Of a DNA stretch of 64,000 nt, positions 1-64,000 are shown piece after piece. Source of the DNA: Microbacterium sp. CGR2 (lineage in GTDB: Bacteria > Actinomycetota > Actinomycetes > Actinomycetales > Microbacteriaceae); contig NZ_RBHX01000001.1 of the NCBI RefSeq assembly GCF_003626735.1, positions 1,736,001 to 1,800,000 of the forward strand. The letters run 5' to 3'. Numbering within the stretch: the stretch's first letter is position 1; each line of letters opens with the position of its first letter. The translations under genes were made by a program, and so were the position numbers. The notes below the pieces were generated by a model, which was not told where the DNA came from, searched no databases, and saw only the letters and a program-made list of their open reading frames with translations.

Positions 1-210
1 ATGTCATTCATCACCCGCGCCGACGTGCGCCAGTGGCTCGACCTGCTCCGCCCGCTCATCTCCGAGCGCCTGGTCGTATCGAGCGCCAGTGGCGACGTGC
101 GCACCTGGATCGGCGGCGACACCGTGGCCGACCTGCTCGAAACCGTCAACGGCTACCTGGCAGACGGCTACAAGCCGGAAGAGCTCGTGATCGAAGGGCT
201 GACGCGATGA
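1..210 (+). CDS. Small hypothetical early phage protein
   Basis: A 69-residue acidic protein whose ATG is the first base of the window, so its ribosome site cannot be seen and the true start could lie upstream. It overlaps the next gene by 4 nt (ATGA), the pattern of the whole early cluster. The second half contains a helical leucine- and acid-rich segment. I recognise no family. It is first of a series of short, translationally coupled actinophage-type genes. Confidence 0.6.
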   Translation: MSFITRADVRQWLDLLRPLISERLVVSSASGDVRTWIGGDTVADLLETVNGYLADGYKPEELVIEGLTR

Positions 211-353
211 GATACCGCATCCACTACACGCTGGCCGACGGCTCCGAGGACAGCATCGTCTTGGCCGGCGACTCCATCGAGTCCATCCGAGAGCAAGCCG
301 CCGAAGAACTCGCCAAGCGAGGCGGCACGAACCCCTGGTCGGAGGAAGCATGA
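207..353 (+). CDS. Small hypothetical early phage protein
   Basis: A 48-residue protein starting at the ATG that overlaps the previous stop by 4 nt. It begins with a predicted beta hairpin (MRYRIHYTLADG) followed by a helix rich in Ala and Glu, which looks like a compact alpha/beta fold. It ends by overlapping the next ATG by 4 nt. No family is recognised. Confidence 0.6.
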   Translation: MRYRIHYTLADGSEDSIVLAGDSIESIREQAAEELAKRGGTNPWSEEA

Positions 354-598
354 GCACCAAGACCCCCGAGGCAGCCACAGACCACAGCGCCGAGGTGACG
401 ATCACCCTCCCGAGCGGCCAGGAAATCACCGCCTGGATCGGAACGTCACTCGCCGACGGCTCCGCTCTGGTTCAGATCGACACGAACGGCACTCCTGGCA
501 ACGTGCGCGTGTTCATCAACGACAGCGACCAGCCACTCCTGGACGAGAACCCGGAGACGGGCCAGTACGAGGACGTACTGGAAGGAGCGGGCGAATGA
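350..598 (+). CDS. Small hypothetical early phage protein
   Basis: An 82-residue acidic protein (pI clearly low, many Asp/Glu) with alternating beta-strand-like segments such as EVTITLPSGQEITAWI. It is coupled to both neighbours by 4-nt overlaps. The function is unknown; the strand-rich acidic composition fits a small interaction protein but nothing more can be claimed. Confidence 0.65.
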   Translation: MSTKTPEAATDHSAEVTITLPSGQEITAWIGTSLADGSALVQIDTNGTPGNVRVFINDSDQPLLDENPETGQYEDVLEGAGE

Positions 599-888
599 AG
601 ACCGCAGAGCAGATCGCAGAACAGACCCTCGACCACTGGCTCACCAACCTAGCCGACACTCGATCCGTCACCCAGATCATCGCGCAGGCGATCGAGGCCG
701 ACCGGGCGCAGCGCGCCGCCGATCTGCAAGTGCTGGCAAACGCCGCGAGCCACTGGGCAACCGAGCTGACCGAGTATGTCATCGACGGCTCACGCGAGGC
801 GGGGGATGCCGAGAGCGCAGAGGCTCAGGAGGTCGAGCGCGACGCAATCCAGGCGGTGCTGGGCCGCTACCTCGGAGGTGTCGCATGA
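595..888 (+). CDS. Hypothetical helical early phage protein
   Basis: A 97-residue, largely helical, Ala/Glu-rich protein (start MKTAEQIAEQTLDHWL). The form 'AEQIAEQTLDHWL...IAQAIEADRAQRAAD' resembles a class of short actinophage helical proteins of unknown role. It has 4-nt overlaps with both neighbours. No enzyme motif is visible. Confidence 0.65.
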   Translation: MKTAEQIAEQTLDHWLTNLADTRSVTQIIAQAIEADRAQRAADLQVLANAASHWATELTEYVIDGSREAGDAESAEAQEVERDAIQAVLGRYLGGVA

Positions 889-1055
889 CCCGCACAGAGT
901 GGGACGACCAGCGCACCGCCCTGGCCGAGCGCATCGACCGCTTCCCCACCCGAAAGCACCCCGCGGTTAGGCCACTAATCCGCGAGCATGACCGGCTCAC
1001 CGAGTACGGCCTGCAGCACGAATTCATCAGTCCGGCCGAAGCCGCGCGAGCGTAA
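885..1055 (+). CDS. Small hypothetical protein
   Basis: A 56-residue ORF starting at an ATG that overlaps the previous stop by 4 nt and ending in TAA immediately before the AAGGAG ribosome site of the next gene. It is charged and helical (MTRTEWDDQRTALAERIDRF). It fills what would otherwise be a gap in a continuous operon, which is the main reason to call it. Confidence 0.6.
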   Translation: MTRTEWDDQRTALAERIDRFPTRKHPAVRPLIREHDRLTEYGLQHEFISPAEAARA

Positions 1056-1065
1056 GGAGCAGCAC

Positions 1066-1467
1066 ATGGGAATGCACTACAACATCACCTTCCACAACGC
1101 ACTCATCAAGCCCGAGAGCTACGCCGCCATGATCGGCTGGACACCCGAGGCTGCCGCCGCCGAGCCGGAAAGGGTCGCGGAGCTGGCCCTCGCGCACGTC
1201 ACCGAGTTGCTCGGAGAGTGGAGTGATCCCGTCCAGGACGAGGACGGCATTCTCATGGACGGTGACGGCTTCAACGACAGTGCGAGCTACGGCTACGGAG
1301 AGCAGTTGAGCGGCCTCCTGGCTCACTGCGAACCGGGTGCGTACATCCACGAGATCGACGACGAGGAGTCCAGCGGCGAGCAGTGGCGCATCCTCGTGAT
1401 GCCGGATCGCACGGTCAAGGTCATCCAGCCGGTCATTATCTGGCCGGGGATAGAGGGGGCAGCATGA
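1066..1467 (+). CDS. Hypothetical early phage protein
   Basis: A 133-residue acidic protein. The ATG is preceded by TAAGGAGCAGCAC, giving a good AAGGAG site, so I prefer it to the in-frame ATG further upstream. It has a mixed alpha/beta pattern with a Gly/Tyr-rich centre (SYGYGEQL) and a hydrophobic C-terminus. No conserved catalytic motif is recognised. It is coupled to the next gene by 4 nt. Confidence 0.65.
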   Translation: MGMHYNITFHNALIKPESYAAMIGWTPEAAAAEPERVAELALAHVTELLGEWSDPVQDEDGILMDGDGFNDSASYGYGEQLSGLLAHCEPGAYIHEIDDEESSGEQWRILVMPDRTVKVIQPVIIWPGIEGAA

Positions 1468-1724
1468 GTACCGCACCCGAGCCTTACTTCCGCGGCATCA
1501 ACTCCGACGCCTCCGAGTGGCGCGACCGCGACGACCAGCACGCACTCCGCTACGAGGTGGTGGACCTGAACATCACCGCGACCCTGACCCGAGATGTCAT
1601 GTTCAACGGCACCGAGCGGGCCGAGCGCCTAGTGTCCGTCATCGAGTGCCGCGAATGCGGCGCGATCCTCCGCACAGCCAACCGACGTAAGCACGAACGA
1701 TTCCACGGAAGGGTGGGCAACTGA
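1464..1724 (+). CDS. Small zinc-finger-like protein
   Basis: An 86-residue protein. The C-terminal third carries CRECGAIL followed by a His-rich run ending HERFH, which gives a plausible C2H2 metal site (two Cys two apart, two His four apart). The N-terminal part is acidic. It may bind nucleic acid or protein, but this is inferred only from the Cys/His spacing. Its stop overlaps the start of the next gene by 1 nt. Confidence 0.65.
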   Translation: MSTAPEPYFRGINSDASEWRDRDDQHALRYEVVDLNITATLTRDVMFNGTERAERLVSVIECRECGAILRTANRRKHERFHGRVGN

Positions 1725-2173
1725 TGACCGAGAACATTCCCCAGACCAGCGCCAGCGAGCGCATCGAGCAGGCCCAGAAGGTGCTGGCCGAGTTCAGGAA
1801 TGCCACACCTGAGAATGGCAAGAACGACATCGACCGCTACCGCCTGGCCCTGGAGATGGCCGACCGGCTCGAAGCCCTCATCACTCCGCCTGGAGTGCAC
1901 GATAGCGAGCGAAGCCTTGCGCGAGACCTGATCACGAAGACCCCAGCACACGTCAGCGGTCAGGGTATCCGCTTCCAGTATGACGATCTGATGGAGATGC
2001 TCATGAGCGCCATCCGCGCCGGCATCCAGTACGCCCATGAGCGCTGGGAGCCCGCCGACCACCCGAGCCAGGAGATGATGCTCCGCTGGCTGGGGATCAC
2101 GCACGAAGAGTCTGTGCGAGAACACGAAGCCTGGTTCATCCCCGAGCAGTACATCGAGAAGGAAGTCGACTGA
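1724..2173 (+). CDS. Hypothetical helical early phage protein
   Basis: A 149-residue, mostly helical protein with an acidic, amphipathic N-terminal half (ASERIEQAQKVLAEFRN) and a Trp/His/Glu-rich C-terminal half. It starts by TGATG overlap with the preceding gene and overlaps the following ATG by 1 nt. No recognised domain. Confidence 0.65.
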   Translation: MTENIPQTSASERIEQAQKVLAEFRNATPENGKNDIDRYRLALEMADRLEALITPPGVHDSERSLARDLITKTPAHVSGQGIRFQYDDLMEMLMSAIRAGIQYAHERWEPADHPSQEMMLRWLGITHEESVREHEAWFIPEQYIEKEVD

Positions 2174-2376
2174 TGGATGTGATCGACGCTATCGACGCGC
2201 GTATCGCCGCGTCTGCCAAGAAGCGTGAGCGCCTCGCGCAGGCGGTTCAGGCATTCCTTGACGAGGACAATCTGGGGCGAGGCTTCACCGACGCGGCAAT
2301 CCTCGACGGCCAGCCGACAACGGTGCTGGTCGAGTTCCAGAACGAGACCTTCGCCATCACCGTGGAGGACGCATGA
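2173..2376 (+). CDS. Small hypothetical protein
   Basis: A 67-residue protein: a basic amphipathic helix (about residues 8-30, AASAKKRERLAQAVQAFL) followed by a short beta-rich tail. The layout resembles small helical adaptor proteins, but no family is recognised. It is coupled to its neighbours by 1-nt and 4-nt overlaps. Confidence 0.6.
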   Translation: MDVIDAIDARIAASAKKRERLAQAVQAFLDEDNLGRGFTDAAILDGQPTTVLVEFQNETFAITVEDA

Positions 2377-2603
2377 GCACGCCCGCTGCGCCGGTTGCCC
2401 GCGTACACGTCGACGACTACGACCCTGAGGTCTACCGGGGTGAGGATGCGCTTCTTGTCGCAGAAAAGATGGCGAACGTGTTCCGCGGAGACTTCCCCGG
2501 CGCCATTGTCGGCGTGAGCTACAACCCCGAAGCCGCTGAATCGAAGCGCCGCCTCGTGCTGGAGAGCTTCGGGTTCAACGCAGACCAAGGAGAGAACGCA
2601 TGA
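2373..2603 (+). CDS. Small hypothetical protein
   Basis: A 76-residue acidic protein starting at an ATG that overlaps the previous stop. The central segment (ALLVAEKMANVFRGD) is helical and the ends are polar. Nothing identifies its role. Confidence 0.6.
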   Translation: MSTPAAPVARVHVDDYDPEVYRGEDALLVAEKMANVFRGDFPGAIVGVSYNPEAAESKRRLVLESFGFNADQGENA

Positions 2604-2830
2604 CCACCCCCAACCCCTACTACAGCCCCCAGAACCTCGACCTGTCCCGCGCCTACGGCCTCCCGGTCAAGACGGTGGATGACGCGATCCAGGGTGCGCT
2701 GGAGCACGCTGTCAAGGTGGAGGGCTGGTCGGGCATCCCCGACCTGAACCCGCTCATCTGGAACTTCATCTCCGACGACGTGCTCCACACCCTGGACGGC
2801 CACGTCACGATGGGGGAGGCGGCGGCGTGA
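2600..2830 (+). CDS. Small hypothetical protein
   Basis: A 76-residue protein with a Tyr/Pro-rich start (MTTPNPYYSPQN) and a helical remainder with one Trp-Ser-Gly turn. It overlaps the genes on both sides by 4 nt. No recognised family. Confidence 0.6.
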   Translation: MTTPNPYYSPQNLDLSRAYGLPVKTVDDAIQGALEHAVKVEGWSGIPDLNPLIWNFISDDVLHTLDGHVTMGEAAA

Positions 2831-3129
2831 GTACGAACGCAGACCTGATCGCCCGGTTCGACTCGTGGGCCGCCATGCCGCAGACGGGCAGCCTCAACCA
2901 GCAGCAGCGCTGGCGCTCGTTCGCAACCGAATTGCGCGACGCGCTGGAGTCGGTCGAGAACGCGAGCCAGAGCCCAGAGCGAGAGGAGGCGTACCGAGTC
3001 CTCTCCGAGCACGCAGCGGCGCACCTCGACGTCGCCCTCTCGGACTCGAACCAGAGCCAGGCCGAGGGGTCGCTCGCGCTCATGGAGAGCGTCAACATCC
3101 TGCACCACGGAAGAAGGACTCGCGCATGA
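2827..3129 (+). CDS. Hypothetical helical protein
   Basis: A 100-residue protein using a GTG start embedded in GTGA of the previous stop. It is almost entirely helical and rich in Gln, Glu and Ser (PEREEAYRVLSEHAAAHLDV), suggesting a coiled or bundled fold. The 182 nt that follow it (3130-3311) contain only a 13-codon ORF and no clear site, the first real break in the cluster. Confidence 0.6.
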   Translation: MSTNADLIARFDSWAAMPQTGSLNQQQRWRSFATELRDALESVENASQSPEREEAYRVLSEHAAAHLDVALSDSNQSQAEGSLALMESVNILHHGRRTRA

Positions 3130-3311
3130 TTGCGATCCCACTCCCAGCCGCCCGCGCGGCCACCTAGACCGATGACGCGGCACAGGAGGGCTTGATGCCG
3201 CGCATCACAGCACGCCTGGAGCGTGCGGCTGACTCTCGATCTGGGGTCGAGGGCCGGTCGGATGAAACCAGACACTCAACACGAACACCTCACCGACAGA
3301 AGGAGAAGAGC

Positions 3312-3527
3312 ATGAGCCCGAAGACTGAAGCCGAGCGTGACCTCATCGACACGCAGATCAAGCTGAAAGCCACGAAGTCCCGGATGCACAAGGTCGAGCT
3401 GGTTCTCCAGTTCAATCGCAAGCACGGGCAGCTTCCCGTCAGTCTGCTGGATGTGTTCGGCCACTCTGAGTACGTGCGTGGATTCGGAGCTGGCGTCAAG
3501 GATGCGACCGGAGAGGACGACGACTGA
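3312..3527 (+). CDS. Small hypothetical protein
   Basis: A 71-residue protein. I chose this ATG over an upstream in-frame one because it follows AGAAGGAGAAGAGC, a strong ribosome site. The N-terminal half is a charged helix (TEAERDLIDTQIKLKATKSR). Its stop overlaps the next start by 1 nt. Function unknown. Confidence 0.65.
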   Translation: MSPKTEAERDLIDTQIKLKATKSRMHKVELVLQFNRKHGQLPVSLLDVFGHSEYVRGFGAGVKDATGEDDD

Positions 3528-3886
3528 TGACCCTCCTGACCCCCGAGTTCGAGACCCTGCACTCGATCGCCCGCTCCCTCGACCGTCTCCCGCTGACCAC
3601 CGAGCAGCGCGCCGACATCTTCCACGCCTGGGAGACGGCGCCCGATGAGCCGATCCCCTCCTGGCCCCAGTCGGCCGCCGACGACGAGAGCTACGACCGC
3701 TACTGCGAGAGCGCCGCGGGCCGCGCATGGCGCCGGGTGCGGTACTTCCGTCTTCACCGACAGAGCGGCAGCCACTACGCCACCGACCTGGACGAGGCCA
3801 GCAACTACGAGTCCGCGCCGACCAAGACCGAAATCCTCCAAGCATTGACCAACGCCGAGCACCTCCTCGCCGGCGGGAAGGAATGA
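3527..3886 (+). CDS. Hypothetical early phage protein
   Basis: A 119-residue protein with a helical N-terminal domain, a Trp/Arg/Tyr-rich centre (AWRRVRYFRLHRQSGSHYA) that could be basic on one face, and a helical C-terminus. No motif is recognised. It is coupled to the following gene by 4 nt. Confidence 0.65.
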   Translation: MTLLTPEFETLHSIARSLDRLPLTTEQRADIFHAWETAPDEPIPSWPQSAADDESYDRYCESAAGRAWRRVRYFRLHRQSGSHYATDLDEASNYESAPTKTEILQALTNAEHLLAGGKE

Positions 3887-4191
3887 CCATGATCGAACCA
3901 CTCAACCTCCAGGTTGCACGCGGCCAGAGGGCCGCCGCAGACCTCCGCGACGCAGAGAACATGATGCGGCGCATGGCCGCATGGGACCAGCTCTTGGCGC
4001 AGGAGAAAGCCGCCGAGTACGAGAAGGGCAAAGAGTCGCGCTACGCGGACCTGCCCGACTTCGCGCCGGTGTTCTGCGTGGACTGCCGGGACGACGTGTT
4101 CCCCGACTTCACCAAGGAGCCCGACGGCGCGTGCCCGTTCGACATCAATCATGTGCTGGGCACCCACGCCCTCGACCGGGCTGCGGCCTGA
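3883..4191 (+). CDS. Small zinc-ribbon-like protein
   Basis: A 102-residue protein. The first 60 residues form a charged helix with repeated Met/Ala; the C-terminal part has FCVDCRDD and a further Cys (DGACPF), a possible metal-binding knuckle. It ends 17 nt before the TTG start of the next gene. A nucleic-acid or protein contact role is possible but unproven. Confidence 0.65.
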   Translation: MTMIEPLNLQVARGQRAAADLRDAENMMRRMAAWDQLLAQEKAAEYEKGKESRYADLPDFAPVFCVDCRDDVFPDFTKEPDGACPFDINHVLGTHALDRAAA

Positions 4192-4208
4192 GAATTAAGG
4201 AGCAAATC

Positions 4209-4784
4209 TTGAGCGCGACAAAGCAAGCCCTGTTCGACAAAGGCCTCGAACTGCACCTCGCATACAAGGGCGCCAAGACCCGAGAGCGGGAGATCGCACG
4301 CCTCCAGGCCGAGGCGCGCGTCCAGGATGTCCTCGACCAGCGCAACATCTTCCTGGCGGCCCTGGTCGACGACGAGGGCTTCTCGATCAACGACGTCACC
4401 CGCATCCTCGACAACAAGAACTGGGACTGGGCAAAGAAGGCGGTTGAGGCCGGCCGCGCCGCCCGCCAGGCGGCGGCACCCGCGCCGATCATCTCCATCG
4501 ACGCTCACCAGCCGGACGGCCCGTACAGCTGGATCGCGGCGGAGCAGCGGCTCGAGGTGAGCATGGCTCAGGCCGAGTTCGAGGAGTACCTACCGATGCT
4601 CGCCCGCCACCCGCACCACGAAGGCGAGCAGTGGGAGTTCTCGTATGCCGACGGCAAGCTCCTCCCGCACTTCGCCGACGATGACGCCACCTGGGAGCAC
4701 CCGGTCGTCCAGGTCGTGATGACCGAGCGCGGCAAGCAGCAGGCGATCGCCTACATCGAAGCACAGAGCAAGGCCGCGGCATGA
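4209..4784 (+). CDS. Hypothetical early phage protein, TTG start
   Basis: A 191-residue protein. The TTG at 4209 is the only sensible start: it follows GAATTAAGGAGCAAATC, placing AAGGAG 6 nt upstream, and an upstream ATG in the same frame would run through the preceding gene. The N-terminal 70 residues form a long charged helix with coiled-coil character; the C-terminal part contains alternating acidic and aromatic residues. No family is recognised. It overlaps the next ATG by 4 nt. Confidence 0.65.
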   Translation: MSATKQALFDKGLELHLAYKGAKTREREIARLQAEARVQDVLDQRNIFLAALVDDEGFSINDVTRILDNKNWDWAKKAVEAGRAARQAAAPAPIISIDAHQPDGPYSWIAAEQRLEVSMAQAEFEEYLPMLARHPHHEGEQWEFSYADGKLLPHFADDDATWEHPVVQVVMTERGKQQAIAYIEAQSKAAA

Positions 4785-4936
4785 AGTCCCCCGAGGAGAG
4801 CGGCGCACGAGCGGTCCAGCGCTACGTCGATCGGGTCAAGGGGGAGCACGGCTTCCACCCGATCCTGATCCCCACCGAAGTCGTGGCCGGCCTCATCGCC
4901 GCTGCGATCCGCGCCGACCGCAAGAAGCGCCAGTAA
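4781..4936 (+). CDS. Small hypothetical protein
   Basis: A 51-residue basic protein (start MKSPEESGARAVQRYVDRVK, ends in KKRQ) coupled to the preceding gene by ATGA and followed by TAAGGAG, the ribosome site of the helicase gene. Its position between two real genes and its overlap are the evidence for it. Function unknown. Confidence 0.6.
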   Translation: MKSPEESGARAVQRYVDRVKGEHGFHPILIPTEVVAGLIAAAIRADRKKRQ

Positions 4937-4944
4937 GGAGCACC

Positions 4945-6510
4945 ATGGAACGCCTCACCCCCCACGACTACCAGCAGGCAGCAATCGACAAGATCCTCGC
5001 CGAGCCGACGCGCGCCGCGCTGATCGGCGACGAGGTGGGCATGGGTAAGACCTTGCTCGCGGCCGAGGTGGCAATCCAGGCCGGGTGGCGGCGTGCACTA
5101 TTCATCGGCATCGCGGACACCTTCGACCAGTGGAAAGACCACCTCGAAGGGCAATCGGAGGGTGCGGTGACCATCCGCCGCATGGAGTCCACGAAGGCGG
5201 GGCGCGCGGCGTTCAAGGACTTCTTGGCAGGCGAGCCTGGCTTCTACTTCGCGGGCATCGCGTGGCTGGTGGCGCAGGACTGGAAGTACCAGAACAAGCT
5301 CGACTTCCAGGGCAACCCGATCGAGAAGATCGACAAGAAGACGGGCATGCCCACCGGGAAGATGGAGCGCGAGCGCATCCACCTGAAGACGTTCGAGAAG
5401 ATGTCGAAGCGCAAAGGGAGCGCGGTCGACGCGGTGGTTTTCGATGAGGCGCACCAGGTCGCCAACAAGGATTCGATCGGCCGCAAGACACTCATCACGT
5501 TTCGCGGGGCGCCCGACGCCGACGGCAACCCCACGATGCCGTGGAAAATCGCGCTCAGCGCGACGTGGGCCGGCAACTCGTTCGAGAACGCCTGGAGCCT
5601 CCCGCGCTGGTGCTGGCCCGACCTAGTGCCGGCGTTCTGGAACTGGCACGACATCTGGTGCGCGACCGAGAAGGTCTACGTGCCCGGCCGCAAAGAGCCG
5701 GTCAACCGCGTCATCGGCGAGAAGGTGCCGGGCGAGTTCATCAAGACGCTGCCCTGCTACATCGACAACCGCAACCATGAGAAGGCGCCAGCTCCGACCA
5801 TCATCCACGTCGACCCGACGCCGCAGCAGGCCTCACAGTTCGAGGATCTGAAGAAAGATCTGATGACCTGGGTCGAGACCGAGGCGGGGGAGACTCCACT
5901 GGTGGTCGACGTGCCGGGCGGGCTGTACGCCCGCTTCAAGCAGCTAGCGCTGGCCGAGTTGACTGTTGATGAGGACGGCGGCGTGGCGTTCGCACCGAAC
6001 GCAGCATCCGCGAAACTGCGCGTGCTGAAAGGCATCCTCGACCACTGGGGCGACCAGCCGGTCATCCTGTTCACCGATTCGAAGATCTTCGCCCACCTGG
6101 CCGCCGACCGGATGCGCGCCGCAGGGTATAGCGCCGAGGCATGGACGGGCGACGTCAGCCGGTTGGAGCGCGCTCGGATCAAGGCGGACTTCGTCGAGGG
6201 GCGCCTGCAGTACCTGATCGGCACCGTGCAGTCGATGGGCACGGGCCTCGACGGGCTGCAGAAGGTCTGCTCGAAAGCTGTCTGGCTGAACGTGCCCGAC
6301 GGTGACCCGAAGCTTGAGGAGCAGGCGCTCGGTCGCGTGTTCCGTCAGGGCCGCACGCTCGCCCACGGCGAGTTCGAGCACGTCCGACTGGTCATGCGTG
6401 ATTCACAGGACGAGGGAATCCTTGAGCGACTGCTCGTCAAGGGCGCCTCCATCCGCTCCTCGATCGACAGCCGGATGGCGAACACCGTCGAACAAGCTAT
6501 TGCAGCTTGA
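4945..6510 (+). CDS. DEAH-box SF2 / SNF2-like helicase
   Basis: A 521-residue superfamily 2 ATPase. Visible motifs are Walker A GDEVGMGKT (residues 28-36), DEAH (167-170), motif III SAT (205-207) and a C-terminal RecA-like domain with GTGLDGLQ and motif VI GRVFRQGR (about 462-469). The Q-like start (HDYQ) and this architecture match the SNF2/DEAD phage helicases found in actinophage replication modules. It probably translocates on or unwinds DNA during phage replication or recombination. The ribosome site AAGGAG lies 6 nt before the ATG. It is followed by the RNA ligase gene after a 45-nt gap. Confidence 0.9.
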   Translation: MERLTPHDYQQAAIDKILAEPTRAALIGDEVGMGKTLLAAEVAIQAGWRRALFIGIADTFDQWKDHLEGQSEGAVTIRRMESTKAGRAAFKDFLAGEPGFYFAGIAWLVAQDWKYQNKLDFQGNPIEKIDKKTGMPTGKMERERIHLKTFEKMSKRKGSAVDAVVFDEAHQVANKDSIGRKTLITFRGAPDADGNPTMPWKIALSATWAGNSFENAWSLPRWCWPDLVPAFWNWHDIWCATEKVYVPGRKEPVNRVIGEKVPGEFIKTLPCYIDNRNHEKAPAPTIIHVDPTPQQASQFEDLKKDLMTWVETEAGETPLVVDVPGGLYARFKQLALAELTVDEDGGVAFAPNAASAKLRVLKGILDHWGDQPVILFTDSKIFAHLAADRMRAAGYSAEAWTGDVSRLERARIKADFVEGRLQYLIGTVQSMGTGLDGLQKVCSKAVWLNVPDGDPKLEEQALGRVFRQGRTLAHGEFEHVRLVMRDSQDEGILERLLVKGASIRSSIDSRMANTVEQAIAA

Positions 6511-6555
6511 GTAAACACTATGTACCGTGAAATAAGACTTAAAAGGAGATTAAAC

Positions 6556-7836
6556 ATGAGCGAAACCACCGCACAGTATCCCGTCAAGCTGAGGGGCACA
6601 GGGGCCCCCGTCCTGATGTGGGCCCACGAGCACGAAGTAGAAGCATCCGCGCTGCAGCAGCTCCGCGACGTCAGCGAGCTGCCGGGCCTCCACGGCCTGC
6701 GCGTGATGCCCGACGTGCACTGGGGCAACGGCGCCACCGTTGGCTCCGTCATCGCGATGGAGCAGGCCCTGGCGCCGGCTGCCGTAGGCGTCGACATCGG
6801 CTGCGGCGTCAATGCCGTCCGTACCAACCTCACGCTCGAGGACCTCGGCGATCGCGACCTCCACGCCTTGCGACTGCGTTGGGAGAAGGTCGTGCCCGTC
6901 GGTTTCAGCAGCTACGAGCGCGCCGGCGATCAGCTGAAGGTACTCAACCCCCAAGAGAAGCAGCGCACTGCGCGGTTCCTCGACTCGGTGGACACCCTCC
7001 GCGCTGACCTCACGGAGCGGAGGAACAGCGACGCAGCAGTGCGCGGCCGGGCGGCCCACCAGCTGGGCTCCCTCGGCGGCGGCAACCACTTCATCGAGCT
7101 GTGCTCGGACTCGATTGGCCGACTCTGGATCACGCTGCACTCGGGAAGCCGGAACATCGGCAAGAGCCTCGCGGAGCGGCACATCCAGATCGCCAAGGGC
7201 CTGAAGGAGAACGAGGAGCTGCCGAAGCACCTGCAGCCGCTGAGCCTGTTCTACAAGGGCACGAAGGAAATGGATGACTACCTCCACGACCTGCGCTGGG
7301 CTCAGGAGTTCGCGATGCTCTCGCGTACCGTGATGATGGAGGCGGTCAAGCACGAGCTGCAGGACTACTTCGAGAACTCGGGCCTCTCGGCGCCGCGCCG
7401 GTACGTCAACTTCGACGAGGAGATCAACTGCCACCACAACTATGTGGCGGAAGAGATGATCGACGGCAAGATGATGATCGTCACCCGGAAGGGCGCGATC
7501 AGCGCGAAGAAGGGCGAGCGGGCGCTGATCCCCGGCTCCATGGCCACAGGCTCATACGTGGTGCGCGGCCTCGGCAACGAGGCCTCCTTCCAGTCCGCGT
7601 CACACGGCGCCGGCCGCAAGATGAGCCGAGGCGCTGCGAAGGAAGCCTTCCGGGGCGTGGATGACGGAGCGGCTCAGATCGCACGTCAGCTGGGCAGCGT
7701 GGAGTCCCGCCGTGATAGCGGCATCCTCGACGAGCTGCCCGAAGCGTACAAGCCGATCGAGCAGGTGATCGCGGCAGAGAAGGATCTGGTCGAGGTCGAA
7801 CACAAGCTCGAGACGATTCTCTGCGTGAAGGGCTGA
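6556..7836 (+). CDS. rtcB: RtcB-type RNA-splicing ligase
   Basis: A 426-residue RtcB homologue. RtcB joins RNA 2',3'-cyclic phosphate (or 3'-phosphate) ends to 5'-OH ends using GTP and Mn2+. Visible family motifs are DVHWGNGATVG (about 52), the metal site DIGCGVNAV (about 80), LGGGNHFIE, HSGSRNIG (about 194), CHHNYVAEE (about 292), IPGSM and the guanylylated His region SHGAGRKMSRG (about 350). All key residues appear intact, so it should be active. The start follows AAAAGGAGATTAAAC; an in-frame ATG 36 nt upstream lacks a ribosome site. In a phage the likely job is to reseal tRNAs cut by host anticodon nucleases, which is inference. Confidence 0.93.
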   Translation: MSETTAQYPVKLRGTGAPVLMWAHEHEVEASALQQLRDVSELPGLHGLRVMPDVHWGNGATVGSVIAMEQALAPAAVGVDIGCGVNAVRTNLTLEDLGDRDLHALRLRWEKVVPVGFSSYERAGDQLKVLNPQEKQRTARFLDSVDTLRADLTERRNSDAAVRGRAAHQLGSLGGGNHFIELCSDSIGRLWITLHSGSRNIGKSLAERHIQIAKGLKENEELPKHLQPLSLFYKGTKEMDDYLHDLRWAQEFAMLSRTVMMEAVKHELQDYFENSGLSAPRRYVNFDEEINCHHNYVAEEMIDGKMMIVTRKGAISAKKGERALIPGSMATGSYVVRGLGNEASFQSASHGAGRKMSRGAAKEAFRGVDDGAAQIARQLGSVESRRDSGILDELPEAYKPIEQVIAAEKDLVEVEHKLETILCVKG

Positions 7837-8243
7837 TGATGGCCGTCAAGGAACGAATGGGCTACGCCATCGAGTGCGACTTCCCGGACTGCGGGACGAG
7901 CACGCAGGACCTCGGCGACTACGCCTTCTGGGGCTCGCTGGAGGATGCCGTGCAGGAGTGGGTTGACCATGACGGCTATGCCGACGACCTGGGCTACTAC
8001 TGCCACGGTCACACGGTGTGGAACGACTCCGAGGAAGAGGGTATTGAGGAGCGTGTGCCGATGCCCTACTCGATCGACACACTCTTCGACCTCGCTGAAC
8101 GCCGGATCGCGTCGAAGATCGACTACCTGACGCGGAACGCGCTCTACAACCACGGCAACCGCGTCCGCGACCTTGCATCGCGCCAGGCTGCTCGCTATGC
8201 ACGCGCCAGCCGTGAAGTGAAGATCAGGATGGTGCAGCGATGA
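7836..8243 (+). CDS. Hypothetical protein, possibly metal-binding
   Basis: A 135-residue protein starting in TGATG at the end of the RNA ligase gene, so the two are likely co-translated. The first third has ECDFPDCGTS and YYCHGH, a set of Cys/His residues that could hold zinc; the C-terminal part is a basic helix (ASRQAARYARASREVK). Co-translation with the RNA ligase hints at an RNA-related role, but no family is recognised. Confidence 0.65.
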   Translation: MMAVKERMGYAIECDFPDCGTSTQDLGDYAFWGSLEDAVQEWVDHDGYADDLGYYCHGHTVWNDSEEEGIEERVPMPYSIDTLFDLAERRIASKIDYLTRNALYNHGNRVRDLASRQAARYARASREVKIRMVQR

Positions 8244-8659
8244 GCGAGCCCACAAAGATCGAGAAGCGCGGCTTCCGGGTGCCGGTGAGCGAGGAGTTCA
8301 CGCTCATGCTGTCCGGCTTCGAACGCAAGGGGCACTGGGAGGAAACACCGTTGACCAACGAAGACCGCGAGTTGCATGCGCGCGCCGTCGCCGCGGTCGA
8401 GGAAGTCAACTCCAACCCGTGGGTCCGACTCTCGGGCTACGACTACGACCTCGACGTCGCCCCACTCAAGCCGAAGCGCCACTTCGTGCCCGAAGAGACG
8501 CACGAGGAGCACCTGGCCCGGTGGATCGCCGCCGGCCGCCCGGAGCGCTCATTCGCTCGCGACGCCATGCAGCAGCGCATCGCGCACACCTTCGCCAGCG
8601 GGATCATCTCGCCGGAGAGCGCGTTCCGCAACGCAGCCAGACTGACAGGAGCAGCATGA
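8240..8659 (+). CDS. Hypothetical early phage protein
   Basis: A 139-residue protein with mixed strands and helices and an Arg/Ala-rich C-terminal helix. It is coupled to both neighbours by 4-nt overlaps. The sequence EETHEEHLARWIAAGRPE occurs in the centre. No recognised domain. Confidence 0.65.
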   Translation: MSEPTKIEKRGFRVPVSEEFTLMLSGFERKGHWEETPLTNEDRELHARAVAAVEEVNSNPWVRLSGYDYDLDVAPLKPKRHFVPEETHEEHLARWIAAGRPERSFARDAMQQRIAHTFASGIISPESAFRNAARLTGAA

Positions 8660-9150
8660 GCACCGAACTGATCGCGGAAGCCCGCGGCTTTATCGAAGGC
8701 AGCGACCCGAACAACGCCCGCACGACGCTCATCCGCGACCTCGCGGACGCACTCGAGAAGGCTCACACCCCGAGCGCCCCTACCGACGACGAGCGGGAAG
8801 CGCTGGCTCAGGCTCTCCACAACGCCGTCGAAGAGATCTACCCCGTGTCACTCTCGGTGCGCCGTGATCGGTACTACGCACAGGCCGATGTCGTGCTCGC
8901 TGCTGGCTTCCGTCGCACCTCAGTACCGGAGCCGAGCGCGCACTGCGATGGATGCGCGAAGTTCCAGCATCATCACTGCTACCACTGCGGGAAGCGCGCC
9001 GGACTGTCTCACCCGATGTACTGCCCGAACTTCACCAAGGATGATCCGATCGCGGCACACGGTCGCGAGCTTCGACGCAAGTACGGCGATGACGTGACGG
9101 TCCCCGGTGGAACGCGCGTCACCGACCAGGGAGAGGAGAAGAACGCATGA
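8656..9150 (+). CDS. Hypothetical zinc-finger protein
   Basis: A 164-residue protein. After a helical N-terminal domain of about 95 residues comes a Cys/His cluster (HCDGCAKFQ, then HCYHCGKRA, then YCPNF) that very likely binds one or two zinc ions. The C-terminal 40 residues are polar. It is coupled to the next gene by 4 nt. It may bind nucleic acid; no family is assigned. Confidence 0.65.
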   Translation: MSTELIAEARGFIEGSDPNNARTTLIRDLADALEKAHTPSAPTDDEREALAQALHNAVEEIYPVSLSVRRDRYYAQADVVLAAGFRRTSVPEPSAHCDGCAKFQHHHCYHCGKRAGLSHPMYCPNFTKDDPIAAHGRELRRKYGDDVTVPGGTRVTDQGEEKNA

Positions 9151-9401
9151 GCGGCAAGACGTACTTCGAGCGGAACAACGAGGGCATCGGGCGTGCGATT
9201 GCTCGCAACGAGTGTGCTGAGCCCGGCCCTTGGGGAACTGTGTGCACGGAGGACATCTGGCACCGCTACTCGCACTATGACAGCGGTGATGACTCATCGT
9301 GGCAGGACGACTGGCGCGACTACGGCCCGGATGACGAGGACGATCCCGACACCCGTCCCGCCACCCCACCCGAGAACCGAGAGGAACAGAGCAATGGCTG
9401 A
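9147..9401 (+). CDS. Small acidic hypothetical protein
   Basis: An 84-residue protein with a strongly acidic, aromatic second half (SHYDSGDD, WRDYGPDDEDDPD). Such Asp-rich aromatic proteins can be DNA mimics, but this is only a composition-based idea. Its last 40 nt form one copy of the 33-bp direct repeat that recurs near 10.4 kb. It overlaps the next gene by 8 nt. Confidence 0.6.
   Translation: MSGKTYFERNNEGIGRAIARNECAEPGPWGTVCTEDIWHRYSHYDSGDDSSWQDDWRDYGPDDEDDPDTRPATPPENREEQSNG
9359..9391 (+). repeat. 33-bp direct repeat, copy 1
   Basis: This stretch ends in GAACCGAGAGGAACAGA and includes the ribosome site of the gene starting at 9394. The same sequence recurs at about 10386-10418, upstream of TTGGCTGAG where this copy is followed by ATGGCTGAG. 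In this copy it codes for the end of the acidic protein in one frame; in the other copy it is read in a different frame. Confidence 0.75.
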
Positions 9402-9636
9402 GACGCCGAGCATCAAGATCCAGATCGATGAGGCCGCGCTCAAGGAGCAGGTCACGAAAGCGCTACAGGAGTCCATGCAGGATGCAGCCATGCGACTCCG
9501 GTCCGCCGCCGACGCGCTCGACGGTGGCCGGTGGATCACCGAGTTCGAGGAGTATCAGGCGAAGCGACTCCGCGATGAGTTCGAGCGAGGGCGACGGGAT
9601 GCTCTGGCCGAGAACCGAGAGAGCTACGAGCGATGA
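9394..9636 (+). CDS. Small helical hypothetical protein
   Basis: An 80-residue amphipathic helical protein (IDEAALKEQVTKALQESMQD) with a polar C-terminus. The ATG follows GAGAGGAACAGAGCA. Its last 13 nt overlap the end of the ribbon-helix-helix gene on the other strand, so the two genes converge. Confidence 0.6.
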   Translation: MAETPSIKIQIDEAALKEQVTKALQESMQDAAMRLRSAADALDGGRWITEFEEYQAKRLRDEFERGRRDALAENRESYER

Positions 9637-9800
9637 CGTTTCGCGGCGGCGACGGCCTTGTCCCTGATCCAGGTGGACGGAGGGACTTCACCAGCCGCGT
9701 TCTCGATGAGCGCGAGTTCGGCGTCCGAGAGGCGGAGGTTGATCGCGTTGGTGCGGGCGTTGCCGGTGGATGGTCGTCCGCGGGGTCGCTTGTCGGTCAT
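9624..9800 (-). CDS. Ribbon-helix-helix-like DNA-binding protein
   Basis: A 58-residue basic protein on the opposite strand to the early operon. After a Lys/Arg-rich arm (TDKRPRGRPSTGN) comes a strand and two helices (NAINLRLSDAELALIENAAG, then PPSTWIRDKAVAAAKR), the layout of CopG/Arc and MobC-like ribbon-helix-helix proteins. I start it at 9800 because a TATAGT -10 lies 7 nt upstream, giving a leaderless mRNA, and upstream in-frame codons overlap a divergent gene. It probably autoregulates and controls the divergent zinc-ribbon gene through the inverted repeat between them (inference). Confidence 0.7.
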   Translation of the reverse strand: MTDKRPRGRPSTGNARTNAINLRLSDAELALIENAAGEVPPSTWIRDKAVAAAKRHRS

Positions 9801-9866
9801 ACGGATGACTATACCGTAAAGCGGAAAAGAGTGGACATGGACGGATTTATGCTTTACGATAAATAC
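9801..9866. promoter_or_regulatory. Divergent promoters with inverted-repeat operator
   Basis: Between the ribbon-helix-helix gene (-) and the zinc-ribbon gene (+) lie CGTAAAGC (9815-9822) and its exact reverse complement GCTTTACG (9851-9858). Read toward each gene, the half-site sits just before or inside the -10: GCTTTACGGTATAGT on the - strand and GCTTTACGATAAATAC on the + strand. Both genes then start 6-7 nt after the -10. The symmetry and position suggest operators for the ribbon-helix-helix protein. Confidence 0.6.
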
Positions 9867-10061
9867 ATGGAGAACGCAACGATGCAGTGCAAGCACCCCC
9901 TCGGATTCGCCACCCTTCGCAACGGCGAGGTCACCTGCTTCGACTGTGGCACCCCGACCCCCGGACGCTGCGTGTGCGGTGCTCTCTTTCGCACGATGCA
10001 CTGCATGAGCCGCGGGCACATGAAGGGTCCGACGCTGGTCGTTGAACAGGGAGAAAACTGA
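9867..10061 (+). CDS. Small zinc-ribbon protein
   Basis: A 64-residue protein with Cys pairs CFDCG and CVCG plus other Cys/His residues (QCKHPLG, MHCMSRGH), typical of a zinc ribbon or double zinc knuckle. The ATG lies 6 nt after a TACGAT -10, suggesting a leaderless transcript driven by the divergent promoter region. Its stop overlaps the next ATG by 1 nt. Its regulation is probably shared with the opposing ribbon-helix-helix gene. Confidence 0.65.
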   Translation: MENATMQCKHPLGFATLRNGEVTCFDCGTPTPGRCVCGALFRTMHCMSRGHMKGPTLVVEQGEN

Positions 10062-10948
10062 TGCCTGAACCACTGAACGCCGAACGAGAGAATGCCGCAG
10101 CCGCCTACGTGCGAGCGGATGACGGAGGGCTCTACTCCACATCGGACGACAGGTTGCATAACGCGTTCGTGTCGGGCGCCGAATGGGAGCGCGACGAACA
10201 TGGGGCGGGAGGAATCGCCGGTCTTCCACCTACGGCGACTCCCGCCCCAGCAGGCGCACCCAGTGACGAAGCGCGGAAGGGGTGGAGTGCCGCGGACCGT
10301 AGAGACGCTGAGACTGAGGCCAAGCGACGTTTCAGCGAGTGGCAGAACAGCAACTCGGGGCCGAGTGGTGGAAGTCGATCCATTCCGCCACCCCACCCGA
10401 GAACCGAGAGGAACAGAACCTTGGCTGAGCACACGCTAACCACCGAGACGATCCGTGAGCGCTTCGCTGATGCGTATGGCAACTACGCGAACGGCTTGGA
10501 GGACTTCGACCGCTGGCTGGCTGCTCACGATGCCGAGGTGCGGGCCGATCACGAGAGTGAGGCCGCGGAGCGACTGGGCCTGCTGTTGTGGCATCTGACC
10601 GGTGGTCGGCTCTCGAAGAGCACCTATGACGTGTCGACGATGGTCGCTCAGATCGAGGACACGTTCGAGCGCGAGCGAGCTGCGGAGCAGGCGGATGTGG
10701 TGCGGGCTGGTGTCGTAGCCGAGGAACCGGACTGGGAGTACGGATACGAGCTCATCGAGTCCGACACCCGTGACGTTCTCACGCGGGGATTCCCGTTCGA
10801 TACGGCTGCTCAGGCAGCAGTGGATGCGCTCCGTCGCGCCGACGAGGAGTTCGACCCGGAATACCCACCGCTGTCGCCGGAGGTCGTTCGTCGTCGCAAG
10901 GCTGGCCCGTGGGTACCGGTGAACCAGGAAGGAGCAAGTCATGCGTGA
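10061..10948 (+). CDS. Hypothetical protein, possibly a fusion of two small genes
   Basis: A 295-residue ORF. The first 120 residues are low in structure (Pro/Ala/Gly-rich linker, then PPPHPRTERNRT encoded by the second copy of the 33-bp repeat). From the TTG at about 10422 the sequence changes to a compact helical, acidic protein (LAEHTLTTETIRERFADAYG). Because the repeat carries a ribosome site, the second part could be an independent gene starting at that TTG, with the first part fused by read-through after a recombination event. The two readings cannot be separated here. It overlaps the next gene by 8 nt. Confidence 0.6.
   Translation: MPEPLNAERENAAAAYVRADDGGLYSTSDDRLHNAFVSGAEWERDEHGAGGIAGLPPTATPAPAGAPSDEARKGWSAADRRDAETEAKRRFSEWQNSNSGPSGGSRSIPPPHPRTERNRTLAEHTLTTETIRERFADAYGNYANGLEDFDRWLAAHDAEVRADHESEAAERLGLLLWHLTGGRLSKSTYDVSTMVAQIEDTFERERAAEQADVVRAGVVAEEPDWEYGYELIESDTRDVLTRGFPFDTAAQAAVDALRRADEEFDPEYPPLSPEVVRRRKAGPWVPVNQEGASHA
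10386..10418 (+). repeat. 33-bp direct repeat, copy 2
   Basis: The sequence is identical to 9359-9391 and is followed by ACCTTGGCTGAG against GCAATGGCTGAG in copy 1. The copies are 1,027 bp apart in direct orientation, so homologous recombination between them would delete the ribbon-helix-helix and zinc-ribbon genes. Confidence 0.75.
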
Positions 10949-11483
10949 TCCGTACGCAAGCCAGAGAAGGCAGTTCATCAGCGAGACGCAGCGCCACGAG
11001 ATGCGCGTTCTCCACGACGAGGGGCTCTATCGCCACCTCCGCTTCCAGGCGCCGGGCACCGGCATCTGGCACTGGGATCTCATTACCTGGCCCGGCTCGC
11101 TTGCGATCCGCGGCGACATCGGCGAAGGCCATATCTTCACCCGTGTCGACGACATGCTGCGGTTCTTCGATCACGGCCAACACGCCCACCAGATCAACGC
11201 CGACTACTGGGCGGAGAAGCTGGATCTCGGTCGCAACTCCGTGAAGGAGTTCTCGGCCGAGCGTTTCGGCGTGTGGTGCGCCGATGGCGAGTACCCGATC
11301 AACTCAGCGGATGGGCTCGTCGACCACGAGCAGGCCGCGATCGACACCCTGGACGATCTGGGCGTCGAGTGGGACTTCGAGGACCTCGAGTCGTGGCGTG
11401 ACTACGGCCACCACTTCATCATCGCGCTGCACGCGATCCTCTGGGGTGCGAAGCGGTATCACGAGAGCAAGGAGCGAGCATGA
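10941..11483 (+). CDS. Hypothetical actinophage protein
   Basis: A 180-residue protein rich in Trp, His and Tyr (GTGIWHWDLITWPGSLAIRGD, LEDLESWRDYGHHFIIALH). The pattern of a beta-rich front half with conserved aromatic and Gly residues and a helical C-terminus resembles hypotheticals common in actinophage early regions. No activity can be assigned. It is coupled to its neighbours by 8-nt and 4-nt overlaps. Confidence 0.7.
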   Translation: MRDPYASQRRQFISETQRHEMRVLHDEGLYRHLRFQAPGTGIWHWDLITWPGSLAIRGDIGEGHIFTRVDDMLRFFDHGQHAHQINADYWAEKLDLGRNSVKEFSAERFGVWCADGEYPINSADGLVDHEQAAIDTLDDLGVEWDFEDLESWRDYGHHFIIALHAILWGAKRYHESKERA

Positions 11484-11629
11484 ACGAGGAAGAGGAGACG
11501 GCCACGCCGTACCAGGTGTACGTGTTCGACTGCCCGAGGTGCGGCGGTCGGACGGAGATCGGCGATCAGGATCCGGCCGCCGTTGAGGAGTGCGCGGATT
11601 GCGGCGTAGATGTGGTGATGGGCCGATGA
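11480..11629 (+). CDS. Small zinc-ribbon protein
   Basis: A 49-residue acidic protein with FDCPRCGG and ECADCG, two CxxC knuckles 20 residues apart, the signature of a rubredoxin-like zinc ribbon. The ATG overlaps the previous stop by 4 nt. The gene on the opposite strand ends 3 nt beyond it. Confidence 0.65.
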   Translation: MNEEEETATPYQVYVFDCPRCGGRTEIGDQDPAAVEECADCGVDVVMGR

Positions 11630-11631
11630 CG

Positions 11632-11943
11632 TCACTGACCGCGGCTCGCGCGCCAGGCCTCGATGCGCCGTCGGCGCTCCAGCCAGTCGCGCGTCTGCAG
11701 GATACCCTCCGGGTCGACGTGGGCACGGAGCACTCGGTCGCATTGGCCGTCGAAGTCGGCGTCGGCACCCAACTTCACGGGCTCGCGCTCGAGGAAAACG
11801 ACCGCCTCGAAGAAAGGGTGGCGGGCGCGACCGATGCGGACCTGCTCGATCCGTCCGATGAGCGCACCATCGAGCTTGACCTGCCACTCGGGCGGCCGAC
11901 GGGGGTCGAGCTGGGTCTGGGTGACAGCGAGACGGGAGTCCAT
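11632..11943 (-). CDS. Hypothetical protein on the opposite strand
   Basis: A 103-residue protein (start MDSRLAVTQTQLDPRRPPEW). I prefer this reading to the overlapping + frame because GC at its third codon positions is slightly higher (about 84% against 79%) and it contains a natural pattern (QVKLDGALIGRIEQ, then ARHPFFEAVVF) resembling small actinobacterial proteins of unknown function. A TACATT -10-like element lies 6 nt before the ATG, so it may be leaderless. It is one of two small genes that oppose the early operon. Confidence 0.6.
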   Translation of the reverse strand: MDSRLAVTQTQLDPRRPPEWQVKLDGALIGRIEQVRIGRARHPFFEAVVFLEREPVKLGADADFDGQCDRVLRAHVDPEGILQTRDWLERRRRIEAWRASRGQ

Positions 11944-11952
11944 GGTCGCAAT

Positions 11953-12345
11953 GTAGCCCGAGCCCCCCGCACAGCGAATCCGGCGAGGATCAAAGCTCTC
12001 CACGAGGAAGGTCTCGACGCTAAGGTGATCGCCCAGCGCACAGGGCTCAGTGAGAGGCAGGTGCATCGGTGGCTCGGCAGAATGTTCGGCGAGGGGTGGC
12101 AGCGGATGCCGCGCGTGAGCCCGGTGGCAAAGGCGCGGGTGCTCCAGTTGAGCGCCGAGCAGGTGCCGCCGGATTGGATCGCCGAGACGGTCAAAATCAG
12201 CCGCACAGCCGTCGACAAGATCCGCGAGAAGGCGGGATTGAATCTCGATCAGGAATGGAAGGTCGTTCGCCTGGCCATCCAGCACGACGCGAAGCTCTTC
12301 AACCTGCACAAGCAGTTCAGCCCCACCTCTACCCGGAGACTGTGA
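11953..12345 (+). CDS. Helix-turn-helix DNA-binding protein, start unresolved
   Basis: The protein contains two helix-turn-helix-like units: IKALHEEGLDAKVIAQRTG followed by LSERQVHRWL, and VPPDWIAETVKISRTAVDKI. It is probably a phage transcription regulator. No ATG, GTG or TTG is in frame between the divergent gene (start 11943) and the first helix; codons GTA (11953) and ATC are the nearest. The frame is open back to an ATG at 11626 that overlaps the preceding stop, so the start could be there instead, which would make the - strand gene a shadow. The 3' end is firm; the 5' end is not. Confidence 0.6.
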   Translation, partial: VARAPRTANPARIKALHEEGLDAKVIAQRTGLSERQVHRWLGRMFGEGWQRMPRVSPVAKARVLQLSAEQVPPDWIAETVKISRTAVDKIREKAGLNLDQEWKVVRLAIQHDAKLFNLHKQFSPTSTRRL

Positions 12346-12364
12346 TGGGGGTTATCCAGGATGG

Positions 12365-12583
12365 ATGACCACTGACGAAAAGATTCAAGCCGTCGAGGAA
12401 TTCCTCGCATGGCGGGAGAACGCCCACCCCACGACCGCCCCCATCCAGCTCGTCGAGACCTGGCGCGCCGCTCTCCAAGCCGTCGATGACGCGGCGCTGC
12501 TCGCGGACATCCGCAAGGAGGCTGCGTTTGTCAGCACCTCGGATGAAGCGCTGGCGCTGGTGGAGAGGATCGCTCGTGGTTAG
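12365..12583 (+). CDS. Small hypothetical protein
   Basis: A 72-residue helical, acidic protein (start MTTDEKIQAVEEFLAWRENA) ending in an amphipathic helix. It overlaps the WhiB-like gene by 8 nt and carries that gene's ribosome site GAGAGG. No family is recognised. Confidence 0.6.
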   Translation: MTTDEKIQAVEEFLAWRENAHPTTAPIQLVETWRAALQAVDDAALLADIRKEAAFVSTSDEALALVERIARG

Positions 12584-12950
12584 GCACAAGCACGGGCGCC
12601 GCCCTTTTAAGCCCTTCACTGACGCGCTGGCCGCCGCCAACGAGAACGAGAACGCTCCCCAGCCGTACTGCATCGACCTCCCGGAGAAGTACGTCGACTA
12701 CGAGGTGGGCCAGCATCCCGACGAACATACTGCGGCAGCGATGTGCGCGCCGTGCCCCCTGCTCGAGCTGTGCAACATCAACGCTCGTCAACAGTTGCCG
12801 GAGCACGGCGTGTGGGGCGGGATCGCCTGGGTGAACCGCCGGCAGGCCCACCTGCTGCCGATCGAAGAGAAGGTCGTAACGCTGACAGTGGTCGCCGTGG
12901 ACGCGGGGCCCGCGTCCACGGCGATCGCAGGCGTGCTCGAAGCGGCCTAA
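12576..12950 (+). CDS. WhiB-like iron-sulphur transcription regulator
   Basis: A 124-residue WhiB-family protein. It has one Cys (PYCIDL), then MCAPCPLLELC, giving the four Cys of a 4Fe-4S cluster, followed by the family's HGVWGGIAWVNRRQ turn. The family is restricted to actinobacteria and their phages and usually acts with the sigma factor at promoters. GTG start with GAGAGG upstream, overlapping the preceding gene. The C-terminal 35 residues after the turn are hydrophobic rather than the usual basic tail, which is unusual. The phage copy may switch host or phage promoters. Confidence 0.85.
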   Translation: MVRHKHGRRPFKPFTDALAAANENENAPQPYCIDLPEKYVDYEVGQHPDEHTAAAMCAPCPLLELCNINARQQLPEHGVWGGIAWVNRRQAHLLPIEEKVVTLTVVAVDAGPASTAIAGVLEAA

Positions 12951-12981
12951 ACAAAATGTCCAAGAAATAACGTTCAGATCC

Positions 12982-13010
12982 TTGACCTGTCCGGCGGGGA
13001 TGTGTAATTT
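12982..13010 (+). promoter_or_regulatory. Sigma-70-type promoter upstream of the 13-kb genes
   Basis: TTGACC, a 17-bp spacer and TAATTT match the principal sigma factor consensus well. It lies just after the WhiB-like gene and before a small basic ORF (13064) and the GAATTA/TAGACT promoter at 13211, suggesting a new transcript for the replication genes. Confidence 0.6.
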
Positions 13011-13063
13011 AGTTCTTGTTCCACTACGGGACACAGAAGCCAGATCACACACGAACGGGGACC

Positions 13064-13192
13064 ATGATGAACGGATGCGGAGGCCTTCCAAGGAGGAGGC
13101 CGGGATGCGCCAAGCATCCCGAGAAGTCACTGGCAGCGAGGGCGAAGCGCCCGCCGGTGAACACCAAGCGTTCGAGGTGGGTGGCTCGCTAA
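13064..13192 (+). CDS. Small basic protein, candidate
   Basis: A 42-codon ORF (start MMNGCGGLPRRRPGCAKHPE) with 13 Lys/Arg, two Cys and a C-terminal RSRWVAR. It follows GGGGACC and lies about 45 nt downstream of the TTGACC/TAATTT promoter. Within it GGGATGC (13102) pairs with GCATCCC (13114), so the same stretch could instead be a structured leader RNA. Codon use includes AGG repeats rare in the neighbours, so I keep the confidence low. Confidence 0.4.
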   Translation: MMNGCGGLPRRRPGCAKHPEKSLAARAKRPPVNTKRSRWVAR

Positions 13193-13210
13193 CGACCTGC
13201 CACCCGCCTC

Positions 13211-13239
13211 GAATTAAGCGCGTATTACACATCTAGACT
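13211..13239 (+). promoter_or_regulatory. Shared phage promoter motif (GAATTA-N17-TAGACT)
   Basis: GAATTA (13211-13216) and TAGACT (13234-13239) are separated by 17 bp. The same arrangement, also with AAGCGC after the first block in most copies, occurs six times in the late region on the - strand. Here it drives the early gene at 13284 with a leader of about 40 nt. Confidence 0.7.
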
Positions 13240-13283
13240 GGTCGAACGCCCCGCGCACGACCACGGCAAAAGGGAGAAGCACC

Positions 13284-13607
13284 ATGAGCATGACCATTGA
13301 AGAGATGGTGGCCCGGAGGGTTCACCTCGACGAGCAGATCGCCCGTCTGACGGACGAGAAGAAGCAGATCGACGAGAAGCTCCGCGAAGAGCACGACTAC
13401 GGAACGATCCCCGCCGGTGAATGGCGGGTCAGCATCGGCCGCAACCCTCAGTTCCTGAAGGAAGACTTCGAAAAGCGCTTCCCGGTCGCCATGTACCCGC
13501 ACCTCTACAAGCCGGTGCCGGACACCGCTCAGGTCAAGGAGTTTTTCGCCCCCGTGGAGCTGAAGAAGTTCTACGCCGAAGGCGCCAAGAAGATCACGGT
13601 CAAGTGA
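13284..13607 (+). CDS. Hypothetical protein of the recombination module
   Basis: A 107-residue protein with a charged coiled-coil start (VHLDEQIARLTDEKKQIDEK) and a strand-rich C-terminal half (WRVSIGRNPQFLKEDFEKRF). The ribosome site is AGGGAGAAG. Similar short proteins commonly precede exonuclease and SSB genes in actinophages, so a role with the exonuclease at 14777 is a context inference. Its stop overlaps the next ATG by 1 nt. Confidence 0.7.
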   Translation: MSMTIEEMVARRVHLDEQIARLTDEKKQIDEKLREEHDYGTIPAGEWRVSIGRNPQFLKEDFEKRFPVAMYPHLYKPVPDTAQVKEFFAPVELKKFYAEGAKKITVK

Positions 13608-14191
13608 TGAGCGCCACCACTCTCGCCCCGCCGCTCGACGGCCTGCGCTACGAGGTAGTCCACGCGATCGACGAGACCGAGGACTACACCGAAGGCGAAT
13701 CGCGCCGCCTCACTGACGACATCGCCGAAGCGAACGTGATCACGTCGCGCGTCTCCGGCGAGGAGAACCTCCACAAGGTGATCCTTGATATCGACTTCCC
13801 GGCCAAGCTCGTGCCCTCGAGCACAGACGGCCACTTCCACTTGTACATCGACAAGGCCATCCACTGGGAGGCATACGTCGACCTGCTCGGCGCGATGGCG
13901 GATGCCGGCCTGGTCGAGGAGGGCTACGTCTCGGCATCACTCGAGCGCGGTCACACTGCCGCCCGCCTGCCGTGGGTGAAGAAGTCCGACGGGCCGCGCC
14001 CCATCTGCGTCGGGTGCCGCAAGCGACCCCACGAGTTCTCCACGTACCGCTACATGGTCGCGGAGGATGGATACGCCGACGCCGACGAGGCGGTGCGTCG
14101 CAACGAAGGCACCTACAACCGCGAGAACGGCCACTTCTGGTGCGACGGCTGCTACATCCGCGCCGGTCAGCCGCTGGGGGTCGCGCAGTGA
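13607..14191 (+). CDS. Hypothetical protein with zinc-binding C-terminus
   Basis: A 194-residue protein in two parts: about 120 residues of acidic alpha/beta sequence (LHKVILDIDFPAKLVPSSTD) and a C-terminal segment with ICVGCRKRP and FWCDGCYIR, two CxxC knuckles that probably bind zinc. Coupled to both neighbours (TGATG and GTGA). It may bind DNA or act as an adaptor in the replication module. Confidence 0.65.
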   Translation: MSATTLAPPLDGLRYEVVHAIDETEDYTEGESRRLTDDIAEANVITSRVSGEENLHKVILDIDFPAKLVPSSTDGHFHLYIDKAIHWEAYVDLLGAMADAGLVEEGYVSASLERGHTAARLPWVKKSDGPRPICVGCRKRPHEFSTYRYMVAEDGYADADEAVRRNEGTYNRENGHFWCDGCYIRAGQPLGVAQ

Positions 14192-14604
14192 GCGCCATCA
14201 CGATCGCCTACGGCCCGACCGCTTCCGGCAAGTCGACCGCGGCTCACGCCTGGCGGAAGGAGGCGCAGAGTGCGGACCTCCAGCGTGTCATCATCGACGA
14301 GGCCACGTTCAGCGCCGCCGAGCTGCGCCGCGTCGACAACCTGCTCGACGGCGGGACGGACGTCTGGCTCAACTATCTGACCGATGCGGCCGAGCCCGCG
14401 CTGCCCAGCTTCCCGAATCACGATGTCGCGATCCGGCGTTTCCACCGACGGATGCATGATGCCGTGCGTACGTACGGACTGATGCAGGAGTGCAATGGTG
14501 TCGCGATCTACGCTCCCAACCCTTACCGCGAGGAGCTGTGGGGAGACGTGAATCCTGAATGGATGTGCGCCTGCCAGCGGTACGAGGCGGCGATGGACAT
14601 ATGA
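14188..14604 (+). CDS. P-loop NTPase / kinase-like protein
   Basis: A 138-residue protein with Walker A GPTASGKST at residues 9-17 and an acidic IIDEATF segment about 25 residues later. The size fits a short P-loop kinase or nucleotide-binding protein without the usual helicase motifs. The GTG start overlaps the preceding stop as GTGA. The C-terminal WMCACQRYEA region has two Cys. The substrate is unknown. Confidence 0.7.
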   Translation: MSAITIAYGPTASGKSTAAHAWRKEAQSADLQRVIIDEATFSAAELRRVDNLLDGGTDVWLNYLTDAAEPALPSFPNHDVAIRRFHRRMHDAVRTYGLMQECNGVAIYAPNPYREELWGDVNPEWMCACQRYEAAMDI

Positions 14605-14780
14605 GCGCCCACGACCTGAACTCGGCCGACTACGAGCGGATTGAGGCCGCCCTCCGCCACCTCATCCCCGAGACCAAGCGCACCGCTGCCAAGTGGCACC
14701 CGAAGGGGCTGCGGGCCTTCAACCGCACGCTCCGCAAGATCGAGCGGATCAACAAGACCGGAGAGTTCACCCAGCAATGA
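14601..14780 (+). CDS. Small basic hypothetical protein
   Basis: A 59-residue helical protein with a Lys/Arg-rich second half (KWHPKGLRAFNRTLRKIERI). It is held by 4-nt overlaps between the P-loop gene and the exonuclease gene. A helper role in recombination is possible only from context. Confidence 0.6.
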   Translation: MSAHDLNSADYERIEAALRHLIPETKRTAAKWHPKGLRAFNRTLRKIERINKTGEFTQQ

Positions 14781-15481
14781 CAAACCCCGTCCGCGCCGAG
14801 ATCGACGCCATCCTCGAGAAGGCAATGATCGGCGAGCCCCGCAACATGCAGCAGGCGATGGGGCCCAGTGAGATCGGGTCCGACTGCGACCACTGCGTCG
14901 CCGCCAAGCTCGCGGGCTGGGTCCAGATGGACGAGGCCGCATGGCTGCCGTGGGTCGGCACCGCCATGCACGCCTACCTCGAGGGCGTCTTCAAGAACCT
15001 CACCGACTGGCTCACGGAAACGCGCGTCTGGGTCACCTCCGAGATTCCCGGCACGTCCGACCTTTTCCACATCCCCACCCGCACTGTCGTCGACTGGAAG
15101 CTGGTCGGCGCCACCACGCTGAAGAGCGCCAAGCGCGGCCCGACGCCGCAGTATCGCGTCCAGGCTCACGGCTACGGCCTCGGATTCTTCCGCGCCGGCT
15201 TCGACGTGCAGAACGTCGCCATCTATTACCTGCCGCGCAACGCGATCAGCCTCAAGTCCGGCATCTTCTGGTCCGAAGAGTGGGATCCCATGGTCGCACT
15301 CAACGCGCTCGACCGCCTCGACGAGATCCGGGCGACTCTCGCGAAGTTCCGCACCACCGAAGCTCGCGATGCGTACATCAGCGGCCTGCCCCGCGCAGAC
15401 CACTGCTGGGACTGCCATCGCTACCCCGACGCCCCCAAGGCGGCGGCTCCAAGCTCCCTGGAAGCCATGATCGGCCTCTAG
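14777..15481 (+). CDS. Cas4/RecB-like exonuclease (PD-(D/E)XK)
   Basis: A 234-residue nuclease of the PD-(D/E)XK superfamily. Visible elements in order are H65 and E69 in GTAMHAYLEG, D95 in GTSDLF, D106 and K108 in VVDWKLVG, and Q125/Q129 in QYRVQAHGYG. Cys 37, 40, 210 and 213 (SDCDHC and HCWDC) could hold an iron-sulphur cluster as in Cas4/AddB. It probably resects DNA ends for phage recombination together with the SSB-like gene 40 nt downstream. ATGA overlap with the preceding gene. Confidence 0.85.
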   Translation: MTNPVRAEIDAILEKAMIGEPRNMQQAMGPSEIGSDCDHCVAAKLAGWVQMDEAAWLPWVGTAMHAYLEGVFKNLTDWLTETRVWVTSEIPGTSDLFHIPTRTVVDWKLVGATTLKSAKRGPTPQYRVQAHGYGLGFFRAGFDVQNVAIYYLPRNAISLKSGIFWSEEWDPMVALNALDRLDEIRATLAKFRTTEARDAYISGLPRADHCWDCHRYPDAPKAAAPSSLEAMIGL

Positions 15482-15520
15482 GAAGAACAAAAGAATCCAC
15501 AGAGACAAAAGGAGCACAAC

Positions 15521-16225
15521 ATGAACGAATCCCTCGACGACCTGCTGGCAGGCGGCGGAAAGACTGCGAAGTTCGAAACCGTCGGCACGCGCTGGAGCGG
15601 CGTGGTCACCAAGGCGGAGCCCCGCCAGGCGACGAACTTCGACACCGGCAAGCCCGACTTCTGGGACGATGGCCAGCCCAAAATGCAGGCGGTCGTCTCG
15701 ATCCAGACGGACGAGCGCATCGACGAGACCGACGACGGCGTCCGCGCCATCTACATCAAGATGTGGGGCGACCAGAAGAAGGCGTTCCGTCTCGCTGCGC
15801 AGGCGGCCGGCGGATCCCCGAAGCCCGGTGACACGTTCACCGCGACCTACATCGCCGACGGCGAGAAGCCGCAGCGTGGCTTCGCTCCGAAGATCTTCAA
15901 GTACGAGATCCAGAAGGCCAGCGCGCTGGACGCGATCGTCAACGGCACCGCACCCGCGGTGCAGCAGCCGGTCGCTCAGCAGCCGGTCGCTCAGCAGCCG
16001 GTCGCTCAGCAGGTGCAGCAGCCGGTCGCTCAGGCGGCCCCGGTGCAGCAAGCCGTGAACGTGCCGCAGGCAGGGCTCACCGCCCAGCAGGAGGCTCAGG
16101 TGAAGCTGCTGATCGGGAAGTCCCTCGAGGACGACGCGATCGCCGCGGTCATCGACGGCGCGACGCCCCAGGCCATCCAGGCGGTGCGCCTGCAGCTCGC
16201 AGCCGCGAGCAGCAACGGCTTCTGA
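15521..16225 (+). CDS. SSB-like single-stranded DNA-binding protein
   Basis: A 234-residue protein. The first 130 residues are beta-rich and fit an OB-fold (RWSGVVTKAEPRQ, QAVVSIQTDERI, AIYIKMWGDQKKAFR). Then comes a Gln/Pro/Val/Ala linker made of repeated PVAQQ units and a C-terminal helical domain of about 45 residues resembling a UBA-like bundle. This matches large phage SSB-type proteins seen beside exonucleases in actinophages. The ribosome site AAGGAG lies 8 nt upstream. A strong hairpin follows the stop. Confidence 0.75.
   Translation: MNESLDDLLAGGGKTAKFETVGTRWSGVVTKAEPRQATNFDTGKPDFWDDGQPKMQAVVSIQTDERIDETDDGVRAIYIKMWGDQKKAFRLAAQAAGGSPKPGDTFTATYIADGEKPQRGFAPKIFKYEIQKASALDAIVNGTAPAVQQPVAQQPVAQQPVAQQVQQPVAQAAPVQQAVNVPQAGLTAQQEAQVKLLIGKSLEDDAIAAVIDGATPQAIQAVRLQLAAASSNGF
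15965..16033 (+). repeat. 15-bp tandem repeats coding PVAQQ
   Basis: CAGCCGGTCGCTCAG is repeated three times head to tail (from 15965), then once more after a 6-bp interruption. It encodes the flexible linker of the SSB-like protein; the near-identity at DNA level suggests recent slippage. Confidence 0.85.
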
Positions 16226-16233
16226 GTCACGTA

Positions 16234-16265
16234 GCCGGGGTCCGCGCTCGCCCGCGGACCCCGGC
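16234..16265 (+). terminator. Strong hairpin after the SSB-like gene
   Basis: A perfect 13-bp stem (GCCGGGGTCCGCG / CGCGGACCCCGGC) with a 6-nt loop starts 9 nt after the stop codon. There is no T-run, so it may attenuate rather than fully stop transcription of the downstream membrane-protein genes. Confidence 0.6.
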
Positions 16266-16286
16266 ACTACAGAAGGGAGGGCGACC

Positions 16287-16415
16287 GTGACACTCATCGG
16301 AGTCCTGCTCGTCGCGCTGATCGTCGGCGCACTGGCAACGCTCATCATCATCACCCTCGTCGGCGCGGATCGAAAACTCCGCAGGGCCCGACGTGAATCC
16401 GAAACGGAGAAATAG
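16287..16415 (+). CDS. 42-residue single-span membrane peptide
   Basis: GTG start after AGAAGGGAGGGCGACC. The product is one hydrophobic helix (residues 3-24, LIGVLLVALIVGALATLIII) followed by a short basic tail (DRKLRRARRE), giving an N-out, C-in orientation. It ends 3 nt before the SPFH gene, so the two are almost certainly made together. It may be a partner or regulator of the SPFH protein. Confidence 0.7.
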   Translation: MTLIGVLLVALIVGALATLIIITLVGADRKLRRARRESETEK

Positions 16416-16418
16416 ACC

Positions 16419-17363
16419 ATGTTCCTGTTCATCCTCGCGATCATCCTCGCGATCATCGCAGTCGTCGGCGTGTTCGTCGCCACATCCTCAAAGGATCTGC
16501 GCTTCGGCGCGATCATCACCACCGCAATCACAGCGCTGGGCGCCATCATCGCTATCTTCTTCGCCACCTTCTACGCCAACGGCGTCGGTGAGGCGAAGGT
16601 CAAGGTCAGCTCCGTCGACCGGCAGGTCGTCGGGACTGTTGAAGAGCCTGGATCCGGCTTCAGAGCGCCGTGGGAAGACTTCGTCGAGTTCGACCTGTTC
16701 TCTCAGGAGCTGCTGTTCGCCGGCAGTGACGGCGGCGCCCCGAGCTACACCGGCGGCACGGTCAACGGCCGCGAGATCACCGTCTCTGTCGGCGGCGTCT
16801 CGGGCGGCTCCACGCAAGCCCAAGTCGACATGACCTTCGTCTACTCCGTGAACGCCGACGCCATCAAAGAGATCTACTCGGAGTACCGGTCGCAGGAGCG
16901 GTTCACTGAGCAGATCGTGACCCGCCAGGTGCTCTCGATCTCTCGGCAGGTGCCCTCCGAGTACAGCGCCATCGAGTTCCGCGGCTCCAAGCGAGGCGAG
17001 GCCGAGACGCGCATCCTCGACGCGCTCAACGAGAAGCTGGGCAAGTACGGGGTCGAATTCTCTGCGGTGACCATTCAGGACGTGCGATTCTCTGAGGACG
17101 TCGAGAAGTCGCTCACGTCCATCGAGCAGGCCAACCAGAAGGCGCAGGAGGCCGAGGCCAACCAGCGCACGAAGGAAGTCGAGAATGAGACGCTGATCGC
17201 ATCCGCTCAGGCTGAGGCGGACGCCAACAAGATCCTGTCGCAGTCGCTGTCGGCACCCGTGCTGCAGCAGCGCTACCTCGACACACTGGCGAAGCTCGCC
17301 AAGGAGGGCAACCTCGTGGTCGTCCCCGAGGGCTTCAACGGCCTGGTGAACGTCGGCAAGTAG
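16419..17363 (+). CDS. SPFH / band-7 (prohibitin-stomatin-like) membrane protein
   Basis: A 314-residue protein with two hydrophobic N-terminal spans (residues 1-22 and 30-52), an SPFH domain (about 60-215, with DRQVVGTVEEPGSGFRAPWE and VTFS-like strands), and a C-terminal coiled coil rich in Glu, Gln and Ala (ANQKAQEAEANQRTKEVENE). Family members oligomerise at membranes and modulate proteases such as FtsH. In E. coli the homologous HflK-HflC complex influences the lambda lysogeny decision through FtsH, so a phage copy could modulate a host protease or membrane. That is inference. It is preceded by a 42-residue membrane peptide. Confidence 0.85.
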   Translation: MFLFILAIILAIIAVVGVFVATSSKDLRFGAIITTAITALGAIIAIFFATFYANGVGEAKVKVSSVDRQVVGTVEEPGSGFRAPWEDFVEFDLFSQELLFAGSDGGAPSYTGGTVNGREITVSVGGVSGGSTQAQVDMTFVYSVNADAIKEIYSEYRSQERFTEQIVTRQVLSISRQVPSEYSAIEFRGSKRGEAETRILDALNEKLGKYGVEFSAVTIQDVRFSEDVEKSLTSIEQANQKAQEAEANQRTKEVENETLIASAQAEADANKILSQSLSAPVLQQRYLDTLAKLAKEGNLVVVPEGFNGLVNVGK

Positions 17364-17455
17364 CCCAAGACCACAACTGAATACTCCGGTGAATGCACGC
17401 GTGGGGACGCGCGAGGGGAACCGGCGGCCTGGCCCTCCGAGGAACGGGCTTCACG

Positions 17456-17521
17456 GGCAGGAGTGCAGTAGGGCACAGCGCAGCGCGCATGCGTTACACG
17501 GGTTCGATCCCCGACCTGCCA
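17456..17521 (+). ncRNA. tRNA-like cloverleaf, non-canonical
   Basis: 66 nt fold as a cloverleaf: acceptor GGCAGG/CCTGCC (17456-17461/17515-17520) with a final A, D-arm GTGC/GCAC around AGTAGG, anticodon-arm GCGCA/TGCGT around a 7-nt loop, and T-arm CGGG/CCCG around TTCGATC (17503-17509), the classic T-loop. It lacks the usual two-nucleotide acceptor-D linker, and the anticodon loop GCGCGCA has no U33. It is therefore a tRNA relic, a decoy or a structural leader rather than an ordinary tRNA. Confidence 0.5.
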
Positions 17522-17562
17522 CGCAGATCAAGATCTTAAATTCGACCGAAAGGAGCAGCGTC

Positions 17563-20082
17563 ATCAATTCCATCGACAAAGCTCTGGCACTAGCCGACCT
17601 GGACATCTACGTCTTCCCCGCCTATGAGGCGGACGAAGTCGTGGACGGGCGACTGAAGGAAGCGAAGACGCCGCGCACGCGCAGGGGTCACCACGAGGCG
17701 GTCACAGACCGCCAGCAGATCATCACCTGGTTCACCCGCTGGCCGCATGCACTCGTCGGCGTCAACGCCGGCAAGTCAGGGCTCATCTGCGGTGACATCG
17801 ACATGGGCGAGGACAAGCACGGCAACGTGCACGACGGCTGGGCCACCCTCGTCGAGAACGGGCTGGACGAGCTGCCCGACACGTTCAACTACGAGACCCG
17901 CCGCGGCGGCAGTCACTACATCTACGAGCCAGTCGACGGGCGGTACCTGAACGGCACGAAGAATCACGTCACCCCCCAGGGTGTCGTGCTCGACTCGATC
18001 GACCGCCGCGCCGGCTCCTCGTACTTCATCTGGTGGGGCGACGAGGTGCCCACTGCTCGCGACGAGTTCGCGCCGGCGCCGGAGTGGCTCCTCACCCCGG
18101 CCACCGAGCCCGACTACTCCCCGTTCGGTGGCACCGCCGATGAGTGGCTCGCGAAATGCGAGCCCGGCGAGCCCGGCAGCTTCCTCCTCGAGTTCGTCGA
18201 CAACATCCCGAAGGAAGACTTCGGCCACGACGAGATGATCCAGATGCAGGCGGCCCTCATCGGCCTCGGCGCATCAGGCAAGCCCGGCGTCCCGTGGGCG
18301 CTCGACCAGCTCCGCCGGGAGTGGCTGCGACCGCCTTACGACACGGAGGTCTATCAGGCCGACTGGCTCATGGGACTCCGCGGTGCGATCGACAAGTACG
18401 GAGCTTTCGAGGGCGACATCCTGGCCGACTTCGCGGGGCCGAAGGCGGCGCCCGTGGAGATCGACTACGTGGATGCTGCTGGGCGCGTGAACGACCCCGC
18501 ATTCTTCACCGCCTGGACGTCGCTGCCCGCTGCAGTGACACCCGAGTCGCTCACAGAGCGCGTGCGGCACGTCCTCACCCTGGTCCTTGCAGATGGTGCA
18601 GTCAGCCGCCGGGAAGCCGTCGAGATCGCATGGAACGCAGCCGCGCGGAAGCACGCGGACTGCACGATTCAATCGCGCGAGGGTGTGGAGGCCCTCGCCG
18701 CCGACACGTTTCCGGGCGAGCGGCTATTCACGATGGAAGAGGCGCAGGCCCAGCCCGAACTAACCCAGGGCGCGAAGTCCAGCAGGCGCGTTCACCTACT
18801 CAAGCCGACCGAAGAGGCCGCGCTGGAAAGCATCACCTGGTGGGGCGACGGAAAGAGAGAGGAGAACTTCATGGCACGCATGCACGAGATCAACCCCGTC
18901 ATGAGCGAGGCGTACTACCGCCTGACGCGCTGGATGCTGCTCTCGCTCATTTTCGCGAGCAAGGCGGTCATCCCCGCGGAGAACGGCACCATGGTGCCCC
19001 TGAACTTCTACGGCATTCGCCTAGGCCCGTCCGGCTCCGGCAAGTCGGAGTCGCTGCAGCCGATCCAGGACATGATGGCGGCCTACTACCTCCCCGAGGA
19101 AGACCCCGACATTGGTGGAGACTCGACGACCGCCGGCCTCACGCAGGCTCTGATTCGCAGAGACGGCCGCACGTCGTTCTTCCACGCAGACGAGGCCGAC
19201 GCGGTCTTCCGCAGCTGGTCTGAGTCGCAGGGCGCGTTCAGCGGCATGAAGAACCGAATCATGGACATCTTCGGCAGCAAGGTGCCGATGCTCAACCGCA
19301 CTGGGGCTAAGGAAATCTCCGGCATCCGCGCCACGGCGTACCTGTGCGTCGATCTCACCGGAGTCGACGATCGAATCACCGACGCTATCGAGCCGCACGA
19401 TTGGGAGAGCGGGTTCGTCAACCGCTTCGTCTGGGCGAAGGGCGAGCGGAAGCGGATGTCCGACGAGCAGAAGATGTTCCGCATCAGAAGGCCTGGCCAG
19501 ACCGGCGGCAGAGGGATCGAGAACTGGTACGGCCAGTGGGCAGCACAGTTCCGTGCAGTCTCCGAGACCCGACTGACGTCGCCGGACGGCAAGCCGGTGT
19601 GGATCGACATGAAAGACGATGTCCTCCTGCGAGATGTCGAGGTGCAGAACCGCTTCGAGGCGCTCGCTCAGAACAGCGCCTACCCGGAGAGACTCAGGCC
19701 TACGTTCACTCGAATGACGATGACCATCCGCAAGTGCGCCGCGCTCGTGGCAATCACGAAGAGGCGCACTGTCATCGAGATGGAGGACTATCTCATCGCG
19801 CTCGAGCAGGCGGAGGAGTGGGTCGAGAACATCCTCGAGATGGTGGAAGCCACCGACGAATCCCCGCGGGCTCGCCAGGCCAACCGTCTCGCCGCGCTTA
19901 TCGCCTCGCGGCCGGGCCGGTCCATGAAGCGCACCGAGATCCACGCGCAGAAGGGCTACGCCGGCAACTCGAAAGACACCAACTCGCTGATCGACGAACT
20001 CGTCCAACAGGGGCGAGCGGAGATCCTGCCCATCGGCAAGACCGAAGCACTCATCCGCCTCGAAGAAGGGAGCGCAGCATGA
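17563..20082 (+). CDS. Primase-polymerase with DUF3987-type helicase domain
   Basis: A protein of about 840 residues. The N-terminal prim-pol (AEP) domain has the typical opening ALALADLDIYVFP and GDIDMGEDKHG with catalytic acids (about residue 77). The central ATPase has Walker A GPSGSGKS (about 488) and HADEAD (about 540). The C-terminus is a winged helix (about 775-835). It should prime and unwind during phage replication. No ATG, GTG or TTG exists near the domain start. A ribosome site AAAGGAG (17549-17555) points to ATC at 17563, 7 nt downstream; an upstream ATG at 17389 would run through the tRNA-like element. The start is thus provisional. Its stop overlaps the next ATG by 4 nt. Confidence 0.85.
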   Translation: MNSIDKALALADLDIYVFPAYEADEVVDGRLKEAKTPRTRRGHHEAVTDRQQIITWFTRWPHALVGVNAGKSGLICGDIDMGEDKHGNVHDGWATLVENGLDELPDTFNYETRRGGSHYIYEPVDGRYLNGTKNHVTPQGVVLDSIDRRAGSSYFIWWGDEVPTARDEFAPAPEWLLTPATEPDYSPFGGTADEWLAKCEPGEPGSFLLEFVDNIPKEDFGHDEMIQMQAALIGLGASGKPGVPWALDQLRREWLRPPYDTEVYQADWLMGLRGAIDKYGAFEGDILADFAGPKAAPVEIDYVDAAGRVNDPAFFTAWTSLPAAVTPESLTERVRHVLTLVLADGAVSRREAVEIAWNAAARKHADCTIQSREGVEALAADTFPGERLFTMEEAQAQPELTQGAKSSRRVHLLKPTEEAALESITWWGDGKREENFMARMHEINPVMSEAYYRLTRWMLLSLIFASKAVIPAENGTMVPLNFYGIRLGPSGSGKSESLQPIQDMMAAYYLPEEDPDIGGDSTTAGLTQALIRRDGRTSFFHADEADAVFRSWSESQGAFSGMKNRIMDIFGSKVPMLNRTGAKEISGIRATAYLCVDLTGVDDRITDAIEPHDWESGFVNRFVWAKGERKRMSDEQKMFRIRRPGQTGGRGIENWYGQWAAQFRAVSETRLTSPDGKPVWIDMKDDVLLRDVEVQNRFEALAQNSAYPERLRPTFTRMTMTIRKCAALVAITKRRTVIEMEDYLIALEQAEEWVENILEMVEATDESPRARQANRLAALIASRPGRSMKRTEIHAQKGYAGNSKDTNSLIDELVQQGRAEILPIGKTEALIRLEEGSAA

Positions 20083-20468
20083 ACCTCACGCCGCTAGAAG
20101 AGGCCCACTGGGTCTACACGCACCGCGAGGAGTATGACCGTCAGCAGCGCTATGACGCCGCCGTCTCGCTCTCTCAGTGGGGGCGATTCTCGCTCCGTCA
20201 GGTGGCCGCGATCTGCGGGATCGCCCACTCGACCGTGAAGGTGGTCGCGGGCTCCAAGTCCGAGAAGACCGGCGGACGGTTCAACCCCGCCTGTCTCCCG
20301 ATCCTCATCGACATCCGCGGCAGAAGGGTGCGCGGTGAGGCCGTCGACGCGGACACCGTCAGGCGTCTCGTCTCCACCGGCACATCCCTCGGCTTCGCGG
20401 CACGCCTCAGCGAAATCCCCGAGTCCTATCTCAGGCGCAGGCTCGAACGATCCGAGGAGGCAGCGTGA
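20079..20468 (+). CDS. Helix-turn-helix DNA-binding protein
   Basis: A 129-residue basic protein. The segment FSLRQVAAICGIAHSTVKVV is a helix-turn-helix, and the C-terminal part has a second helical unit (TSLGFAARLSEIPESYLRRR). It is translationally coupled to the primase-helicase gene. It may help load the replisome or regulate genes. Confidence 0.7.
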   Translation: MNLTPLEEAHWVYTHREEYDRQQRYDAAVSLSQWGRFSLRQVAAICGIAHSTVKVVAGSKSEKTGGRFNPACLPILIDIRGRRVRGEAVDADTVRRLVSTGTSLGFAARLSEIPESYLRRRLERSEEAA

Positions 20469-20836
20469 ACGACGAGACCATGCCACTGCCCGTCTACCCG
20501 TGGCCCATCAGCGAGGCGCGCATGGCGCTGCTCCGGGAGGCGAAGGCCCGTATTGACATCCCGATCCGCGTGGTCCCTGTGGAGGCCGCTCATGGCTCGC
20601 CTGGGCGCGTTCTGTGCTTCGGCCTGACGCCGCCGTTCATGTGCAAGACGGCGCCGATTGCGCCGCAGAACGTGTTGAGCGTCGACTCGATCGAGAACGC
20701 GCTCCGGTTCTGGCTCAACCCGTTCTCCGATGAGCGTCAGTTCGACGAGGCGCACTGGATGAGCAACGTCATGGGGTGCGACGTCACCCTCGTTGCCGAA
20801 GAGGACCACACGGGCAAGGTTCGATTCGATGTCTGA
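20465..20836 (+). CDS. Hypothetical early phage protein
   Basis: A 123-residue protein starting with GTG overlapping the previous stop. It has Pro-rich and Phe/Trp-rich strands (RVVPVEAAHGSPGRVLCFG, RFWLNPFSDERQFDEAHWM). No recognised domain. The homing endonuclease gene begins inside its 3' end. Confidence 0.6.
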   Translation: MNDETMPLPVYPWPISEARMALLREAKARIDIPIRVVPVEAAHGSPGRVLCFGLTPPFMCKTAPIAPQNVLSVDSIENALRFWLNPFSDERQFDEAHWMSNVMGCDVTLVAEEDHTGKVRFDV

Positions 20837-21353
20837 TTCCTGGGCACCCATCCCCGGCTGGGAGAAGCTCTACGAGGTGTCGAATGCCGGCCGGGTCCGC
20901 AGCTTGGATCGGCACTGTAACCGCGGGTTCCGAGGATTTGGCCTGGTGCCGGGTCGCCTACTGAAGGCGATCTACCGCGAGGGCTACCCCTCCGTCAACC
21001 TTCGGGATGGCGAGCGAGTGGAGCAACACGGTATCCATGTCCTCGTGGCCAGCGTCTTCGTTCCAGGCCGTGGTGAAGGGCTCGAGGTATGCCATCGCAA
21101 CGGCGACCGCCGCAACCCCCAAGCTTCGAACTTGCGGTGGGGCACTCGCCAGAGCAACATCCTCGATCAGATCGCGCACGGCACACACGCGCAGTCGTCG
21201 AAGACGCACTGTCCGCAGAGACACCCGTACACCAAGGCGAACACCTACTCGCCTCCATCTAGGCCCACTGCGCGCCATTGTCGAGCTTGCATGAGAGCCC
21301 GGCACCAGGGGATCGATCCATCGTCCGTCATCGTTGAGGAGGAGATCCGATGA
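20829..21353 (+). CDS. NUMOD4-HNH homing endonuclease
   Basis: A 174-residue free-standing endonuclease. NUMOD4 (WAPIPGWEKLYEVSNAGRVR, residues 4-23) is followed by an HNH nuclease core (VLVASVFVPGRGEGLEVCHR, then NGDRRNPQASNLRWGT) and a C-terminal Cys pair (CPQRHPY, HCRACMRARH) likely to bind zinc. Such enzymes nick or cut DNA at an unmodified allele and spread by repair. It overlaps both neighbours slightly, so it is embedded without disrupting the operon. Confidence 0.9.
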   Translation: MSDSWAPIPGWEKLYEVSNAGRVRSLDRHCNRGFRGFGLVPGRLLKAIYREGYPSVNLRDGERVEQHGIHVLVASVFVPGRGEGLEVCHRNGDRRNPQASNLRWGTRQSNILDQIAHGTHAQSSKTHCPQRHPYTKANTYSPPSRPTARHCRACMRARHQGIDPSSVIVEEEIR

Positions 21354-22000
21354 GCCTCTCGCCCGAAGGGACCGCCTGGGACGCCTACTTCGAGAAGTAC
21401 GGCATGAAGGGCACCGGCGCCAAGGCGAAAGCCGACCAGGACGAGTCCGACGAGACGAAGTTCGACCTGCTGGAGACGCGACTGCCGCTGGGCGAGCTGA
21501 CCGGCACGCAGGCGCGCATCTGGTCGGAGGCCGAGCAGGCAGGCTTCGAGCTGCAGGGGTACTCGTCACTCGTGCACTTCTACGACAAGGTGCAGAAGAC
21601 CAACGGAAAGACGGCCAATGCCGGCGACATCACCAAGCCCGCGCACGACTTCCGCAACATCTTCATCGGCGGGCACCTCGCGAAGATGAAGCTGCGCTTC
21701 CACGCGAGCTGGCTGGAGAGCGGATTCACGGCGTTCGTGTGGGATCCGGTGGGTCGCTACATGTACGCGAACTCGCGCGCCGAGGACGAGCGTGAGACCC
21801 ACTGGGTGATCCGCGGCTCCCAGGAATTCGAGCTGTGGATCGACGAATGGCGCGAGAGATTCACCGGCGACAGTCGCCGCCTCGAGAAGGAGCGCGCGGA
21901 GGCCCGCAAGCAGGCGCGACGGGACGCGATCTACCAGGACTACCTCGACTACCAAGACGGCGTCGGAAAGTACGCAGACGAGCGAGAGGAGGCGGCATGA
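21350..22000 (+). CDS. Hypothetical protein
   Basis: A 216-residue protein with an acidic start, a beta-rich centre (HAKMKLRFHASWLESGFTAF-like, VWDPVGRYMYANS) and a long charged C-terminal coil (RRLEKERAEARKQARRDAIY). I recognise no family. It is coupled to both neighbours by 4-nt overlaps and lies between the endonuclease and RuvC-like genes. Confidence 0.65.
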   Translation: MSLSPEGTAWDAYFEKYGMKGTGAKAKADQDESDETKFDLLETRLPLGELTGTQARIWSEAEQAGFELQGYSSLVHFYDKVQKTNGKTANAGDITKPAHDFRNIFIGGHLAKMKLRFHASWLESGFTAFVWDPVGRYMYANSRAEDERETHWVIRGSQEFELWIDEWRERFTGDSRRLEKERAEARKQARRDAIYQDYLDYQDGVGKYADEREEAA

Positions 22001-22212
22001 GCAAGGTTCGACCGACACAGGGTCTGCGCAACAAGCGCGCGAGAAGGACCAAGGAGCTGGTCATCGCGCTGAACGACGAGGAGCACAAGGCGATCTTCGG
22101 CGCCGCGGCGTTCACCCGCGACTTCGCTGCTGTCTGGGCGCGAGACGTGCTGCTCTCGCGCGCCGCTGGCCTCTACAGGCAGCGGAATCTCCTGGACGGG
22201 GTCACCTCGTGA
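21997..22212 (+). CDS. Small basic protein, possible ribbon-helix-helix fold
   Basis: A 71-residue basic protein. The arm GLRNKRARRTKELVIALNDE followed by two helices (EEHKAIFGAAAFTRDFA, AVWARDVLLSRAAG) resembles ribbon-helix-helix regulators. It is coupled to the RuvC-like gene by 4 nt. Its role could be DNA binding or regulation. Confidence 0.6.
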   Translation: MSKVRPTQGLRNKRARRTKELVIALNDEEHKAIFGAAAFTRDFAAVWARDVLLSRAAGLYRQRNLLDGVTS

Positions 22213-22727
22213 CCTTCCAGCTGAGCGCCGACCCCGGCAAGAACACCGGCATCTCGCTCGGATACTACGACGCCACCACGCCGTACCAGCTGCTCCAGCG
22301 TTGGCAGGTCCATCACGGGCTCGAGGGCTTCCTGCGGTGGCTCGACGCGGTCGTCGACGAGCTGGAGCACGTCGACGAGATCATCGTGGAGCGGTTCATC
22401 GCCAACCACGACGAGGACGGCGACCTCTCCGGCGTGCCGATCGAGGGCGCGATCGCGCTCTGGGCCCGCCAGATCGGCGCGGTGGTCATCTGGCAGACGC
22501 GCTTCGACAAGGGCGCACTCACTGGCTACCCGGACGACGCGGTCACCAAGGCGCAGCGTCAGCGGGTCCGGTTCGACTGGCTCGCCGAGCACGGCTTCGC
22601 GAAGGCCGGCACCGAGAACGACGACACCAACGACGCAATCACCCACGGCATTGTCTCGCTCAGGAAGCGGAAGCACATGCCGACAATCAGGGCCTTCTGG
22701 GGTCGTGGAAGGAAGGATGCAGCATGA
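22209..22727 (+). CDS. RuvC-like nuclease (RNase H fold)
   Basis: A 172-residue protein with the catalytic acids of the RuvC/RNase H fold: D8 in SADPGKNTG, E61 in IIVERF, and D138/D139/D142 in NDDTNDAITHG. It is likely a phage Holliday-junction resolvase or related crossover nuclease, shorter than host RuvC. GTG start in GTGA overlap. It fits with the exonuclease and SSB-like genes in a recombination module. Confidence 0.85.
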   Translation: MTFQLSADPGKNTGISLGYYDATTPYQLLQRWQVHHGLEGFLRWLDAVVDELEHVDEIIVERFIANHDEDGDLSGVPIEGAIALWARQIGAVVIWQTRFDKGALTGYPDDAVTKAQRQRVRFDWLAEHGFAKAGTENDDTNDAITHGIVSLRKRKHMPTIRAFWGRGRKDAA

Positions 22728-22975
22728 AGGAAGTCTGCAGTTGCAACGCGAGCTTCGAGTACGACCGCACCGGCGGGACCATGCCAGACGACCGGGTGGA
22801 GCGTGTCCACGAGATGCTGCTCGATTGGCGGAAGAGCCACCGCCACGAGTTCGCGCCGGAGCCCGAAAGCCATCCGACGATCCTCGAGTCCAGCTCGTCG
22901 CACGAGCGGGTCGACCAGTACCTGAGCACGGAGAACGACATCCCGTTCGGATTCACGCGGAACGAGGTTCGATGA
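22724..22975 (+). CDS. Small hypothetical protein
   Basis: An 83-residue protein with a CxC motif (EVCSCNASFEY) and an acidic helical centre. It overlaps the preceding and following genes by 4 nt. Function unknown. Confidence 0.6.
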   Translation: MKEVCSCNASFEYDRTGGTMPDDRVERVHEMLLDWRKSHRHEFAPEPESHPTILESSSSHERVDQYLSTENDIPFGFTRNEVR

Positions 22976-23163
22976 GCGTCGCGGCGAGGAAAGCGCGAAA
23001 GAGGCTCCAGCGAAGCCTCCGCCTGTTCGACCAGCGCGAGGCAGCGGCAGCACTGTGGCGCCCGAAGGCGAAGACGCCGACCGGTCGCTACGGCGATCCT
23101 CGCGGGCTCGGGTGGATCAGCGGTCCCGAGATCATGGCTCGGATCCTCGCGCGCAGGGCATAA
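22972..23163 (+). CDS. Small basic hypothetical protein
   Basis: A 63-residue, strongly basic helical protein (start MSVAARKARKRLQRSLRLFD) and the last gene of the early operon. Its stop is followed 34 nt later by a bidirectional terminator. It could bind nucleic acid; nothing else can be said. Confidence 0.6.
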   Translation: MSVAARKARKRLQRSLRLFDQREAAAALWRPKAKTPTGRYGDPRGLGWISGPEIMARILARRA

Positions 23164-23196
23164 CTCGCCGATATAGCTCACCTGCGCATGCGCCAA

Positions 23197-23220
23197 GCGG
23201 GCGACCCGAAGGTCGCCCGC
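23197..23220. terminator. Bidirectional terminator between early and late halves
   Basis: A perfect 10-bp stem (GCGGGCGACC / GGTCGCCCGC) with a CGAA tetraloop sits between the convergent early (+) and late (-) operons, 34 nt after one stop and 24 nt before the other. Confidence 0.75.
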
Positions 23221-23243
23221 CCAGAGATGGGATCACGCTCCTC

Positions 23244-23717
23244 TCAGACGGCGTTGCCCCACGGGGGCGTGGTGGGGTTGCCGTCATTCTCGACGATCTG
23301 CTCAACCTGTTTGATGTAGCCTGCACCGATCGTGTCGACTGCATCCTCAGAGAGAACGACTTCGCCTTCGTTGATCACGGCGACTTCCGACTCAGGGGTG
23401 ACAGTGGCGGCGACTTCAGGCGCGACATAGACCGGCTGCGAGGAAGAACCGATCAGCCACTTCTCGGCGGCGGGCCAGCGGCGACCGATCTGCCGCGCGA
23501 CCCAGTAGTAGGCGTAGATCACGGCGGCCGCCGCAATGAAACCAGCGAGCTGACGCCAGCCGGAGCCAACCTGCTCGTCGATGAAGGCGAAGAAGTCGGC
23601 CACAGCCGGGATCTGCGCGGCGAGGAACGCCAGGAGCGAGCCCCACCACACGGGCACCGCCGTGCGGAAGTATGCGGTCGCGTCAATCTTCGGGAGGATG
23701 GGTGCGAGGTTCGTCAT
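23244..23717 (-). CDS. Membrane protein, lysis-cassette candidate
   Basis: A 157-residue protein with two hydrophobic spans (about residues 20-42, VPVWWGSLLAFLAAQIPAVA, and 56-78, QLAGFIAAAAVIYAYYWVA) and a soluble acidic C-terminus. The layout fits a class II holin-like protein. RBS AGAAGGAGAACGC. It is last in the lysis-side late transcript, next to the terminator. Which of the small membrane proteins here is the holin cannot be decided from sequence. Confidence 0.65.
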   Translation of the reverse strand: MTNLAPILPKIDATAYFRTAVPVWWGSLLAFLAAQIPAVADFFAFIDEQVGSGWRQLAGFIAAAAVIYAYYWVARQIGRRWPAAEKWLIGSSSQPVYVAPEVAATVTPESEVAVINEGEVVLSEDAVDTIGAGYIKQVEQIVENDGNPTTPPWGNAV

Positions 23718-23749
23718 GCGTTCTCCTTCTATTCAGTGGGGGTGGGTGG

Positions 23750-25042
23750 TCAGAGGATCGCGAGCGAGGCCAGGTCAAAGCCGTCTTCGGTCACATCGAA
23801 GATGAGGGTGCCGGGCAGCGAGTCGCGGCCCTTGACGTTGCGATACCAGTCCGAGCCGCTGTCGAGCGTCGGGGCTCCGACCCAGAAGCGCTCGCGCTTG
23901 GTGAACGGGTTCTGGCCGGCGACGCCGGCGCCGAACGAGTGGTAGTGCGCGGTGACCATGACGTCGGCGCGGGTGACCGCCTGGTCGCCGAAGGTCTGCC
24001 CCTGCCACCAGTCGATGGCTTTACCGGGCGCGAACTGGTTGCCGTGGACGAGCCCGATCGGCGTGCCGGCGAAGTCGACGCAGAGCGACTCGTCGAACTC
24101 GGCGGGGAAGTGCCAGGTGGCGTCGATGCCGGCGATCTCCGCGGCCTGCTGCACGCGCTTGTGAGCGTGGATGCCCCAGTCGTCGGACGGGTTGCCGAGG
24201 TTCTGCTTGCCGTGCCGCCACGCGGCATGGTTACTCGAGACGACGCCCACTTCGATGTCGTCGACATGGTCTTTCGCCACGTGTACGAACTTCAGCAGCT
24301 CGGTCGCGTAGCAGGCGATCTGGTCGGGGAGTGACAGGTCGTTGGTGAACATCGGGTTGCCACCGGACTCGAAGCCCTCGATGCCGTCGCCGCCGTCGAG
24401 GATAAGCACGGACTCGGGAGCGCGCTTGGCCAGCTCTTCGTCGACCTTGCGCCGTGCCTCCGTCAGGCGGGCGAGCAGCTCAGGGGTGCCACCGCGGCGG
24501 CCAGTCTTGCCGATCTGCCAGTCAGCCACCACGACCACGGTGGAGCGACCAGAGGCGGGTCCGCGGAGCACGGGCGTCACGCTCTCGGCAATCCTGCGTG
24601 CCTCGGCGTACAGCTGCTCGAGCGGGAGCGCCTCGGCCATCGCGATCCCGGTCTTCGGCCACGCGCTAATCTTGTTCGACGACTGGTCGATGCCATAGGC
24701 GATCGTCCTGATTGCGAAGTTGTAGAGGTCCGGGTTATCGCCGGACGAGCGGACGAGTTCGCGCGCGTCCTCGAGGGTGACGGGGCGATGCCTGATGAAC
24801 CGGAACTCCTTCCCCTTGTCGGTATCTTTGCTCTCGTTCTCCTCACCGGGCAGGAGGCCGTCGGCGCCGGGGGCCGCGGACGACGCGGTCAGGACGCCCG
24901 CCTCACGCGCCTTCCTGCGGCGAGACGAGACGTAGCCGGCGCTGGCGTTCCACTTCTCGCAGACGGCGTCACGGGTCAGCTCGTCGTCGAGCAGGTCGGC
25001 ATAGAACTCAGCGTTGTCCTCAAGGTCCGGTCGTGAAGGCAT
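23750..25042 (-). CDS. Metallophosphoesterase with N-terminal HTH
   Basis: A 430-residue protein. The first 50 residues look like a helix-turn-helix (LTRDAVCEKWNASAGYVSSR). The rest has calcineurin-type phosphoesterase motifs in order: DWQIG (about 175), DGGDGIEG (about 215), SNHAAWR (about 270), VHGNQF (about 333) and AHYHS (about 365). Homologues are frequent in actinophage late regions with unknown substrate; they may act on DNA or nucleotides. It lies between lysis-related genes without obvious connection to lysis. Confidence 0.8.
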   Translation of the reverse strand: MPSRPDLEDNAEFYADLLDDELTRDAVCEKWNASAGYVSSRRRKAREAGVLTASSAAPGADGLLPGEENESKDTDKGKEFRFIRHRPVTLEDARELVRSSGDNPDLYNFAIRTIAYGIDQSSNKISAWPKTGIAMAEALPLEQLYAEARRIAESVTPVLRGPASGRSTVVVVADWQIGKTGRRGGTPELLARLTEARRKVDEELAKRAPESVLILDGGDGIEGFESGGNPMFTNDLSLPDQIACYATELLKFVHVAKDHVDDIEVGVVSSNHAAWRHGKQNLGNPSDDWGIHAHKRVQQAAEIAGIDATWHFPAEFDESLCVDFAGTPIGLVHGNQFAPGKAIDWWQGQTFGDQAVTRADVMVTAHYHSFGAGVAGQNPFTKRERFWVGAPTLDSGSDWYRNVKGRDSLPGTLIFDVTEDGFDLASLAIL

Positions 25043-25064
25043 TTCGTGTGGTCCCTCTCGTGGT

Positions 25065-25082
25065 CGATTAGCGCTCTAATCG
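25065..25082. promoter_or_regulatory. Palindrome upstream of the phosphoesterase gene
   Basis: CGATTAG-CGCT-CTAATCG is a perfect 7-bp inverted repeat 22 bp upstream of the phosphoesterase start. It could be an operator or a small hairpin. The flanking GTGGTCGATT also occurs just after the promoter at 39022. Confidence 0.4.
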
Positions 25083-25093
25083 CGTGGTCGTGG

Positions 25094-25537
25094 TCAGGCG
25101 GATTCGGGGGCCTCATGGGCGGGCAGCAGTGTGAGATGCCCGATACCCAGGCGGCGGAGGATGGGGAGGGGAAGCTCGGGCATCGGGCCCAGTCGCTTCT
25201 CGATGTTGTTCCAGAGCCAGAGCCGGGTCTCGCGGGAACGGATGGCGTCGTTCATCTCGTGGGACTCCTGCTGGACGACGGCCAGCTTCGCGGCGAGATC
25301 GGTGACCTGCGTCTGTAGGTCTGCGACTGCAGCAGTGACTCGCTGCTGAACGACGCCTTCGACAAACTCCTGGAACTCGACCTGGCCGTTGAGGAAAGCG
25401 GTCGTGGCCGCCGATTCAGTCTTCGTCTCCTCGGTTTCCGCCTCCACCTTCTTTCCGCGGAACAGCAGCCACGCGCCGCCGAGGCCAACCGAGATGCTGC
25501 CGAGCACCGTCAGCGCAGTCCGAACAATCTCATCCAT
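25094..25537 (-). CDS. Membrane-anchored coiled-coil protein
   Basis: A 147-residue protein with one N-terminal span (residues 7-25, TALTVLGSISVGLGGAWLLF), then a Lys/Glu-rich stretch and a long coiled coil (VADLQTQVTDLAAKLAVVQQ). This layout resembles spanin-like or holin-accessory proteins of siphophage lysis cassettes. It starts inside TAATG at the end of the preceding gene, so it is co-translated with that membrane protein. Confidence 0.65.
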   Translation of the reverse strand: MDEIVRTALTVLGSISVGLGGAWLLFRGKKVEAETEETKTESAATTAFLNGQVEFQEFVEGVVQQRVTAAVADLQTQVTDLAAKLAVVQQESHEMNDAIRSRETRLWLWNNIEKRLGPMPELPLPILRRLGIGHLTLLPAHEAPESA

Positions 25538-26046
25538 TACGACACCTGGGCGATGGCTGCAGCGACGACCGCATCCTGCGCATCCTGCTTGCGCCGCTCG
25601 CGGTTGATGCGCCAGAGCGTCCACATGGGGAAGGCGAGCAGGGCGGTGAAAGCGCAGGCGACTACGCCGCGGTCCCCCACGCCCTGGAACACCAGCGTCC
25701 AGAGAGCTGCCGCGTAGCCCCCAAGGACGAAGAGCATCAGGAGCTTGCCGGCTCCCTCGAGGTACCAGAAGCGCGGGAAGATGAGCCCGAAGGCGGCGCT
25801 CACCGATGCGACGAGGAGGGTCCAGGAAGAGATCGACGAGATCTCGGAGTTGAGGACGATGTCGAAGCTCGGCATGCCCAGCTTGATCGCGAGGATCGCC
25901 ATGACGATGAGCACGCCGTCGAAGTACGGCAGGACGTACCGCTTGAGTTCCGCGGACGTCGCGTCCCGATCCACGCCCGCGGGGATCGCATCTGGATGCC
26001 AGATGGTGGCTCGGAAGATGCGTGCAGCCAGCACTTTGAGGATCAA
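25537..26046 (-). CDS. Multi-span membrane protein, holin candidate
   Basis: A 169-residue protein with about four hydrophobic spans (VLPYFDGVLIVMAILAIKLG, SSWTLLVASVSAAFGLIF, LLMLFVLGGYAAALWTLVF, VVACAFTALLAFPMWTLW) and a basic C-terminal tail. Its place directly downstream of the endolysin and its fused start with a coiled-coil membrane protein suggest a role as holin or in membrane disruption. Confidence 0.65.
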   Translation of the reverse strand: MILKVLAARIFRATIWHPDAIPAGVDRDATSAELKRYVLPYFDGVLIVMAILAIKLGMPSFDIVLNSEISSISSWTLLVASVSAAFGLIFPRFWYLEGAGKLLMLFVLGGYAAALWTLVFQGVGDRGVVACAFTALLAFPMWTLWRINRERRKQDAQDAVVAAAIAQVS

Positions 26047-26076
26047 GGTCTCACCTGTTTTCAGTCCTGCGGGTGG

Positions 26077-26117
26077 AAACGCAGGGGCGTTGGCGGCTGC
26101 CGAGCGCCCCTGCGTTT
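26077..26117 (-). terminator. Terminator after the endolysin gene
   Basis: A 13-bp perfect stem (AAACGCAGGGGCG / CGCCCCTGCGTTT) with a 15-nt loop begins right after the endolysin stop on the - strand and ends in TTT. It probably separates the endolysin message from the membrane-protein genes. Confidence 0.6.
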
Positions 26118-26118
26118 A

Positions 26119-26814
26119 TCAGGCGTTCTTGATCTCGTCGACCTGCGCCTTGGTGGCGTCCCACGCCTTGGCGCCATTGAGCTTCGCGGCCTCCCATTCA
26201 GCCTTGGAGAGAGGGCGCTTCTTCCCGGTGATCGGGTGGATCACGTAGACGCGGTCGTACGGTGCTCGGTTGTAGACGTAGCTCGGTTCCATGTCGTCCT
26301 CCTCGGACTCGTCGGGCTTGGGTGCCGGCTTCGGAGCCGGCTTGGGGTTGAGGTGGGATCCGCTGCCACTGGAGGCGAACGCGGGGATGACCCAGGGGTT
26401 GTTGAAGTCGCCGACGTGCCACTGCTCGCGCGGCGAGACGAAGTCGACGCGGAGGCCGGCGAGGCGCATGAGCGCGGCGAAGCGGGCCCAGCCCATCTCG
26501 GCCCAGTTGTCCACGTCGATCGCGAAGACTTCCTGGTTGTGGTACCAGCCGCCGTGGCTCGACCATCCCGGCACCGCGGCTAGCTGGCCGAAGGCGTTGC
26601 GGTAGAGCTTCTGCGCGCTCAGAGGCCGGTAGCCGTTCCAGGTGTACTTCCCGGTACTGTTCTGCCCGGTGATGCGCAGGCGAACGCCGTACTTCTTGAC
26701 GCCCTGCTGCACGGCCCAGTTCCAGCGTGCGAGCGTGCCGGCGGGCAGCCAGATGTTGTTCTGGACGTGGATCAGCTTGTGGAGGGGGACTTCGCCGTTG
26801 CGGTAGGCCATCAC
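26119..26814 (-). CDS. M15-type endopeptidase endolysin
   Basis: A 231-residue protein. The catalytic domain carries the M15 (VanY/D-Ala-D-Ala peptidase) residues H87 and D100 in SHGGWYHNQEVFAID, and E130 and H133 in REQWH. A Lys-Pro-rich linker (KPAPKPAPKP, about 155-165) leads to a C-terminal 60-residue part that may bind cell wall. It should cut peptide cross-links of peptidoglycan at lysis. GTG/ATG start overlapping the upstream tail gene. Confidence 0.85.
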   Translation of the reverse strand: MMAYRNGEVPLHKLIHVQNNIWLPAGTLARWNWAVQQGVKKYGVRLRITGQNSTGKYTWNGYRPLSAQKLYRNAFGQLAAVPGWSSHGGWYHNQEVFAIDVDNWAEMGWARFAALMRLAGLRVDFVSPREQWHVGDFNNPWVIPAFASSGSGSHLNPKPAPKPAPKPDESEEDDMEPSYVYNRAPYDRVYVIHPITGKKRPLSKAEWEAAKLNGAKAWDATKAQVDEIKNA

Positions 26815-27488
26815 GCCACCTCGTATTCGAATGTCAGGTAGGCGTTGGTGCCCACGGCATGGGCGGCGCTCGTCGGATAGGTCGCGTTGACGTTGGTCCC
26901 GTGCGTGAGCGCCGATCCGACGACCTGGGGGAGACTGATGGTGAAGCTGCTTGCGCCGGTGTAGCGGGCGATGGCGATGTACGCCGTCGTGTTGTTCGCG
27001 AGGTAGAAGGACCCGTCGCCGAGGCTGCGTACCGACGTGGTGTCGAGCGGGGTGACAGGCAGGGAGACGCTGATGTTGCCCGAGGGCGAGCCGGCGCCTG
27101 TGCGCTGGATGCGGACACGGCCGCGGACCACCTTCCCTTCCTGTTCGTAGGAAGCGGTGACGGAGATCTGCGAAGCGGTGAGCCCGGTGACCGTCGGCGT
27201 GTAGGCGGTGCGGGGGCGGCTCTCGATGCTCCAGGCGCCGGCGGTGTAGCGCCAGGTCACGCCTGTCTCGACGACCAGCCAGCCGACCCCGTTACGGAGC
27301 TTCGGGGCGGCGAGGGCGAGGCGGTCGGCGTTGCTGCCGGTGTAGTAGCCCTGGCTGACGGCGATCTCCTCGACCATGTCGTCCAGGGCGTCATTGACCG
27401 CAGTGGCCATGGCGTTGAGGGTCGTCTGGATCGGGTTGACGATGGTTGTCTCGTCAGCCAGAGGGATCCCTCTCGGAGTGCTCGCCAT
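26811..27488 (-). CDS. Minor tail / receptor-binding-region protein
   Basis: A 225-residue, Thr/Ser/Val-rich beta protein (VTGLTASQISVTASYEQEGK, LTFEYEVA end) typical of phage tail-tip or baseplate accessory proteins. It lies downstream of the large fibre and is preceded by a promoter with the ATG 7 nt after its -10, so its mRNA is probably leaderless. It could bind host surface sugars, but no domain is recognised. Confidence 0.7.
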   Translation of the reverse strand: MASTPRGIPLADETTIVNPIQTTLNAMATAVNDALDDMVEEIAVSQGYYTGSNADRLALAAPKLRNGVGWLVVETGVTWRYTAGAWSIESRPRTAYTPTVTGLTASQISVTASYEQEGKVVRGRVRIQRTGAGSPSGNISVSLPVTPLDTTSVRSLGDGSFYLANNTTAYIAIARYTGASSFTISLPQVVGSALTHGTNVNATYPTSAAHAVGTNAYLTFEYEVA

Positions 27489-27495
27489 ACGTTCA

Positions 27496-27524
27496 ACGCT
27501 AGACGCGAATTTGGCGCTTAATTC
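27496..27524 (-). promoter_or_regulatory. Shared phage promoter motif (leaderless)
   Basis: On the - strand GAATTA (27524-27519), 17 bp, TAGCGT (27501-27496), then 7 nt to the ATG of the tail protein gene. It lies within 30 nt of the end of the upstream gene. Confidence 0.7.
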
Positions 27525-27877
27525 TAGAGCGCGGGAGGCATGTGAAACCAGCCGGTGAGCCAGACGTTCGCATTCTCCTTCGAGAGGAGCGCCGGGTTCA
27601 CCGGGGTAACGCTCGTGCCCATGTAGAAGAAGATGTCGGCGTAAGCCAGCCCCACGCTCGCGCCAACGCGCACATTCGCCGCCGTGAATTGCTCATCGGG
27701 CGTCGCGTGGAACGAAGACACCTTTGCAGCGGTGAACGTGTAGTGGACGCGCAGCCGGTCGAGCTTCAGCTCCACGGAGGCGATCCCCGTGGACGTGTGG
27801 CCCGCGTCATTGATGGCTTGCCACGCTGTCGCGGAAACGCGACGAATGGTGCCCGAGATGTCGGGAAGATTGCTCAT
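27524..27877 (-). CDS. Hypothetical tail-region protein
   Basis: A 117-residue protein with alternating strands (RRVSATAWQAINDAGHTSTG, LKLDRLRVHYTFTAAKVSS) of the sort found in small baseplate or fibre-associated proteins. The ribosome site is CCAAGGAGAATC. Its last bases touch the -35 of the next gene's promoter. Function unknown. Confidence 0.65.
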   Translation of the reverse strand: MSNLPDISGTIRRVSATAWQAINDAGHTSTGIASVELKLDRLRVHYTFTAAKVSSFHATPDEQFTAANVRVGASVGLAYADIFFYMGTSVTPVNPALLSKENANVWLTGWFHMPPAL

Positions 27878-27900
27878 GATTCTCCTTGGGTGGTGGGCGG

Positions 27901-30900
27901 CTATGAGAACACCGGGGTGGCGGCGATGTAGCGGTCGCGCAGTACGACGGACTGGGTGCCGGTCGCGTTGGATACTCCGAACGTGGAGAAGTCCATGTCG
28001 AGTACGTAGGTAACGCCCGGCGTGGTGTCGATCCGCGTTCCGCCGCGCGCCTGCACCCAGCGCCGGGAGCCATCTGACTGCCAGGCTTGGAGGTCACGGG
28101 TCGGGCTCGCGTTGATACGGTGACCCGCGGTGGTCGCGGGCGTTCCGTTGATTCGCAGACCGACGAAGGGAACCACAACCGCGTTGGAGCTGGCGCTGTA
28201 CGCGGTCGTCCATGCTTCACTGAAGTCGACGATGTAGACGGAGGCGACTGCAGTGAAGGTCAGGGTGCAGGTGTCGCTACTGTGCCTGGTGAATGCGGCC
28301 TGCGTACCTGCGGCCGACACTGAAGCGTTGTAGACGAGCGCATCCGAGTTCGCGACGCTCACCAGTCCGAATGCTGCGTTCGCCAGGGGCACCAGGGTGC
28401 CCGTGGCGGGGTTGCGCACCTCCATCCCGGTCGCGATGCCGTAGCCGATCCGCACGAGTTCCTGATTGCTCGCGTTGAGCGCGCGGAAGCCCTGGTTGGT
28501 CATCTCCGTCCGGGCGCCCGATGCGGACGAGCGGATGAGAGCACCTGTGATCGTGTGTTTCGCGGTGATGGCGTTCGCATCGAGCTTGTCCACCGTGACC
28601 GCGTTGGCCGCGAGCTTGTCCGTGGTCACGGCCAGCGCGTCGAGCTTCACCGTACTAACGGCGCCAGCGAGGATCTTGTCGGCGGTGACCGCGTTGGCCG
28701 CGAGCTGCCCTGCCGTGACCGCCAGGGCCGCGATCTCGCGTGTCGTGATGGAGTTGATCACGAGCTTGTCGCCGGTGATCGTGTTGGCGAGGATCTCATT
28801 GGCCGTGACCGCGCCGGCGGCAATCTTCGCGGTGGTTACCGCATTGGCCTCGAGCTTCGCCGTGGTGACCGCCAGCGCGTCGAGCGTCCGCGTGGTGATG
28901 GCGCCGTCGACGATCAGTTCACCGGCGACCATCCGGCGGATCCGCACGTCGCGAACGCGAACGCGGGTGGTGGAAGGCATGTCGGCAAGAGTGAAGAAAC
29001 CGACTCGGACAGCGGTCGCCCCGGCCGGGATTTCGCGCTCGGCGGTGAAGGTCCCTGCCGTCGGCAGATCCATGAGGACCACCGCGCTGGCGCCATCGAA
29101 CGCCAGGTTGACTCGTGCGGTCCCGACGGATCCGGCCACATTCTCGCGGGTCACGGTGAAGCGGAAGCGTTCGCCTGGAGTCACGGGGAAGCTGGTGCTT
29201 GCGTGGTACGCGCCTTGCTGCGTGCCTGTTCCGTTCTTCTCCAGTCCGCCGTTTGCCGGGGTCCATGGCGCATACCCCGCTGGGTTAGCAAAGGTGGGGT
29301 CGTTGAAGTAGTTCTGAAAGTCGGTGACCAGAAGCTTCTCAACGGAGACGGTGTTCGCCTCGAGGCGGTCGCCTTTCATCAGGCCGTACGTGCCGGAGCC
29401 GATGTTCACCAGCGGCAGGTAGGTCTCGTCGAGGGTGCCCTTCACCCACGCGTCCCCACTCCATCGCCAGAAGGCGAGCAGCTTGCCACCGACGCCAAGG
29501 GAGGACCACTGCTCCCATGTGTCCTCCACAGCAGTGCCCACACCGGATGGCTCGGTGGTAGCCCGGTAGGTTTTGGACTTGCCGGATGCGGTCTCCTGGG
29601 CCTGGTTGGCGGTCGTTTGAGCGTTCCCGGCAGCGGTCTGCGCGGCGGTCGCGGTCGTCTGTGCTGCGTCGGCGGCGGCCTTGGCCTGCGAGGCGCGGAG
29701 CTGCGCCGCGTTTGCCTCAGAGAGGGAGACGCCGGCGAAGAGTTGCTTCGAAGTGCCGCCCGAGACCATGTAGTTAGCGAGCAGGAGAACCTTCGCCTGA
29801 GACGTGGCGGGCGGGAAGGACGTGGTGGCGGCCCCGTCCGTGCTGAGATGTACCCCCTGGTAGGGAGCCGTAGCAGTGAGCTTCGTCCACTCGCCAGAGG
29901 CGTTGGGCACGACGGCTGCGCTGATGCCTGGCGCGTACATGAAGCTTCCGCCAGCCGCGTTGTTGCTGACCGGAGTTCCCGCCGGAGCGGCGGGAAGAGA
30001 CCAGGGTGCGGGCAGTGTCACGGTGTTTCCACTGATGGCGCCGTTCGCGTAGACGACGAGGTTGCGGGTGTACTCGCCTGCCGCCCACTTCTTGCCCTTG
30101 CCGTCGACATAGTTCCACACAGCGAGGTAACTATTCGCCGGGGTCGAGCCATTGTGCCAACCCGCGGTGGAGGCGAGCTGGACGACGGTATCGCCAGGGT
30201 TGAGGGGGGCAGCGAGGACCGTTCGCGTGCCCGCCCGCTCGGAGTACTGGGGCACCGCGATGGCAAGTCCATCCACGTCATACGGCTCGAGGGCGAAGTA
30301 CACGCGAGAAGCGACACCGGGGTTAACCTGCTTCACCCAGGTCGAAGCGAGGAGGGGCTTCGATGGGTCGATAGGCACGAACTCATCCAGCTTGCGCGAG
30401 ACCGCTGTACTCGTCCCGGCGTAAAACGCTCCAGAAGTGCCCGTCGGCTGGTCGCCGACCTCGAGGGTGAACTGCGAGAAGTTCAGCGAGCCGAGGGCGG
30501 CGTCACCGTTGGTGATGAGGTCTGTGCCACGCGCCTTGATTGCATCTGCGTCAAGCTGCGCGGCGTCGGCGGCCGCCTTCGCGCTGTCGGCTTTCTGCTG
30601 GGCGGTGGACGCGGCGGTGGACGCGGCGACCGCGACGCCGGATGCAGTACCAGCGTCGGTGAGTGCTTGATCGATCTTGCCGTTGACCGCGTCCGAAATC
30701 TTCTCTTCAGTGATCGCACCGGCCTTGATGACTTCGGCCTGAATGGAGTCGAGCTTGAGGTTCCCGCCGTCGATGATGCGGCCGATGAGATCCGTGTCGA
30801 CGGTCGGCTTGGTGGTGACGGGGACGCGATCGGACTCGAGGGAACGGTTGCCCGAAAAATCGACTGCTACGACGGCGTAGTGGAAGGTGGCGTTGTAGGC

Positions 30901-31665
30901 GGTCTCTGGGGCGACGATCGTGTCGACCCGGTCGATACGCCCGACGGGCACGGCCGTGCCGCCTGTCGCGGCGGCGTAGCGGAGCACCTCGCCGTGCGAG
31001 AAGTCAGCGGGCTGGGAGGCGCTCGTGGAGGTTCGCCCGGCCCAGGAGAGCAGCACCTGGCCTTGGCGAGACGTACCCGTAAGGGGCTCGGGCTTCGGTG
31101 GCGGCGTGGTGTCCTTAGCAAGCGTGAGTACGACGGGCGCCGAAAACTCGCCCGCGACGCCGGTGCCGGACACGGCGCGGATCTTGAATGCCCACTCCAT
31201 CCCGGCGGGCAGGCCGAGCGCCTTCAGCTGCGGAGCGCCCTCGGTGCGAGGTTCCTCGGCGACATTCACCCACGACTCGCCGGCGACGTTGGGGCGCCCG
31301 AACAGCTCGTAGCGAGCGATGCTCAGCGGGAGCCCGTCGACGTCGGAGTCGACCTGCGTGGAGGTCGCGAAGACGGTCGCTCGCGGGTAGCCGTACTCAT
31401 CGAAGTAGGCATCTGACGTGGCGCTGGGCTCGGCGGGAGCTGCGGGCACGCGCGCGGCCTGCGCGAGCTGCTCCTGCTGGTCGGCGAGGCTGAGGTTCGC
31501 GTCCGCGAGCGCACGGCGCGTAGCGGCGGACCCCTGCTGTGCAGCCTTGCTGTTGGACTTCGCGATGGTCGCGTTGCGAGCCGCGAAGTCCAGGTTCTCC
31601 TCGACCTTGCGGCGCCATGCCTGCGACACGTCGTCCAGGTTGGAGTCGGGCCAGTTGATAGTCAC
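27901..31665 (-). CDS. Large tail fibre / tip attachment protein
   Basis: A 1,254-residue protein. The GTG start (31665) overlaps the preceding stop as GTGA, which is why I reject an upstream start 42 codons earlier. Order: an N-terminal helical attachment region with coiled coil, a fibronectin III-like domain (near FHYAVVAVDFSGNRSLESDR), a long Ala-rich coiled coil, a carbohydrate-binding-like beta domain, a repeat region with many units of the form LxANAVT (e.g. TTAKLEANAVTTAKIAAGAV), and a C-terminal beta region. It is likely the fibre that contacts the host. Confidence 0.85.
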   Translation of the reverse strand: MTINWPDSNLDDVSQAWRRKVEENLDFAARNATIAKSNSKAAQQGSAATRRALADANLSLADQQEQLAQAARVPAAPAEPSATSDAYFDEYGYPRATVFATSTQVDSDVDGLPLSIARYELFGRPNVAGESWVNVAEEPRTEGAPQLKALGLPAGMEWAFKIRAVSGTGVAGEFSAPVVLTLAKDTTPPPKPEPLTGTSRQGQVLLSWAGRTSTSASQPADFSHGEVLRYAAATGGTAVPVGRIDRVDTIVAPETAYNATFHYAVVAVDFSGNRSLESDRVPVTTKPTVDTDLIGRIIDGGNLKLDSIQAEVIKAGAITEEKISDAVNGKIDQALTDAGTASGVAVAASTAASTAQQKADSAKAAADAAQLDADAIKARGTDLITNGDAALGSLNFSQFTLEVGDQPTGTSGAFYAGTSTAVSRKLDEFVPIDPSKPLLASTWVKQVNPGVASRVYFALEPYDVDGLAIAVPQYSERAGTRTVLAAPLNPGDTVVQLASTAGWHNGSTPANSYLAVWNYVDGKGKKWAAGEYTRNLVVYANGAISGNTVTLPAPWSLPAAPAGTPVSNNAAGGSFMYAPGISAAVVPNASGEWTKLTATAPYQGVHLSTDGAATTSFPPATSQAKVLLLANYMVSGGTSKQLFAGVSLSEANAAQLRASQAKAAADAAQTTATAAQTAAGNAQTTANQAQETASGKSKTYRATTEPSGVGTAVEDTWEQWSSLGVGGKLLAFWRWSGDAWVKGTLDETYLPLVNIGSGTYGLMKGDRLEANTVSVEKLLVTDFQNYFNDPTFANPAGYAPWTPANGGLEKNGTGTQQGAYHASTSFPVTPGERFRFTVTRENVAGSVGTARVNLAFDGASAVVLMDLPTAGTFTAEREIPAGATAVRVGFFTLADMPSTTRVRVRDVRIRRMVAGELIVDGAITTRTLDALAVTTAKLEANAVTTAKIAAGAVTANEILANTITGDKLVINSITTREIAALAVTAGQLAANAVTADKILAGAVSTVKLDALAVTTDKLAANAVTVDKLDANAITAKHTITGALIRSSASGARTEMTNQGFRALNASNQELVRIGYGIATGMEVRNPATGTLVPLANAAFGLVSVANSDALVYNASVSAAGTQAAFTRHSSDTCTLTFTAVASVYIVDFSEAWTTAYSASSNAVVVPFVGLRINGTPATTAGHRINASPTRDLQAWQSDGSRRWVQARGGTRIDTTPGVTYVLDMDFSTFGVSNATGTQSVVLRDRYIAATPVFS

Positions 31666-33206
31666 GCGGAGGCTCCGTTCATGGGGTTGGCGCTGAGTTC
31701 GCCTGCAGTGATGCCGGCCGGGTGGAAGTCGTTCCACTGCGCGGCGGTGCGGATGGTGGTGCGAGTGGCGAAGTCGAACATGGAGGACCACCAGGGCCCA
31801 CCGCAGTGCTGCTCGGCCTTGAATGTGGCGCCGTCCGGGGCGTAGGTCACCGAGCGGATACGGAACAGGAGACCGTCAGCCACGAAGAAAGACCCCTCGA
31901 GGTTCCCGAGCGGGTGCGTAGCCGGGTCCTGCTGAGCTACCACTTCACCTCCGAAGAACGCCTCGGGAGTCGTGAAGAGCGTCTCGATCGTGCCGATAGT
32001 TCCGGTGATCGAGTACGTCGCAGAGGAGTGACGGGAGAGCAGCGCCTGTGCTGCGCGCCACGCCTGTTCGTACGAGTTCAGGAACGGCATCTCGACGATC
32101 GGCGCGACCTCCTGCGGCGCCCGATCGGCGCTCAGCCCGGTCGACATACGGAGCACGCTGCGCTGATAGAGCATCCCGGTGCCGTAGATGCGGAGCGAGG
32201 AGTAGTCCCCCTCGCTGGCCGTCATCGAGATTTGATACGGCGCGTACTGTTCGTCGCTCGGGCCCGTGATCGTGACCTTGATGCGGGATCCGCCGTCGAG
32301 CAGCTCGAGCTTCATGTCTCCGCCGCCCGCCTTCCACTGCGCGGCCTTGATCGGCAGGTTATCCTTGCCGGAGACGGCGTAGACCGAGGCGGAGCCGACG
32401 TACTCTCGAAGCACGGAGTCGACCACGGAGGGCTGCAGGATGGAAGTGGCGCTAATTCCATAGGCGCCGGAGGTGTCCTCGTCGGGCGTGAGGTCGATGT
32501 TGTACTCGACGATCTCGTTGGCGTCGACCTGGAAGACCTGGACGTCCTCGTTCCAGCCGCCGACGGGGTAGATGAGCTGGTTCGCGGGTGCGAAGGTCTT
32601 GCTCCACGCCACCTCGACGTTCTGAGCCAGCTGACCTTCGCTCGCAGACCAGCTGTAGTCGGCGAAAGACCGCGCGCTAATGACGGAGCAGCCGGTGAGC
32701 GTGCGGAACGCGTACTTGTCGCCGATGAGGGAGAGGGCGATCTGTTGCGCGATGCACAGATCCTTCAGGTGGTCGAGGACGTTCCCTTCCCAGCCGATGT
32801 AGTTCACCGGCCGGGCGGATGCAGCGGCGGAGACAACGATGTTGGTGGTGATGCCGCACAGGCCGAGGTAGTAGAGGATTGCCCCTCGCAGCGTGCCGGA
32901 GTACGCCTCCGCCGTGCGAGTGACGTTCAGCTTGGCGATCTTCGACAGCCCGGTCACGCTGGCGTTCACGCCGTTCCCGCTCCCCAGGCCCAGCTCGCCG
33001 GTGGTCGTACCCATCTCGGCGTCGCGAAGCGTGACAGGCTTCCCTTTCAGCACGCGGGTCGAGGGTGTCTCGGGCAGCGTGAAAGACATGGCGCCGGCGC
33101 CACCTGTCGTGTCGCCAGGGATCAGCGGGGTGGAGTCAGCGACGACAGACCAGTCGCTCAGGTTGTGGTGCCAGACATCCCCGACCTTGACGTCGACGGC
33201 GCTCAC
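31662..33206 (-). CDS. Minor tail protein, tail-hub/tip
   Basis: A 514-residue protein immediately upstream of the fibre gene in transcription. It is strand-rich with conserved Gly/Tyr turns and in place and length matches the siphovirus tail hub (gp27-like) or Tal-type protein that closes the tail tube. ATGA overlap with the preceding gene. No peptidase motif is visible. Confidence 0.75.
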   Translation of the reverse strand: MSAVDVKVGDVWHHNLSDWSVVADSTPLIPGDTTGGAGAMSFTLPETPSTRVLKGKPVTLRDAEMGTTTGELGLGSGNGVNASVTGLSKIAKLNVTRTAEAYSGTLRGAILYYLGLCGITTNIVVSAAASARPVNYIGWEGNVLDHLKDLCIAQQIALSLIGDKYAFRTLTGCSVISARSFADYSWSASEGQLAQNVEVAWSKTFAPANQLIYPVGGWNEDVQVFQVDANEIVEYNIDLTPDEDTSGAYGISATSILQPSVVDSVLREYVGSASVYAVSGKDNLPIKAAQWKAGGGDMKLELLDGGSRIKVTITGPSDEQYAPYQISMTASEGDYSSLRIYGTGMLYQRSVLRMSTGLSADRAPQEVAPIVEMPFLNSYEQAWRAAQALLSRHSSATYSITGTIGTIETLFTTPEAFFGGEVVAQQDPATHPLGNLEGSFFVADGLLFRIRSVTYAPDGATFKAEQHCGGPWWSSMFDFATRTTIRTAAQWNDFHPAGITAGELSANPMNGASA

Positions 33207-34081
33207 GGCCCCACCTCGACCAGTCGGGCAGAGACGCTCATCCGGCCGAAGTACGCGGAGATCGGAACCTCGGTCGGCGGGTCGAACATCCGGCAGCCGG
33301 AGTTCCCGCCGCCGCGAATGAAGCCGGCGCCGACCGGGGACTGGCCGATGGGGAGGACTTCCACCATCATCCCCGCGATCGTCCCGGAGCTGGGAAGGAG
33401 GGTGCCGCCGACGTTCAGGCCAGGCTGCACCCGGATGCCGATGCCCGTCATGTTTCCGGCCTGGGGGATCACGGTGGTGAAGCGCGTCGGGTCGCTCGCG
33501 GCGATCGCCGGGAGCGCCTGTGACGGAGCGAGTGCCGTGTGCCCATTGAAGGTCTGCAGGCTGACGATGCTGCGCTCCGCGGCGGCACTCGCAGAATGGA
33601 TGCCGACGTGTGCGGCAAAGCCGGGCGGGACGGGGACGTAGCAGACGGGGGCCTGGCCGCCGGTGGTCGTGAACAGCGCGGACACCTTCGGCAGCTTCTT
33701 GGCGTTCGCTGCGGTCACTACCCCAGTCGGGCGCTGGAGGGCACCGATGATAGGCCCGTCCGTCACGCTGAGCCCAGGGAAGGACCAGTGGGCGGGGAGG
33801 GCGTTCTTGATCATGGGATCAAGCCAGTGGACAAGCTCGTCGACGTTCGTCGAGTCGACGCCGTAGTACATGTCGCTGAGCAGGCGTGCCGTCTCGGTGG
33901 GGACCGTGTTCCACGAGAGGTCGTATTCCATGTGGGTCGCGCGCGAGCGCCGCCCGGAGGTGCGTCCGTTGCGGTCTTGCGTCGTGGCGCTCCAGCCAAC
34001 GGGTTGGAACGCGGTTCGCGGCGCGGGCGCCTTGATCCACTGCTCCGAGCCCCGAAGGCCCATCCAGACCGTGCTTCCCAT
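33203..34081 (-). CDS. Distal tail-type minor tail protein
   Basis: A 292-residue beta-rich protein directly downstream of the tape measure gene, the usual position of the distal tail (Dit) protein. Features are a basic N-terminal stretch (GRTSGRRSRATH) and a Trp-rich start (WMGLRGSEQWIKAP). The start is inside TAATG at the end of the tape measure gene. Confidence 0.75.
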   Translation of the reverse strand: MGSTVWMGLRGSEQWIKAPAPRTAFQPVGWSATTQDRNGRTSGRRSRATHMEYDLSWNTVPTETARLLSDMYYGVDSTNVDELVHWLDPMIKNALPAHWSFPGLSVTDGPIIGALQRPTGVVTAANAKKLPKVSALFTTTGGQAPVCYVPVPPGFAAHVGIHSASAAAERSIVSLQTFNGHTALAPSQALPAIAASDPTRFTTVIPQAGNMTGIGIRVQPGLNVGGTLLPSSGTIAGMMVEVLPIGQSPVGAGFIRGGGNSGCRMFDPPTEVPISAYFGRMSVSARLVEVGP

Positions 34082-37000
34082 TACGCTGCCCCTCTCCGGG
34101 CGGTGACGACGTTGTGCGAGCCCACCGAGCCCGCAAGTGCGGCGCCCGGCAGGATGAGCTGCAGGTTCGCTGCCAGCAGGTCGGCGAGGAGGCGAGCGGA
34201 GGACGCGGAGATGTCCATGGGGCCGCCGCCACCGGCTCCGATGCCTGCGGGCGCGACAGCCTTGCCCTGCTTGGCCATGCGGTGCATGAATGCCAGGTTG
34301 TTGACGCCGATCGTGCGGGTGGCGTCGGCATTGAAGACGAACTCTTTGCCGTGGACGGCGCCGCGAACCTCAGAGGAGCTAGCGCCGCCGGTGTAGCCGC
34401 CGCCGGAGAAGCCGGCGCCGTCCACCTGGATCGAACCGGTGCCCCTGTCGAACTTGGCGCCGATACGCCGTCCGGCGAGGGTCGCTCTGAGGCCCTCGGC
34501 GAGACCACCGCCGACCTGCGAACCGAGGCGAACGCCGCTGTTCCAAGCGTTGGCGCCCTGTCCGTTGGCCCAGTTGCCTGTCGGGTTGTAGCCCTTGAGG
34601 CCCTGCTCGAGACCTGCTCGAACCCCGCCGGAAGTCTTCGATCCGACCTGACCACCCGCGGCCTGGCCGAGCGTCTGCTGCTCGTTGGCCCAGCCGCTAC
34701 GGATGACGTCGATCTCGCCCATGTCTGCCTTGAGGCGGTTGTCGAAGGTGTCTGCGACGCCGATCGCAAGCTCGTCACCGGCGTAGAAGGCGTCGAGCAG
34801 GCCGCCCTCGGCTGCGATGGCGATGGAGCGGCCCACGGCGTCGCCCATCTTGCGGCCGCCTGTGTTTTCGCCGAGGCCAAGGTCGAAGCCCTCACCGAAT
34901 GCCGCGCCCGCGCCTGCTCCGCCCGAGGCGGCCGTAGTGGCGGCCTGGGCCATGAACTCGCTGAGCGCCTGCATGGCGGGATCGCCATTGAATTCGACCG
35001 TGATGTTGCGCGGGACGTGCTGGATGATCGTTCCCATGTCGCCGAACGACTTGGCGTACTTCTCGATCTCCGCACGGTTGTACCCGAGCCCCGTCGCCTG
35101 GTTGACGAACTCGCCACGGAGGCGAGCGGCGATGCGGATCAGCTCCTCCTGGCTGGTTCCGGAAGCGGCCAGCGACTGGAGGTATGACTGGTAGTTGCCG
35201 ACGAGGCCGAGGATCTCGCCGCGGTTCTCTGCGGCCGCAGCGTTGTTGCCGACGAGGCTCTTGTTGGCCTTCGCCTGCTCGGCTGCCAGGTTCTTCTTCT
35301 CGGCGGCCATGTCGGCGTCCAGCTCTGCCAGTTCAGCGCGCAGCTTCGCGGCGCGCAGCTCGTCCTTGTAGTTGACGGCGACGGACAGCCAATACTGCTT
35401 GATGGAGCGGTCGGCGCCCATCTCGGAGAGCTTGCGCTGATGGGCTGCTGCTGCCTCGCGCGCGGCATGCGCGGCGTCGCGGATCTTCTGCCAGCCGCTG
35501 AGGATTGAGTCGAAGCTCTGGTCGCTGCCGAAGCGGATGTCGGTGGACCGCTTCATCACGGTCTGGAGGTCGTTGGCGTAGTCGGCGAGGGTGCGTACCT
35601 TCTGGGCGGCGTCCTCCGCTGCCCCGCCCAGACCCTCTGCGCCGTCGGTCGGGGCCTCCCAGTCGAGGCCTGCCAGAGTGTCGGTCAGCTCGTCACCTGC
35701 GCCGGCGGCCAGTCCGAACCCTTCAGCGAGGCCACCCGTGGCGGCGCCCGCGCCGTTGGCCGAATCGGCGAGCCCGAACAGCAGGTCGGCTGCGGCAGTG
35801 ACGATACCGATGACGATGGTAGCGCGGCCGAGCGCGATGAGCGCTCCTCGTGCGGTGAGGGCGGCACCAGCGAGCGTGCGCATGCCGCCTGCCGCTCCCG
35901 CGGCAGCATTGCCGGCGGTGGCGGCGCCCGCAGCGGCCACCGTCCCTGCCGTACGTAGCCCGAGCAGGGAGGCAATGAGTCCGCCGACGCCGCGCGAGGT
36001 ACCGGCCGTGACGATACCCAGCTCGATGGCAGCGAGGCGCATGGCGAACAGAGATCCAGCCCACACGGCCGCGACCGACCCGATGCCGGCGAGAGTGGCG
36101 AACAGCGCGGCCGCAGTGCCTGCGAGCCGGAACATGTAGGCGCCGAAAGGGGACTCGGCGAACGAAGCGAGCATCTGCAGGAGGCCCGACAGCGCGTCGA
36201 TCGCCTTGATGATGTTCGGGGCCAGGGTGGCACCGATCGCGCCGCCGGCCTCCGCGAGGGCGTTGACGAAGATCTGCCACCGCGAAGCCAGGTCGTCGAG
36301 GACCTTGTTGAACTGACTGCTCAGCTCCGTGCCCTCCGTCCACCCCTGGTTGGAGTCTCCGAGAGCCTTGTTGAAGACGTCGACGTTCGAGGCGACACGG
36401 CCGAAGACCTCACCGGCGCGGATGCCCTGCAGGCCCAGCGCCTCGAGGGCACCCGTGCGGGAGATGGAGTCCATCTTCCCGAGTCCGACGGCAACGCGCT
36501 CGAAGAATTCGACGGGGTTGGAGCGGACGAGTCCCTCCACCTCGCCAGTGGCCACACCTGCGACGCTGGCGAAGGAGTCGAGGCGAGCCCCACCGTTCGC
36601 GATGGCGGTATTTAGGCGGTTGAAATACACCTCCATCACACCCTGAGCACGCTCGGGGGCGACACGGAGGGATGCCAGGGCGCCGGACAGTGCGATGACT
36701 TCCTGCGCGGAGAAGCCCGCGCTGGTGGCGGAGGCCGCAAGGCGAGTCGACATGGACACGATCTCCGCCTCGGTGGCGACCGAGCGGCGGCCTACGAGGG
36801 CGATGGCGGATCCGAGGTTCTCGAACTGGTCGACCCGAAGCTCAGTGCCGTCGGTGTTGCGCAGCAGCTCACCGAGTGCACCGAACGCGGTAGCGGATGC
36901 TTCCACGGTGAGTCCGGTGACGGCAGCGAATCGGGCGGTCGTCTCGGTGAAGCCTGCTACCTCGCCCGACGTGATGCCGAGCTGGTTGCCGAGGGTCGCG

Positions 37001-37743
37001 ATCTCCGACACCTGCGTGAATGTGAGGGGGATCTCGCGGGTAAGCCCCATGAGTTCGCTACGCAGCGCGGCGACACCCTCAACGCCCATCGACTCACTGC
37101 CGTCGAGGGTACGCTCCACGTTCGTGAACGCAGACTCCTGAGCAGCGGCCAGCGCGGCCACAGCGATAGTGGCGCCGCCGAGAGCGATGGAAGTGGTGCG
37201 GGCGGTGGTGGCCACGTCGTAGAGCGCGTAGCGAAGACGGGGGGAGGCCTGGTCGGCGAGTTCACGTTCTGCCTGAGCGAGCGAGCGAACCTGCGCGGCG
37301 GCCTGCTTGGACTCGTCAGCGAGGAGGTTCGCCCCGGAGCCCTGGCGATACTGCGCGACATCCTGGCCAGAGACGCCCTGGCTGGCCATGAACCTGCGGG
37401 GGTCGACGGGAGCCCCGCCAGCTGCTGCTTGCGTCTTCGAGATGGCGCGGTAGGCATCCTCAGCCTCGCGGATGCGCCCGGCGAGGGCCCGCCACTCGTC
37501 GGATGCGCCCTCGGCGCCTGGCCCGAGATCCTTGCGTGCGGCGCGGGCAGCCGTGCCAGTCTCCCTCAGCGCGCCAGTCGTCTTCTCGATGAAGCGAGCG
37601 GCCTCCCGGCTGGAAGCACCTACCCGGTCGAAGAGATCGTCGAGATCGCCGCCCCGTTCACGGAACGTCTCCATGTCGTTGAGCGCTTGGCGCAGGTCAA
37701 CGGCGATGGATAGCGCTGCCCGTGCGTCGAATGCGTCTGCCAT
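34081..37743 (-). CDS. Tape measure protein
   Basis: A 1,220-residue protein that sets tail length. The N-terminal 600 residues are helical with long coiled-coil stretches and Ala/Gln-rich repeats; several hydrophobic stretches in the middle (GTAAALFATLAGIGSVAAVW, AAGAATAGNAAAGAAGG) are typical of tape measures and may insert in the host membrane at ejection. The second ATG at 37743 is better spaced from GCGGAGG than the first at 37746. The frameshifted chaperones lie just upstream, the classic order. Confidence 0.9.
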   Translation of the reverse strand: MADAFDARAALSIAVDLRQALNDMETFRERGGDLDDLFDRVGASSREAARFIEKTTGALRETGTAARAARKDLGPGAEGASDEWRALAGRIREAEDAYRAISKTQAAAGGAPVDPRRFMASQGVSGQDVAQYRQGSGANLLADESKQAAAQVRSLAQAERELADQASPRLRYALYDVATTARTTSIALGGATIAVAALAAAQESAFTNVERTLDGSESMGVEGVAALRSELMGLTREIPLTFTQVSEIATLGNQLGITSGEVAGFTETTARFAAVTGLTVEASATAFGALGELLRNTDGTELRVDQFENLGSAIALVGRRSVATEAEIVSMSTRLAASATSAGFSAQEVIALSGALASLRVAPERAQGVMEVYFNRLNTAIANGGARLDSFASVAGVATGEVEGLVRSNPVEFFERVAVGLGKMDSISRTGALEALGLQGIRAGEVFGRVASNVDVFNKALGDSNQGWTEGTELSSQFNKVLDDLASRWQIFVNALAEAGGAIGATLAPNIIKAIDALSGLLQMLASFAESPFGAYMFRLAGTAAALFATLAGIGSVAAVWAGSLFAMRLAAIELGIVTAGTSRGVGGLIASLLGLRTAGTVAAAGAATAGNAAAGAAGGMRTLAGAALTARGALIALGRATIVIGIVTAAADLLFGLADSANGAGAATGGLAEGFGLAAGAGDELTDTLAGLDWEAPTDGAEGLGGAAEDAAQKVRTLADYANDLQTVMKRSTDIRFGSDQSFDSILSGWQKIRDAAHAAREAAAAHQRKLSEMGADRSIKQYWLSVAVNYKDELRAAKLRAELAELDADMAAEKKNLAAEQAKANKSLVGNNAAAAENRGEILGLVGNYQSYLQSLAASGTSQEELIRIAARLRGEFVNQATGLGYNRAEIEKYAKSFGDMGTIIQHVPRNITVEFNGDPAMQALSEFMAQAATTAASGGAGAGAAFGEGFDLGLGENTGGRKMGDAVGRSIAIAAEGGLLDAFYAGDELAIGVADTFDNRLKADMGEIDVIRSGWANEQQTLGQAAGGQVGSKTSGGVRAGLEQGLKGYNPTGNWANGQGANAWNSGVRLGSQVGGGLAEGLRATLAGRRIGAKFDRGTGSIQVDGAGFSGGGYTGGASSSEVRGAVHGKEFVFNADATRTIGVNNLAFMHRMAKQGKAVAPAGIGAGGGGPMDISASSARLLADLLAANLQLILPGAALAGSVGSHNVVTARRGAA

Positions 37744-37782
37744 CATCCTCCGCCTGGGGCTCGTACTGCCGCGATCTCTTCA

Positions 37783-37811
37783 AGGCTAGGCTCGAATTTG
37801 GGCCTTAATTC
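37783..37811 (-). promoter_or_regulatory. Shared phage promoter motif
   Basis: On the - strand GAATTA (37811-37806), 17 bp, TAGCCT (37788-37783), upstream of the tape measure gene with a leader of about 30 nt containing GCGGAGG. Confidence 0.7.
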
Positions 37812-37817
37812 TGGGGC

Positions 37818-38252
37818 TCAATCGTCTTCATCTTCGACCTCTTCGGCCCGCTCGGCAGCGAGCTGCTCGTAGTACAGCGAGCGGAAGTCGCTGAGGGGAG
37901 TGTCGTCGGTCGAGTAGAACTCGGGGTAAGCGACTCCTGACTTGCTGTCGTCGTTTACGTGCTTCTTCTCCTCCTTCTTCACCTCGTTGGAGGCGTAGCA
38001 GTCGTCGAACTTGACCTTCACCTGGAGGCGCGGGTCGGAGTTCCTGCAGAGCCATCGAGGCAGGCCGCACTGCGAGCACTGCTCGTCCTTGACGATTTGA
38101 TACGCCTGCATGATGAGCACGTCGAGGTGTGACCAGGGCTTGCGGTTGTCCTCTCCGAGGATCATGGTGGTGGGCCGAACGCCGGCGGCCAGACTGGCCT
38201 TGATGAGGCTCAAGTACCTGCCGCCGGCGTTAGACGACAGGTACTCGGCTAA
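37818..38252 (-). CDS. Tail assembly chaperone, -1 frameshift extension
   Basis: The reading frame is open from the slippery site at 38252 to 37818 without its own good start (a TTG at 38213 is the first possible). It encodes about 144 residues including ASLAAGVRPTTMILGEDNRK, EQCSQCGLPRWLCRN and a charged, acidic tail. This is the G-T extension typical of siphovirus tail assembly chaperones, produced when ribosomes slip back one base at the end of the preceding gene. Confidence 0.8.
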   Translation of the reverse strand, partial: LAEYLSSNAGGRYLSLIKASLAAGVRPTTMILGEDNRKPWSHLDVLIMQAYQIVKDEQCSQCGLPRWLCRNSDPRLQVKVKFDDCYASNEVKKEEKKHVNDDSKSGVAYPEFYSTDDTPLSDFRSLYYEQLAAERAEEVEDEDD

Positions 38253-38258
38253 AAATCC
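38249..38258 (-). other. Slippery site for -1 frameshift
   Basis: Read on the - strand the gene ends GGATTTTTAG. Ribosomes paused with TTT in the A site can re-pair one base back on the T-run and continue as TTA GCC GAG TAC, in frame with the downstream extension. The stop of the short product is the TAG at 38251-38249. Confidence 0.7.
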
Positions 38259-38992
38259 GCGTCGTCGGTGGCGTTGTGCTCGATCGCGACTTCGTACGAC
38301 AGCTCCAGCATCGCGCGCTCAAGGCGCGGGAACTGGCCCTCGGGGAGGTAGTCGCGAAAGGTCCGGGCTCGTTCGATCGACAGCGACGAGTGCGTTTCGT
38401 CCTGCTCGACGTCCGTCCAGGATTCGACGGAGGCGACAAGCGAGACCGCGGAGTGCTCCAGCTCGTACTCGTCCACCATGTCGGCGGGGACGTTCTTGCC
38501 CCTGATGCCGAGGTTCAGGCGGGCTCGACGACGCATGTCCCGCTTGATGATGTCGGGCAGGCTGTGGAGGGTGAACTTGAAGGCCGTGGCCTCGAGGCGC
38601 TTCTTGAGCGCCGTGACTTTTCGCTTCTCCTTCGCCAGCTCGGCCTGGATCTCCTTGGCTCGCTCGGTGTCGGCCTCCGGGACTTCCAGCCCTGCCTCGA
38701 CCTGATGCTCGATGCGCTTCACGAGGGAGTTGCCTTCCTCCTCGAGCTGGTCAATGCGGCCGGCGATGCCCCTACGGACGCGGCGGCCGGTTCGGATCCC
38801 GCCCTCGGTCTGGTCGAGCGCGTACCCCAGCTGGGCTCCTGCTTCCGAGTCGGTGTAGATCGTCACGGACTTGCGGCGCTTCGACTTGCCGGCCAGGCGG
38901 TTGACCAGCTCGAAGTCCGTTCGAGCTGATTCCTGGATGCCGTCGAGTTCCGCTTCGATCTCGGCGGTGGCGTCCTTCTGCTTCTTGGCCAT
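38249..38992 (-). CDS. Tail assembly chaperone
   Basis: A 247-residue helical, charged protein. The first 150 residues are coiled-coil (TERAKEIQAELAKEKRKVTA). It lies just before the tape measure gene, as do tail chaperones such as lambda gpG, and its 3' end has a slippery sequence giving the extended form. The ribosome site is GAAGGAGGG. It folds or coats the tape measure during tail assembly. Confidence 0.85.
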   Translation of the reverse strand: MAKKQKDATAEIEAELDGIQESARTDFELVNRLAGKSKRRKSVTIYTDSEAGAQLGYALDQTEGGIRTGRRVRRGIAGRIDQLEEEGNSLVKRIEHQVEAGLEVPEADTERAKEIQAELAKEKRKVTALKKRLEATAFKFTLHSLPDIIKRDMRRRARLNLGIRGKNVPADMVDEYELEHSAVSLVASVESWTDVEQDETHSSLSIERARTFRDYLPEGQFPRLERAMLELSYEVAIEHNATDDADF

Positions 38993-39021
38993 GAGGCCCT
39001 CCTTCGTTCGTGGTCGATTCC

Positions 39022-39050
39022 AGGCTATGTGCGATTTAAGACGCTAATCA
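39022..39050 (-). promoter_or_regulatory. Shared phage promoter motif
   Basis: On the - strand TGATTA (39050-39045), 17 bp, TAGCCT (39027-39022), upstream of the tail chaperone gene. It directly follows a terminator, so chaperone and tape measure form a new transcript. Confidence 0.65.
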
Positions 39051-39057
39051 GGGGTGC

Positions 39058-39093
39058 ACGACGAAGCCCCCGATTCCTCGAGGGCTCCGTCGT
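39058..39093 (-). terminator. Terminator after the tail-tube genes
   Basis: A 12-bp stem with one A.C mismatch (ACGACGAAGCCC / GGGCTCCGTCGT) and a 12-nt loop lies 15 nt after the stop of the tail-tube gene on the - strand. Confidence 0.65.
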
Positions 39094-39107
39094 CCTAGGT
39101 AGCGAGA

Positions 39108-39863
39108 CTAGGGAGCGGTGACCGTGATTGCCTTCGTCGTACCGGCGGCCGAGCCGGGGTATGTCGCCGTGATGTCCACGGAGCCTGCGGCGATGCCGAT
39201 CACGATGCCGTGCTTGGTCACGATGGCCTTCGTCTCGTCGGAGGAGACGTAGGTGGCGCCGATCGTGATGTCGTTGCCCTCGTAGACCGACTTGAGCTGG
39301 ATCGAGGCGCCCGCAGCGACCGTGGTGCCACCGGTGACGGTGACAGCCGTGGGCGTGGCCGACGGGATGATCCGGTTGATGCCCACGAAGCCCTTCGGCT
39401 TGAAGTCCACCGAGTAGTACCGGTTCTTGTCACCGCGCTGCTCGGAACGCGCGTCGGTGATCGTGTGGAAGACGTTGACGACCTGGCCGGGTGCGAACGG
39501 CGTCGAGGCGGGGTAGCCGTCGCGCTGAATCAGCACCAGCTCCGTGTGCGGAACTGCGACCAGGTTGCGAGTCTGGCGATAGATCGAGGACGTGTCGGCG
39601 GGCGTCGGGGTGTAGAACGAGATGCTGCCACCGAAGTTCTCGTTGCCTCGGGTGGAGGCGCCGGCCGCGTCGGTGAGGGCGCGGTCCTCGTCCTGCTCCG
39701 ATGCTTCGATGCCGAAGTCGTAGCCGTCCCACTTCGTGGCCTCGGAGATGTTCTTGGCGCTGAGGAACTCAGACAGCGCCGGCGTGAGCACGCTGGCGAA
39801 GGAGGCCTTCGGGGCGACGGCGAGCAGCGTGTTCTTGTTGCTGGCGATTTTCTTGCTGGGCAT
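39108..39863 (-). CDS. Major tail (tube) protein with Ig-like domain
   Basis: A 251-residue protein. The first 160 residues align with the neighbouring tail protein: QRDGYPASTPFAPGQVVNVF here against HRVGYASTVPFAVGQEIDVY there. The last 80 residues (TAVTVTGGTTVAAGASIQLK... DITATYPG) form a bacterial Ig-like (Big_2) domain, often displayed outside the tube for host contact. The ATG at 39863 follows AAGGAG; the longer ORF upstream is a shadow of the next gene. Confidence 0.8.
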   Translation of the reverse strand: MPSKKIASNKNTLLAVAPKASFASVLTPALSEFLSAKNISEATKWDGYDFGIEASEQDEDRALTDAAGASTRGNENFGGSISFYTPTPADTSSIYRQTRNLVAVPHTELVLIQRDGYPASTPFAPGQVVNVFHTITDARSEQRGDKNRYYSVDFKPKGFVGINRIIPSATPTAVTVTGGTTVAAGASIQLKSVYEGNDITIGATYVSSDETKAIVTKHGIVIGIAAGSVDITATYPGSAAGTTKAITVTAP

Positions 39864-39874
39864 GACTCGACTCC

Positions 39875-40471
39875 TTACGCCGCGAGGACGTAGTTGGGCT
39901 TGGCCGTGGACTTGGAGATGAAGACCTGCTGGATCTTCTGCTTCTGGCCATCCGCGTGAACGTTGACCGGGAGGTCCGTGTGCGAGTAGTACACGTCGAT
40001 CTCCTGGCCGACCGCGAACGGGACGGTGGAGGCGTAGCCCACGCGGTGGACGATGATGTAGGGCACGTCCGGCGCGAAGGTGAGAGCCTTCCACAGCGCG
40101 AACACGCTGTCGGCAGCGGCGGGGTTGGCATCCCGGAAGCCGGTCATGTCGTTGTCGAAGCCGAAGTCGGTCAGGTCGACGGAGTTGGCGGGCTCGCAGA
40201 GCGTCTTCTCATCGTCCTCCTGAGAATCCGTGAAGCTCAGCGTGAAGCCGTCGGACACGATGGCGCAGGACACGTTGCCGCCCGCGCCCGCATTCGCGTG
40301 GCCGGTGCTCGTGATCGGCGCGTAGCGGTTGAGGACCGCGGTCGTCAGCGCGTCGTACGCGACGAGACCCGTGGGGGTGATGGCATTCGGGATGCCGAGC
40401 ACCTCGTGGGCAGGGATGAGAAGGACCGTGTCTGTCTCATTGATCAGCTTGTCAGGAATGGGAACCACCAC
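39875..40471 (-). CDS. Tail tube-like protein, paralogue without Ig domain
   Basis: A 198-residue protein with the same beta-rich core as the adjacent tail protein but no Ig-like extension. It starts at GTG 40471 (leader about 30 nt from its promoter); a second GTG follows directly. The two genes may give two tube subunits or a tube and a terminator. Confidence 0.75.
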   Translation of the reverse strand: MVVPIPDKLINETDTVLLIPAHEVLGIPNAITPTGLVAYDALTTAVLNRYAPITSTGHANAGAGGNVSCAIVSDGFTLSFTDSQEDDEKTLCEPANSVDLTDFGFDNDMTGFRDANPAAADSVFALWKALTFAPDVPYIIVHRVGYASTVPFAVGQEIDVYYSHTDLPVNVHADGQKQKIQQVFISKSTAKPNYVLAA

Positions 40472-40507
40472 CTTGTCTATGGGCCCACACCTGGGGCTTC
40501 AGGTTCA

Positions 40508-40536
40508 AGGCTAGGCGGGTTTTGCTCCCTTAATTT
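40508..40536 (-). promoter_or_regulatory. Shared phage promoter motif
   Basis: On the - strand AAATTA (40536-40531), 17 bp, TAGCCT (40513-40508), upstream of the tail-tube genes. A + strand -10 for the opposing endonuclease lies 14 bp to the right. Confidence 0.7.
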
Positions 40537-40549
40537 TGGAACACAATGT

Positions 40550-40555
40550 TAGCCT
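40550..40555 (+). promoter_or_regulatory. -10 of the opposing endonuclease gene
   Basis: TAGCCT lies 6 nt before the ATG at 40562, so this + strand gene is also likely leaderless. It is the same -10 hexamer as in the shared motif, without the GAATTA block. Confidence 0.5.
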
Positions 40556-40561
40556 TGCTGC

Positions 40562-41314
40562 ATGCCATCACGCCCGCATTCGAAATCCCAGCCGTTCTGC
40601 CACGTAGAGGGTTGCTTCAACTTCCGCCGAAGCAACCGATACTGCCCTGGGCATACGAAGCAGGAGCGAGCGGGGCTCGCATTCTCGACGCTCCCCAAGC
40701 AAAAGCTCGAGGCGTGGGCCGTCCCGGAGTGCTCGTTCGAGGCATGCGAGAACTTCGCGTCCCGTCGAGGCCTGTGCGATGGTCACTATGCCCAGTCGAA
40801 GCGAGGTGAGGGGTTGCGCCCGCTACGCAAGCACTCATGGCAGCGTGGAGGTGTGTGCTCCTTTGATGGATGTATGCTCCCGATGAAAGCGAACGATCTC
40901 TGCGCGACACATGCCAGCCAGCGTTACTTCGGGCACGAGCTTCACCCGATTCGCGGCCGCATTTCGTGCCCGGTGCCAGACTGTGAAGGGACCTACACCG
41001 CGAAGTCGTCGATCGAGTTCTGCGCGAAGCACACACGAGTCCTGCGCCTCTATGGGCTCACTCCCGAGCGGCTCATGCAGATGTACGTCGCTGGCTCAGT
41101 TTGCGAACTCTGTGGCGACCGGACGAAGACCGCGATCGACCATGACCACGCCTGCTGCGCTGGTGAAGGCTCTTGCGGCGAATGCGTTCGCGGGACCCTT
41201 TGCCTGAACTGCAATCACATGCTGGGCAGCGCCCGTGATAGCCCGGAGGTCCTGCGCGCGGCTATCGCTTACCTGCAGAGTCACGCCGAGCGGTCTTTGC
41301 GTCTCGCCGCGTGA
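40562..41314 (+). CDS. Recombination endonuclease VII-like protein with zinc modules
   Basis: A 250-residue protein on the opposite strand to the late genes. The C-terminal part matches endonuclease VII (T4 gp49): CELCG at 181-185, catalytic DHDH at 193-196, then CVRGTLCLNCNHMLGSARDS. In front are four modules of Cys-x4-Cys, Cys-x2-His (C13/C18/C28/H31, C57/C62/C72/H75, C99/C104/C114/H117, C136/C141/C154/H157) that should each bind zinc. It may resolve branched DNA or act as a homing-type endonuclease. Its 3' end overlaps the convergent gene by 53 nt. Confidence 0.85.
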   Translation: MPSRPHSKSQPFCHVEGCFNFRRSNRYCPGHTKQERAGLAFSTLPKQKLEAWAVPECSFEACENFASRRGLCDGHYAQSKRGEGLRPLRKHSWQRGGVCSFDGCMLPMKANDLCATHASQRYFGHELHPIRGRISCPVPDCEGTYTAKSSIEFCAKHTRVLRLYGLTPERLMQMYVAGSVCELCGDRTKTAIDHDHACCAGEGSCGECVRGTLCLNCNHMLGSARDSPEVLRAAIAYLQSHAERSLRLAA

Positions 41315-41516
41315 CGTTCCCCTCACCCGACTTCTCTTCGTGGGACGCGAGATAGTCGGCGACTGCCTCGCTGGGGATCGGGGTGAAAGCGAGAGGCTTC
41401 GCATCGACGTCAACTTCGATGAGGTTTGGATCCTCGAGAGCGACTCGGCGGTCGTAGACGCCGATGAGCCCGGTGCGTGCATGGCGGTACGTCCTCGGCG
41501 CGTTCAGGTCATCCAT
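41262..41516 (-). CDS. Small hypothetical head-tail region protein
   Basis: An 84-residue protein (VALEDPNLIEVDVDAKPLAF, then a basic tail TRRDAKTARRDSAGKR). Short proteins of this type occur next to tail and connector genes in actinophages. The ATG is 7 nt after the -10 of its promoter, indicating a leaderless mRNA. It is separated from the tail-tube genes by the inverted endonuclease. Confidence 0.65.
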   Translation of the reverse strand: MDDLNAPRTYRHARTGLIGVYDRRVALEDPNLIEVDVDAKPLAFTPIPSEAVADYLASHEEKSGEGNVTRRDAKTARRDSAGKR

Positions 41517-41523
41517 ACGCTCA

Positions 41524-41552
41524 AGGCTAGGCGCGATTTTGGCGCTTAATTC
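41524..41552 (-). promoter_or_regulatory. Shared phage promoter motif (leaderless)
   Basis: On the - strand GAATTA (41552-41547), 17 bp, TAGCCT (41529-41524), then 7 nt to the ATG at 41516. It is one of the cleanest copies, with AAGCGC after the first block. Confidence 0.75.
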
Positions 41553-42010
41553 TGGACGGAGTGGTCCCAGTCGACGCCCTGATTCACCGTGGTCTCCAGG
41601 TAGAGCCCCTCGATGTACCGGGTAGGGACGTTTTCGGTTGCGGGGCGGCGCGATCCGAAGCCGCCCTTCGCCTCGTAAGCATCAGCGGATTCTGACGGCT
41701 TCCAGTCGACCAGCAGCTCGATGACGTCAGCCATGAGATCCTGCGCGTCATCGGGGTCGCCGGCGACGCACGCGATAGTGGCGCCCAGGACGTGAGGCTG
41801 GCCCAGCTCGCTGTTGGTGAGGTTTCGGTCGCGCTTCGTCTTCACGGGGGCGCCGAACGTGATCACCGCGTAGGCCATCACTGAACCGTCTTCGGTGTGA
41901 CGCGGGATGATCGCTTCGTCGTCGACCGACCCTTGCCAGGCGCGGCCGCCGTTGATCGTCTTCAGTTTCGCCAGGGTGTTGCGTCGCTCCTGGAGTCCGT
42001 GTGCGGCCAT
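41546..42010 (-). CDS. Tail terminator-type protein
   Basis: A 154-residue protein in the usual position of the tail terminator (minor tail U-like) that follows the neck protein in siphophages. It has a central beta pattern (VMAYAVITFGAPVKTKRDRN, IACVAGDPDDAQDLMADVIE). Start by TGATG overlap with the upstream gene. The assignment rests on order and size. Confidence 0.65.
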   Translation of the reverse strand: MAAHGLQERRNTLAKLKTINGGRAWQGSVDDEAIIPRHTEDGSVMAYAVITFGAPVKTKRDRNLTNSELGQPHVLGATIACVAGDPDDAQDLMADVIELLVDWKPSESADAYEAKGGFGSRRPATENVPTRYIEGLYLETTVNQGVDWDHSVQN

Positions 42011-42468
42011 CAGCTCACCTTCAGTCCTGCGTTGCTCAGGCGCTCGAGCATCATCTCTCGCGCCTCGACGTACGACTGCTGGAGGGCCATCATTCCTTCG
42101 ATGTCCGCGGTGCCGTACTCCTGGTAGAGGTAGTAGATCTCGAGGCCAAGCTCCCAGCCCCACGAGCCTTCGACTCGGCTGCCGCCGAAGAGGTCGATGT
42201 TGGATTGGATGTCGTCGATCATGTTGCCGCTGTCAATGCGGCCGGGATGTCCGCCGCTCGTAGCAGCGCGCTCTGCACCCGTCCTGGTGATCGCCGTCTC
42301 GATGATCTCCTTCATGCGGTCCTCGCCGAAGAGGGTGGCGTCCTCGATGATCCCGTGGGCGAAGTCGAGAAGCTGCTCTTCGAGTTGGCCGCGCATCCAG
42401 TCCTCGATGTCGCCGATCGCGAGAGTCACCGATTTGCGCGCGGTGCCGTGGCGACCGCGATTAGCCAC
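42010..42468 (-). CDS. HK97 gp10-like neck protein
   Basis: A 152-residue acidic helical protein starting at GTG 42468, 8 nt before the upstream stop. In length and position it fits the HK97 gp10-type neck/connector protein next to the tail terminator. The sequence itself is not diagnostic. Confidence 0.6.
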   Translation of the reverse strand: MANRGRHGTARKSVTLAIGDIEDWMRGQLEEQLLDFAHGIIEDATLFGEDRMKEIIETAITRTGAERAATSGGHPGRIDSGNMIDDIQSNIDLFGGSRVEGSWGWELGLEIYYLYQEYGTADIEGMMALQQSYVEAREMMLERLSNAGLKVS

Positions 42469-42913
42469 GGCCGCCCTCGGTGACTGTCTCGATCGTTCGG
42501 AGTGCGGCATGCGACGAGTTCGTGGCGAACCGCACCTGGAACTTCATCTTCGCAAGCTCTGGATCGCGGCCGCCGGTGAACTCCACGACGAGTCCCTGAG
42601 TGACCGACTCCTCGGTGATCTCCGGGTCGCCGGCGAGGATCTCGCACTGGAAGCGGTAGCGACGACTCGACTGAGCACCGCCCCCGCTGCTCGTCTCTTT
42701 CGGCGCTTGGAGGTGCTGCGCGCGGGCCCGCCGTCGACTAAGCACGATCTCGCCGGGCGTGTACGGCCCGTAGTCGCCGGTCACCTTGTCGCGTGTGCCT
42801 CGCGTGCCTTTCGTGCTGACGGTGATCTCGCCGTTGAACTCGAGGACGGCCTCGTCGCGGATCTCGTCAGCCCAGCTCGAGCTAGTGCGCGAGGGGGGAC
42901 GGGAGAGGGCCAT
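42461..42913 (-). CDS. Head-tail connector-type protein
   Basis: A 150-residue protein, first structural gene after the integrase. It is beta-rich (GEITVSTKGTRGTRDKVTGD, KMKFQVRFATN) and in the position of a head-tail stopper. The ATG lies 6 nt after a TAAACT -10, so it is probably leaderless. No terminase, portal or capsid gene precedes it. Confidence 0.65.
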   Translation of the reverse strand: MALSRPPSRTSSSWADEIRDEAVLEFNGEITVSTKGTRGTRDKVTGDYGPYTPGEIVLSRRRARAQHLQAPKETSSGGGAQSSRRYRFQCEILAGDPEITEESVTQGLVVEFTGGRDPELAKMKFQVRFATNSSHAALRTIETVTEGGRG

Positions 42914-42919
42914 TCGTCC

Positions 42920-42948
42920 AGTTTAGGTTCGACCTCGTTGCCTAATTC
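42920..42948 (-). promoter_or_regulatory. Shared phage promoter motif (leaderless)
   Basis: On the - strand GAATTA (42948-42943), 17 bp, TAAACT (42925-42920), then 6 nt to the ATG at 42913. It sits 6 nt from the end of the integrase gene. Confidence 0.7.
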
Positions 42949-42953
42949 TGGCG

Positions 42954-44396
42954 TCAGATGCGGCCGATCTCATCGCCGCCGGTGGTCATCCAAACGATCC
43001 GCTCGCCACCCCGCCCCTCTCGCGTGAGGTGGCCGACGACGGTCGCCTGCGCCAAAGAGCGCTTCCGCTCCGTCTCCATTACCCGGAATGATCGCGCGAA
43101 GGTCGAGAGGGACTGGCTCCACAGATCGAAGTCGATCCCGCTCGCCGCCCACGCGCCGCGTGCGCCCTCGAGGATCCGCTCCGTCCCCCGCTGAGCGAGC
43201 GCCCGATCCAACGCTAGGCGTACCTCACCGCGCTCGGCCGAGTATCGCTGCAGCAAGCTCAGTGACGTCGTCGAGCCGGTGAGCGCGTACACCTCCTCGG
43301 CACGAGCGCGCTGCTCGTCAATGCCTGCCAACTGGGCGCGGAGATCGGCTACCGCGGTGTCCTCGCCTGTTTCGGCGCCGGCTCCGAGGGCGGCGTAGAG
43401 GGCAGCCATCGCAGAACTCTCGGCGATGGAGGCGGCGATCGAGACGTGTTGCCCGTCGAATCCGTCGGTCGTCTCAATGACCGCACGGCAGACGTATGTG
43501 CGCGTCTTGGATCCCCGAGAGTGCTTCCAGCTGGACCCCAACCGCGCACCGCATGGGCAGGTGAGCACTCCCGCCAGCCACGCCTCAGAGGGGGTGCGCC
43601 CTCGGTTTGCTCGCCGATCCGGGTCAAGGATGATCGCACGCAGCTCCTCCCAAGTCTCACGATCGAGGATCGGCTGGATTTGGCTCACCGGCTGCGCGAT
43701 GCCTCCGCGGACCAGGATGCCCGCGATCCGATGCCGGGTCAGGAGCGTGCGGACAGATGCATTCGTCCAGCGCCCGCCACGCGGCGCCGAGATCTCATGA
43801 GACTCGAAGTACCGGATCACCGAGCGCAGCGAACCGCCTTCAAGGATGATCCGCGCCGCCTCTCGGATGTGTACGGCCTCCGACTCTCGAACCTGGTTGC
43901 CCCCCAGTTCCCACCCGAACGGACGGTTGCCGCGGTGAGAGAACCCGCGCTCGGCGTTCTGTTCATTCGACCGTTTCTGGCGTGCGCTCTTCCGCTCGAC
44001 CTCCGCGCGCGCGACAGACGCCTTGATGCGCGCGTACATGCGTCCGCCATCCGTGGATAGGTCGGCCTCACCGTTCGCCGTGACAACGATCAGGTCGCGA
44101 TCGGTGGCGAGGTCGATCCAGTCCTCGAGTTGCCGCGGCTGGCGCGTAAGGCGGTCGAGATCCCAGCACACGAGGGCGTCGAAGTTGCCCGCCTCGTAGT
44201 CCGTACGCATCCGGTCATACCCCGGACGCCGGACGTCGCGCTTGCTGGCGCTGACACTGTCGCTGTAGGTCTGCGTGATCTCCCAGCCGCGGTCCCGAGC
44301 GATCTTCTCGCAGTCGCTTCGCTGGCGGTCGATGGCAAGCCCGTCGCCGTGACGGTCAATGGATATTCGGAGGTAGATCGCGGCACGGACTGACAT
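42954..44396 (-). CDS. Large serine recombinase (integrase)
   Basis: A 480-residue large serine integrase (489 from GTG 44423). The catalytic domain has the nucleophile Ser in LRISIDR (residue 12 of the short form), then LVCWDLDRLTRQPRQ; a recombinase domain and zinc ribbon follow (CPCGARLGSSWKHSRGSKTR, YVC), with a C-terminal coiled coil. It should catalyse insertion and excision of the prophage. I choose ATG 44396 because a TAACCT -10 lies 7 nt upstream as in other phage genes; ATG 44402 is also possible. Its 5' end overlaps the host gene. Confidence 0.9.
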   Translation of the reverse strand: MSVRAAIYLRISIDRHGDGLAIDRQRSDCEKIARDRGWEITQTYSDSVSASKRDVRRPGYDRMRTDYEAGNFDALVCWDLDRLTRQPRQLEDWIDLATDRDLIVVTANGEADLSTDGGRMYARIKASVARAEVERKSARQKRSNEQNAERGFSHRGNRPFGWELGGNQVRESEAVHIREAARIILEGGSLRSVIRYFESHEISAPRGGRWTNASVRTLLTRHRIAGILVRGGIAQPVSQIQPILDRETWEELRAIILDPDRRANRGRTPSEAWLAGVLTCPCGARLGSSWKHSRGSKTRTYVCRAVIETTDGFDGQHVSIAASIAESSAMAALYAALGAGAETGEDTAVADLRAQLAGIDEQRARAEEVYALTGSTTSLSLLQRYSAERGEVRLALDRALAQRGTERILEGARGAWAASGIDFDLWSQSLSTFARSFRVMETERKRSLAQATVVGHLTREGRGGERIVWMTTGGDEIGRI

Positions 44397-44432
44397 GCCC
44401 ATAAGGTTATCCCGCTTCGCCACGCTTCCAAT
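44396..44432 (-). promoter_or_regulatory. attR junction and integrase promoter
   Basis: On the - strand TTGGAA (44431-44426), 16 bp, TAACCT (44409-44404), then 7 nt to the integrase ATG. The -35 and the TAA stop that is part of the -10 belong to the siderophore-interacting protein gene. The phage-host junction therefore lies within or next to this element; the exact crossover dinucleotide cannot be placed without attL. Confidence 0.55.
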
Positions 44433-45159
44433 AGCCCTTCACCACAGCTCGCGAAGGATCGACCCCCCACCGTTCGAGCAACGCCCGCCCCGGCTTGACG
44501 ACGGACTGCTCGGCGGCGATGAAGACGAACGGATCATCCCCGATGGCACCTTCGGTCGTCAGTGCATCGAGAAAGGCGATGAGCGCCGAGCCCGCGGGTG
44601 CGTCGCCGCGGGGCAGCCACTCGACATCCACAGGAGCATCGATGTCGACCTCGCCTGCGGAGGCGGTGGTCTCGATCACGATGCGTGCGGATGCCGCAGC
44701 GGGGACCTGAGCGGCGAAACGGCGGATGGCGGGGATCGCGGTCTCGTCGCCGGCGAGCAGCCAGGCGCCGGGAGAACCGCTGATGATCGCAGACCCCCGC
44801 GGGCCGCCCACTCCGATCGTCGAGCCCAGGGGAGCTGTCGCCGCCCATCTCGCGGCGATGCCCGTGTCGCCGTGCACAGCGAACTCGACGTCGAGCCAGT
44901 CATCGCCCCACGCCAGAGGGGTGTACTCACGGCTCGGCGACGCGCGCAGCTCCTCGACGGAGTTCGTCGGACCGGTGGGGAAGAACAGCCGCATGTGATC
45001 GTCGGCGCCGAGAGATGTGAAGCCTTCCAGATCGGAGCCAGCGAGCCGCACTCGCACGAAGCCGGGTGTCAGCCACTCGCGCTCGCTCAGCCTGACGTTG
45101 CGGAAGCGCAGGTCGAGGCCGCGACGCTCGATCGTGAAGACGGATTTCGTATCGCTCAT
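44407..45159 (-). CDS. Siderophore-interacting FAD-binding reductase
   Basis: A 250-residue flavoprotein of the SIP family. It has an N-terminal FAD-binding barrel (FVRVRLAGSDLEGF, REYTP) and a C-terminal NAD-type domain (AWLLAGDETAIPAIRRFA). The C-terminus VVKGYWKRGEAG is the family's typical end, so the coding sequence looks intact despite the prophage. It reduces ferric siderophore in the cytoplasm to release iron. Regulated with the divergent importer by iron-box sites. Confidence 0.9.
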   Translation of the reverse strand: MSDTKSVFTIERRGLDLRFRNVRLSEREWLTPGFVRVRLAGSDLEGFTSLGADDHMRLFFPTGPTNSVEELRASPSREYTPLAWGDDWLDVEFAVHGDTGIAARWAATAPLGSTIGVGGPRGSAIISGSPGAWLLAGDETAIPAIRRFAAQVPAAASARIVIETTASAGEVDIDAPVDVEWLPRGDAPAGSALIAFLDALTTEGAIGDDPFVFIAAEQSVVKPGRALLERWGVDPSRAVVKGYWKRGEAG

Positions 45160-45162
45160 AAA

Positions 45163-45202
45163 GTAAGGCTAACCTAATTCAAGCGAGGGAAGGTTACCCT
45201 AA
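45163..45202. promoter_or_regulatory. Iron-box (IdeR/DtxR-type) sites
   Basis: GTAAGGCTAACCTAA (45163-45177) and AGGTTACCCTAAG (45190-45202) resemble the TTAGGTTAGCCTAACCTAA iron box. They lie between the divergent siderophore reductase and importer genes, which predicts repression when iron is plentiful. Confidence 0.65.
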
Positions 45203-45259
45203 GCTCGCTCGTCCGGCGCCCATCGTGTGCGCAGCATCCCGCAGAACAGGAGCCTCTCC

Positions 45260-46243
45260 ATGTCCGTGCCCAGAACCCTCACCGTCACCAGCTTCGGCCT
45301 CGTCGGACTCCTCGCTTTGGCCGGTTGCGCCTCACCGAGTGCCGCCGAACCCGAGGAGACCGGATCGGGAGCGGCATCCGTCACCATCGAGGACAACACC
45401 GGCGAGCACGAGATCGCGACGCCGCCGGCATCCGTCGTCGCCCTCGACAACCGCACGTTCCAGACGCTCTCGGACTGGGACGTCGATCTGTCGGCGGGGG
45501 CGGTCGCGCTCATGCCGGAAACCGTGTCCTACGTGAAGGATGACGGCATCGTCGACGTGGGTCTGCACAGCGAGCCCGACCTCGAGGCGATCGTCGCCGT
45601 CGAGCCCGACCTCATCATCAGCGGCCAGCGCTTCACGCAACACAACGCCGCGATCGCCGACCTCGTTCCCGAAGCGACCATCATCGATCTCGAGCCGCGG
45701 GAGGGCGAGCCGTTCGACGATGAGCTGAAGCGACAGGTGACCGTGCTCGGTGAGATCTTCGGCAAGCAGGACGAGGCGAAGGAACTCGTCGACGACTTCG
45801 ACGAGGCCGTCGATCGCGCCAAGGCCGCCTACGACGACGCCGAGACGGTGATGGCCGTGAACACCTCGGGCGGCGAGATCGGCTATCTCGCCCCGACGGT
45901 GGGTCGTTCGCTCGGTCCGGTGTTCGACATCCTCGAGCTGACTCCGGCACTCGAGGTCGACGAGGCGACCGACGATCACCAGGGCGACGACATCTCCGTC
46001 GAAGCGATCGCCTCCGCGAACCCCGACTGGATCCTCGTGCTCGACCGCGACGCGGTGTTCGCCGCCGAGACGCCCGACTACGTCCAAGCCGCCGAGATCC
46101 TGGAGAGCTCCGAGGCGCTCTCGGGCGTCACCGCCGTGCAGGAGGAGCAACTCGTCTACATGCCCACCGACACGTATCTGAACGAGGGTATCCAGACCTA
46201 CACCGCGTTCTTCAACGACCTCGCCGACGCTCTCGAGAAGTGA
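45260..46243 (+). CDS. Iron-siderophore ABC importer, substrate-binding lipoprotein
   Basis: A 327-residue protein with signal peptide and lipobox LAGC (Cys 23). The mature part is a FecB/FepB-type binding protein (DNRTFQTLSDWD, VEPDLIISGQRFTQHNAAI). It captures ferric siderophore outside the membrane and hands it to the permeases downstream. I start at 45260, after AACAGGAGCCTCTCC. A hairpin follows the gene, which may set a higher level of this subunit. Confidence 0.9.
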   Translation: MSVPRTLTVTSFGLVGLLALAGCASPSAAEPEETGSGAASVTIEDNTGEHEIATPPASVVALDNRTFQTLSDWDVDLSAGAVALMPETVSYVKDDGIVDVGLHSEPDLEAIVAVEPDLIISGQRFTQHNAAIADLVPEATIIDLEPREGEPFDDELKRQVTVLGEIFGKQDEAKELVDDFDEAVDRAKAAYDDAETVMAVNTSGGEIGYLAPTVGRSLGPVFDILELTPALEVDEATDDHQGDDISVEAIASANPDWILVLDRDAVFAAETPDYVQAAEILESSEALSGVTAVQEEQLVYMPTDTYLNEGIQTYTAFFNDLADALEK

Positions 46244-46249
46244 ATCCTG

Positions 46250-46281
46250 CCCGGTCGTCGAGCATCGCCTCGACGACCGGG
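46250..46281 (+). terminator. Intra-operon attenuator hairpin
   Basis: A perfect 13-bp stem (CCCGGTCGTCGAG / CTCGACGACCGGG) with a 6-nt loop lies between the binding protein stop and the first permease start; it probably reduces downstream expression. Confidence 0.65.
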
Positions 46282-46289
46282 ACCTCATC

Positions 46290-47276
46290 ATGACCTCCAC
46301 TGACACCACGATCTCCCTCCGCCCCCGGGCCCGACTCGTCGACGGGAAGCTCCTCGTCGGCGTGCTCGTCGTCGTCGCGCTGCTCGTCGTCTCGCTCTTC
46401 ACCGGCGTGTACGACGTCACCGGGGCCGACGACGGCGCCGAGATGTTCCAGATCACGCGCGTCCCGCGAACCATCGCTCTCGTCCTCGCCGGCGCAGCGA
46501 TGGCCATGGCCGGGCTCGTGATGCAGCTGCTCACGCAGAACCGCTTCGTCGAGCCCACGACGACCGGCACCACCGAATGGGCCGGCCTCGGGCTGCTGGT
46601 CGTGATGGTGCTGGTGCCGCAGCCCTCGCTCACGCTGCGGATGGTCGGCGCCGTCATCGCGGCGTTCATCGGCACGCTGGTCTTCTTCGCCTTCCTGCGG
46701 AGAGTGGCTCTGAAGTCTTCGCTCATCGTCCCCATCGTGGGAATCATGCTCGGTGCGGTGGTCGGCGCGGTGTCGACCTACCTGGCCTTGGCCACGAACT
46801 CCCTGCAGGTCCTCGGTGTCTGGTTCGCCGGCAGCTTCACCTCGGTGATGCGTGGGCAGTACGAGATGCTGTGGATCGTCGCGATCATCGGGGCGATCGT
46901 CTTCTTCGTCGCCGATCGCCTGACCATTGCCGGGCTCGGCCAGGAGATCGCGACCAATGTCGGGGTGAACTATGACCGGGTCATCCTGCTCGGCACCGTC
47001 CTCATCGCTGTCACCACGGGCGTGGTCACCGTGGTCGTGGGCAACCTGCCGTTTCTCGGACTGATCGTGCCGAACGTGGTGTCGATGGTGCGCGGCGATG
47101 ACCTCCGCAGCAACCTTCCCTGGGTGTGCCTGCTCGGCATCGCGATCGTCACGGTGTGCGACCTCATCGGTCGCACGATCATCCAGCCCTTCGAGGTCCC
47201 GGTGTCGCTCATCCTCGGAGTCGTCGGGGCGATCGTGTTCGTGCTCCTCCTGCTGAGGCAGCGCCGCCGTGGTTGA
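46290..47276 (+). CDS. Iron-siderophore ABC importer permease 1
   Basis: A 328-residue FecCD-family permease with about nine membrane spans. It contains VPRTIALVLAGAAMAMAGLV near the start and the NLPFLGLIVPNVVSMVRG coupling segment before the last spans. It pairs with the next gene to form the membrane channel. It overlaps the following GTG by 8 nt. Confidence 0.9.
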   Translation: MTSTDTTISLRPRARLVDGKLLVGVLVVVALLVVSLFTGVYDVTGADDGAEMFQITRVPRTIALVLAGAAMAMAGLVMQLLTQNRFVEPTTTGTTEWAGLGLLVVMVLVPQPSLTLRMVGAVIAAFIGTLVFFAFLRRVALKSSLIVPIVGIMLGAVVGAVSTYLALATNSLQVLGVWFAGSFTSVMRGQYEMLWIVAIIGAIVFFVADRLTIAGLGQEIATNVGVNYDRVILLGTVLIAVTTGVVTVVVGNLPFLGLIVPNVVSMVRGDDLRSNLPWVCLLGIAIVTVCDLIGRTIIQPFEVPVSLILGVVGAIVFVLLLLRQRRRG

Positions 47277-48312
47277 CAGTCTGGTGCGGCACAGAACGGC
47301 GGATGCTCCGTCGCGCTCGGCCGGCGCCTTCACGAGCCGGCGGTCGCAGCGTCGCTATGTCGTCGTCCTCGGCATCCTGGCCGTGCTGGCCGTCGGATCC
47401 GGCGTGGGCCTGCTGACCTGGGACAACCCGATGCCGGCCGGCTCGCCGGGATTCTGGCGGATCGCGCAACTCCGCGCGACCGACGTCACGGTGATGGCGC
47501 TGGTCGCGGTCGCCCAGGCCGTCGCGACGGTCAGCTTTCAGACCATCACCAACAACCGCATCATCACCCCGTCGATCATGGGCTTCGAGTCGCTGTACCG
47601 CGTGGTCCAGACATCGACGGTGTATCTGTTCGGCGTCGCCGGGCTGGTCGCGATCCAGGGCGTCGGCCAGTTCGCGATGCAGGTCGCGATCATGGTCGGG
47701 CTGGCGGTGGCACTGTACGGCTGGCTGCTGTCGGGGCGGTACGCCAATCTGCAGATCATGCTCCTCATCGGAATCGTGATCGGCGGCGGCCTGGGGGCTG
47801 TCTCGACCTTCATGCAGAGGCTTCTGACCCCCAGCGAGTTCGATGTGCTCACCGCCCGTCTGTTCGGGAATGTGTCCAACGCGGATCCGTCCTACTTGCC
47901 GTTGGCGATTCCCCTGGTCGTGGCGGCATCCGCCCTGCTGTGGCTGCGCTCGCGTCGCCTCAACCTGATGGCGCTCGGCCCGGATGCTGCACGATCGCTC
48001 GGGCTCGACCATCGGCGCGAACTGTTCATCGTGCTGTTCCTCGTAGCGGTCCTGATGGCGACGTCCACGGCGCTGGTCGGACCGATGACATTCCTCGGTT
48101 TCCTCGTCGCCACTCTCGCCTACCAGTTCGCCGACACGCACGACCATCGGCTGATCTTCCCCGTGGCGGTGCTCACGGCGTTCACCATCCTTGCGGGCGC
48201 CTACTTCGTGATGAAGAACATCTTCTATGCGCAGGGGATGGTGTCGATCCTCATCGAGCTCGTCGGCGGCACCGTGTTCCTCATCGTCATCCTCAGAAAG
48301 GGCAGACTGTGA
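47269..48312 (+). CDS. Iron-siderophore ABC importer permease 2
   Basis: A 347-residue FecCD-type permease with a polar, basic N-terminus and about nine spans (LVGPMTFLGFLVATLAYQFA in the coupling region). GTG start; the previous gene overlaps. It forms a heterodimer with permease 1. Its stop overlaps the ATPase start by 4 nt. Confidence 0.88.
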   Translation: MVDSLVRHRTADAPSRSAGAFTSRRSQRRYVVVLGILAVLAVGSGVGLLTWDNPMPAGSPGFWRIAQLRATDVTVMALVAVAQAVATVSFQTITNNRIITPSIMGFESLYRVVQTSTVYLFGVAGLVAIQGVGQFAMQVAIMVGLAVALYGWLLSGRYANLQIMLLIGIVIGGGLGAVSTFMQRLLTPSEFDVLTARLFGNVSNADPSYLPLAIPLVVAASALLWLRSRRLNLMALGPDAARSLGLDHRRELFIVLFLVAVLMATSTALVGPMTFLGFLVATLAYQFADTHDHRLIFPVAVLTAFTILAGAYFVMKNIFYAQGMVSILIELVGGTVFLIVILRKGRL

Positions 48313-49064
48313 TCACACTCGACGGCGTTCGCCGGCAGTACAGCAGTGAAGTCGCGATCGGCCCGGTCGATCTGCGGATACCCGCCGGCGGCATCACCGC
48401 GCTCATCGGTCCGAACGGCGCGGGCAAGTCGACCCTGCTCACGATGATCGGGCGCCTGAACGGGATGGATGCCGGTGCCATCGAGATCGCGGGCCTCGAC
48501 GTCGCCTCGACGAAGTCGAAGGACCTGGCGAAAGTCGTGTCGATCCTGCGGCAGGAGAATCACTTCGTCACGCGGTTGACGGTTCGCCAGCTCGTCGGGT
48601 TCGGAAGGTTTCCGCATTCGCAGGGGCGGCTGAACCGGGCCGACGAGGAGATCGTGAGTCGAGCGATCGACTTCCTCGACCTCGGTTCGCTGGAAGGGCG
48701 CTATCTGGATGAGCTTTCCGGCGGGCAGCGTCAACGCGCCTACGTGGCGATGGTGCTCGCGCAGGACACCGAGTTCGTCCTGCTCGACGAGCCGCTGAAC
48801 AACCTCGACATGCGGCACGCGGTGCAGATGATGAAACACCTGCGCCGCGCTGCGGAGGAGCTCGGACGCACCATCGTCATCGTGCTCCACGACATCAACT
48901 TCGCGGGGCATTACGCCGATCACATCTGCGCGATGAAGGACGGTGCCGTGGTGGAGTTCGGTTCACCGGCCGAGATCATGACGGACGAGGTCCTCACGCG
49001 GGTGTTCGAGACACCGGTACGCGTGGTCGACGGCCCGTCCGGGCCGCTGGCGGTGTACTACTGA
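48309..49064 (+). CDS. Iron-siderophore ABC importer ATPase
   Basis: A 251-residue ATP-binding subunit: Walker A GPNGAGKST, signature LSGGQRQRA, Walker B FVLLDEP and switch His in VLHDINF. GTG start overlapping the permease stop. It energises ferric-siderophore import. Confidence 0.93.
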   Translation: MITLDGVRRQYSSEVAIGPVDLRIPAGGITALIGPNGAGKSTLLTMIGRLNGMDAGAIEIAGLDVASTKSKDLAKVVSILRQENHFVTRLTVRQLVGFGRFPHSQGRLNRADEEIVSRAIDFLDLGSLEGRYLDELSGGQRQRAYVAMVLAQDTEFVLLDEPLNNLDMRHAVQMMKHLRRAAEELGRTIVIVLHDINFAGHYADHICAMKDGAVVEFGSPAEIMTDEVLTRVFETPVRVVDGPSGPLAVYY

Positions 49065-49098
49065 CAGGCGGTCAGCGGAGTGGCGCGGACGAATGCTG

Positions 49099-49296
49099 TC
49101 AGAGTTCGATGCCGTGGTCTTCGTCATTGACCCCGGCGTTGTTGCCGCGTCGCGACTCGTATCCGAGGAACCAGGCGAGCCAGACCAGGGCAGCGATCGC
49201 CAGCCCGAGCCACACGTTCTCGAAGATCAGCCCGATCACCACGCCGAGGATCAGCAGGCCGACGGTGACGGAGGTGCGGAGCGCGCGGCGGGACAT
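49099..49296 (-). CDS. Small membrane protein
   Basis: A 65-residue protein with two hydrophobic spans (VTVGLLILGVVIGLIFENVW, LGLAIAALVWLAWFLGYE) joined by a short loop and a polar C-terminus. It is typical of small actinobacterial hypotheticals. Function unknown. Confidence 0.7.
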   Translation of the reverse strand: MSRRALRTSVTVGLLILGVVIGLIFENVWLGLAIAALVWLAWFLGYESRRGNNAGVNDEDHGIEL

Positions 49297-49317
49297 GACG
49301 TCAGCCTACGCGGATGC

Positions 49318-50277
49318 TCACCGGTGGCGGTGATTCTCCGGGGCCAGACGCGGTCCTCGACGGGGCTCCTTCACTCCGCTGGCGAAGATCAGACGGATGA
49401 CACGCTGTCGCTGCCCGACCCACGGTTCCAGAAGCTCCAGCATGCCGTCGTCGTCAGTGCGCGAGCCGGTGAGCACGTAACCGACCTCGTGTGCGAGGTG
49501 ATAGTCGCCGACGCTCACGGCATCGGGGTCGCCAAGGGAGCGTATTCGGGTCTCGGCGGAGGTCCACACGCCGACGCCGGGAAGACTGGTGAGCACCCGG
49601 TCGCGATCAGGACCGTCGACGGCTCCGCGCACGGCATGCTCGATGCGATCACCGCGTTCCGCGGACCGCACGATGGTCTTCGACTGGGGCGGTTCCACGC
49701 CCGCGCGGTGCCAGGACCAGGAGGGGATCGTCCGCCAGACGGATGCCGCGGGTGGAGCGAACATCGGTCGCGGGGTCGGCCCTGGCGCGCGTTCCCCGAA
49801 CCTCGAGACGAGGTAGCGCCACGCCCCGAAGGCCTGCACTGCGGTGACCTTCTGTTCGAGGATCGAGCACGCGAGCGCGTCGAACACCTCCCCCGTGCGG
49901 GTCAGCCGGAGTCCGGGGTTGCGCCGCGCCGACTCGGCGATGAGCGGATGCTTCGACGCGTCGAAATCAGCCGCATCATCGTCTGCGCCGCATAGGGCGG
50001 GTACGACGTCGAGCGCATGCGCGGCACCTGCGCCCCAGGCCGTCACCCTGACCTCACCGCCGATCGCGCGCAAGGCCAGCGTTGCGGCTCCGAGGGGAGT
50101 TCGTACAGCGCGCCAGATGACGGAACCGTCAAGCACAGTCGTCGGGTCGATGCCTCCGCGACGGAGCACGCCCACGGTGCGGGCGAGATCGAGGTCGTGC
50201 GGAGGGCGGTAGACCGTCTTCAGCGGAGCATCCGTCGGCGCGGCTTCGGCCGCTCCGGGGCCTGCTGTCAGGGTCAT
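49318..50277 (-). CDS. DNA-3-methyladenine glycosylase (HhH-GPD)
   Basis: A 319-residue DNA glycosylase of the AlkA/HhH-GPD type. The HhH-GPD region is visible as LTSLPGVGVWTSAETRIRSL followed by the catalytic acidic segment VGDYH. It removes alkylated bases from DNA. I start at ATG 50277; the upstream open frame is a shadow of the regulator gene. Confidence 0.85.
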   Translation of the reverse strand: MTLTAGPGAAEAAPTDAPLKTVYRPPHDLDLARTVGVLRRGGIDPTTVLDGSVIWRAVRTPLGAATLALRAIGGEVRVTAWGAGAAHALDVVPALCGADDDAADFDASKHPLIAESARRNPGLRLTRTGEVFDALACSILEQKVTAVQAFGAWRYLVSRFGERAPGPTPRPMFAPPAASVWRTIPSWSWHRAGVEPPQSKTIVRSAERGDRIEHAVRGAVDGPDRDRVLTSLPGVGVWTSAETRIRSLGDPDAVSVGDYHLAHEVGYVLTGSRTDDDGMLELLEPWVGQRQRVIRLIFASGVKEPRRGPRLAPENHRHR

Positions 50278-50295
50278 GCGCCCCACCCTACGCGC

Positions 50296-50336
50296 GGGCC
50301 CTGACAGTCGGGCCCGGACAATCGGGCCTGACAGTC
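50296..50336. repeat. Three tandem 14-bp repeats
   Basis: GGGCCCTGACAGTC, GGGCCCGGACAATC and a shorter GGGCCTGACAGTC follow each other upstream of the glycosylase. They may be an operator array or a small slippage product. Confidence 0.5.
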
Positions 50337-50434
50337 CGGCGCGGCCGCGACGACCGTGGGGACTTCGAAATCGCTCGTATGGTCGCATCCGGGCCGAAGG
50401 CCGGTCGTTCGGCGATTCGCAGCGGGGACGCGAG

Positions 50435-51154
50435 TCAGAAGCGGTCGGGCGAGGGGGTGCCGTGGCCGTAGCGGATGACCACGTCGGCATGCCGATCGAA
50501 GCGGTAGCCGATACCCCGGACCGTGCGGACGATGTCTTCGTACCGGCCGAGCTTGGCGCGCAGGCGGCGCACGTGCACGTCGATCGTGCGTTCGCCGGGC
50601 GTCTCGTCGTCCTGGGCCTGCCAGAGTGCGGAGACCAGCTCGCTGCGCTCGATGGTTCGTCCCTCGCGGAGCACCAGGTACTGCAGCAGCTCGAACTCCT
50701 TGTAGGTGAACGCCGCCGACTCGCCGTCGATGAGCACGCGCTTGCGGGAGATGTCGACGGTGACGCCGATCTCCTCTTCAGTGATCTCCTCCTCGGCGGC
50801 CGCCTTTGTGCGGGCGATGGCGCCCGGCTCCTGCAGCGCCAGGCGGACGACATCGAGATCGCGGCCACCGGAGCCGTGCGGGGCGAGCGCCACCGTGGCA
50901 TGTGTCTCGGCACCAGGGGCGAGCTCGGCGAGGGTGCGGCGCAGGGCGTCGACGAGAAGGGGGAGGCTCACTCCTGCCTCCGCGGCCTTGACTTCGTCGA
51001 GACCGACGTAGAGGGCGAAGCCGCGCGGCGAGCGGACGGCGGGCAGGTCGGCGCCCGCGTTGCTCAGCGGGGCGGAACCCTCGGGCTGCGGCGTGCGGAC
51101 GGGGCGAGCGGACGTGGTGGTGGAGGGACGCTCGAGAAGTGCGATGTTCGACAT
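50435..51154 (-). CDS. Winged-helix (OmpR-type) transcription regulator
   Basis: A 239-residue protein with an unusual N-terminal 130 residues (no phospho-receiver Asp motif) and a C-terminal OmpR/PhoB-type winged helix (TYKEFELLQYLVLREGRTIE, then TIDVHVRRLRAKLGRYEDIV and RTVRGIGYRF). It probably binds DNA without classic phosphorylation. Target genes unknown. Confidence 0.85.
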   Translation of the reverse strand: MSNIALLERPSTTTSARPVRTPQPEGSAPLSNAGADLPAVRSPRGFALYVGLDEVKAAEAGVSLPLLVDALRRTLAELAPGAETHATVALAPHGSGGRDLDVVRLALQEPGAIARTKAAAEEEITEEEIGVTVDISRKRVLIDGESAAFTYKEFELLQYLVLREGRTIERSELVSALWQAQDDETPGERTIDVHVRRLRAKLGRYEDIVRTVRGIGYRFDRHADVVIRYGHGTPSPDRF

Positions 51155-51481
51155 GATGATGAGTCCTCAGGACGTGAGCCGAAGAGCGGCTCTGATGCGT
51201 TGCATGAATGACCGGCGGAGCCGGGAAGCGAGCAAAGGGTGGGTGCTCGGAGACTCTGACTTCGCAGATCGCGAAGGGTCAGGTCAGGCGGGGTGGCTGA
51301 TCGTTCAGCGACACATTCGGCAACACATGCCAACGCGACCGGGCATCATCATCCCGGCAGTCCTGTTCGCCTCCTGGGCGGACAAAGGGCGCGCGTTGGT
51401 GGTCATGGGGGGATTATGTCCGATCGTTTCCCTCCGTGTCAAAACGACCCGGCGCGCAGATGCGGGCGTAATCTTGCTCGA
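51155..51481. other. Intergenic region without a gene
   Basis: About 330 nt between the divergent regulator and acetyltransferase genes. The longer open frames are unconvincing. It should hold both promoters; none matches a consensus well enough to annotate. Confidence 0.5.
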
Positions 51482-51790
51482 ATGACGATCTCGACCAGCG
51501 TCGGCGGCTTCCTCCTGACCGATGAGAAAGATGAATCGCGCTACACCCTCATGCGAGACGGCAAGCTCGTCAGCGTCCTCGACTACCGCGACGACGGCCG
51601 CACCATCGCCCTGACGAGAGCGTTCACCGTCCCGACTTTCCGCGGCCACGGCTATGCGGGGAAGGTCGTGGAAGGTGCGGTGGCCGACATCCGGAGACGC
51701 GGGGACCGAAAGGTCGATGCCGTCTGCTGGTACGTCGCCGACTGGTTCTCCGCACACCCCGAGCAGGCGGGTCTGCTGCGCTCGCGCTGA
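51482..51790 (+). CDS. Small GNAT-family acetyltransferase (NATD1-like)
   Basis: A 102-residue protein with the compact GNAT core: FTVPTFRGHGYAGKVVEGAV carries the acetyl-CoA loop and is followed by VDAVCWYVADWF. The family is called YjdJ/NATD1-like. Substrate unknown. Confidence 0.8.
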   Translation: MTISTSVGGFLLTDEKDESRYTLMRDGKLVSVLDYRDDGRTIALTRAFTVPTFRGHGYAGKVVEGAVADIRRRGDRKVDAVCWYVADWFSAHPEQAGLLRSR

Positions 51791-51907
51791 TCGCGGCGAA
51801 GTGTGACGCTCTGTTACCGAGCGAAGATCTTCCGCGCGGATAGACGTTCATCGCGGCGGCCGAGCCTGCCGGTTGCCGCCTGCCGGTTCACCTGACGGGA
51901 GAAAGCA

Positions 51908-51947
51908 CGGATGCCGGCCCGAAACGTGCGTTTCGGGCCGGCATCCG
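51908..51947. terminator. Long perfect hairpin
   Basis: An 18-bp perfect stem (starts CGGATGCCGGCCCGAAAC) around a GTGC loop, 118 nt after the acetyltransferase stop and 107 nt before SbcD. A strong terminator is likely. Confidence 0.6.
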
Positions 51948-52054
51948 TGAAAACGCCCGACAAGTGTGGCCGGCTCCCTGTGATTCGGCTGCCAGGAGTG
52001 GATGCTGCGGCACGCCTCGGACCGAATGTCGGAGGGGGTTCGTAGCGTGTGAGT

Positions 52055-53224
52055 ATGCGAATCCTGCACACCTCCGACTGGCACATCGGTCGCACGTTCC
52101 ATGGCAACTCGACCATGGACGCGCTGACCGAGGTGCTCGGCGCGCTCACGGAGCAGGTTCGGCAGAATTCGGTCGATGTGGTGTTGCTGGCGGGCGACGT
52201 CTTCGACTCGGCGACACCTTCGGGCGCGGCGTACACCCTGCTCGGCGATGCCCTGGTCGCGCTGCATGAGACCGGTGCCCACGTCATCGTGACGAGTGGC
52301 AACCACGATTCGGCGGCGCGCCTCGGCTTCCAGGCCCGGCTGCTGCGCGACGGCATCCATGTGCTGACCGACCCGCTGGCGATCGGCACGCCGGTGACCA
52401 TCGCCGACGGCGACGGTCCGGTGCACTTCTTCGGCATTCCGTACCTTGAGCCGGCGATCGTACGCCAGCATTGGCCGGACGGAGATGCAGGCGGGCGTCA
52501 GTTGCGTACGCAGGCGCTGACCATGGCACACGCGATGGATCTCGTCCGTGCGGGCATGCGCGAGAACACGGGGCGGTCGGTTGCCATCGCTCACTGCTTC
52601 GCCGCCGGTGTCGATGCGACGGTGGGCCTCGAGCGCGAGGTGCGCCAGGGCGGCCTCGACGTCGTGCCGCTGAGCGTTTTCGATGGCCCCGACTACGTGG
52701 CTCTCGGTCACATCCACGGGCGCCAGCAGATCAGTGAGCGCGTGCGATACGCCGGGGCCCCGCTGCACTACAGCTTCGGCGAGCAGCACAAGCCACGCGG
52801 CTCCTGGCTGGTCGACCTCGACGCTCGCGGACTCGCGTCGGTCGAGTGGCTCGAACTGCCCGTCCCGCGCCGTCTCGTCACTCTCACGGGTTCGCTCGAT
52901 GAGATCCTCGCTGAGGCGATGGTCGCCGAGCACGCCGGCGACTGGGTGTGCGCGATCTACACCGACGCGACCCCCCAGGCTGAACCGATGCGACGTCTCC
53001 GGGCGAGTTACCCGCACTGCGCCATGGTGCAGCATCAGCCCGGCGTCGCACCCGACGACAGCGATCGGTCGTACTCGCGGCGATTGCGAGATGCGGTCAC
53101 CGACGCCGACCGCATCGAGGCATTTCTCGAGCACGTGCGAGCGGGCCGAGGTCCGACCGATGTCGAGAGCGAGCTGATCCGCGCCGTGCTCGACGAGCGT
53201 GCGCTCGCGGAGGCGCTCGTCTAA
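52055..53224 (+). CDS. sbcD: Exonuclease subunit SbcD
   Basis: A 389-residue Mre11-type nuclease: metal ligands in HTSDWHIGR, LLAGDVFDS, TSGNHDSA, and GHIHGR near residue 225. It forms a complex with SbcC to open hairpins and process double-strand ends. ATG 52055 gives the usual MRILHTSDWHIG start. The stop is followed by the SbcC ATG without gap. Confidence 0.93.
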   Translation: MRILHTSDWHIGRTFHGNSTMDALTEVLGALTEQVRQNSVDVVLLAGDVFDSATPSGAAYTLLGDALVALHETGAHVIVTSGNHDSAARLGFQARLLRDGIHVLTDPLAIGTPVTIADGDGPVHFFGIPYLEPAIVRQHWPDGDAGGRQLRTQALTMAHAMDLVRAGMRENTGRSVAIAHCFAAGVDATVGLEREVRQGGLDVVPLSVFDGPDYVALGHIHGRQQISERVRYAGAPLHYSFGEQHKPRGSWLVDLDARGLASVEWLELPVPRRLVTLTGSLDEILAEAMVAEHAGDWVCAIYTDATPQAEPMRRLRASYPHCAMVQHQPGVAPDDSDRSYSRRLRDAVTDADRIEAFLEHVRAGRGPTDVESELIRAVLDERALAEALV

Positions 53225-56218
53225 ATGCGTCTCCATCGCCTGGAGGTCGAGGGTTTCGGACCGTTCCGGTCACGACAGAGTGTCGACTTCGACGCGTTCG
53301 CCGACGACGGCATCTTCCTGATCGGCGGGCGCACGGGCGCGGGCAAGTCCAGCATCCTCGACGCGGTCTGCTTCGGTCTGTACGGCGGAGTGCCTCGCTA
53401 CGAGGGAGGAGAGAAGCGGCTCCGGAGCGATCACTGCGAGCCCGATGACCCCTCCGAGGTCGTCGTCGACTTCAGCACACCCTCTGGCCGCTTCCGCGTG
53501 ACCCGGTCGCCCGAATACCTGCGTCCGGCCAAGCGCGGCGGGGGCATGACGAAGCAGGCAGCGGGGGTCTCTCTCGACGAGTGGACGGACGCCGGCTGGG
53601 TCGGCCGTGCCGCCCGTGCGGTCGACGTCGCCAACGAACTCGACGAGATCCTCCAACTCAGCCGCGAACAGTTCCTGCAGGTGATCCTGCTCGCTCAGAA
53701 CCGTTTCTCGGAGTTCCTCCTCGCCGGCAGCAAAGACCGTCAAGCGCTGCTGCGCCGACTGTTCGGCACGCAGCGGTTCGAAGATGTGCAGGCCCGCTTC
53801 GACGACCGGCGCAGAGCCGCAGAGCAGACGCTCGGCGCGCGACTCGCGACGGTCGCGGCGCGTGTCGAGGAAGCGGAGCGGTTGGTCGTCACCGCCGACC
53901 TTCTCCGCGACGGCGAAGAGGCGAGCGAGCTCTCGACCGAGGCGTCTGCAGCCCCGCCTTCGATCCCGGAACGCCTCGAGCAGTTGCGGCGCGCTCGGGC
54001 CCGTGCCGACTACCGAGCCGAGCGCAGCGCAGCGCAGCGTACGCAGGCCGAGAAGGATTCTGCGGCGGCGGACGCCGCACTGACATCGGCGCGCGAAGAA
54101 CGGCAGGCTCAAGCGGAGCGCGACCGCGCGCGAGTGGCACTCGAGCGACTGGAGGTCGAAGAGCCTCGGATCGCCGACGCGCGGGCCGAGCTCGCGGCGG
54201 CACGCGCCGCGGAAGCTCTGCGGTCCACGATCGCGGCGACGGCCCGTACACGGGTCGCCCTCGACGAGGCGACGGAATCAGAACAGTCCGCCAGACAGAC
54301 ATGGGCCCTTCTGGAGCTCGACGCGGGCGACGACCTCGAGTCATGGACCGCCGAGCGCACGAAGGAGGCCGGCGGGTGGGAGCATGCCCTCGAACTCGAA
54401 CGGCGTGCAGAAGAGCTCGACGCTCAGGTGCGGGCGGCGCGCGAAGCAGTGGACGAGGCAGCCGCACGCGTGGCAGCGGGGGAGTCGGAGCGCGCCGCTC
54501 TGCCTGCCGAGATCACCGTGCTCACTGCCGATCGTGACGAGGCTCGCCGTGCCGCAGACCGGGCGGCCGACCTCCTCACCGCCCGAGAGGCCGCCGAGGC
54601 GCGACTCCGTGCTGCGGGCGAGACGGATCGGCTTCGGACGGCGTACACCGCCGCCGAGCAGGAACTGGCCGCCGCGAGTGCAACACATGCCGCGGCGCAG
54701 ACCGAGCTGGCACAACTGAGGCAGCGCCGATTCGAGGGGATGGCAGGCGAACTCGCGGCAGACCTCGCCGACCATCAGCCGTGCCCCGTCTGCGGATCGC
54801 CCGAGCACCCGCAGCCCGCCACGCACTCCGATCCCGTGTCGGCAGACGACGTCGCCGAGGCCGAGTCGGCCCGCGACGCAGCGGCGGCGAACGAACGGGA
54901 TGCCGCGGCGAGATCCTCGGCACTGCGGGCCGAGCTCGCGGCAGCTGAGACGAGAGCCGACGGGCGCAGCATCGAGCAGGCCGAGACAGAGCATGCGGCA
55001 GCAGGCGACGAGTATCTGCGAAGCCTTGCCGCCGCCGACCGGCAGACGGAACTCGACGCCCGTCTCGGCGAGCTGACGGCACGGACGGAACGGCTCGACC
55101 AGGAACGGACCGAAGATGCCGCCGCTCTGGCTGCCGCGCGTGAGAGCCATGTGGTCCTGGTCCAGCGTCAGGCGGATGCTCAGGCGCAGATAGCCGAGGC
55201 ACGAGGACCGTTCGAGACAGTCGCTGAGCGTCTCGCCGCGACCGAAATCCATGTGGCGACTGCACGAGCGCTCCTTGACGCTGTTGCCGAGCGCGAACGC
55301 CGCACGCAGGCAGCCGATGAAGCCGAGCGCGATCAGGCCGCCCAACTCGCTCGGTCATCGTTCGAAGATGTGGCATCGGTAGAGCGCGCGCTTCGCCCGG
55401 CGTCGGTACAGGAATCACTCGACGCGCAGATCAGCCGCCATGCGGTGCAGCGCGAGAAAGAGCGAGCGATCCTGTTCGATCTGGAACTCCGCACGCTTCC
55501 CGAGGAGCCCATCGACCTCGCTCCGGCTGAGGACGCATCCGCGGCCGCCCGCGCCGCGTGGGTGCGCACCGTCGACGAGGCCAGTGAAGCCTCCGGCATC
55601 GCGGCGAGGCTCCGTGGGCTCATCGAGTCGGCTGCAGCGGAGCACGCCCGAACCGCCGAAGACGCCGCCGAATTCGAGGTGCTCCAGAACCTCGCCGACA
55701 CGATCGCCGGTCGAGGGGCGAACACGCGCAAGATGACTTTGGAGACGTTCGTCCTCGCTGCCGAACTCGAAGAGATCGTCGAGGCGGCCAACCGGCGACT
55801 GCTCGACATGTCGACGGGGCGATATCAGCTGCAGCACTCCGACGCTCTCGCCGCCCGAGGCGCAGCATCCGGCCTCGGCATCGTCGTCTTCGACGCCTTC
55901 ACCGGGCAGACCAGGCCGCCGCAATCGCTGTCTGGCGGAGAGACCTTCCTGACCTCACTCGCGCTGGCCCTCGGCCTCGCCGAGGTCGTCACCGCCCGTG
56001 CGGGCGGCATCCGCCTTGACACCCTCTTCATCGACGAAGGATTCGGATCGCTCGACGGCGACACGCTCGACGTGGCGATGCGCACGCTCGACGAACTGAG
56101 GCAGGGCGGCCGTACCGTCGGCGTGATCAGCCACGTCGAGGCGATGCAGGAGCAGATTCCCGCTCAGCTGAGAGTGCGTGCCCTCCCGAACGGACCCAGT
56201 GTCATCGAGACACGCTGA
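53225..56218 (+). CDS. sbcC: ATPase subunit SbcC
   Basis: A 997-residue SMC/Rad50-type ATPase. Walker A GRTGAGKSS (about 35-43), long coiled coils, the zinc hook CPVCGSPEHP at about 520, signature LSGGETF and Walker B LFIDEGFGSLD near the end. It partners the SbcD nuclease encoded just upstream. Confidence 0.94.
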   Translation: MRLHRLEVEGFGPFRSRQSVDFDAFADDGIFLIGGRTGAGKSSILDAVCFGLYGGVPRYEGGEKRLRSDHCEPDDPSEVVVDFSTPSGRFRVTRSPEYLRPAKRGGGMTKQAAGVSLDEWTDAGWVGRAARAVDVANELDEILQLSREQFLQVILLAQNRFSEFLLAGSKDRQALLRRLFGTQRFEDVQARFDDRRRAAEQTLGARLATVAARVEEAERLVVTADLLRDGEEASELSTEASAAPPSIPERLEQLRRARARADYRAERSAAQRTQAEKDSAAADAALTSAREERQAQAERDRARVALERLEVEEPRIADARAELAAARAAEALRSTIAATARTRVALDEATESEQSARQTWALLELDAGDDLESWTAERTKEAGGWEHALELERRAEELDAQVRAAREAVDEAAARVAAGESERAALPAEITVLTADRDEARRAADRAADLLTAREAAEARLRAAGETDRLRTAYTAAEQELAAASATHAAAQTELAQLRQRRFEGMAGELAADLADHQPCPVCGSPEHPQPATHSDPVSADDVAEAESARDAAAANERDAAARSSALRAELAAAETRADGRSIEQAETEHAAAGDEYLRSLAAADRQTELDARLGELTARTERLDQERTEDAAALAAARESHVVLVQRQADAQAQIAEARGPFETVAERLAATEIHVATARALLDAVAERERRTQAADEAERDQAAQLARSSFEDVASVERALRPASVQESLDAQISRHAVQREKERAILFDLELRTLPEEPIDLAPAEDASAAARAAWVRTVDEASEASGIAARLRGLIESAAAEHARTAEDAAEFEVLQNLADTIAGRGANTRKMTLETFVLAAELEEIVEAANRRLLDMSTGRYQLQHSDALAARGAASGLGIVVFDAFTGQTRPPQSLSGGETFLTSLALALGLAEVVTARAGGIRLDTLFIDEGFGSLDGDTLDVAMRTLDELRQGGRTVGVISHVEAMQEQIPAQLRVRALPNGPSVIETR

Positions 56219-56247
56219 GACGGTGACACCGGCCCACGACGGTCGGC

Positions 56248-56805
56248 TCAGACCCCGTACTCACCGCGGATGAAATCGCGGAGCTGCACGCTGCACCGCG
56301 CCACGGCCTCGCGCCAGTCAGTGAGCGCGCCGTCCTCAGCCTGATCGGACACCGCGCGGAACACCCGGATCGGTACTCCGAACTGCTCGGCCACCCAGAT
56401 GTAGGCGTAGGTCTCCATGTCGACCAGGGCCGCCCCGGACGGGCGGATGACAGCCGTGACCTCCGCATCGTCGACGAAGTGGTCGCCGGTGGCGATCAGC
56501 ACGCCCTCACGCCCCGTCGACACCCGAGCGGGCAGCGAGACATGCTGTCCGGAGACGCCGTCGAGGTCGGTGACGTCGTGCTGGAAGGCGGTGCCGATCT
56601 CATGCACGGTCGTCTCCAGGCCGGGCTCGATCGCCCCGGCGGTGCCGACGACGACGATCTCGTCATAGGTGCTCGCGTCGAGAGCCCTGGTCAGCGCATA
56701 CGTGGCCTGCAGTTTTCCAGGTCCCGTGATGAGACGGTCGAAGCCGTCGAGAGCCTCCGGGAATGCGGACAGTTCGGAGGCAAGGGCGGCGACGAGGAGT
56801 TTCAC
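56248..56805 (-). CDS. Nucleoside phosphorylase-like protein
   Basis: A 185-residue member of the PNP/MTA nucleosidase superfamily: GTAGAIEPGLETTVHEIGT (strand-turn carrying the phosphate site), ALVDMETYAYIWVA (the ME ribose pocket) and VFRAVSDQAEDGALTDWREA. The GTG start at 56805 follows GGGGAA. It cleaves purine nucleosides or related compounds; the exact substrate is not evident. Confidence 0.8.
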   Translation of the reverse strand: MKLLVAALASELSAFPEALDGFDRLITGPGKLQATYALTRALDASTYDEIVVVGTAGAIEPGLETTVHEIGTAFQHDVTDLDGVSGQHVSLPARVSTGREGVLIATGDHFVDDAEVTAVIRPSGAALVDMETYAYIWVAEQFGVPIRVFRAVSDQAEDGALTDWREAVARCSVQLRDFIRGEYGV

Positions 56806-56914
56806 TTCCCCATTCTCGCAGGCCGCAGCCGCGGTCAGAGCCTCCGTGCGGGGTTCGTCACCCCCGCGTAACACGCAGGGGTGATACTGGTTCGAAGGAA
56901 GAGTGGAGGATCAC

Positions 56915-57733
56915 GTGACGTTGCAGCAGCAGATCTCTGAAGCCCTCGGTGTCCAACCCGAGATCGACCCCGGAGCGGAGGTCGAGCGCCGGGTCGCATT
57001 CCTCGCCGAATATCTCCGGACGACCGGAGCCAGGGGCTTCGTGTTGGGTATCTCCGGCGGTCAGGACTCGACTCTCGCCGGGCGTCTCGCGCAGCTCGCG
57101 GTCGAGCGCGTGCGCGCGGAGGGCGGCGAGGCGAAGTTCCTCGCGGTGCGTCTGCCCTACCGAGTTCAGGGCGATGCGGCGGATGCCGACGCCGCCGTCG
57201 CGTTCATCGAACCCGATGCGTCGGTCGAGGTCAACATCCAGAACGGGGTCGACGGCGTCGAGGAAGACATCGAGTTCGCCGTCACCAGCGATATCAGCGA
57301 CTTCAATCGGGGGAACATCAAGGCGCGCGTCCGCATGGTGACGCAGTACGCGCTCGCCGGGCACGAGGGACTCCTGGTCATCGGAACCGATCACGCTGCC
57401 GAAGCGGTGACGGGTTTCTACACGAAGTTCGGCGACGGCGCGGCAGACGTCCTGCCCCTTGCCGGTCTCACCAAACGTCAGGGGCGGTCTCTGCTGCAGT
57501 TCCTCGACGCGCCGGATCGCCTGGCCTTCAAGGTTCCGACCGCCGATCTGCTCGATGGCCAGCCCGGTCGCTCGGACGAGGACGAGCTCGGACTCACCTA
57601 CGAGCAGATCGACGACTTCCTCGAAGGACGCGACGTGGAGCCCGATGCCGCGGGGCTCATCGAGGCGAAGTATCTCGCCACGCAGCACAAGCGTCATCTG
57701 CCCGTCACTCCGCACGACGACTGGTGGCGCTGA
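56915..57733 (+). CDS. nadE: NH3-dependent NAD+ synthetase
   Basis: A 272-residue NadE: the ATP pyrophosphatase loop GISGGQDST, the [19 protein letters not shown] region and C-terminal [14 protein letters not shown] segment. It makes NAD from deamido-NAD, ATP and ammonia. I choose GTG 56915 (GGAGGATCAC upstream) over the GTG at 56903. Confidence 0.93.
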
Positions 57734-57846
57734 CAGACCTTTCGAACGCCTCATCGTCGGCCCCGCGGCGCGCGTGACAGCCTCGGGTGTCCGGCGGTGT
57801 CGGATGCCGCGGATAGTGTCGAAGCATCCGAGAGAGCGGGAGTATC

Positions 57847-60800
57847 GTGCGGATCGACACTGAGGCGCAGCGCGTCATCTGGAGCGCCAGCGACCTGAAG
57901 GCGGCCGCCGAGTGCGAGTTCGCCTGGTGCCGGGCGATCGATGCGAAGCTGGGGCGGGTCCCCGCGGTCGAAGAACCTGAAGACGCCACCCTCCGACGTG
58001 CCGCGCTGCTCGGCGACGTGCATGAACGCAACGTGCTGCAGCGCTACATCTACGAGCTCGGCAGCGCACAGGTTCATCAGATCGCTCAGGTCTCGTCGGT
58101 CGACGCCGAGGCGTTGCGCTCTGCGACCACGGAAACCGTGACAGCGCTCCGGTCCGATGCTCTCGTGGTCTTCCAGGCGGCTTTCGCCACCGACGAGTTC
58201 GTCGGGTTCGCCGATTTCCTGCGCAAGGATGCCGACGGCAGATGGCGCGTGCAAGATTCGAAACTGGCGCGAAAAGCCCGAGTGACAGCGCTCATGCAGC
58301 TGGCGGCATACGTCGATCAGCTTGACCGGCTCGAGATTCCGCGGTCCGACGAGGTCGACCTGATCCTGGGCGATGGCACGCTCAGCACACACGCCGTCGA
58401 CGATCTCCTTCCGCTGTTTCACGTGCGCCGGGCTCGCCTGCGTGCACTGATCGCCGACCGCCGCATCGGCGACGGCGCCAGCGGGCTTCCTCTTGCCTGG
58501 GGCGACGATCGGGGCGATCTGCAGGTCGTCGCGTGCGGGCGCTGCGCCACCTGCGAGGAGCAGGTGCTCGCCCACCGCGATCTGCTGACGATCGCCAGGA
58601 TGCGCCCGGTCCAGCGGGCTCGGCTACGGGCTGCCGGCATCACCACTATCGACGCCCTGGCGACAGCCGTCGCGGTGCCGGCGGGCATGAACGTCGACAC
58701 GTTCGAGAACCTCCGCGCCCAGGCACGGCTCCAGCTCCGAGCCGACGCCGAGGGGGCCCCGACGTACGAGGTCCATTTCGCCGAGGCGATCCACACGCTG
58801 CCCGTGCCGAGCCATGGCGACATCTTCTTCGACTTCGAGGGCGACCCGCTGTACACCGAGCCCGCCGCTGACGGCGAAGGGCAGTGGGGGATCGACTATC
58901 TCTTCGGGTGGGTCGACGACACCGACCAGTATTCGTCGCTGTGGGCGCATACCTTCGCCGAGGAGAAAAAGGCTTTCGAGACATTCCTCGATTTCGTGAA
59001 AGTCCGAAGGGCCGCCCATCCGGGGATGCACATCTACCACTATGCGCCGTACGAGACCTCCCATCTCGTCGCCATGGCCGCACGATACGGCGTGCGCGAG
59101 GGCGAGGTCGACCGGCTGCTGAGGGAGGGCGTCTTCGTCGACCTGTATCCGCTCGTCCTGCGTACCGTCCGCGTCGGTTCACGCTCCTACTCCATCAAGA
59201 AGCTCGAACCGCTGTACATGGGCGCCGACGTACGCACCAGCGACGTGCAGAAGGGCGATGACTCGATCGTGCAGTACGTCGCCGCTCGCGAGCTGGCCTC
59301 GGCAGGGGAGCAGGAAGAATCCGATGCCGTCCTCGCGGACCTGGCCGACTACAACCGATACGACTGCGTCTCCACCCGCCGCCTGCGCAACTGGCTCATC
59401 GACATCGCTCGGCAGAAGGGCGTGAGCCCGGCTCCGCCCGACCAGACCGATGACGTCATCTACGAGCCGTCACCGCGTTCAGTGGCGCTGCTCGCCGATG
59501 CGGAACACGCCGTGGAAGCGGGGGGCGACGGTCTCGTGCACCGCATCGCCGCTGCAGCGATCGACTACTTCCCCCGCGAATCGAAGAGCTTCTGGGTCTC
59601 GCATTTCCAGCGGCTCCGCGAACCCGTGAGCATGTGGGACGGGACCAGAGATGTCGTCCGCGTCGACGGATCGTCGTCGACGATACGCCGTGAATGGAGC
59701 GTGGGCGAGGGGCGGCGGGTGATGTCGCGCGAGGTCGAGATCCGTGGCGAGGTGTCGCCCGGGACGACTCTCGGCGTCGGATCACAACCGTTCGCGCTCT
59801 ACGGCGTACCCGCACCGTTCGACACCGAGGTGCCGTCGCGTGCGGTGCACGTCCCGCACGCGGTGACCGTGACAGAAGTGCTCGATGACGGCTATCTCAT
59901 CACCGAATCCGCCGTACAGGGGCAGACGTGGGACGAACTCCCGGTGGCTCTCACGCCGGCTGCTCCGCCGCGGGTGGTCTCCCTGCAGGGCGCGATCGAC
60001 GAGTGGGCCGACGCCGTGCATGATGCGGCCCCCGCGTACCCGTACGACGCGGCGACAGACATCCTTCGACGAGTACCCCCGCGGACGCTGTCGGGCGCGG
60101 CGATCCCCGCCGCCGGTGACGACACGATCGACGCGATCGTGCGAGCCGTTCTCGACCTCGACCGCAGCTATCTTGCGGTTCAGGGCCCTCCGGGTACCGG
60201 CAAGACCTTCACCGGATCCCGGGTGATCGCCCGGCTCGTCAACGAGCACGGGTTCAAGGTCGGGGTCGTCGCGCAGTCCCACGCCATCATCGACACCCTG
60301 CTCGAGAGGGTGGTGGCCCATGGGGTCGCGCCGGCACAGGTCGCCAAGTCTCCCAAGGAGGGCGCTCCCGACCCCTCCTACACGCCGATTCCCAAGACCG
60401 GGATGGCGCCTTTCCTCGCCGAACATGCCGAGCAGGGCGTCGTCGTGGGCGGCACCGCCTGGGATTTCAGCAACATTCAGCGCGTGGAGCGCGACGGTTT
60501 GGATCTGCTCGTGATCGATGAGGCCGGTCAGTTCTCGCTCGCCTCGACGATCGCTGTCGCGGCGGGTGCGCGACGATTGCTGCTGCTGGGCGACCCGCAA
60601 CAGCTTCCTCAGGTCAGCCAGGGTGCACATCCCGAGCCGGTGGACACCTCGGCGCTCGGCTGGGTGATGGACGGCGACCCCGTCATCCGCCCCGAGTACG
60701 GGTACTTCCTGGCACGGTCCTGGCGGATGAACCCGCAGGTCGCCGCCCCGGTGTCGAAGCTCTCCTACGCCGGTCAGCTCGCGTCGGCACCCGGAACCGA

Positions 60801-61317
60801 GCAGCGATCGATCGAGGGCATCGCGCCCGGTCTGCACGTCGTGCCGCTTCGGCACCGGGGGAACGCGACACAGTCGCCCGAAGAAGCGGCCGAAGTGGTT
60901 CGTCTCGTGCGGGATCTCGTCGACAGGACCTTCACCGACAACGACCCGGACGCATCGACGAGGCCGCTCCGGCAGACCGACATCATCGTGGTCACGCCCT
61001 ACAACGCGCAGCGCCAGCTCGTTCTGGACGCCCTCGCCGATGCCGGCTTCCCCGATGTCCCGGTCGGCACGGTCGACAACTTCCAGGGGAAGGAAGCCGT
61101 GGTGTCGATCACGTCGCTCGCCGCGTCGAGCGGACGAGATGCTCCACGTGGTCCGGAATTCCTGCTCCTGCAGAACCGGCTCAACGTGGCTATCTCACGT
61201 GCCCAGGTGACGGCCTACCTGATCCACTCGCCGGCACTGCTCGACGACCTTCCGTTCACGCCCGAAGGTGTTGCCCGCCTCAGCGCTTTTGCTCGCCTGA
61301 CAGGGGTCGCCGGATGA
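57847..61317 (+). CDS. TM0106-type RecB-like nuclease / SF1 helicase
   Basis: A 1,156-residue protein. N-terminal RecB-like nuclease part (about 1-300), an RNase H-like domain (DIFFDFEGDPLY at about 325), then a Dna2/UPF1-type SF1 helicase: Walker A GPPGTGKT (about 780), IDEAGQ (about 891), GDPQQLPQV, SWRMN and VDNFQGKEA. This matches the TM0106 family. It likely processes DNA ends or flaps. GTG start at 57847. Co-expressed with the acetyltransferase downstream (ATGA overlap). Confidence 0.9.
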   Translation: MRIDTEAQRVIWSASDLKAAAECEFAWCRAIDAKLGRVPAVEEPEDATLRRAALLGDVHERNVLQRYIYELGSAQVHQIAQVSSVDAEALRSATTETVTALRSDALVVFQAAFATDEFVGFADFLRKDADGRWRVQDSKLARKARVTALMQLAAYVDQLDRLEIPRSDEVDLILGDGTLSTHAVDDLLPLFHVRRARLRALIADRRIGDGASGLPLAWGDDRGDLQVVACGRCATCEEQVLAHRDLLTIARMRPVQRARLRAAGITTIDALATAVAVPAGMNVDTFENLRAQARLQLRADAEGAPTYEVHFAEAIHTLPVPSHGDIFFDFEGDPLYTEPAADGEGQWGIDYLFGWVDDTDQYSSLWAHTFAEEKKAFETFLDFVKVRRAAHPGMHIYHYAPYETSHLVAMAARYGVREGEVDRLLREGVFVDLYPLVLRTVRVGSRSYSIKKLEPLYMGADVRTSDVQKGDDSIVQYVAARELASAGEQEESDAVLADLADYNRYDCVSTRRLRNWLIDIARQKGVSPAPPDQTDDVIYEPSPRSVALLADAEHAVEAGGDGLVHRIAAAAIDYFPRESKSFWVSHFQRLREPVSMWDGTRDVVRVDGSSSTIRREWSVGEGRRVMSREVEIRGEVSPGTTLGVGSQPFALYGVPAPFDTEVPSRAVHVPHAVTVTEVLDDGYLITESAVQGQTWDELPVALTPAAPPRVVSLQGAIDEWADAVHDAAPAYPYDAATDILRRVPPRTLSGAAIPAAGDDTIDAIVRAVLDLDRSYLAVQGPPGTGKTFTGSRVIARLVNEHGFKVGVVAQSHAIIDTLLERVVAHGVAPAQVAKSPKEGAPDPSYTPIPKTGMAPFLAEHAEQGVVVGGTAWDFSNIQRVERDGLDLLVIDEAGQFSLASTIAVAAGARRLLLLGDPQQLPQVSQGAHPEPVDTSALGWVMDGDPVIRPEYGYFLARSWRMNPQVAAPVSKLSYAGQLASAPGTEQRSIEGIAPGLHVVPLRHRGNATQSPEEAAEVVRLVRDLVDRTFTDNDPDASTRPLRQTDIIVVTPYNAQRQLVLDALADAGFPDVPVGTVDNFQGKEAVVSITSLAASSGRDAPRGPEFLLLQNRLNVAISRAQVTAYLIHSPALLDDLPFTPEGVARLSAFARLTGVAG

Positions 61318-62102
61318 GCGCTCACTCCACGGACGACGTCCTTCGTGCTGCTGCCGCCTGGGTGTGGTTTCCCCGCGACAGTGAGCAGACAAACGACCAT
61401 CTCCAGCTCGTGCGCTACCCGGCCCGGTTCGGTGGCGGCGTGCGGGGGTCGCAGGTGCGATCCTCGTCGGATGCCGCCACAGTGCTCGACCACGCCATCG
61501 AGCGCACAAGAAGCTGGGGCGAGCCCCGGCTGACCTTCTGGACCAACCCGTCCGACACCCCTGACCTCGAGGAGGAACTGCAGCGGCGCGGGGCCGAGCA
61601 CGTCGACACGGTCACGGTCTTCGCTCGGCCGCTGGAAGAACTCCGGATCGACGTTCCGGCAGAGGCCACAGCCGAGGTCGTGCGCACCCTCGAGCAGGTC
61701 CGCGAGGTCGACGCGATCAACGTGCCGGTGTGGGAGCAGGCTCCGCTTGATGAAGAGGGACTCCGCGTCGAACTCGCCGAGGTCACCGCGACGCTGCGTG
61801 ACCGACAGAACGTGCGCGTCCTCGGTCGACTCGACGGTCGGGCGGTGAGCACAGGCGGCTGCACGCTGGTCGACGGCTTCACTCGTCTCTGGGGTGCGGC
61901 CTCCCTCGAAGAGGCTCGCGGGCGCGGCGCCTACCGGGCCGTCCTCGCGGAGCGTCTGCGCGTCAGCGCAGAGTTCGGCGCGAAGACAGCCCTGGTGAAG
62001 GGGCGAGTCGCCACGTCCGCGCCGATTCTCTCGCGAGTCGGGTTCCGTCGTTTCGGCGAAGAGCGCGCCTATCGCCTCGACCTGGCCCGGGATTCGGGAT
62101 AG
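61314..62102 (+). CDS. GNAT acetyltransferase
   Basis: A 262-residue protein. The C-terminal half has a GNAT-like beta/alpha pattern with EEARGRGAYRAVLAERLRVS, the acetyl-CoA loop variant; the N-terminal half resembles a degenerate tandem GNAT. Substrate unknown. Confidence 0.75.
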   Translation: MSAHSTDDVLRAAAAWVWFPRDSEQTNDHLQLVRYPARFGGGVRGSQVRSSSDAATVLDHAIERTRSWGEPRLTFWTNPSDTPDLEEELQRRGAEHVDTVTVFARPLEELRIDVPAEATAEVVRTLEQVREVDAINVPVWEQAPLDEEGLRVELAEVTATLRDRQNVRVLGRLDGRAVSTGGCTLVDGFTRLWGAASLEEARGRGAYRAVLAERLRVSAEFGAKTALVKGRVATSAPILSRVGFRRFGEERAYRLDLARDSG

Positions 62103-62126
62103 GAGGCGCTGGGCCGCGCCGACGGG

Positions 62127-62759
62127 TCAGACGGTGCCGTAGAGCCGGTCACCGGCGTCCCCGAGCCCGGGAACGATGTAGCCCTTCTCGTTGAGACGCT
62201 CGTCGAGCGCACCCAATACCAGCGTGACGTCGCGGTCGCCGGCCATCGCCTCGATCGCCGCCACACCCTCAGGCGTGCCGAGCAGGCAGATCGCCGTGAC
62301 ATCCTTCGCCCCACGGTTGAACAGGAACTGGATCGCCGCGGCAAGCGACCCGCCGGTGGCGAGCATCGGGTCGATGGCGAAGCACTGCCGGTCGCTCAAG
62401 TCGTCCGGGAGCCGCTCGGCGTACGTCGTCGGCTCGAAGGTCTGTTCGTCTCGGACCATCCCGAGAAAGCCCACCTCAGCCGTGGGAAGCAGCTTGACCA
62501 GGCCCTCGAGCATGCCCAGTCCGGCGCGCAGGATCGGCACCACGATCGGACGGGGCTCCGAGATCTTCACGCCCATGGTCGTGGTCACGGGAGTCGTGAT
62601 CTCGATCGGGCTGACCTTCACGTTGCGGGTCGCCTCGTAGGCGAGCAACGTCACCAGCTCCTCGGTCAGCTGCCGGAAGACCGGCGAGGGGGTGCGCTGA
62701 TCGCGCAGCACCGAGAGCTTGTGGGTGATGAGGGGGTGGTCGGCCACGTGAACACGCAT
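62127..62759 (-). CDS. upp: Uracil phosphoribosyltransferase
   Basis: A 210-residue Upp. PRPP-binding loop [20 protein letters not shown], then GVAAIEA and [12 protein letters not shown] at the C-terminus; [20 protein letters not shown] is the conserved start. It salvages uracil to UMP. Confidence 0.95.
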
Positions 62760-62831
62760 GGGTACAGGCTAATGTGCGCCGCAGCTTCGTACGACATCGG
62801 ACGCTTCGGGCGGCTGTCGTAGGCTCGACGC

Positions 62832-63287
62832 ATGACCGGCGCCGACGACCTCGCGATGCGGCGCGCGCTCGCCCTCGCCGAAGAGGCCGCCGCAGCTGCA
62901 GAGATCCCCGTCGGCGCCGTCGTGATCGGCCCCGACGGCCGCATCATCGCCGAGGGGCGCAACACGCGCGAACAGACCCACGACCCCACCGGACACGCAG
63001 AGATCGAGGCCCTGCGAAGTGCGGCAGCATCCATCGGATCGTGGAATCTCGCCGACCACACGCTGGTCGTGACTCTGGAACCCTGCATCATGTGCGCCGG
63101 AGCGATCCTCCAGGCCCGCATCAGTCGTGTCGTCTTCGGGGCGTGGGATGACAAGGCCGGCGCGGCGGGCTCGATGTACGACGTCCTGCGCGACCGGCGC
63201 CTGCCGTACCGGGCCGAGGTGCTCGGAGGCGTGGAAGCGGATGCGGCCGGGGAGCTCCTCCGCGCCTTCTTCGATCAGCGCCGCTGA
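62832..63287 (+). CDS. tadA: tRNA adenosine(34) deaminase TadA
   Basis: A 151-residue deaminase with the zinc and catalytic residues HAEIEAL and EPCIMCAGA. It converts A34 to inosine in tRNA-Arg, needed to read CGN codons. The gap to the divergent upp gene is 72 nt. Confidence 0.92.
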   Translation: MTGADDLAMRRALALAEEAAAAAEIPVGAVVIGPDGRIIAEGRNTREQTHDPTGHAEIEALRSAAASIGSWNLADHTLVVTLEPCIMCAGAILQARISRVVFGAWDDKAGAAGSMYDVLRDRRLPYRAEVLGGVEADAAGELLRAFFDQRR

Positions 63288-63395
63288 CGCCGACTCTTGC
63301 GGCCGATCCGAACTTCTGCGGCCGACCCGGCCGAAAGGGCCCGCAAAACGTCGAGTGGCCCGCAGAACATCACGGCACGGCGACGACTCGACGAC

Positions 63396-64000
63396 TCAGT
63401 CGGATGACTTGAGCACGAAGACGTCGGTCGACGGCTCCGGGTCGATCGCCGGGCGGTAGACATCGGGTTCGATGTAGACCACACGTGCGACGGGTACCGC
63501 CTCGCGGATCCGTGCCTCGATCGCGTCGATGTCGTCCGCCGCCTCGCGCAGCGGCTTGTCGGCGCTGAGGGCGATCTTGGCCGCGACCATGAGCTCATCC
63601 GGCCCCAGGTACAGCGTCTTCATGTGGATGATCTTCTGGATCTCGTCGCCGGCGTTGATCGCGTCGACGATCCGGTCGTAGTCCGCCTGCGTGGCGCCTT
63701 CACCGACGAGCAGGCTCTTGGTCTCCACACCGAGCACGATCGCGATGAGCACCAGGAGCACCCCGATCATCACGGTGCCGAGGGCGTCGAAGAGCGGGTT
63801 GCCGGTGAGGAGCGTGAGACCGACGCCGAGAAGCGCGAAGGTGAGGCCGGTCAGCGCGCCCGTGTCTTCGAGGAGGACGACGGGAAGTTCGGGCGCTTTG
63901 GACCGGCGGACGAACGACACCCACGACTGGCCCTTCTCGCGCACGAGGTTGCTCTCTCGGATGGCCGTGCGCAGCGAGAACGACTCGAGTCCGATCGCGA
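63396..64000 (-). CDS. Cation diffusion facilitator family transporter (partial)
   Basis: The C-terminal 201 residues of a CDF efflux protein; the gene runs off the window. Visible are the GLESFSLRTAIRESN segment, the TM region ALTGLTFALLGVGLTLLTGN, the loop LFDALGTVMIGVLLVLIAI, and a C-terminal cytosolic domain. Members export Zn2+, Fe2+ or other divalent metals. Confidence 0.85.
   Translation of the reverse strand, partial: AIGLESFSLRTAIRESNLVREKGQSWVSFVRRSKAPELPVVLLEDTGALTGLTFALLGVGLTLLTGNPLFDALGTVMIGVLLVLIAIVLGVETKSLLVGEGATQADYDRIVDAINAGDEIQKIIHMKTLYLGPDELMVAAKIALSADKPLREAADDIDAIEARIREAVPVARVVYIEPDVYRPAIDPEPSTDVFVLKSSD

Follow-up and report, generated by a model that had tools for sequence, protein, structure and literature searches.

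A palindromic site occurs roughly a dozen times in the ~69-kb prophage of a soil Microbacterium; part of this prophage lies in the window (the whole stretch of 64,000 nucleotides analyzed here, from a host genome of 3.97 Mb). Many copies sit on putative promoters of replication and virus-particle genes. On balance, we think that a regulator encoded by the prophage, most probably a repressor, uses these sites as operators on sigma-A-type promoters, and the protein would be a DndB-like ParB-fold protein, a 129-aa two-HTH protein, or both.

The original prediction placed seven promoter-like sites in the window, and all seven are confirmed in position and strand, each with a 17-bp spacer. Three extra sites lie outside the window in the same prophage (G000:C1 1714692, 1716265, and 1729160), and the spacer is 17 bp in all ten. 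A prophage scan with [GAT][AG]ATTA-Nk-TANNNT gives 10 matches at k=17 and none at k=12-16 or 18-22. With up to 3 mismatches, the motif has 17 matches in the window, compared to a shuffle mean of 8.4, and 0/100 shuffles reach 17; with up to 2 mismatches it has 8, namely the seven predicted sites and one at 32430, which is absent among the matrix matches above 9 bits. Leave-one-out matrix scores of the sites range from 17.2 to 50.3 bits, while 1 Mb of Markov sequence, read on both strands, has one position above 11 and none above 12. GAATTA-N17-TAGNCT with up to 1 mismatch occurs 11 times in the whole genome (8 in the prophage and 3 elsewhere), and the reversed-pattern control occurs twice. By their -10 TANNNT, present at 10/10 sites (TANNNT was partly used to choose them), and by the placement of ATG, the ten sites look like promoters, and an ATG 6-7 nt past the -10 at 5/10 sites suggests leaderless mRNAs. 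TTGACA is found at -35 in none of the sites, and the window yields nothing when scanned for Rfam families and tRNAs.

We prefer to see in the 'GAATTA -35 box' the left arm of an 18-bp dyad, GAATTAAGC followed by GCCAAATTC, with its centre near -26.5. When the ten sites are pooled, complementarity holds for 52 of 90 pairs, against a null mean of 20, and 0/5000 null draws reach this count. Four of the seven sites in the window show the dyad clearly. The site at 13211..13239 (+; 19.3 bits, 6 of 9 pairs) precedes the module for replication and recombination (from gene 13284), with the ATG 44 nt away. The others are on the reverse strand: 27496..27524 (25.2 bits, 7 pairs), 7 nt from the ATG at 27488 of a gene (26811-27488) related to Lifes gene 44; 37783..37811 (24.2 bits, 7 pairs), 39 nt before the tape measure gene (34081-37743); and 41524..41552 (23.7 bits, 6 pairs), 7 nt from the ATG at 41516 of gene 41262-41516. 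GAATTN8AATTC is exact at 27496 and 37783 and has one mismatch at 41524. A weaker dyad (14.5 bits, 3/9 pairs, or 5 when the centre is shifted by half a base) is seen at 39022..39050 (-), 29 nt before gene 38249-38992, whose weak PHROG match is to a tail assembly chaperone. There is no clear dyad at 40508..40536 (-; borderline, 11.9 bits, 2/9 pairs), which precedes gene 39875-40471, with a GTG 36 nt away, and the major tail protein gene, or at 42920..42948 (-; 4/9 pairs), 6 nt before gene 42461-42913, which has no PHROG match and is a connector gene by position only. A dyad without a -10, CGATTAGCGCTCTAATCG, lies at 25065..25082 (no strand assigned), upstream of gene 23750-25042, and scores weakly (11.2 bits). 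The motif precedes both the replication module and virion genes, as had been proposed. The proposal that GAATTA is a -35 block needing a phage factor for recognition is not supported: most sites have it as the left arm of the palindrome, and in related prophages other palindromes take up about the same position with respect to a -10 of the same kind. That a phage factor is involved, as also suggested, we judge probable.

Each of six relatives (the G153, G009, G120, G022, G335, and L122 phages) has its own, differing palindrome family, with TTAGTCGACTAA, TTAGCGCGCAAA, and CGATAAATATTTATCG as examples and the strongest palindromes in G120. At 15 bits, five prophage matrices have 13-21 matches in their own prophage, none in 28.5 kb of flanking host DNA, and 0-1 per 500 kb of Markov sequence. 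The largest cross-matches are 11 for the G009 matrix in G153, 5 for the G000 matrix (from the window's own prophage) in G120, and 4 each for the G153 matrix in G009 and the G120 matrix in G153. Exact TTWGYNNRCWAA occurs 51 times in 390 kb around G153, G009, G120, G022, and G335 (inverted control, 0), but not in 150 kb of the phages Lifes, Pan2, and CMP1 (control, 1), in 100 kb of host flank, or in the window's own prophage, where the half-site differs. No palindrome family is seen in the first 50 kb of Lifes, Pan2, or CMP1, the three related phages that form the whole negative group; by eye, -10-like starts stand in several of the same gaps there without a palindrome. The palindrome-EM likelihood of Lifes is 70.7 compared to 29-32 for shuffles, owing to the Lifes -10 motif, and that of Pan2 is 39.8 compared to 28-32, a slight excess. 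Because this likelihood alone is no proof of symmetry, as Lifes demonstrates, we rely on the dyad counts and the symmetry test.

The differing families, the palindrome-free starts in Lifes, Pan2, and CMP1, and the 53 of 84 palindromes (five prophages) for which TANNNT is missing 10-16 nt away in both directions make operators more likely than mere promoter elements, to which those 53 are a poor fit, and repression more likely than activation. Counting against repression, the distance from palindrome centre to TANNNT is 13-14 nt in 25/31 cases, a fixed register that also suits an activator in contact with the polymerase; the remaining 6 distances are close to the chance estimate (about 4), and a variable phase is therefore weak evidence. 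That the dyad is an activator site, in line with the original prediction, at which a phage protein (e.g., the 129-aa protein, or WhiB with sigma-A) at -35 brings polymerase to the replication and late promoters, is a rather unlikely reading, although it gains from this register, which is invariant in the window's prophage, from the missing TTGACA, and from the position of the WhiB and HTH genes, which belong to the rightward operon immediately preceding site 13211. The genome has 18 sigma70 region-2 matches, all of them outside the prophage, which also favors an activator and led us to reject a phage sigma factor, as far as a genome-wide search with region 2 can tell. The palindromes distant from any TANNNT and the late starts without palindromes speak against activation, and an activator site with its dyad centre near -26.5 is unusual. 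WhiB in this role is further weakened by G120, which has the strongest palindromes and its nearest WhiB match ~17 kb beyond the left end of the prophage, and by Lifes and Pan2, which have WhiB and no palindromes.

Ordinary sigma-A promoters that multiplied by duplication and have no regulator of their own would account for the near-identity of several sites; TANNNT is the usual actinobacterial -10, and Lifes likewise repeats its own. We consider this reading improbable, as it leaves unexplained the dyad symmetry with differing sequences in seven phages and the palindromes away from a -10. Least probable of all is that the palindromes are loading or partition sites of ParB type, at which the DndB-like protein, as a ParB-like clamp, would serve to maintain the prophage, with promoter overlap secondary: a chromosomal prophage with an integrase does not need partition, and many sites hold a fixed register to a -10. 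The serine integrase (42954..44402, -; phrog_95, 1.2e-82) lies at the right end of the prophage, and a comparison of L009:10501-12100 with window positions 44301-45300 for an attachment-site repeat shows no common word of at least 12 bases.

For the operator reading, the best candidate binders are two. The DndB-like gene adjoins the small terminase gene, and its product exceeds the PF14072 gathering score in all three proteins scanned (87-90 bits, cut-off 29.1) and the DGQHR cut-off in two of them. It is present in 5/5 prophages found without it (G000, G153, G009, G120, and G022) and in 0/3 of Lifes, Pan2, and CMP1; its presence in G335 and L122, two further nearly complete phages with palindromes, is no evidence because both were found through this protein. 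A matrix match of at least 13 bits lies within 350 bp upstream of the gene in 8/13 phages (G000, G153, G120, G335, L114, L112, L117, and L119, the last with a matrix at chance level there) and is lacking in G022, G009, L118, L110, and L111. An operator common to L117 and L119 was rejected as chance (4 matches; Markov mean 2.1, maximum 8). Among 21 further DndB-bearing pieces of up to 21 kb, 15 lack TTWGYNNRCWAA and 6 have it, including records of phages already counted. Those neighbors of the gene that have a match are phage genes, terminase among them. Tblastn (1e-5) against 50,697 phage records finds no match to the protein, and all its occurrences seen here are in prophages or virus contigs; PMC8612146 reports other DndB-domain genes near lsr2 genes of isolated actinophages. 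At E 0.001, Foldseek against the PDB finds no match for the DndB-like or the 129-aa protein, and a viral library gives three for the DndB-like model, none informatively named; PDB sequence searches return nothing credible.

The 129-aa protein (20079..20468, +), with two predicted HTH units, is encoded in the replication operon and is found in 7/7 palindrome phages, the G335 homologue being diverged but in the syntenic place (E 0.017, relaxed search); it is also found in CMP1, which has no palindromes. Operator similarity does not correlate significantly with protein similarity over 8 phages (Mantel p of 0.37 for DndB-like, 0.50 for 129-aa, 0.95 for TerL, and 0.18 for portal; the L118 matrix was derived from G022-matrix matches), and covariation therefore does not choose between the two proteins. 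Other proteins were rejected as the universal binder. WhiB (12576..12950, +; PF02467, 33.4 bits, gathering score 23.6), 260 bp upstream of site 13211, occurs in G153, G009, G022, and G335, but Lifes and Pan2 have it as well, and it is missing from the vicinity of the G120 prophage. The two-HTH protein upstream of WhiB (11941..12345, +) is an unlikely universal binder, being absent from the matches in two palindrome-bearing phages; the 208-aa two-HTH protein has no match in G335 (E 1e-3; relaxed best 0.008) or in the L122 record. A small HTH protein encoded in what is presumed to be the immunity region is found only in G000 and G120.

We propose that the promoters of replication and virion genes are probably read by host sigma-A-type polymerase at TANNNT, with about half of them giving leaderless mRNAs. 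The palindromic operator at most sites would overlap the -35/spacer region, so that the bound protein, probably the DndB-like protein, the 129-aa protein, or both together, may exclude polymerase from many lytic promoters in the lysogen, with extra operators away from a -10 helping to silence the remainder. The operator would have drifted in each related phage, each presumably with its own matching protein. A more specific and speculative version, which we think unlikely, is a two-protein KorB-like silencing in temperate actinophages: the DndB-like protein, a nucleotide-dependent ParB-fold clamp without its own operator-reading domain, would rely on a second, small KorB-HTH-like protein for its loading at TTTAGC-type palindromes and would silence the whole prophage, including late promoters, with a lineage-specific operator code giving each its own immunity group. 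If the repressor reading is right, temperate phages can directly silence many late promoters, besides early ones, via a genome-wide operator set, a DndB-family protein could act outside DNA phosphorothioation, and phage-specific operator codes would predict mutual exclusion among these prophages.

Several known systems resemble this arrangement in part. Streptomyces phage phiC31 has conserved inverted repeats, multiple palindromic c repressor sites at lytic promoters, described for early promoters; set beside this description, the present sites share multiple palindromes at actinophage lytic promoters and differ in that those of phiC31 are early. The operator of KorB/OB silencing in plasmid RK2, TTTAGC(C/G)GCTAAA, has, at up to 1 mismatch, one match in the window's prophage and none in seven other phages. 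PMC9283540 describes the stoperators of cluster A mycobacteriophages as many immunity-repressor site copies across temperate actinophage genomes; these sites are asymmetric, and the repressor binds them as a monomer that has two DNA-binding domains. The present sites are likewise many and spread over the phage genome, but unlike those stoperators they are dyads as a set (52/90 pairs, 0/5000 null draws) rather than asymmetric, and stand on replication and late promoters. In Salmonella, DndB binds palindromes of the form TACG-N10-CGTA and controls its own operon (PMC4507180), which counts in favor of the DndB-like candidate; PMC6186775 calls the DndB of S. lividans a negative regulator. Unlike these DndB proteins of DNA phosphorothioation systems, the DndB-like protein falls far below the TIGR03233 DndB equivalog cut-off (best 29 of 328 bits; that of the window's prophage has no match at E 1), its gene lies among phage genes, and the palindromes differ from TACG-N10-CGTA. 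It shares with them PF14072 and, in two of the three scanned, DGQHR.

All seven window sites of the original prediction, at 13211 on the forward strand and at 27496, 37783, 39022, 40508, 41524 and 42920 on the reverse strand, match the motif description (GAATTA, a 17-bp spacer and a TANNNT-type -10 element). Three additional sites lie on the same contig (G000:C1) at 1714692, 1716265 and 1729160, the last one being weaker. The 17-bp spacer claimed for the seven holds at all ten sites, and no match was obtained with spacers of 12 to 22 bp except at 17 bp. An ATG follows the -10 element after 6-7 nt at five of the ten sites, and these starts were picked by a gene caller blind to the motif. The distance from the -10 element to the start codon is 29-44 nt at four other sites and 210 nt at the weakest one. 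By eye, hairpins are seen immediately upstream of sites 13211 and 39022 (window 13173-13211 and 39058-39093), and they are possible terminators or regulatory RNA.

We next examined the first block, which had been assigned to the -35 position. Its sequence stands as described, and its nature is that of half a palindrome, since the first 18 nt of a site pair when folded back. Across the ten sites, 52 of 90 pairs are complementary (null mean 20; 0 of 5000 draws), and for the six less redundant sites the count is 26 of 54 (null 12; 0 of 5000 draws). The best symmetry centre lies between positions 9 and 10, where 59% of pairs are complementary at nine sites, versus 11-46% at other centres. Sites 40508 and 42920 show no evident dyad.

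The prophage occupies the first ~44.4 kb of the window and about 25 kb to its left, and the examined pieces of a 69,092-bp IMG/VR record contain seven of the ten motif sites unchanged. Terminase, portal, protease and head genes lie at its left end, the replication module, including a Prim-Pol protein (17401-20082), is read rightward, and the tail genes are read leftward. An SPFH/band-7 protein (PF01145, 4e-23) is encoded in the replication region at window 16419-17363. Two DnaA-box-like TTATCCACA elements and TGTTGAAC/GTTCAACA repeats were seen by eye in one sequence piece (L010:14050-14560), a possible origin and a possible early promoter, TTGAAC-N17-TACTGT. The serine integrase (window 42954-44402; start taken as 44402) lies within the late region (window 42461-44402 and, in a second piece, L009:11311-14684), so integration parts the head genes at the left end from the connector and tail genes at the right end. 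The integrase start is 4 bp from the stop of a host siderophore-interacting protein gene (PF04954; window 44407-45159). Before this host gene, window 45152-45180 matches the motif with three mismatches; this stretch resembles an IdeR/DtxR iron box.

Matches to the portal protein occur in 6 of 198 same-genus genomes, including the window's own (G000). Four other prophages were retrieved and compared, one weak partial match being left out. A palindrome-constrained motif search of the prophage gaps yielded one palindrome family per prophage, namely TTWGCGCGCWAA in G153, TTWGCRYGCWAA in G009, TTAGTCGACTAA in G120 and TTAGCTAGCTAA in G022. Motif-search likelihoods in these four and in G000 are 69-201, compared with 26-37 for shuffles. 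Families were also found in a prophage of another genus (G335, TTAGCYRGCTAA) and in a further phage record (L122, CGATAAATATTTATCG). The matrices are mostly specific to their own prophage. Cross-matches are most numerous for the G009 matrix, with 11 sites in G153, and for the G000 matrix, with 5 in G120. Exact matches to the degenerate dyad TTWGYNNRCWAA number 51 in 390 kb around five prophages, and the inverted control has 0. The dyad is absent from 100 kb of host flanks, from 150 kb of the phages Lifes, Pan2 and CMP1 (the first 50 kb of each) and from the window's own prophage, where the half-site differs.

The palindrome-constrained search yielded no palindrome family in 50 kb each of Lifes, Pan2 and CMP1. 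Its likelihood nevertheless exceeds that of shuffles in Lifes, where the -10 motif accounts for it, and in Pan2 by a small margin. By eye, -10-like elements precede several of the same genes in these three phages, partly with leaderless spacing. In Lifes (L016), a repeated -10, TAGAAT, mostly as TGATAGAAT, stands before late genes, in the gaps before genes 22, 23, 26, 30, 39, 42 and 44, with some near-leaderless spacing; it is a different shared late promoter. Pan2 (ON968453.1) is annotated as a Pseudanabaena (cyanobacterial) phage, yet the same portal protein is matched mostly by records of actinobacterial phages; its host label may deserve a check.

Five prophages together have 84 palindromes scoring 15 bits or more. 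A TANNNT lies 10-16 nt away from 31 of them, in 25 cases at 13-14 nt, and the other 53 have none in that range. In two relatives, a dyad overlaps by eye the -10 element of a leaderless start (L114 19336 and L112 11485). These positions relative to the -10 element fit operators. The fixed register of palindromes at promoters would also suit activation, a reading that we consider unlikely. We favour repression, in which the dyad would be the operator of a prophage-encoded regulator; we infer binding, mode and protein alike, and hold the statement as a whole to be somewhat probable. The original observation is sound, and its sites probably form a phage-wide operator set, more interesting than was then stated.

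One candidate regulator is a DndB-like ParB-fold protein. No title on this system was among the matches listed by a literature search whose coverage mostly excludes subscription journals. In published work, actinophage lsr2 genes have DndB domains nearby (PMC8612146), and DndB is assigned to the ParB-CTPase fold and described as repressing the dnd operon in an ATP-dependent manner (PMC12704722), a role doubted elsewhere as its sole one (PMC10853773). Salmonella DndB binds palindromes and regulates its own operon (PMC4507180). On RK2, promoters are silenced by the CTP-dependent clamp KorB acting from OB sites (PMC11790492), whose sequence is TTTAGC(C/G)GCTAAA (PMC2680271).
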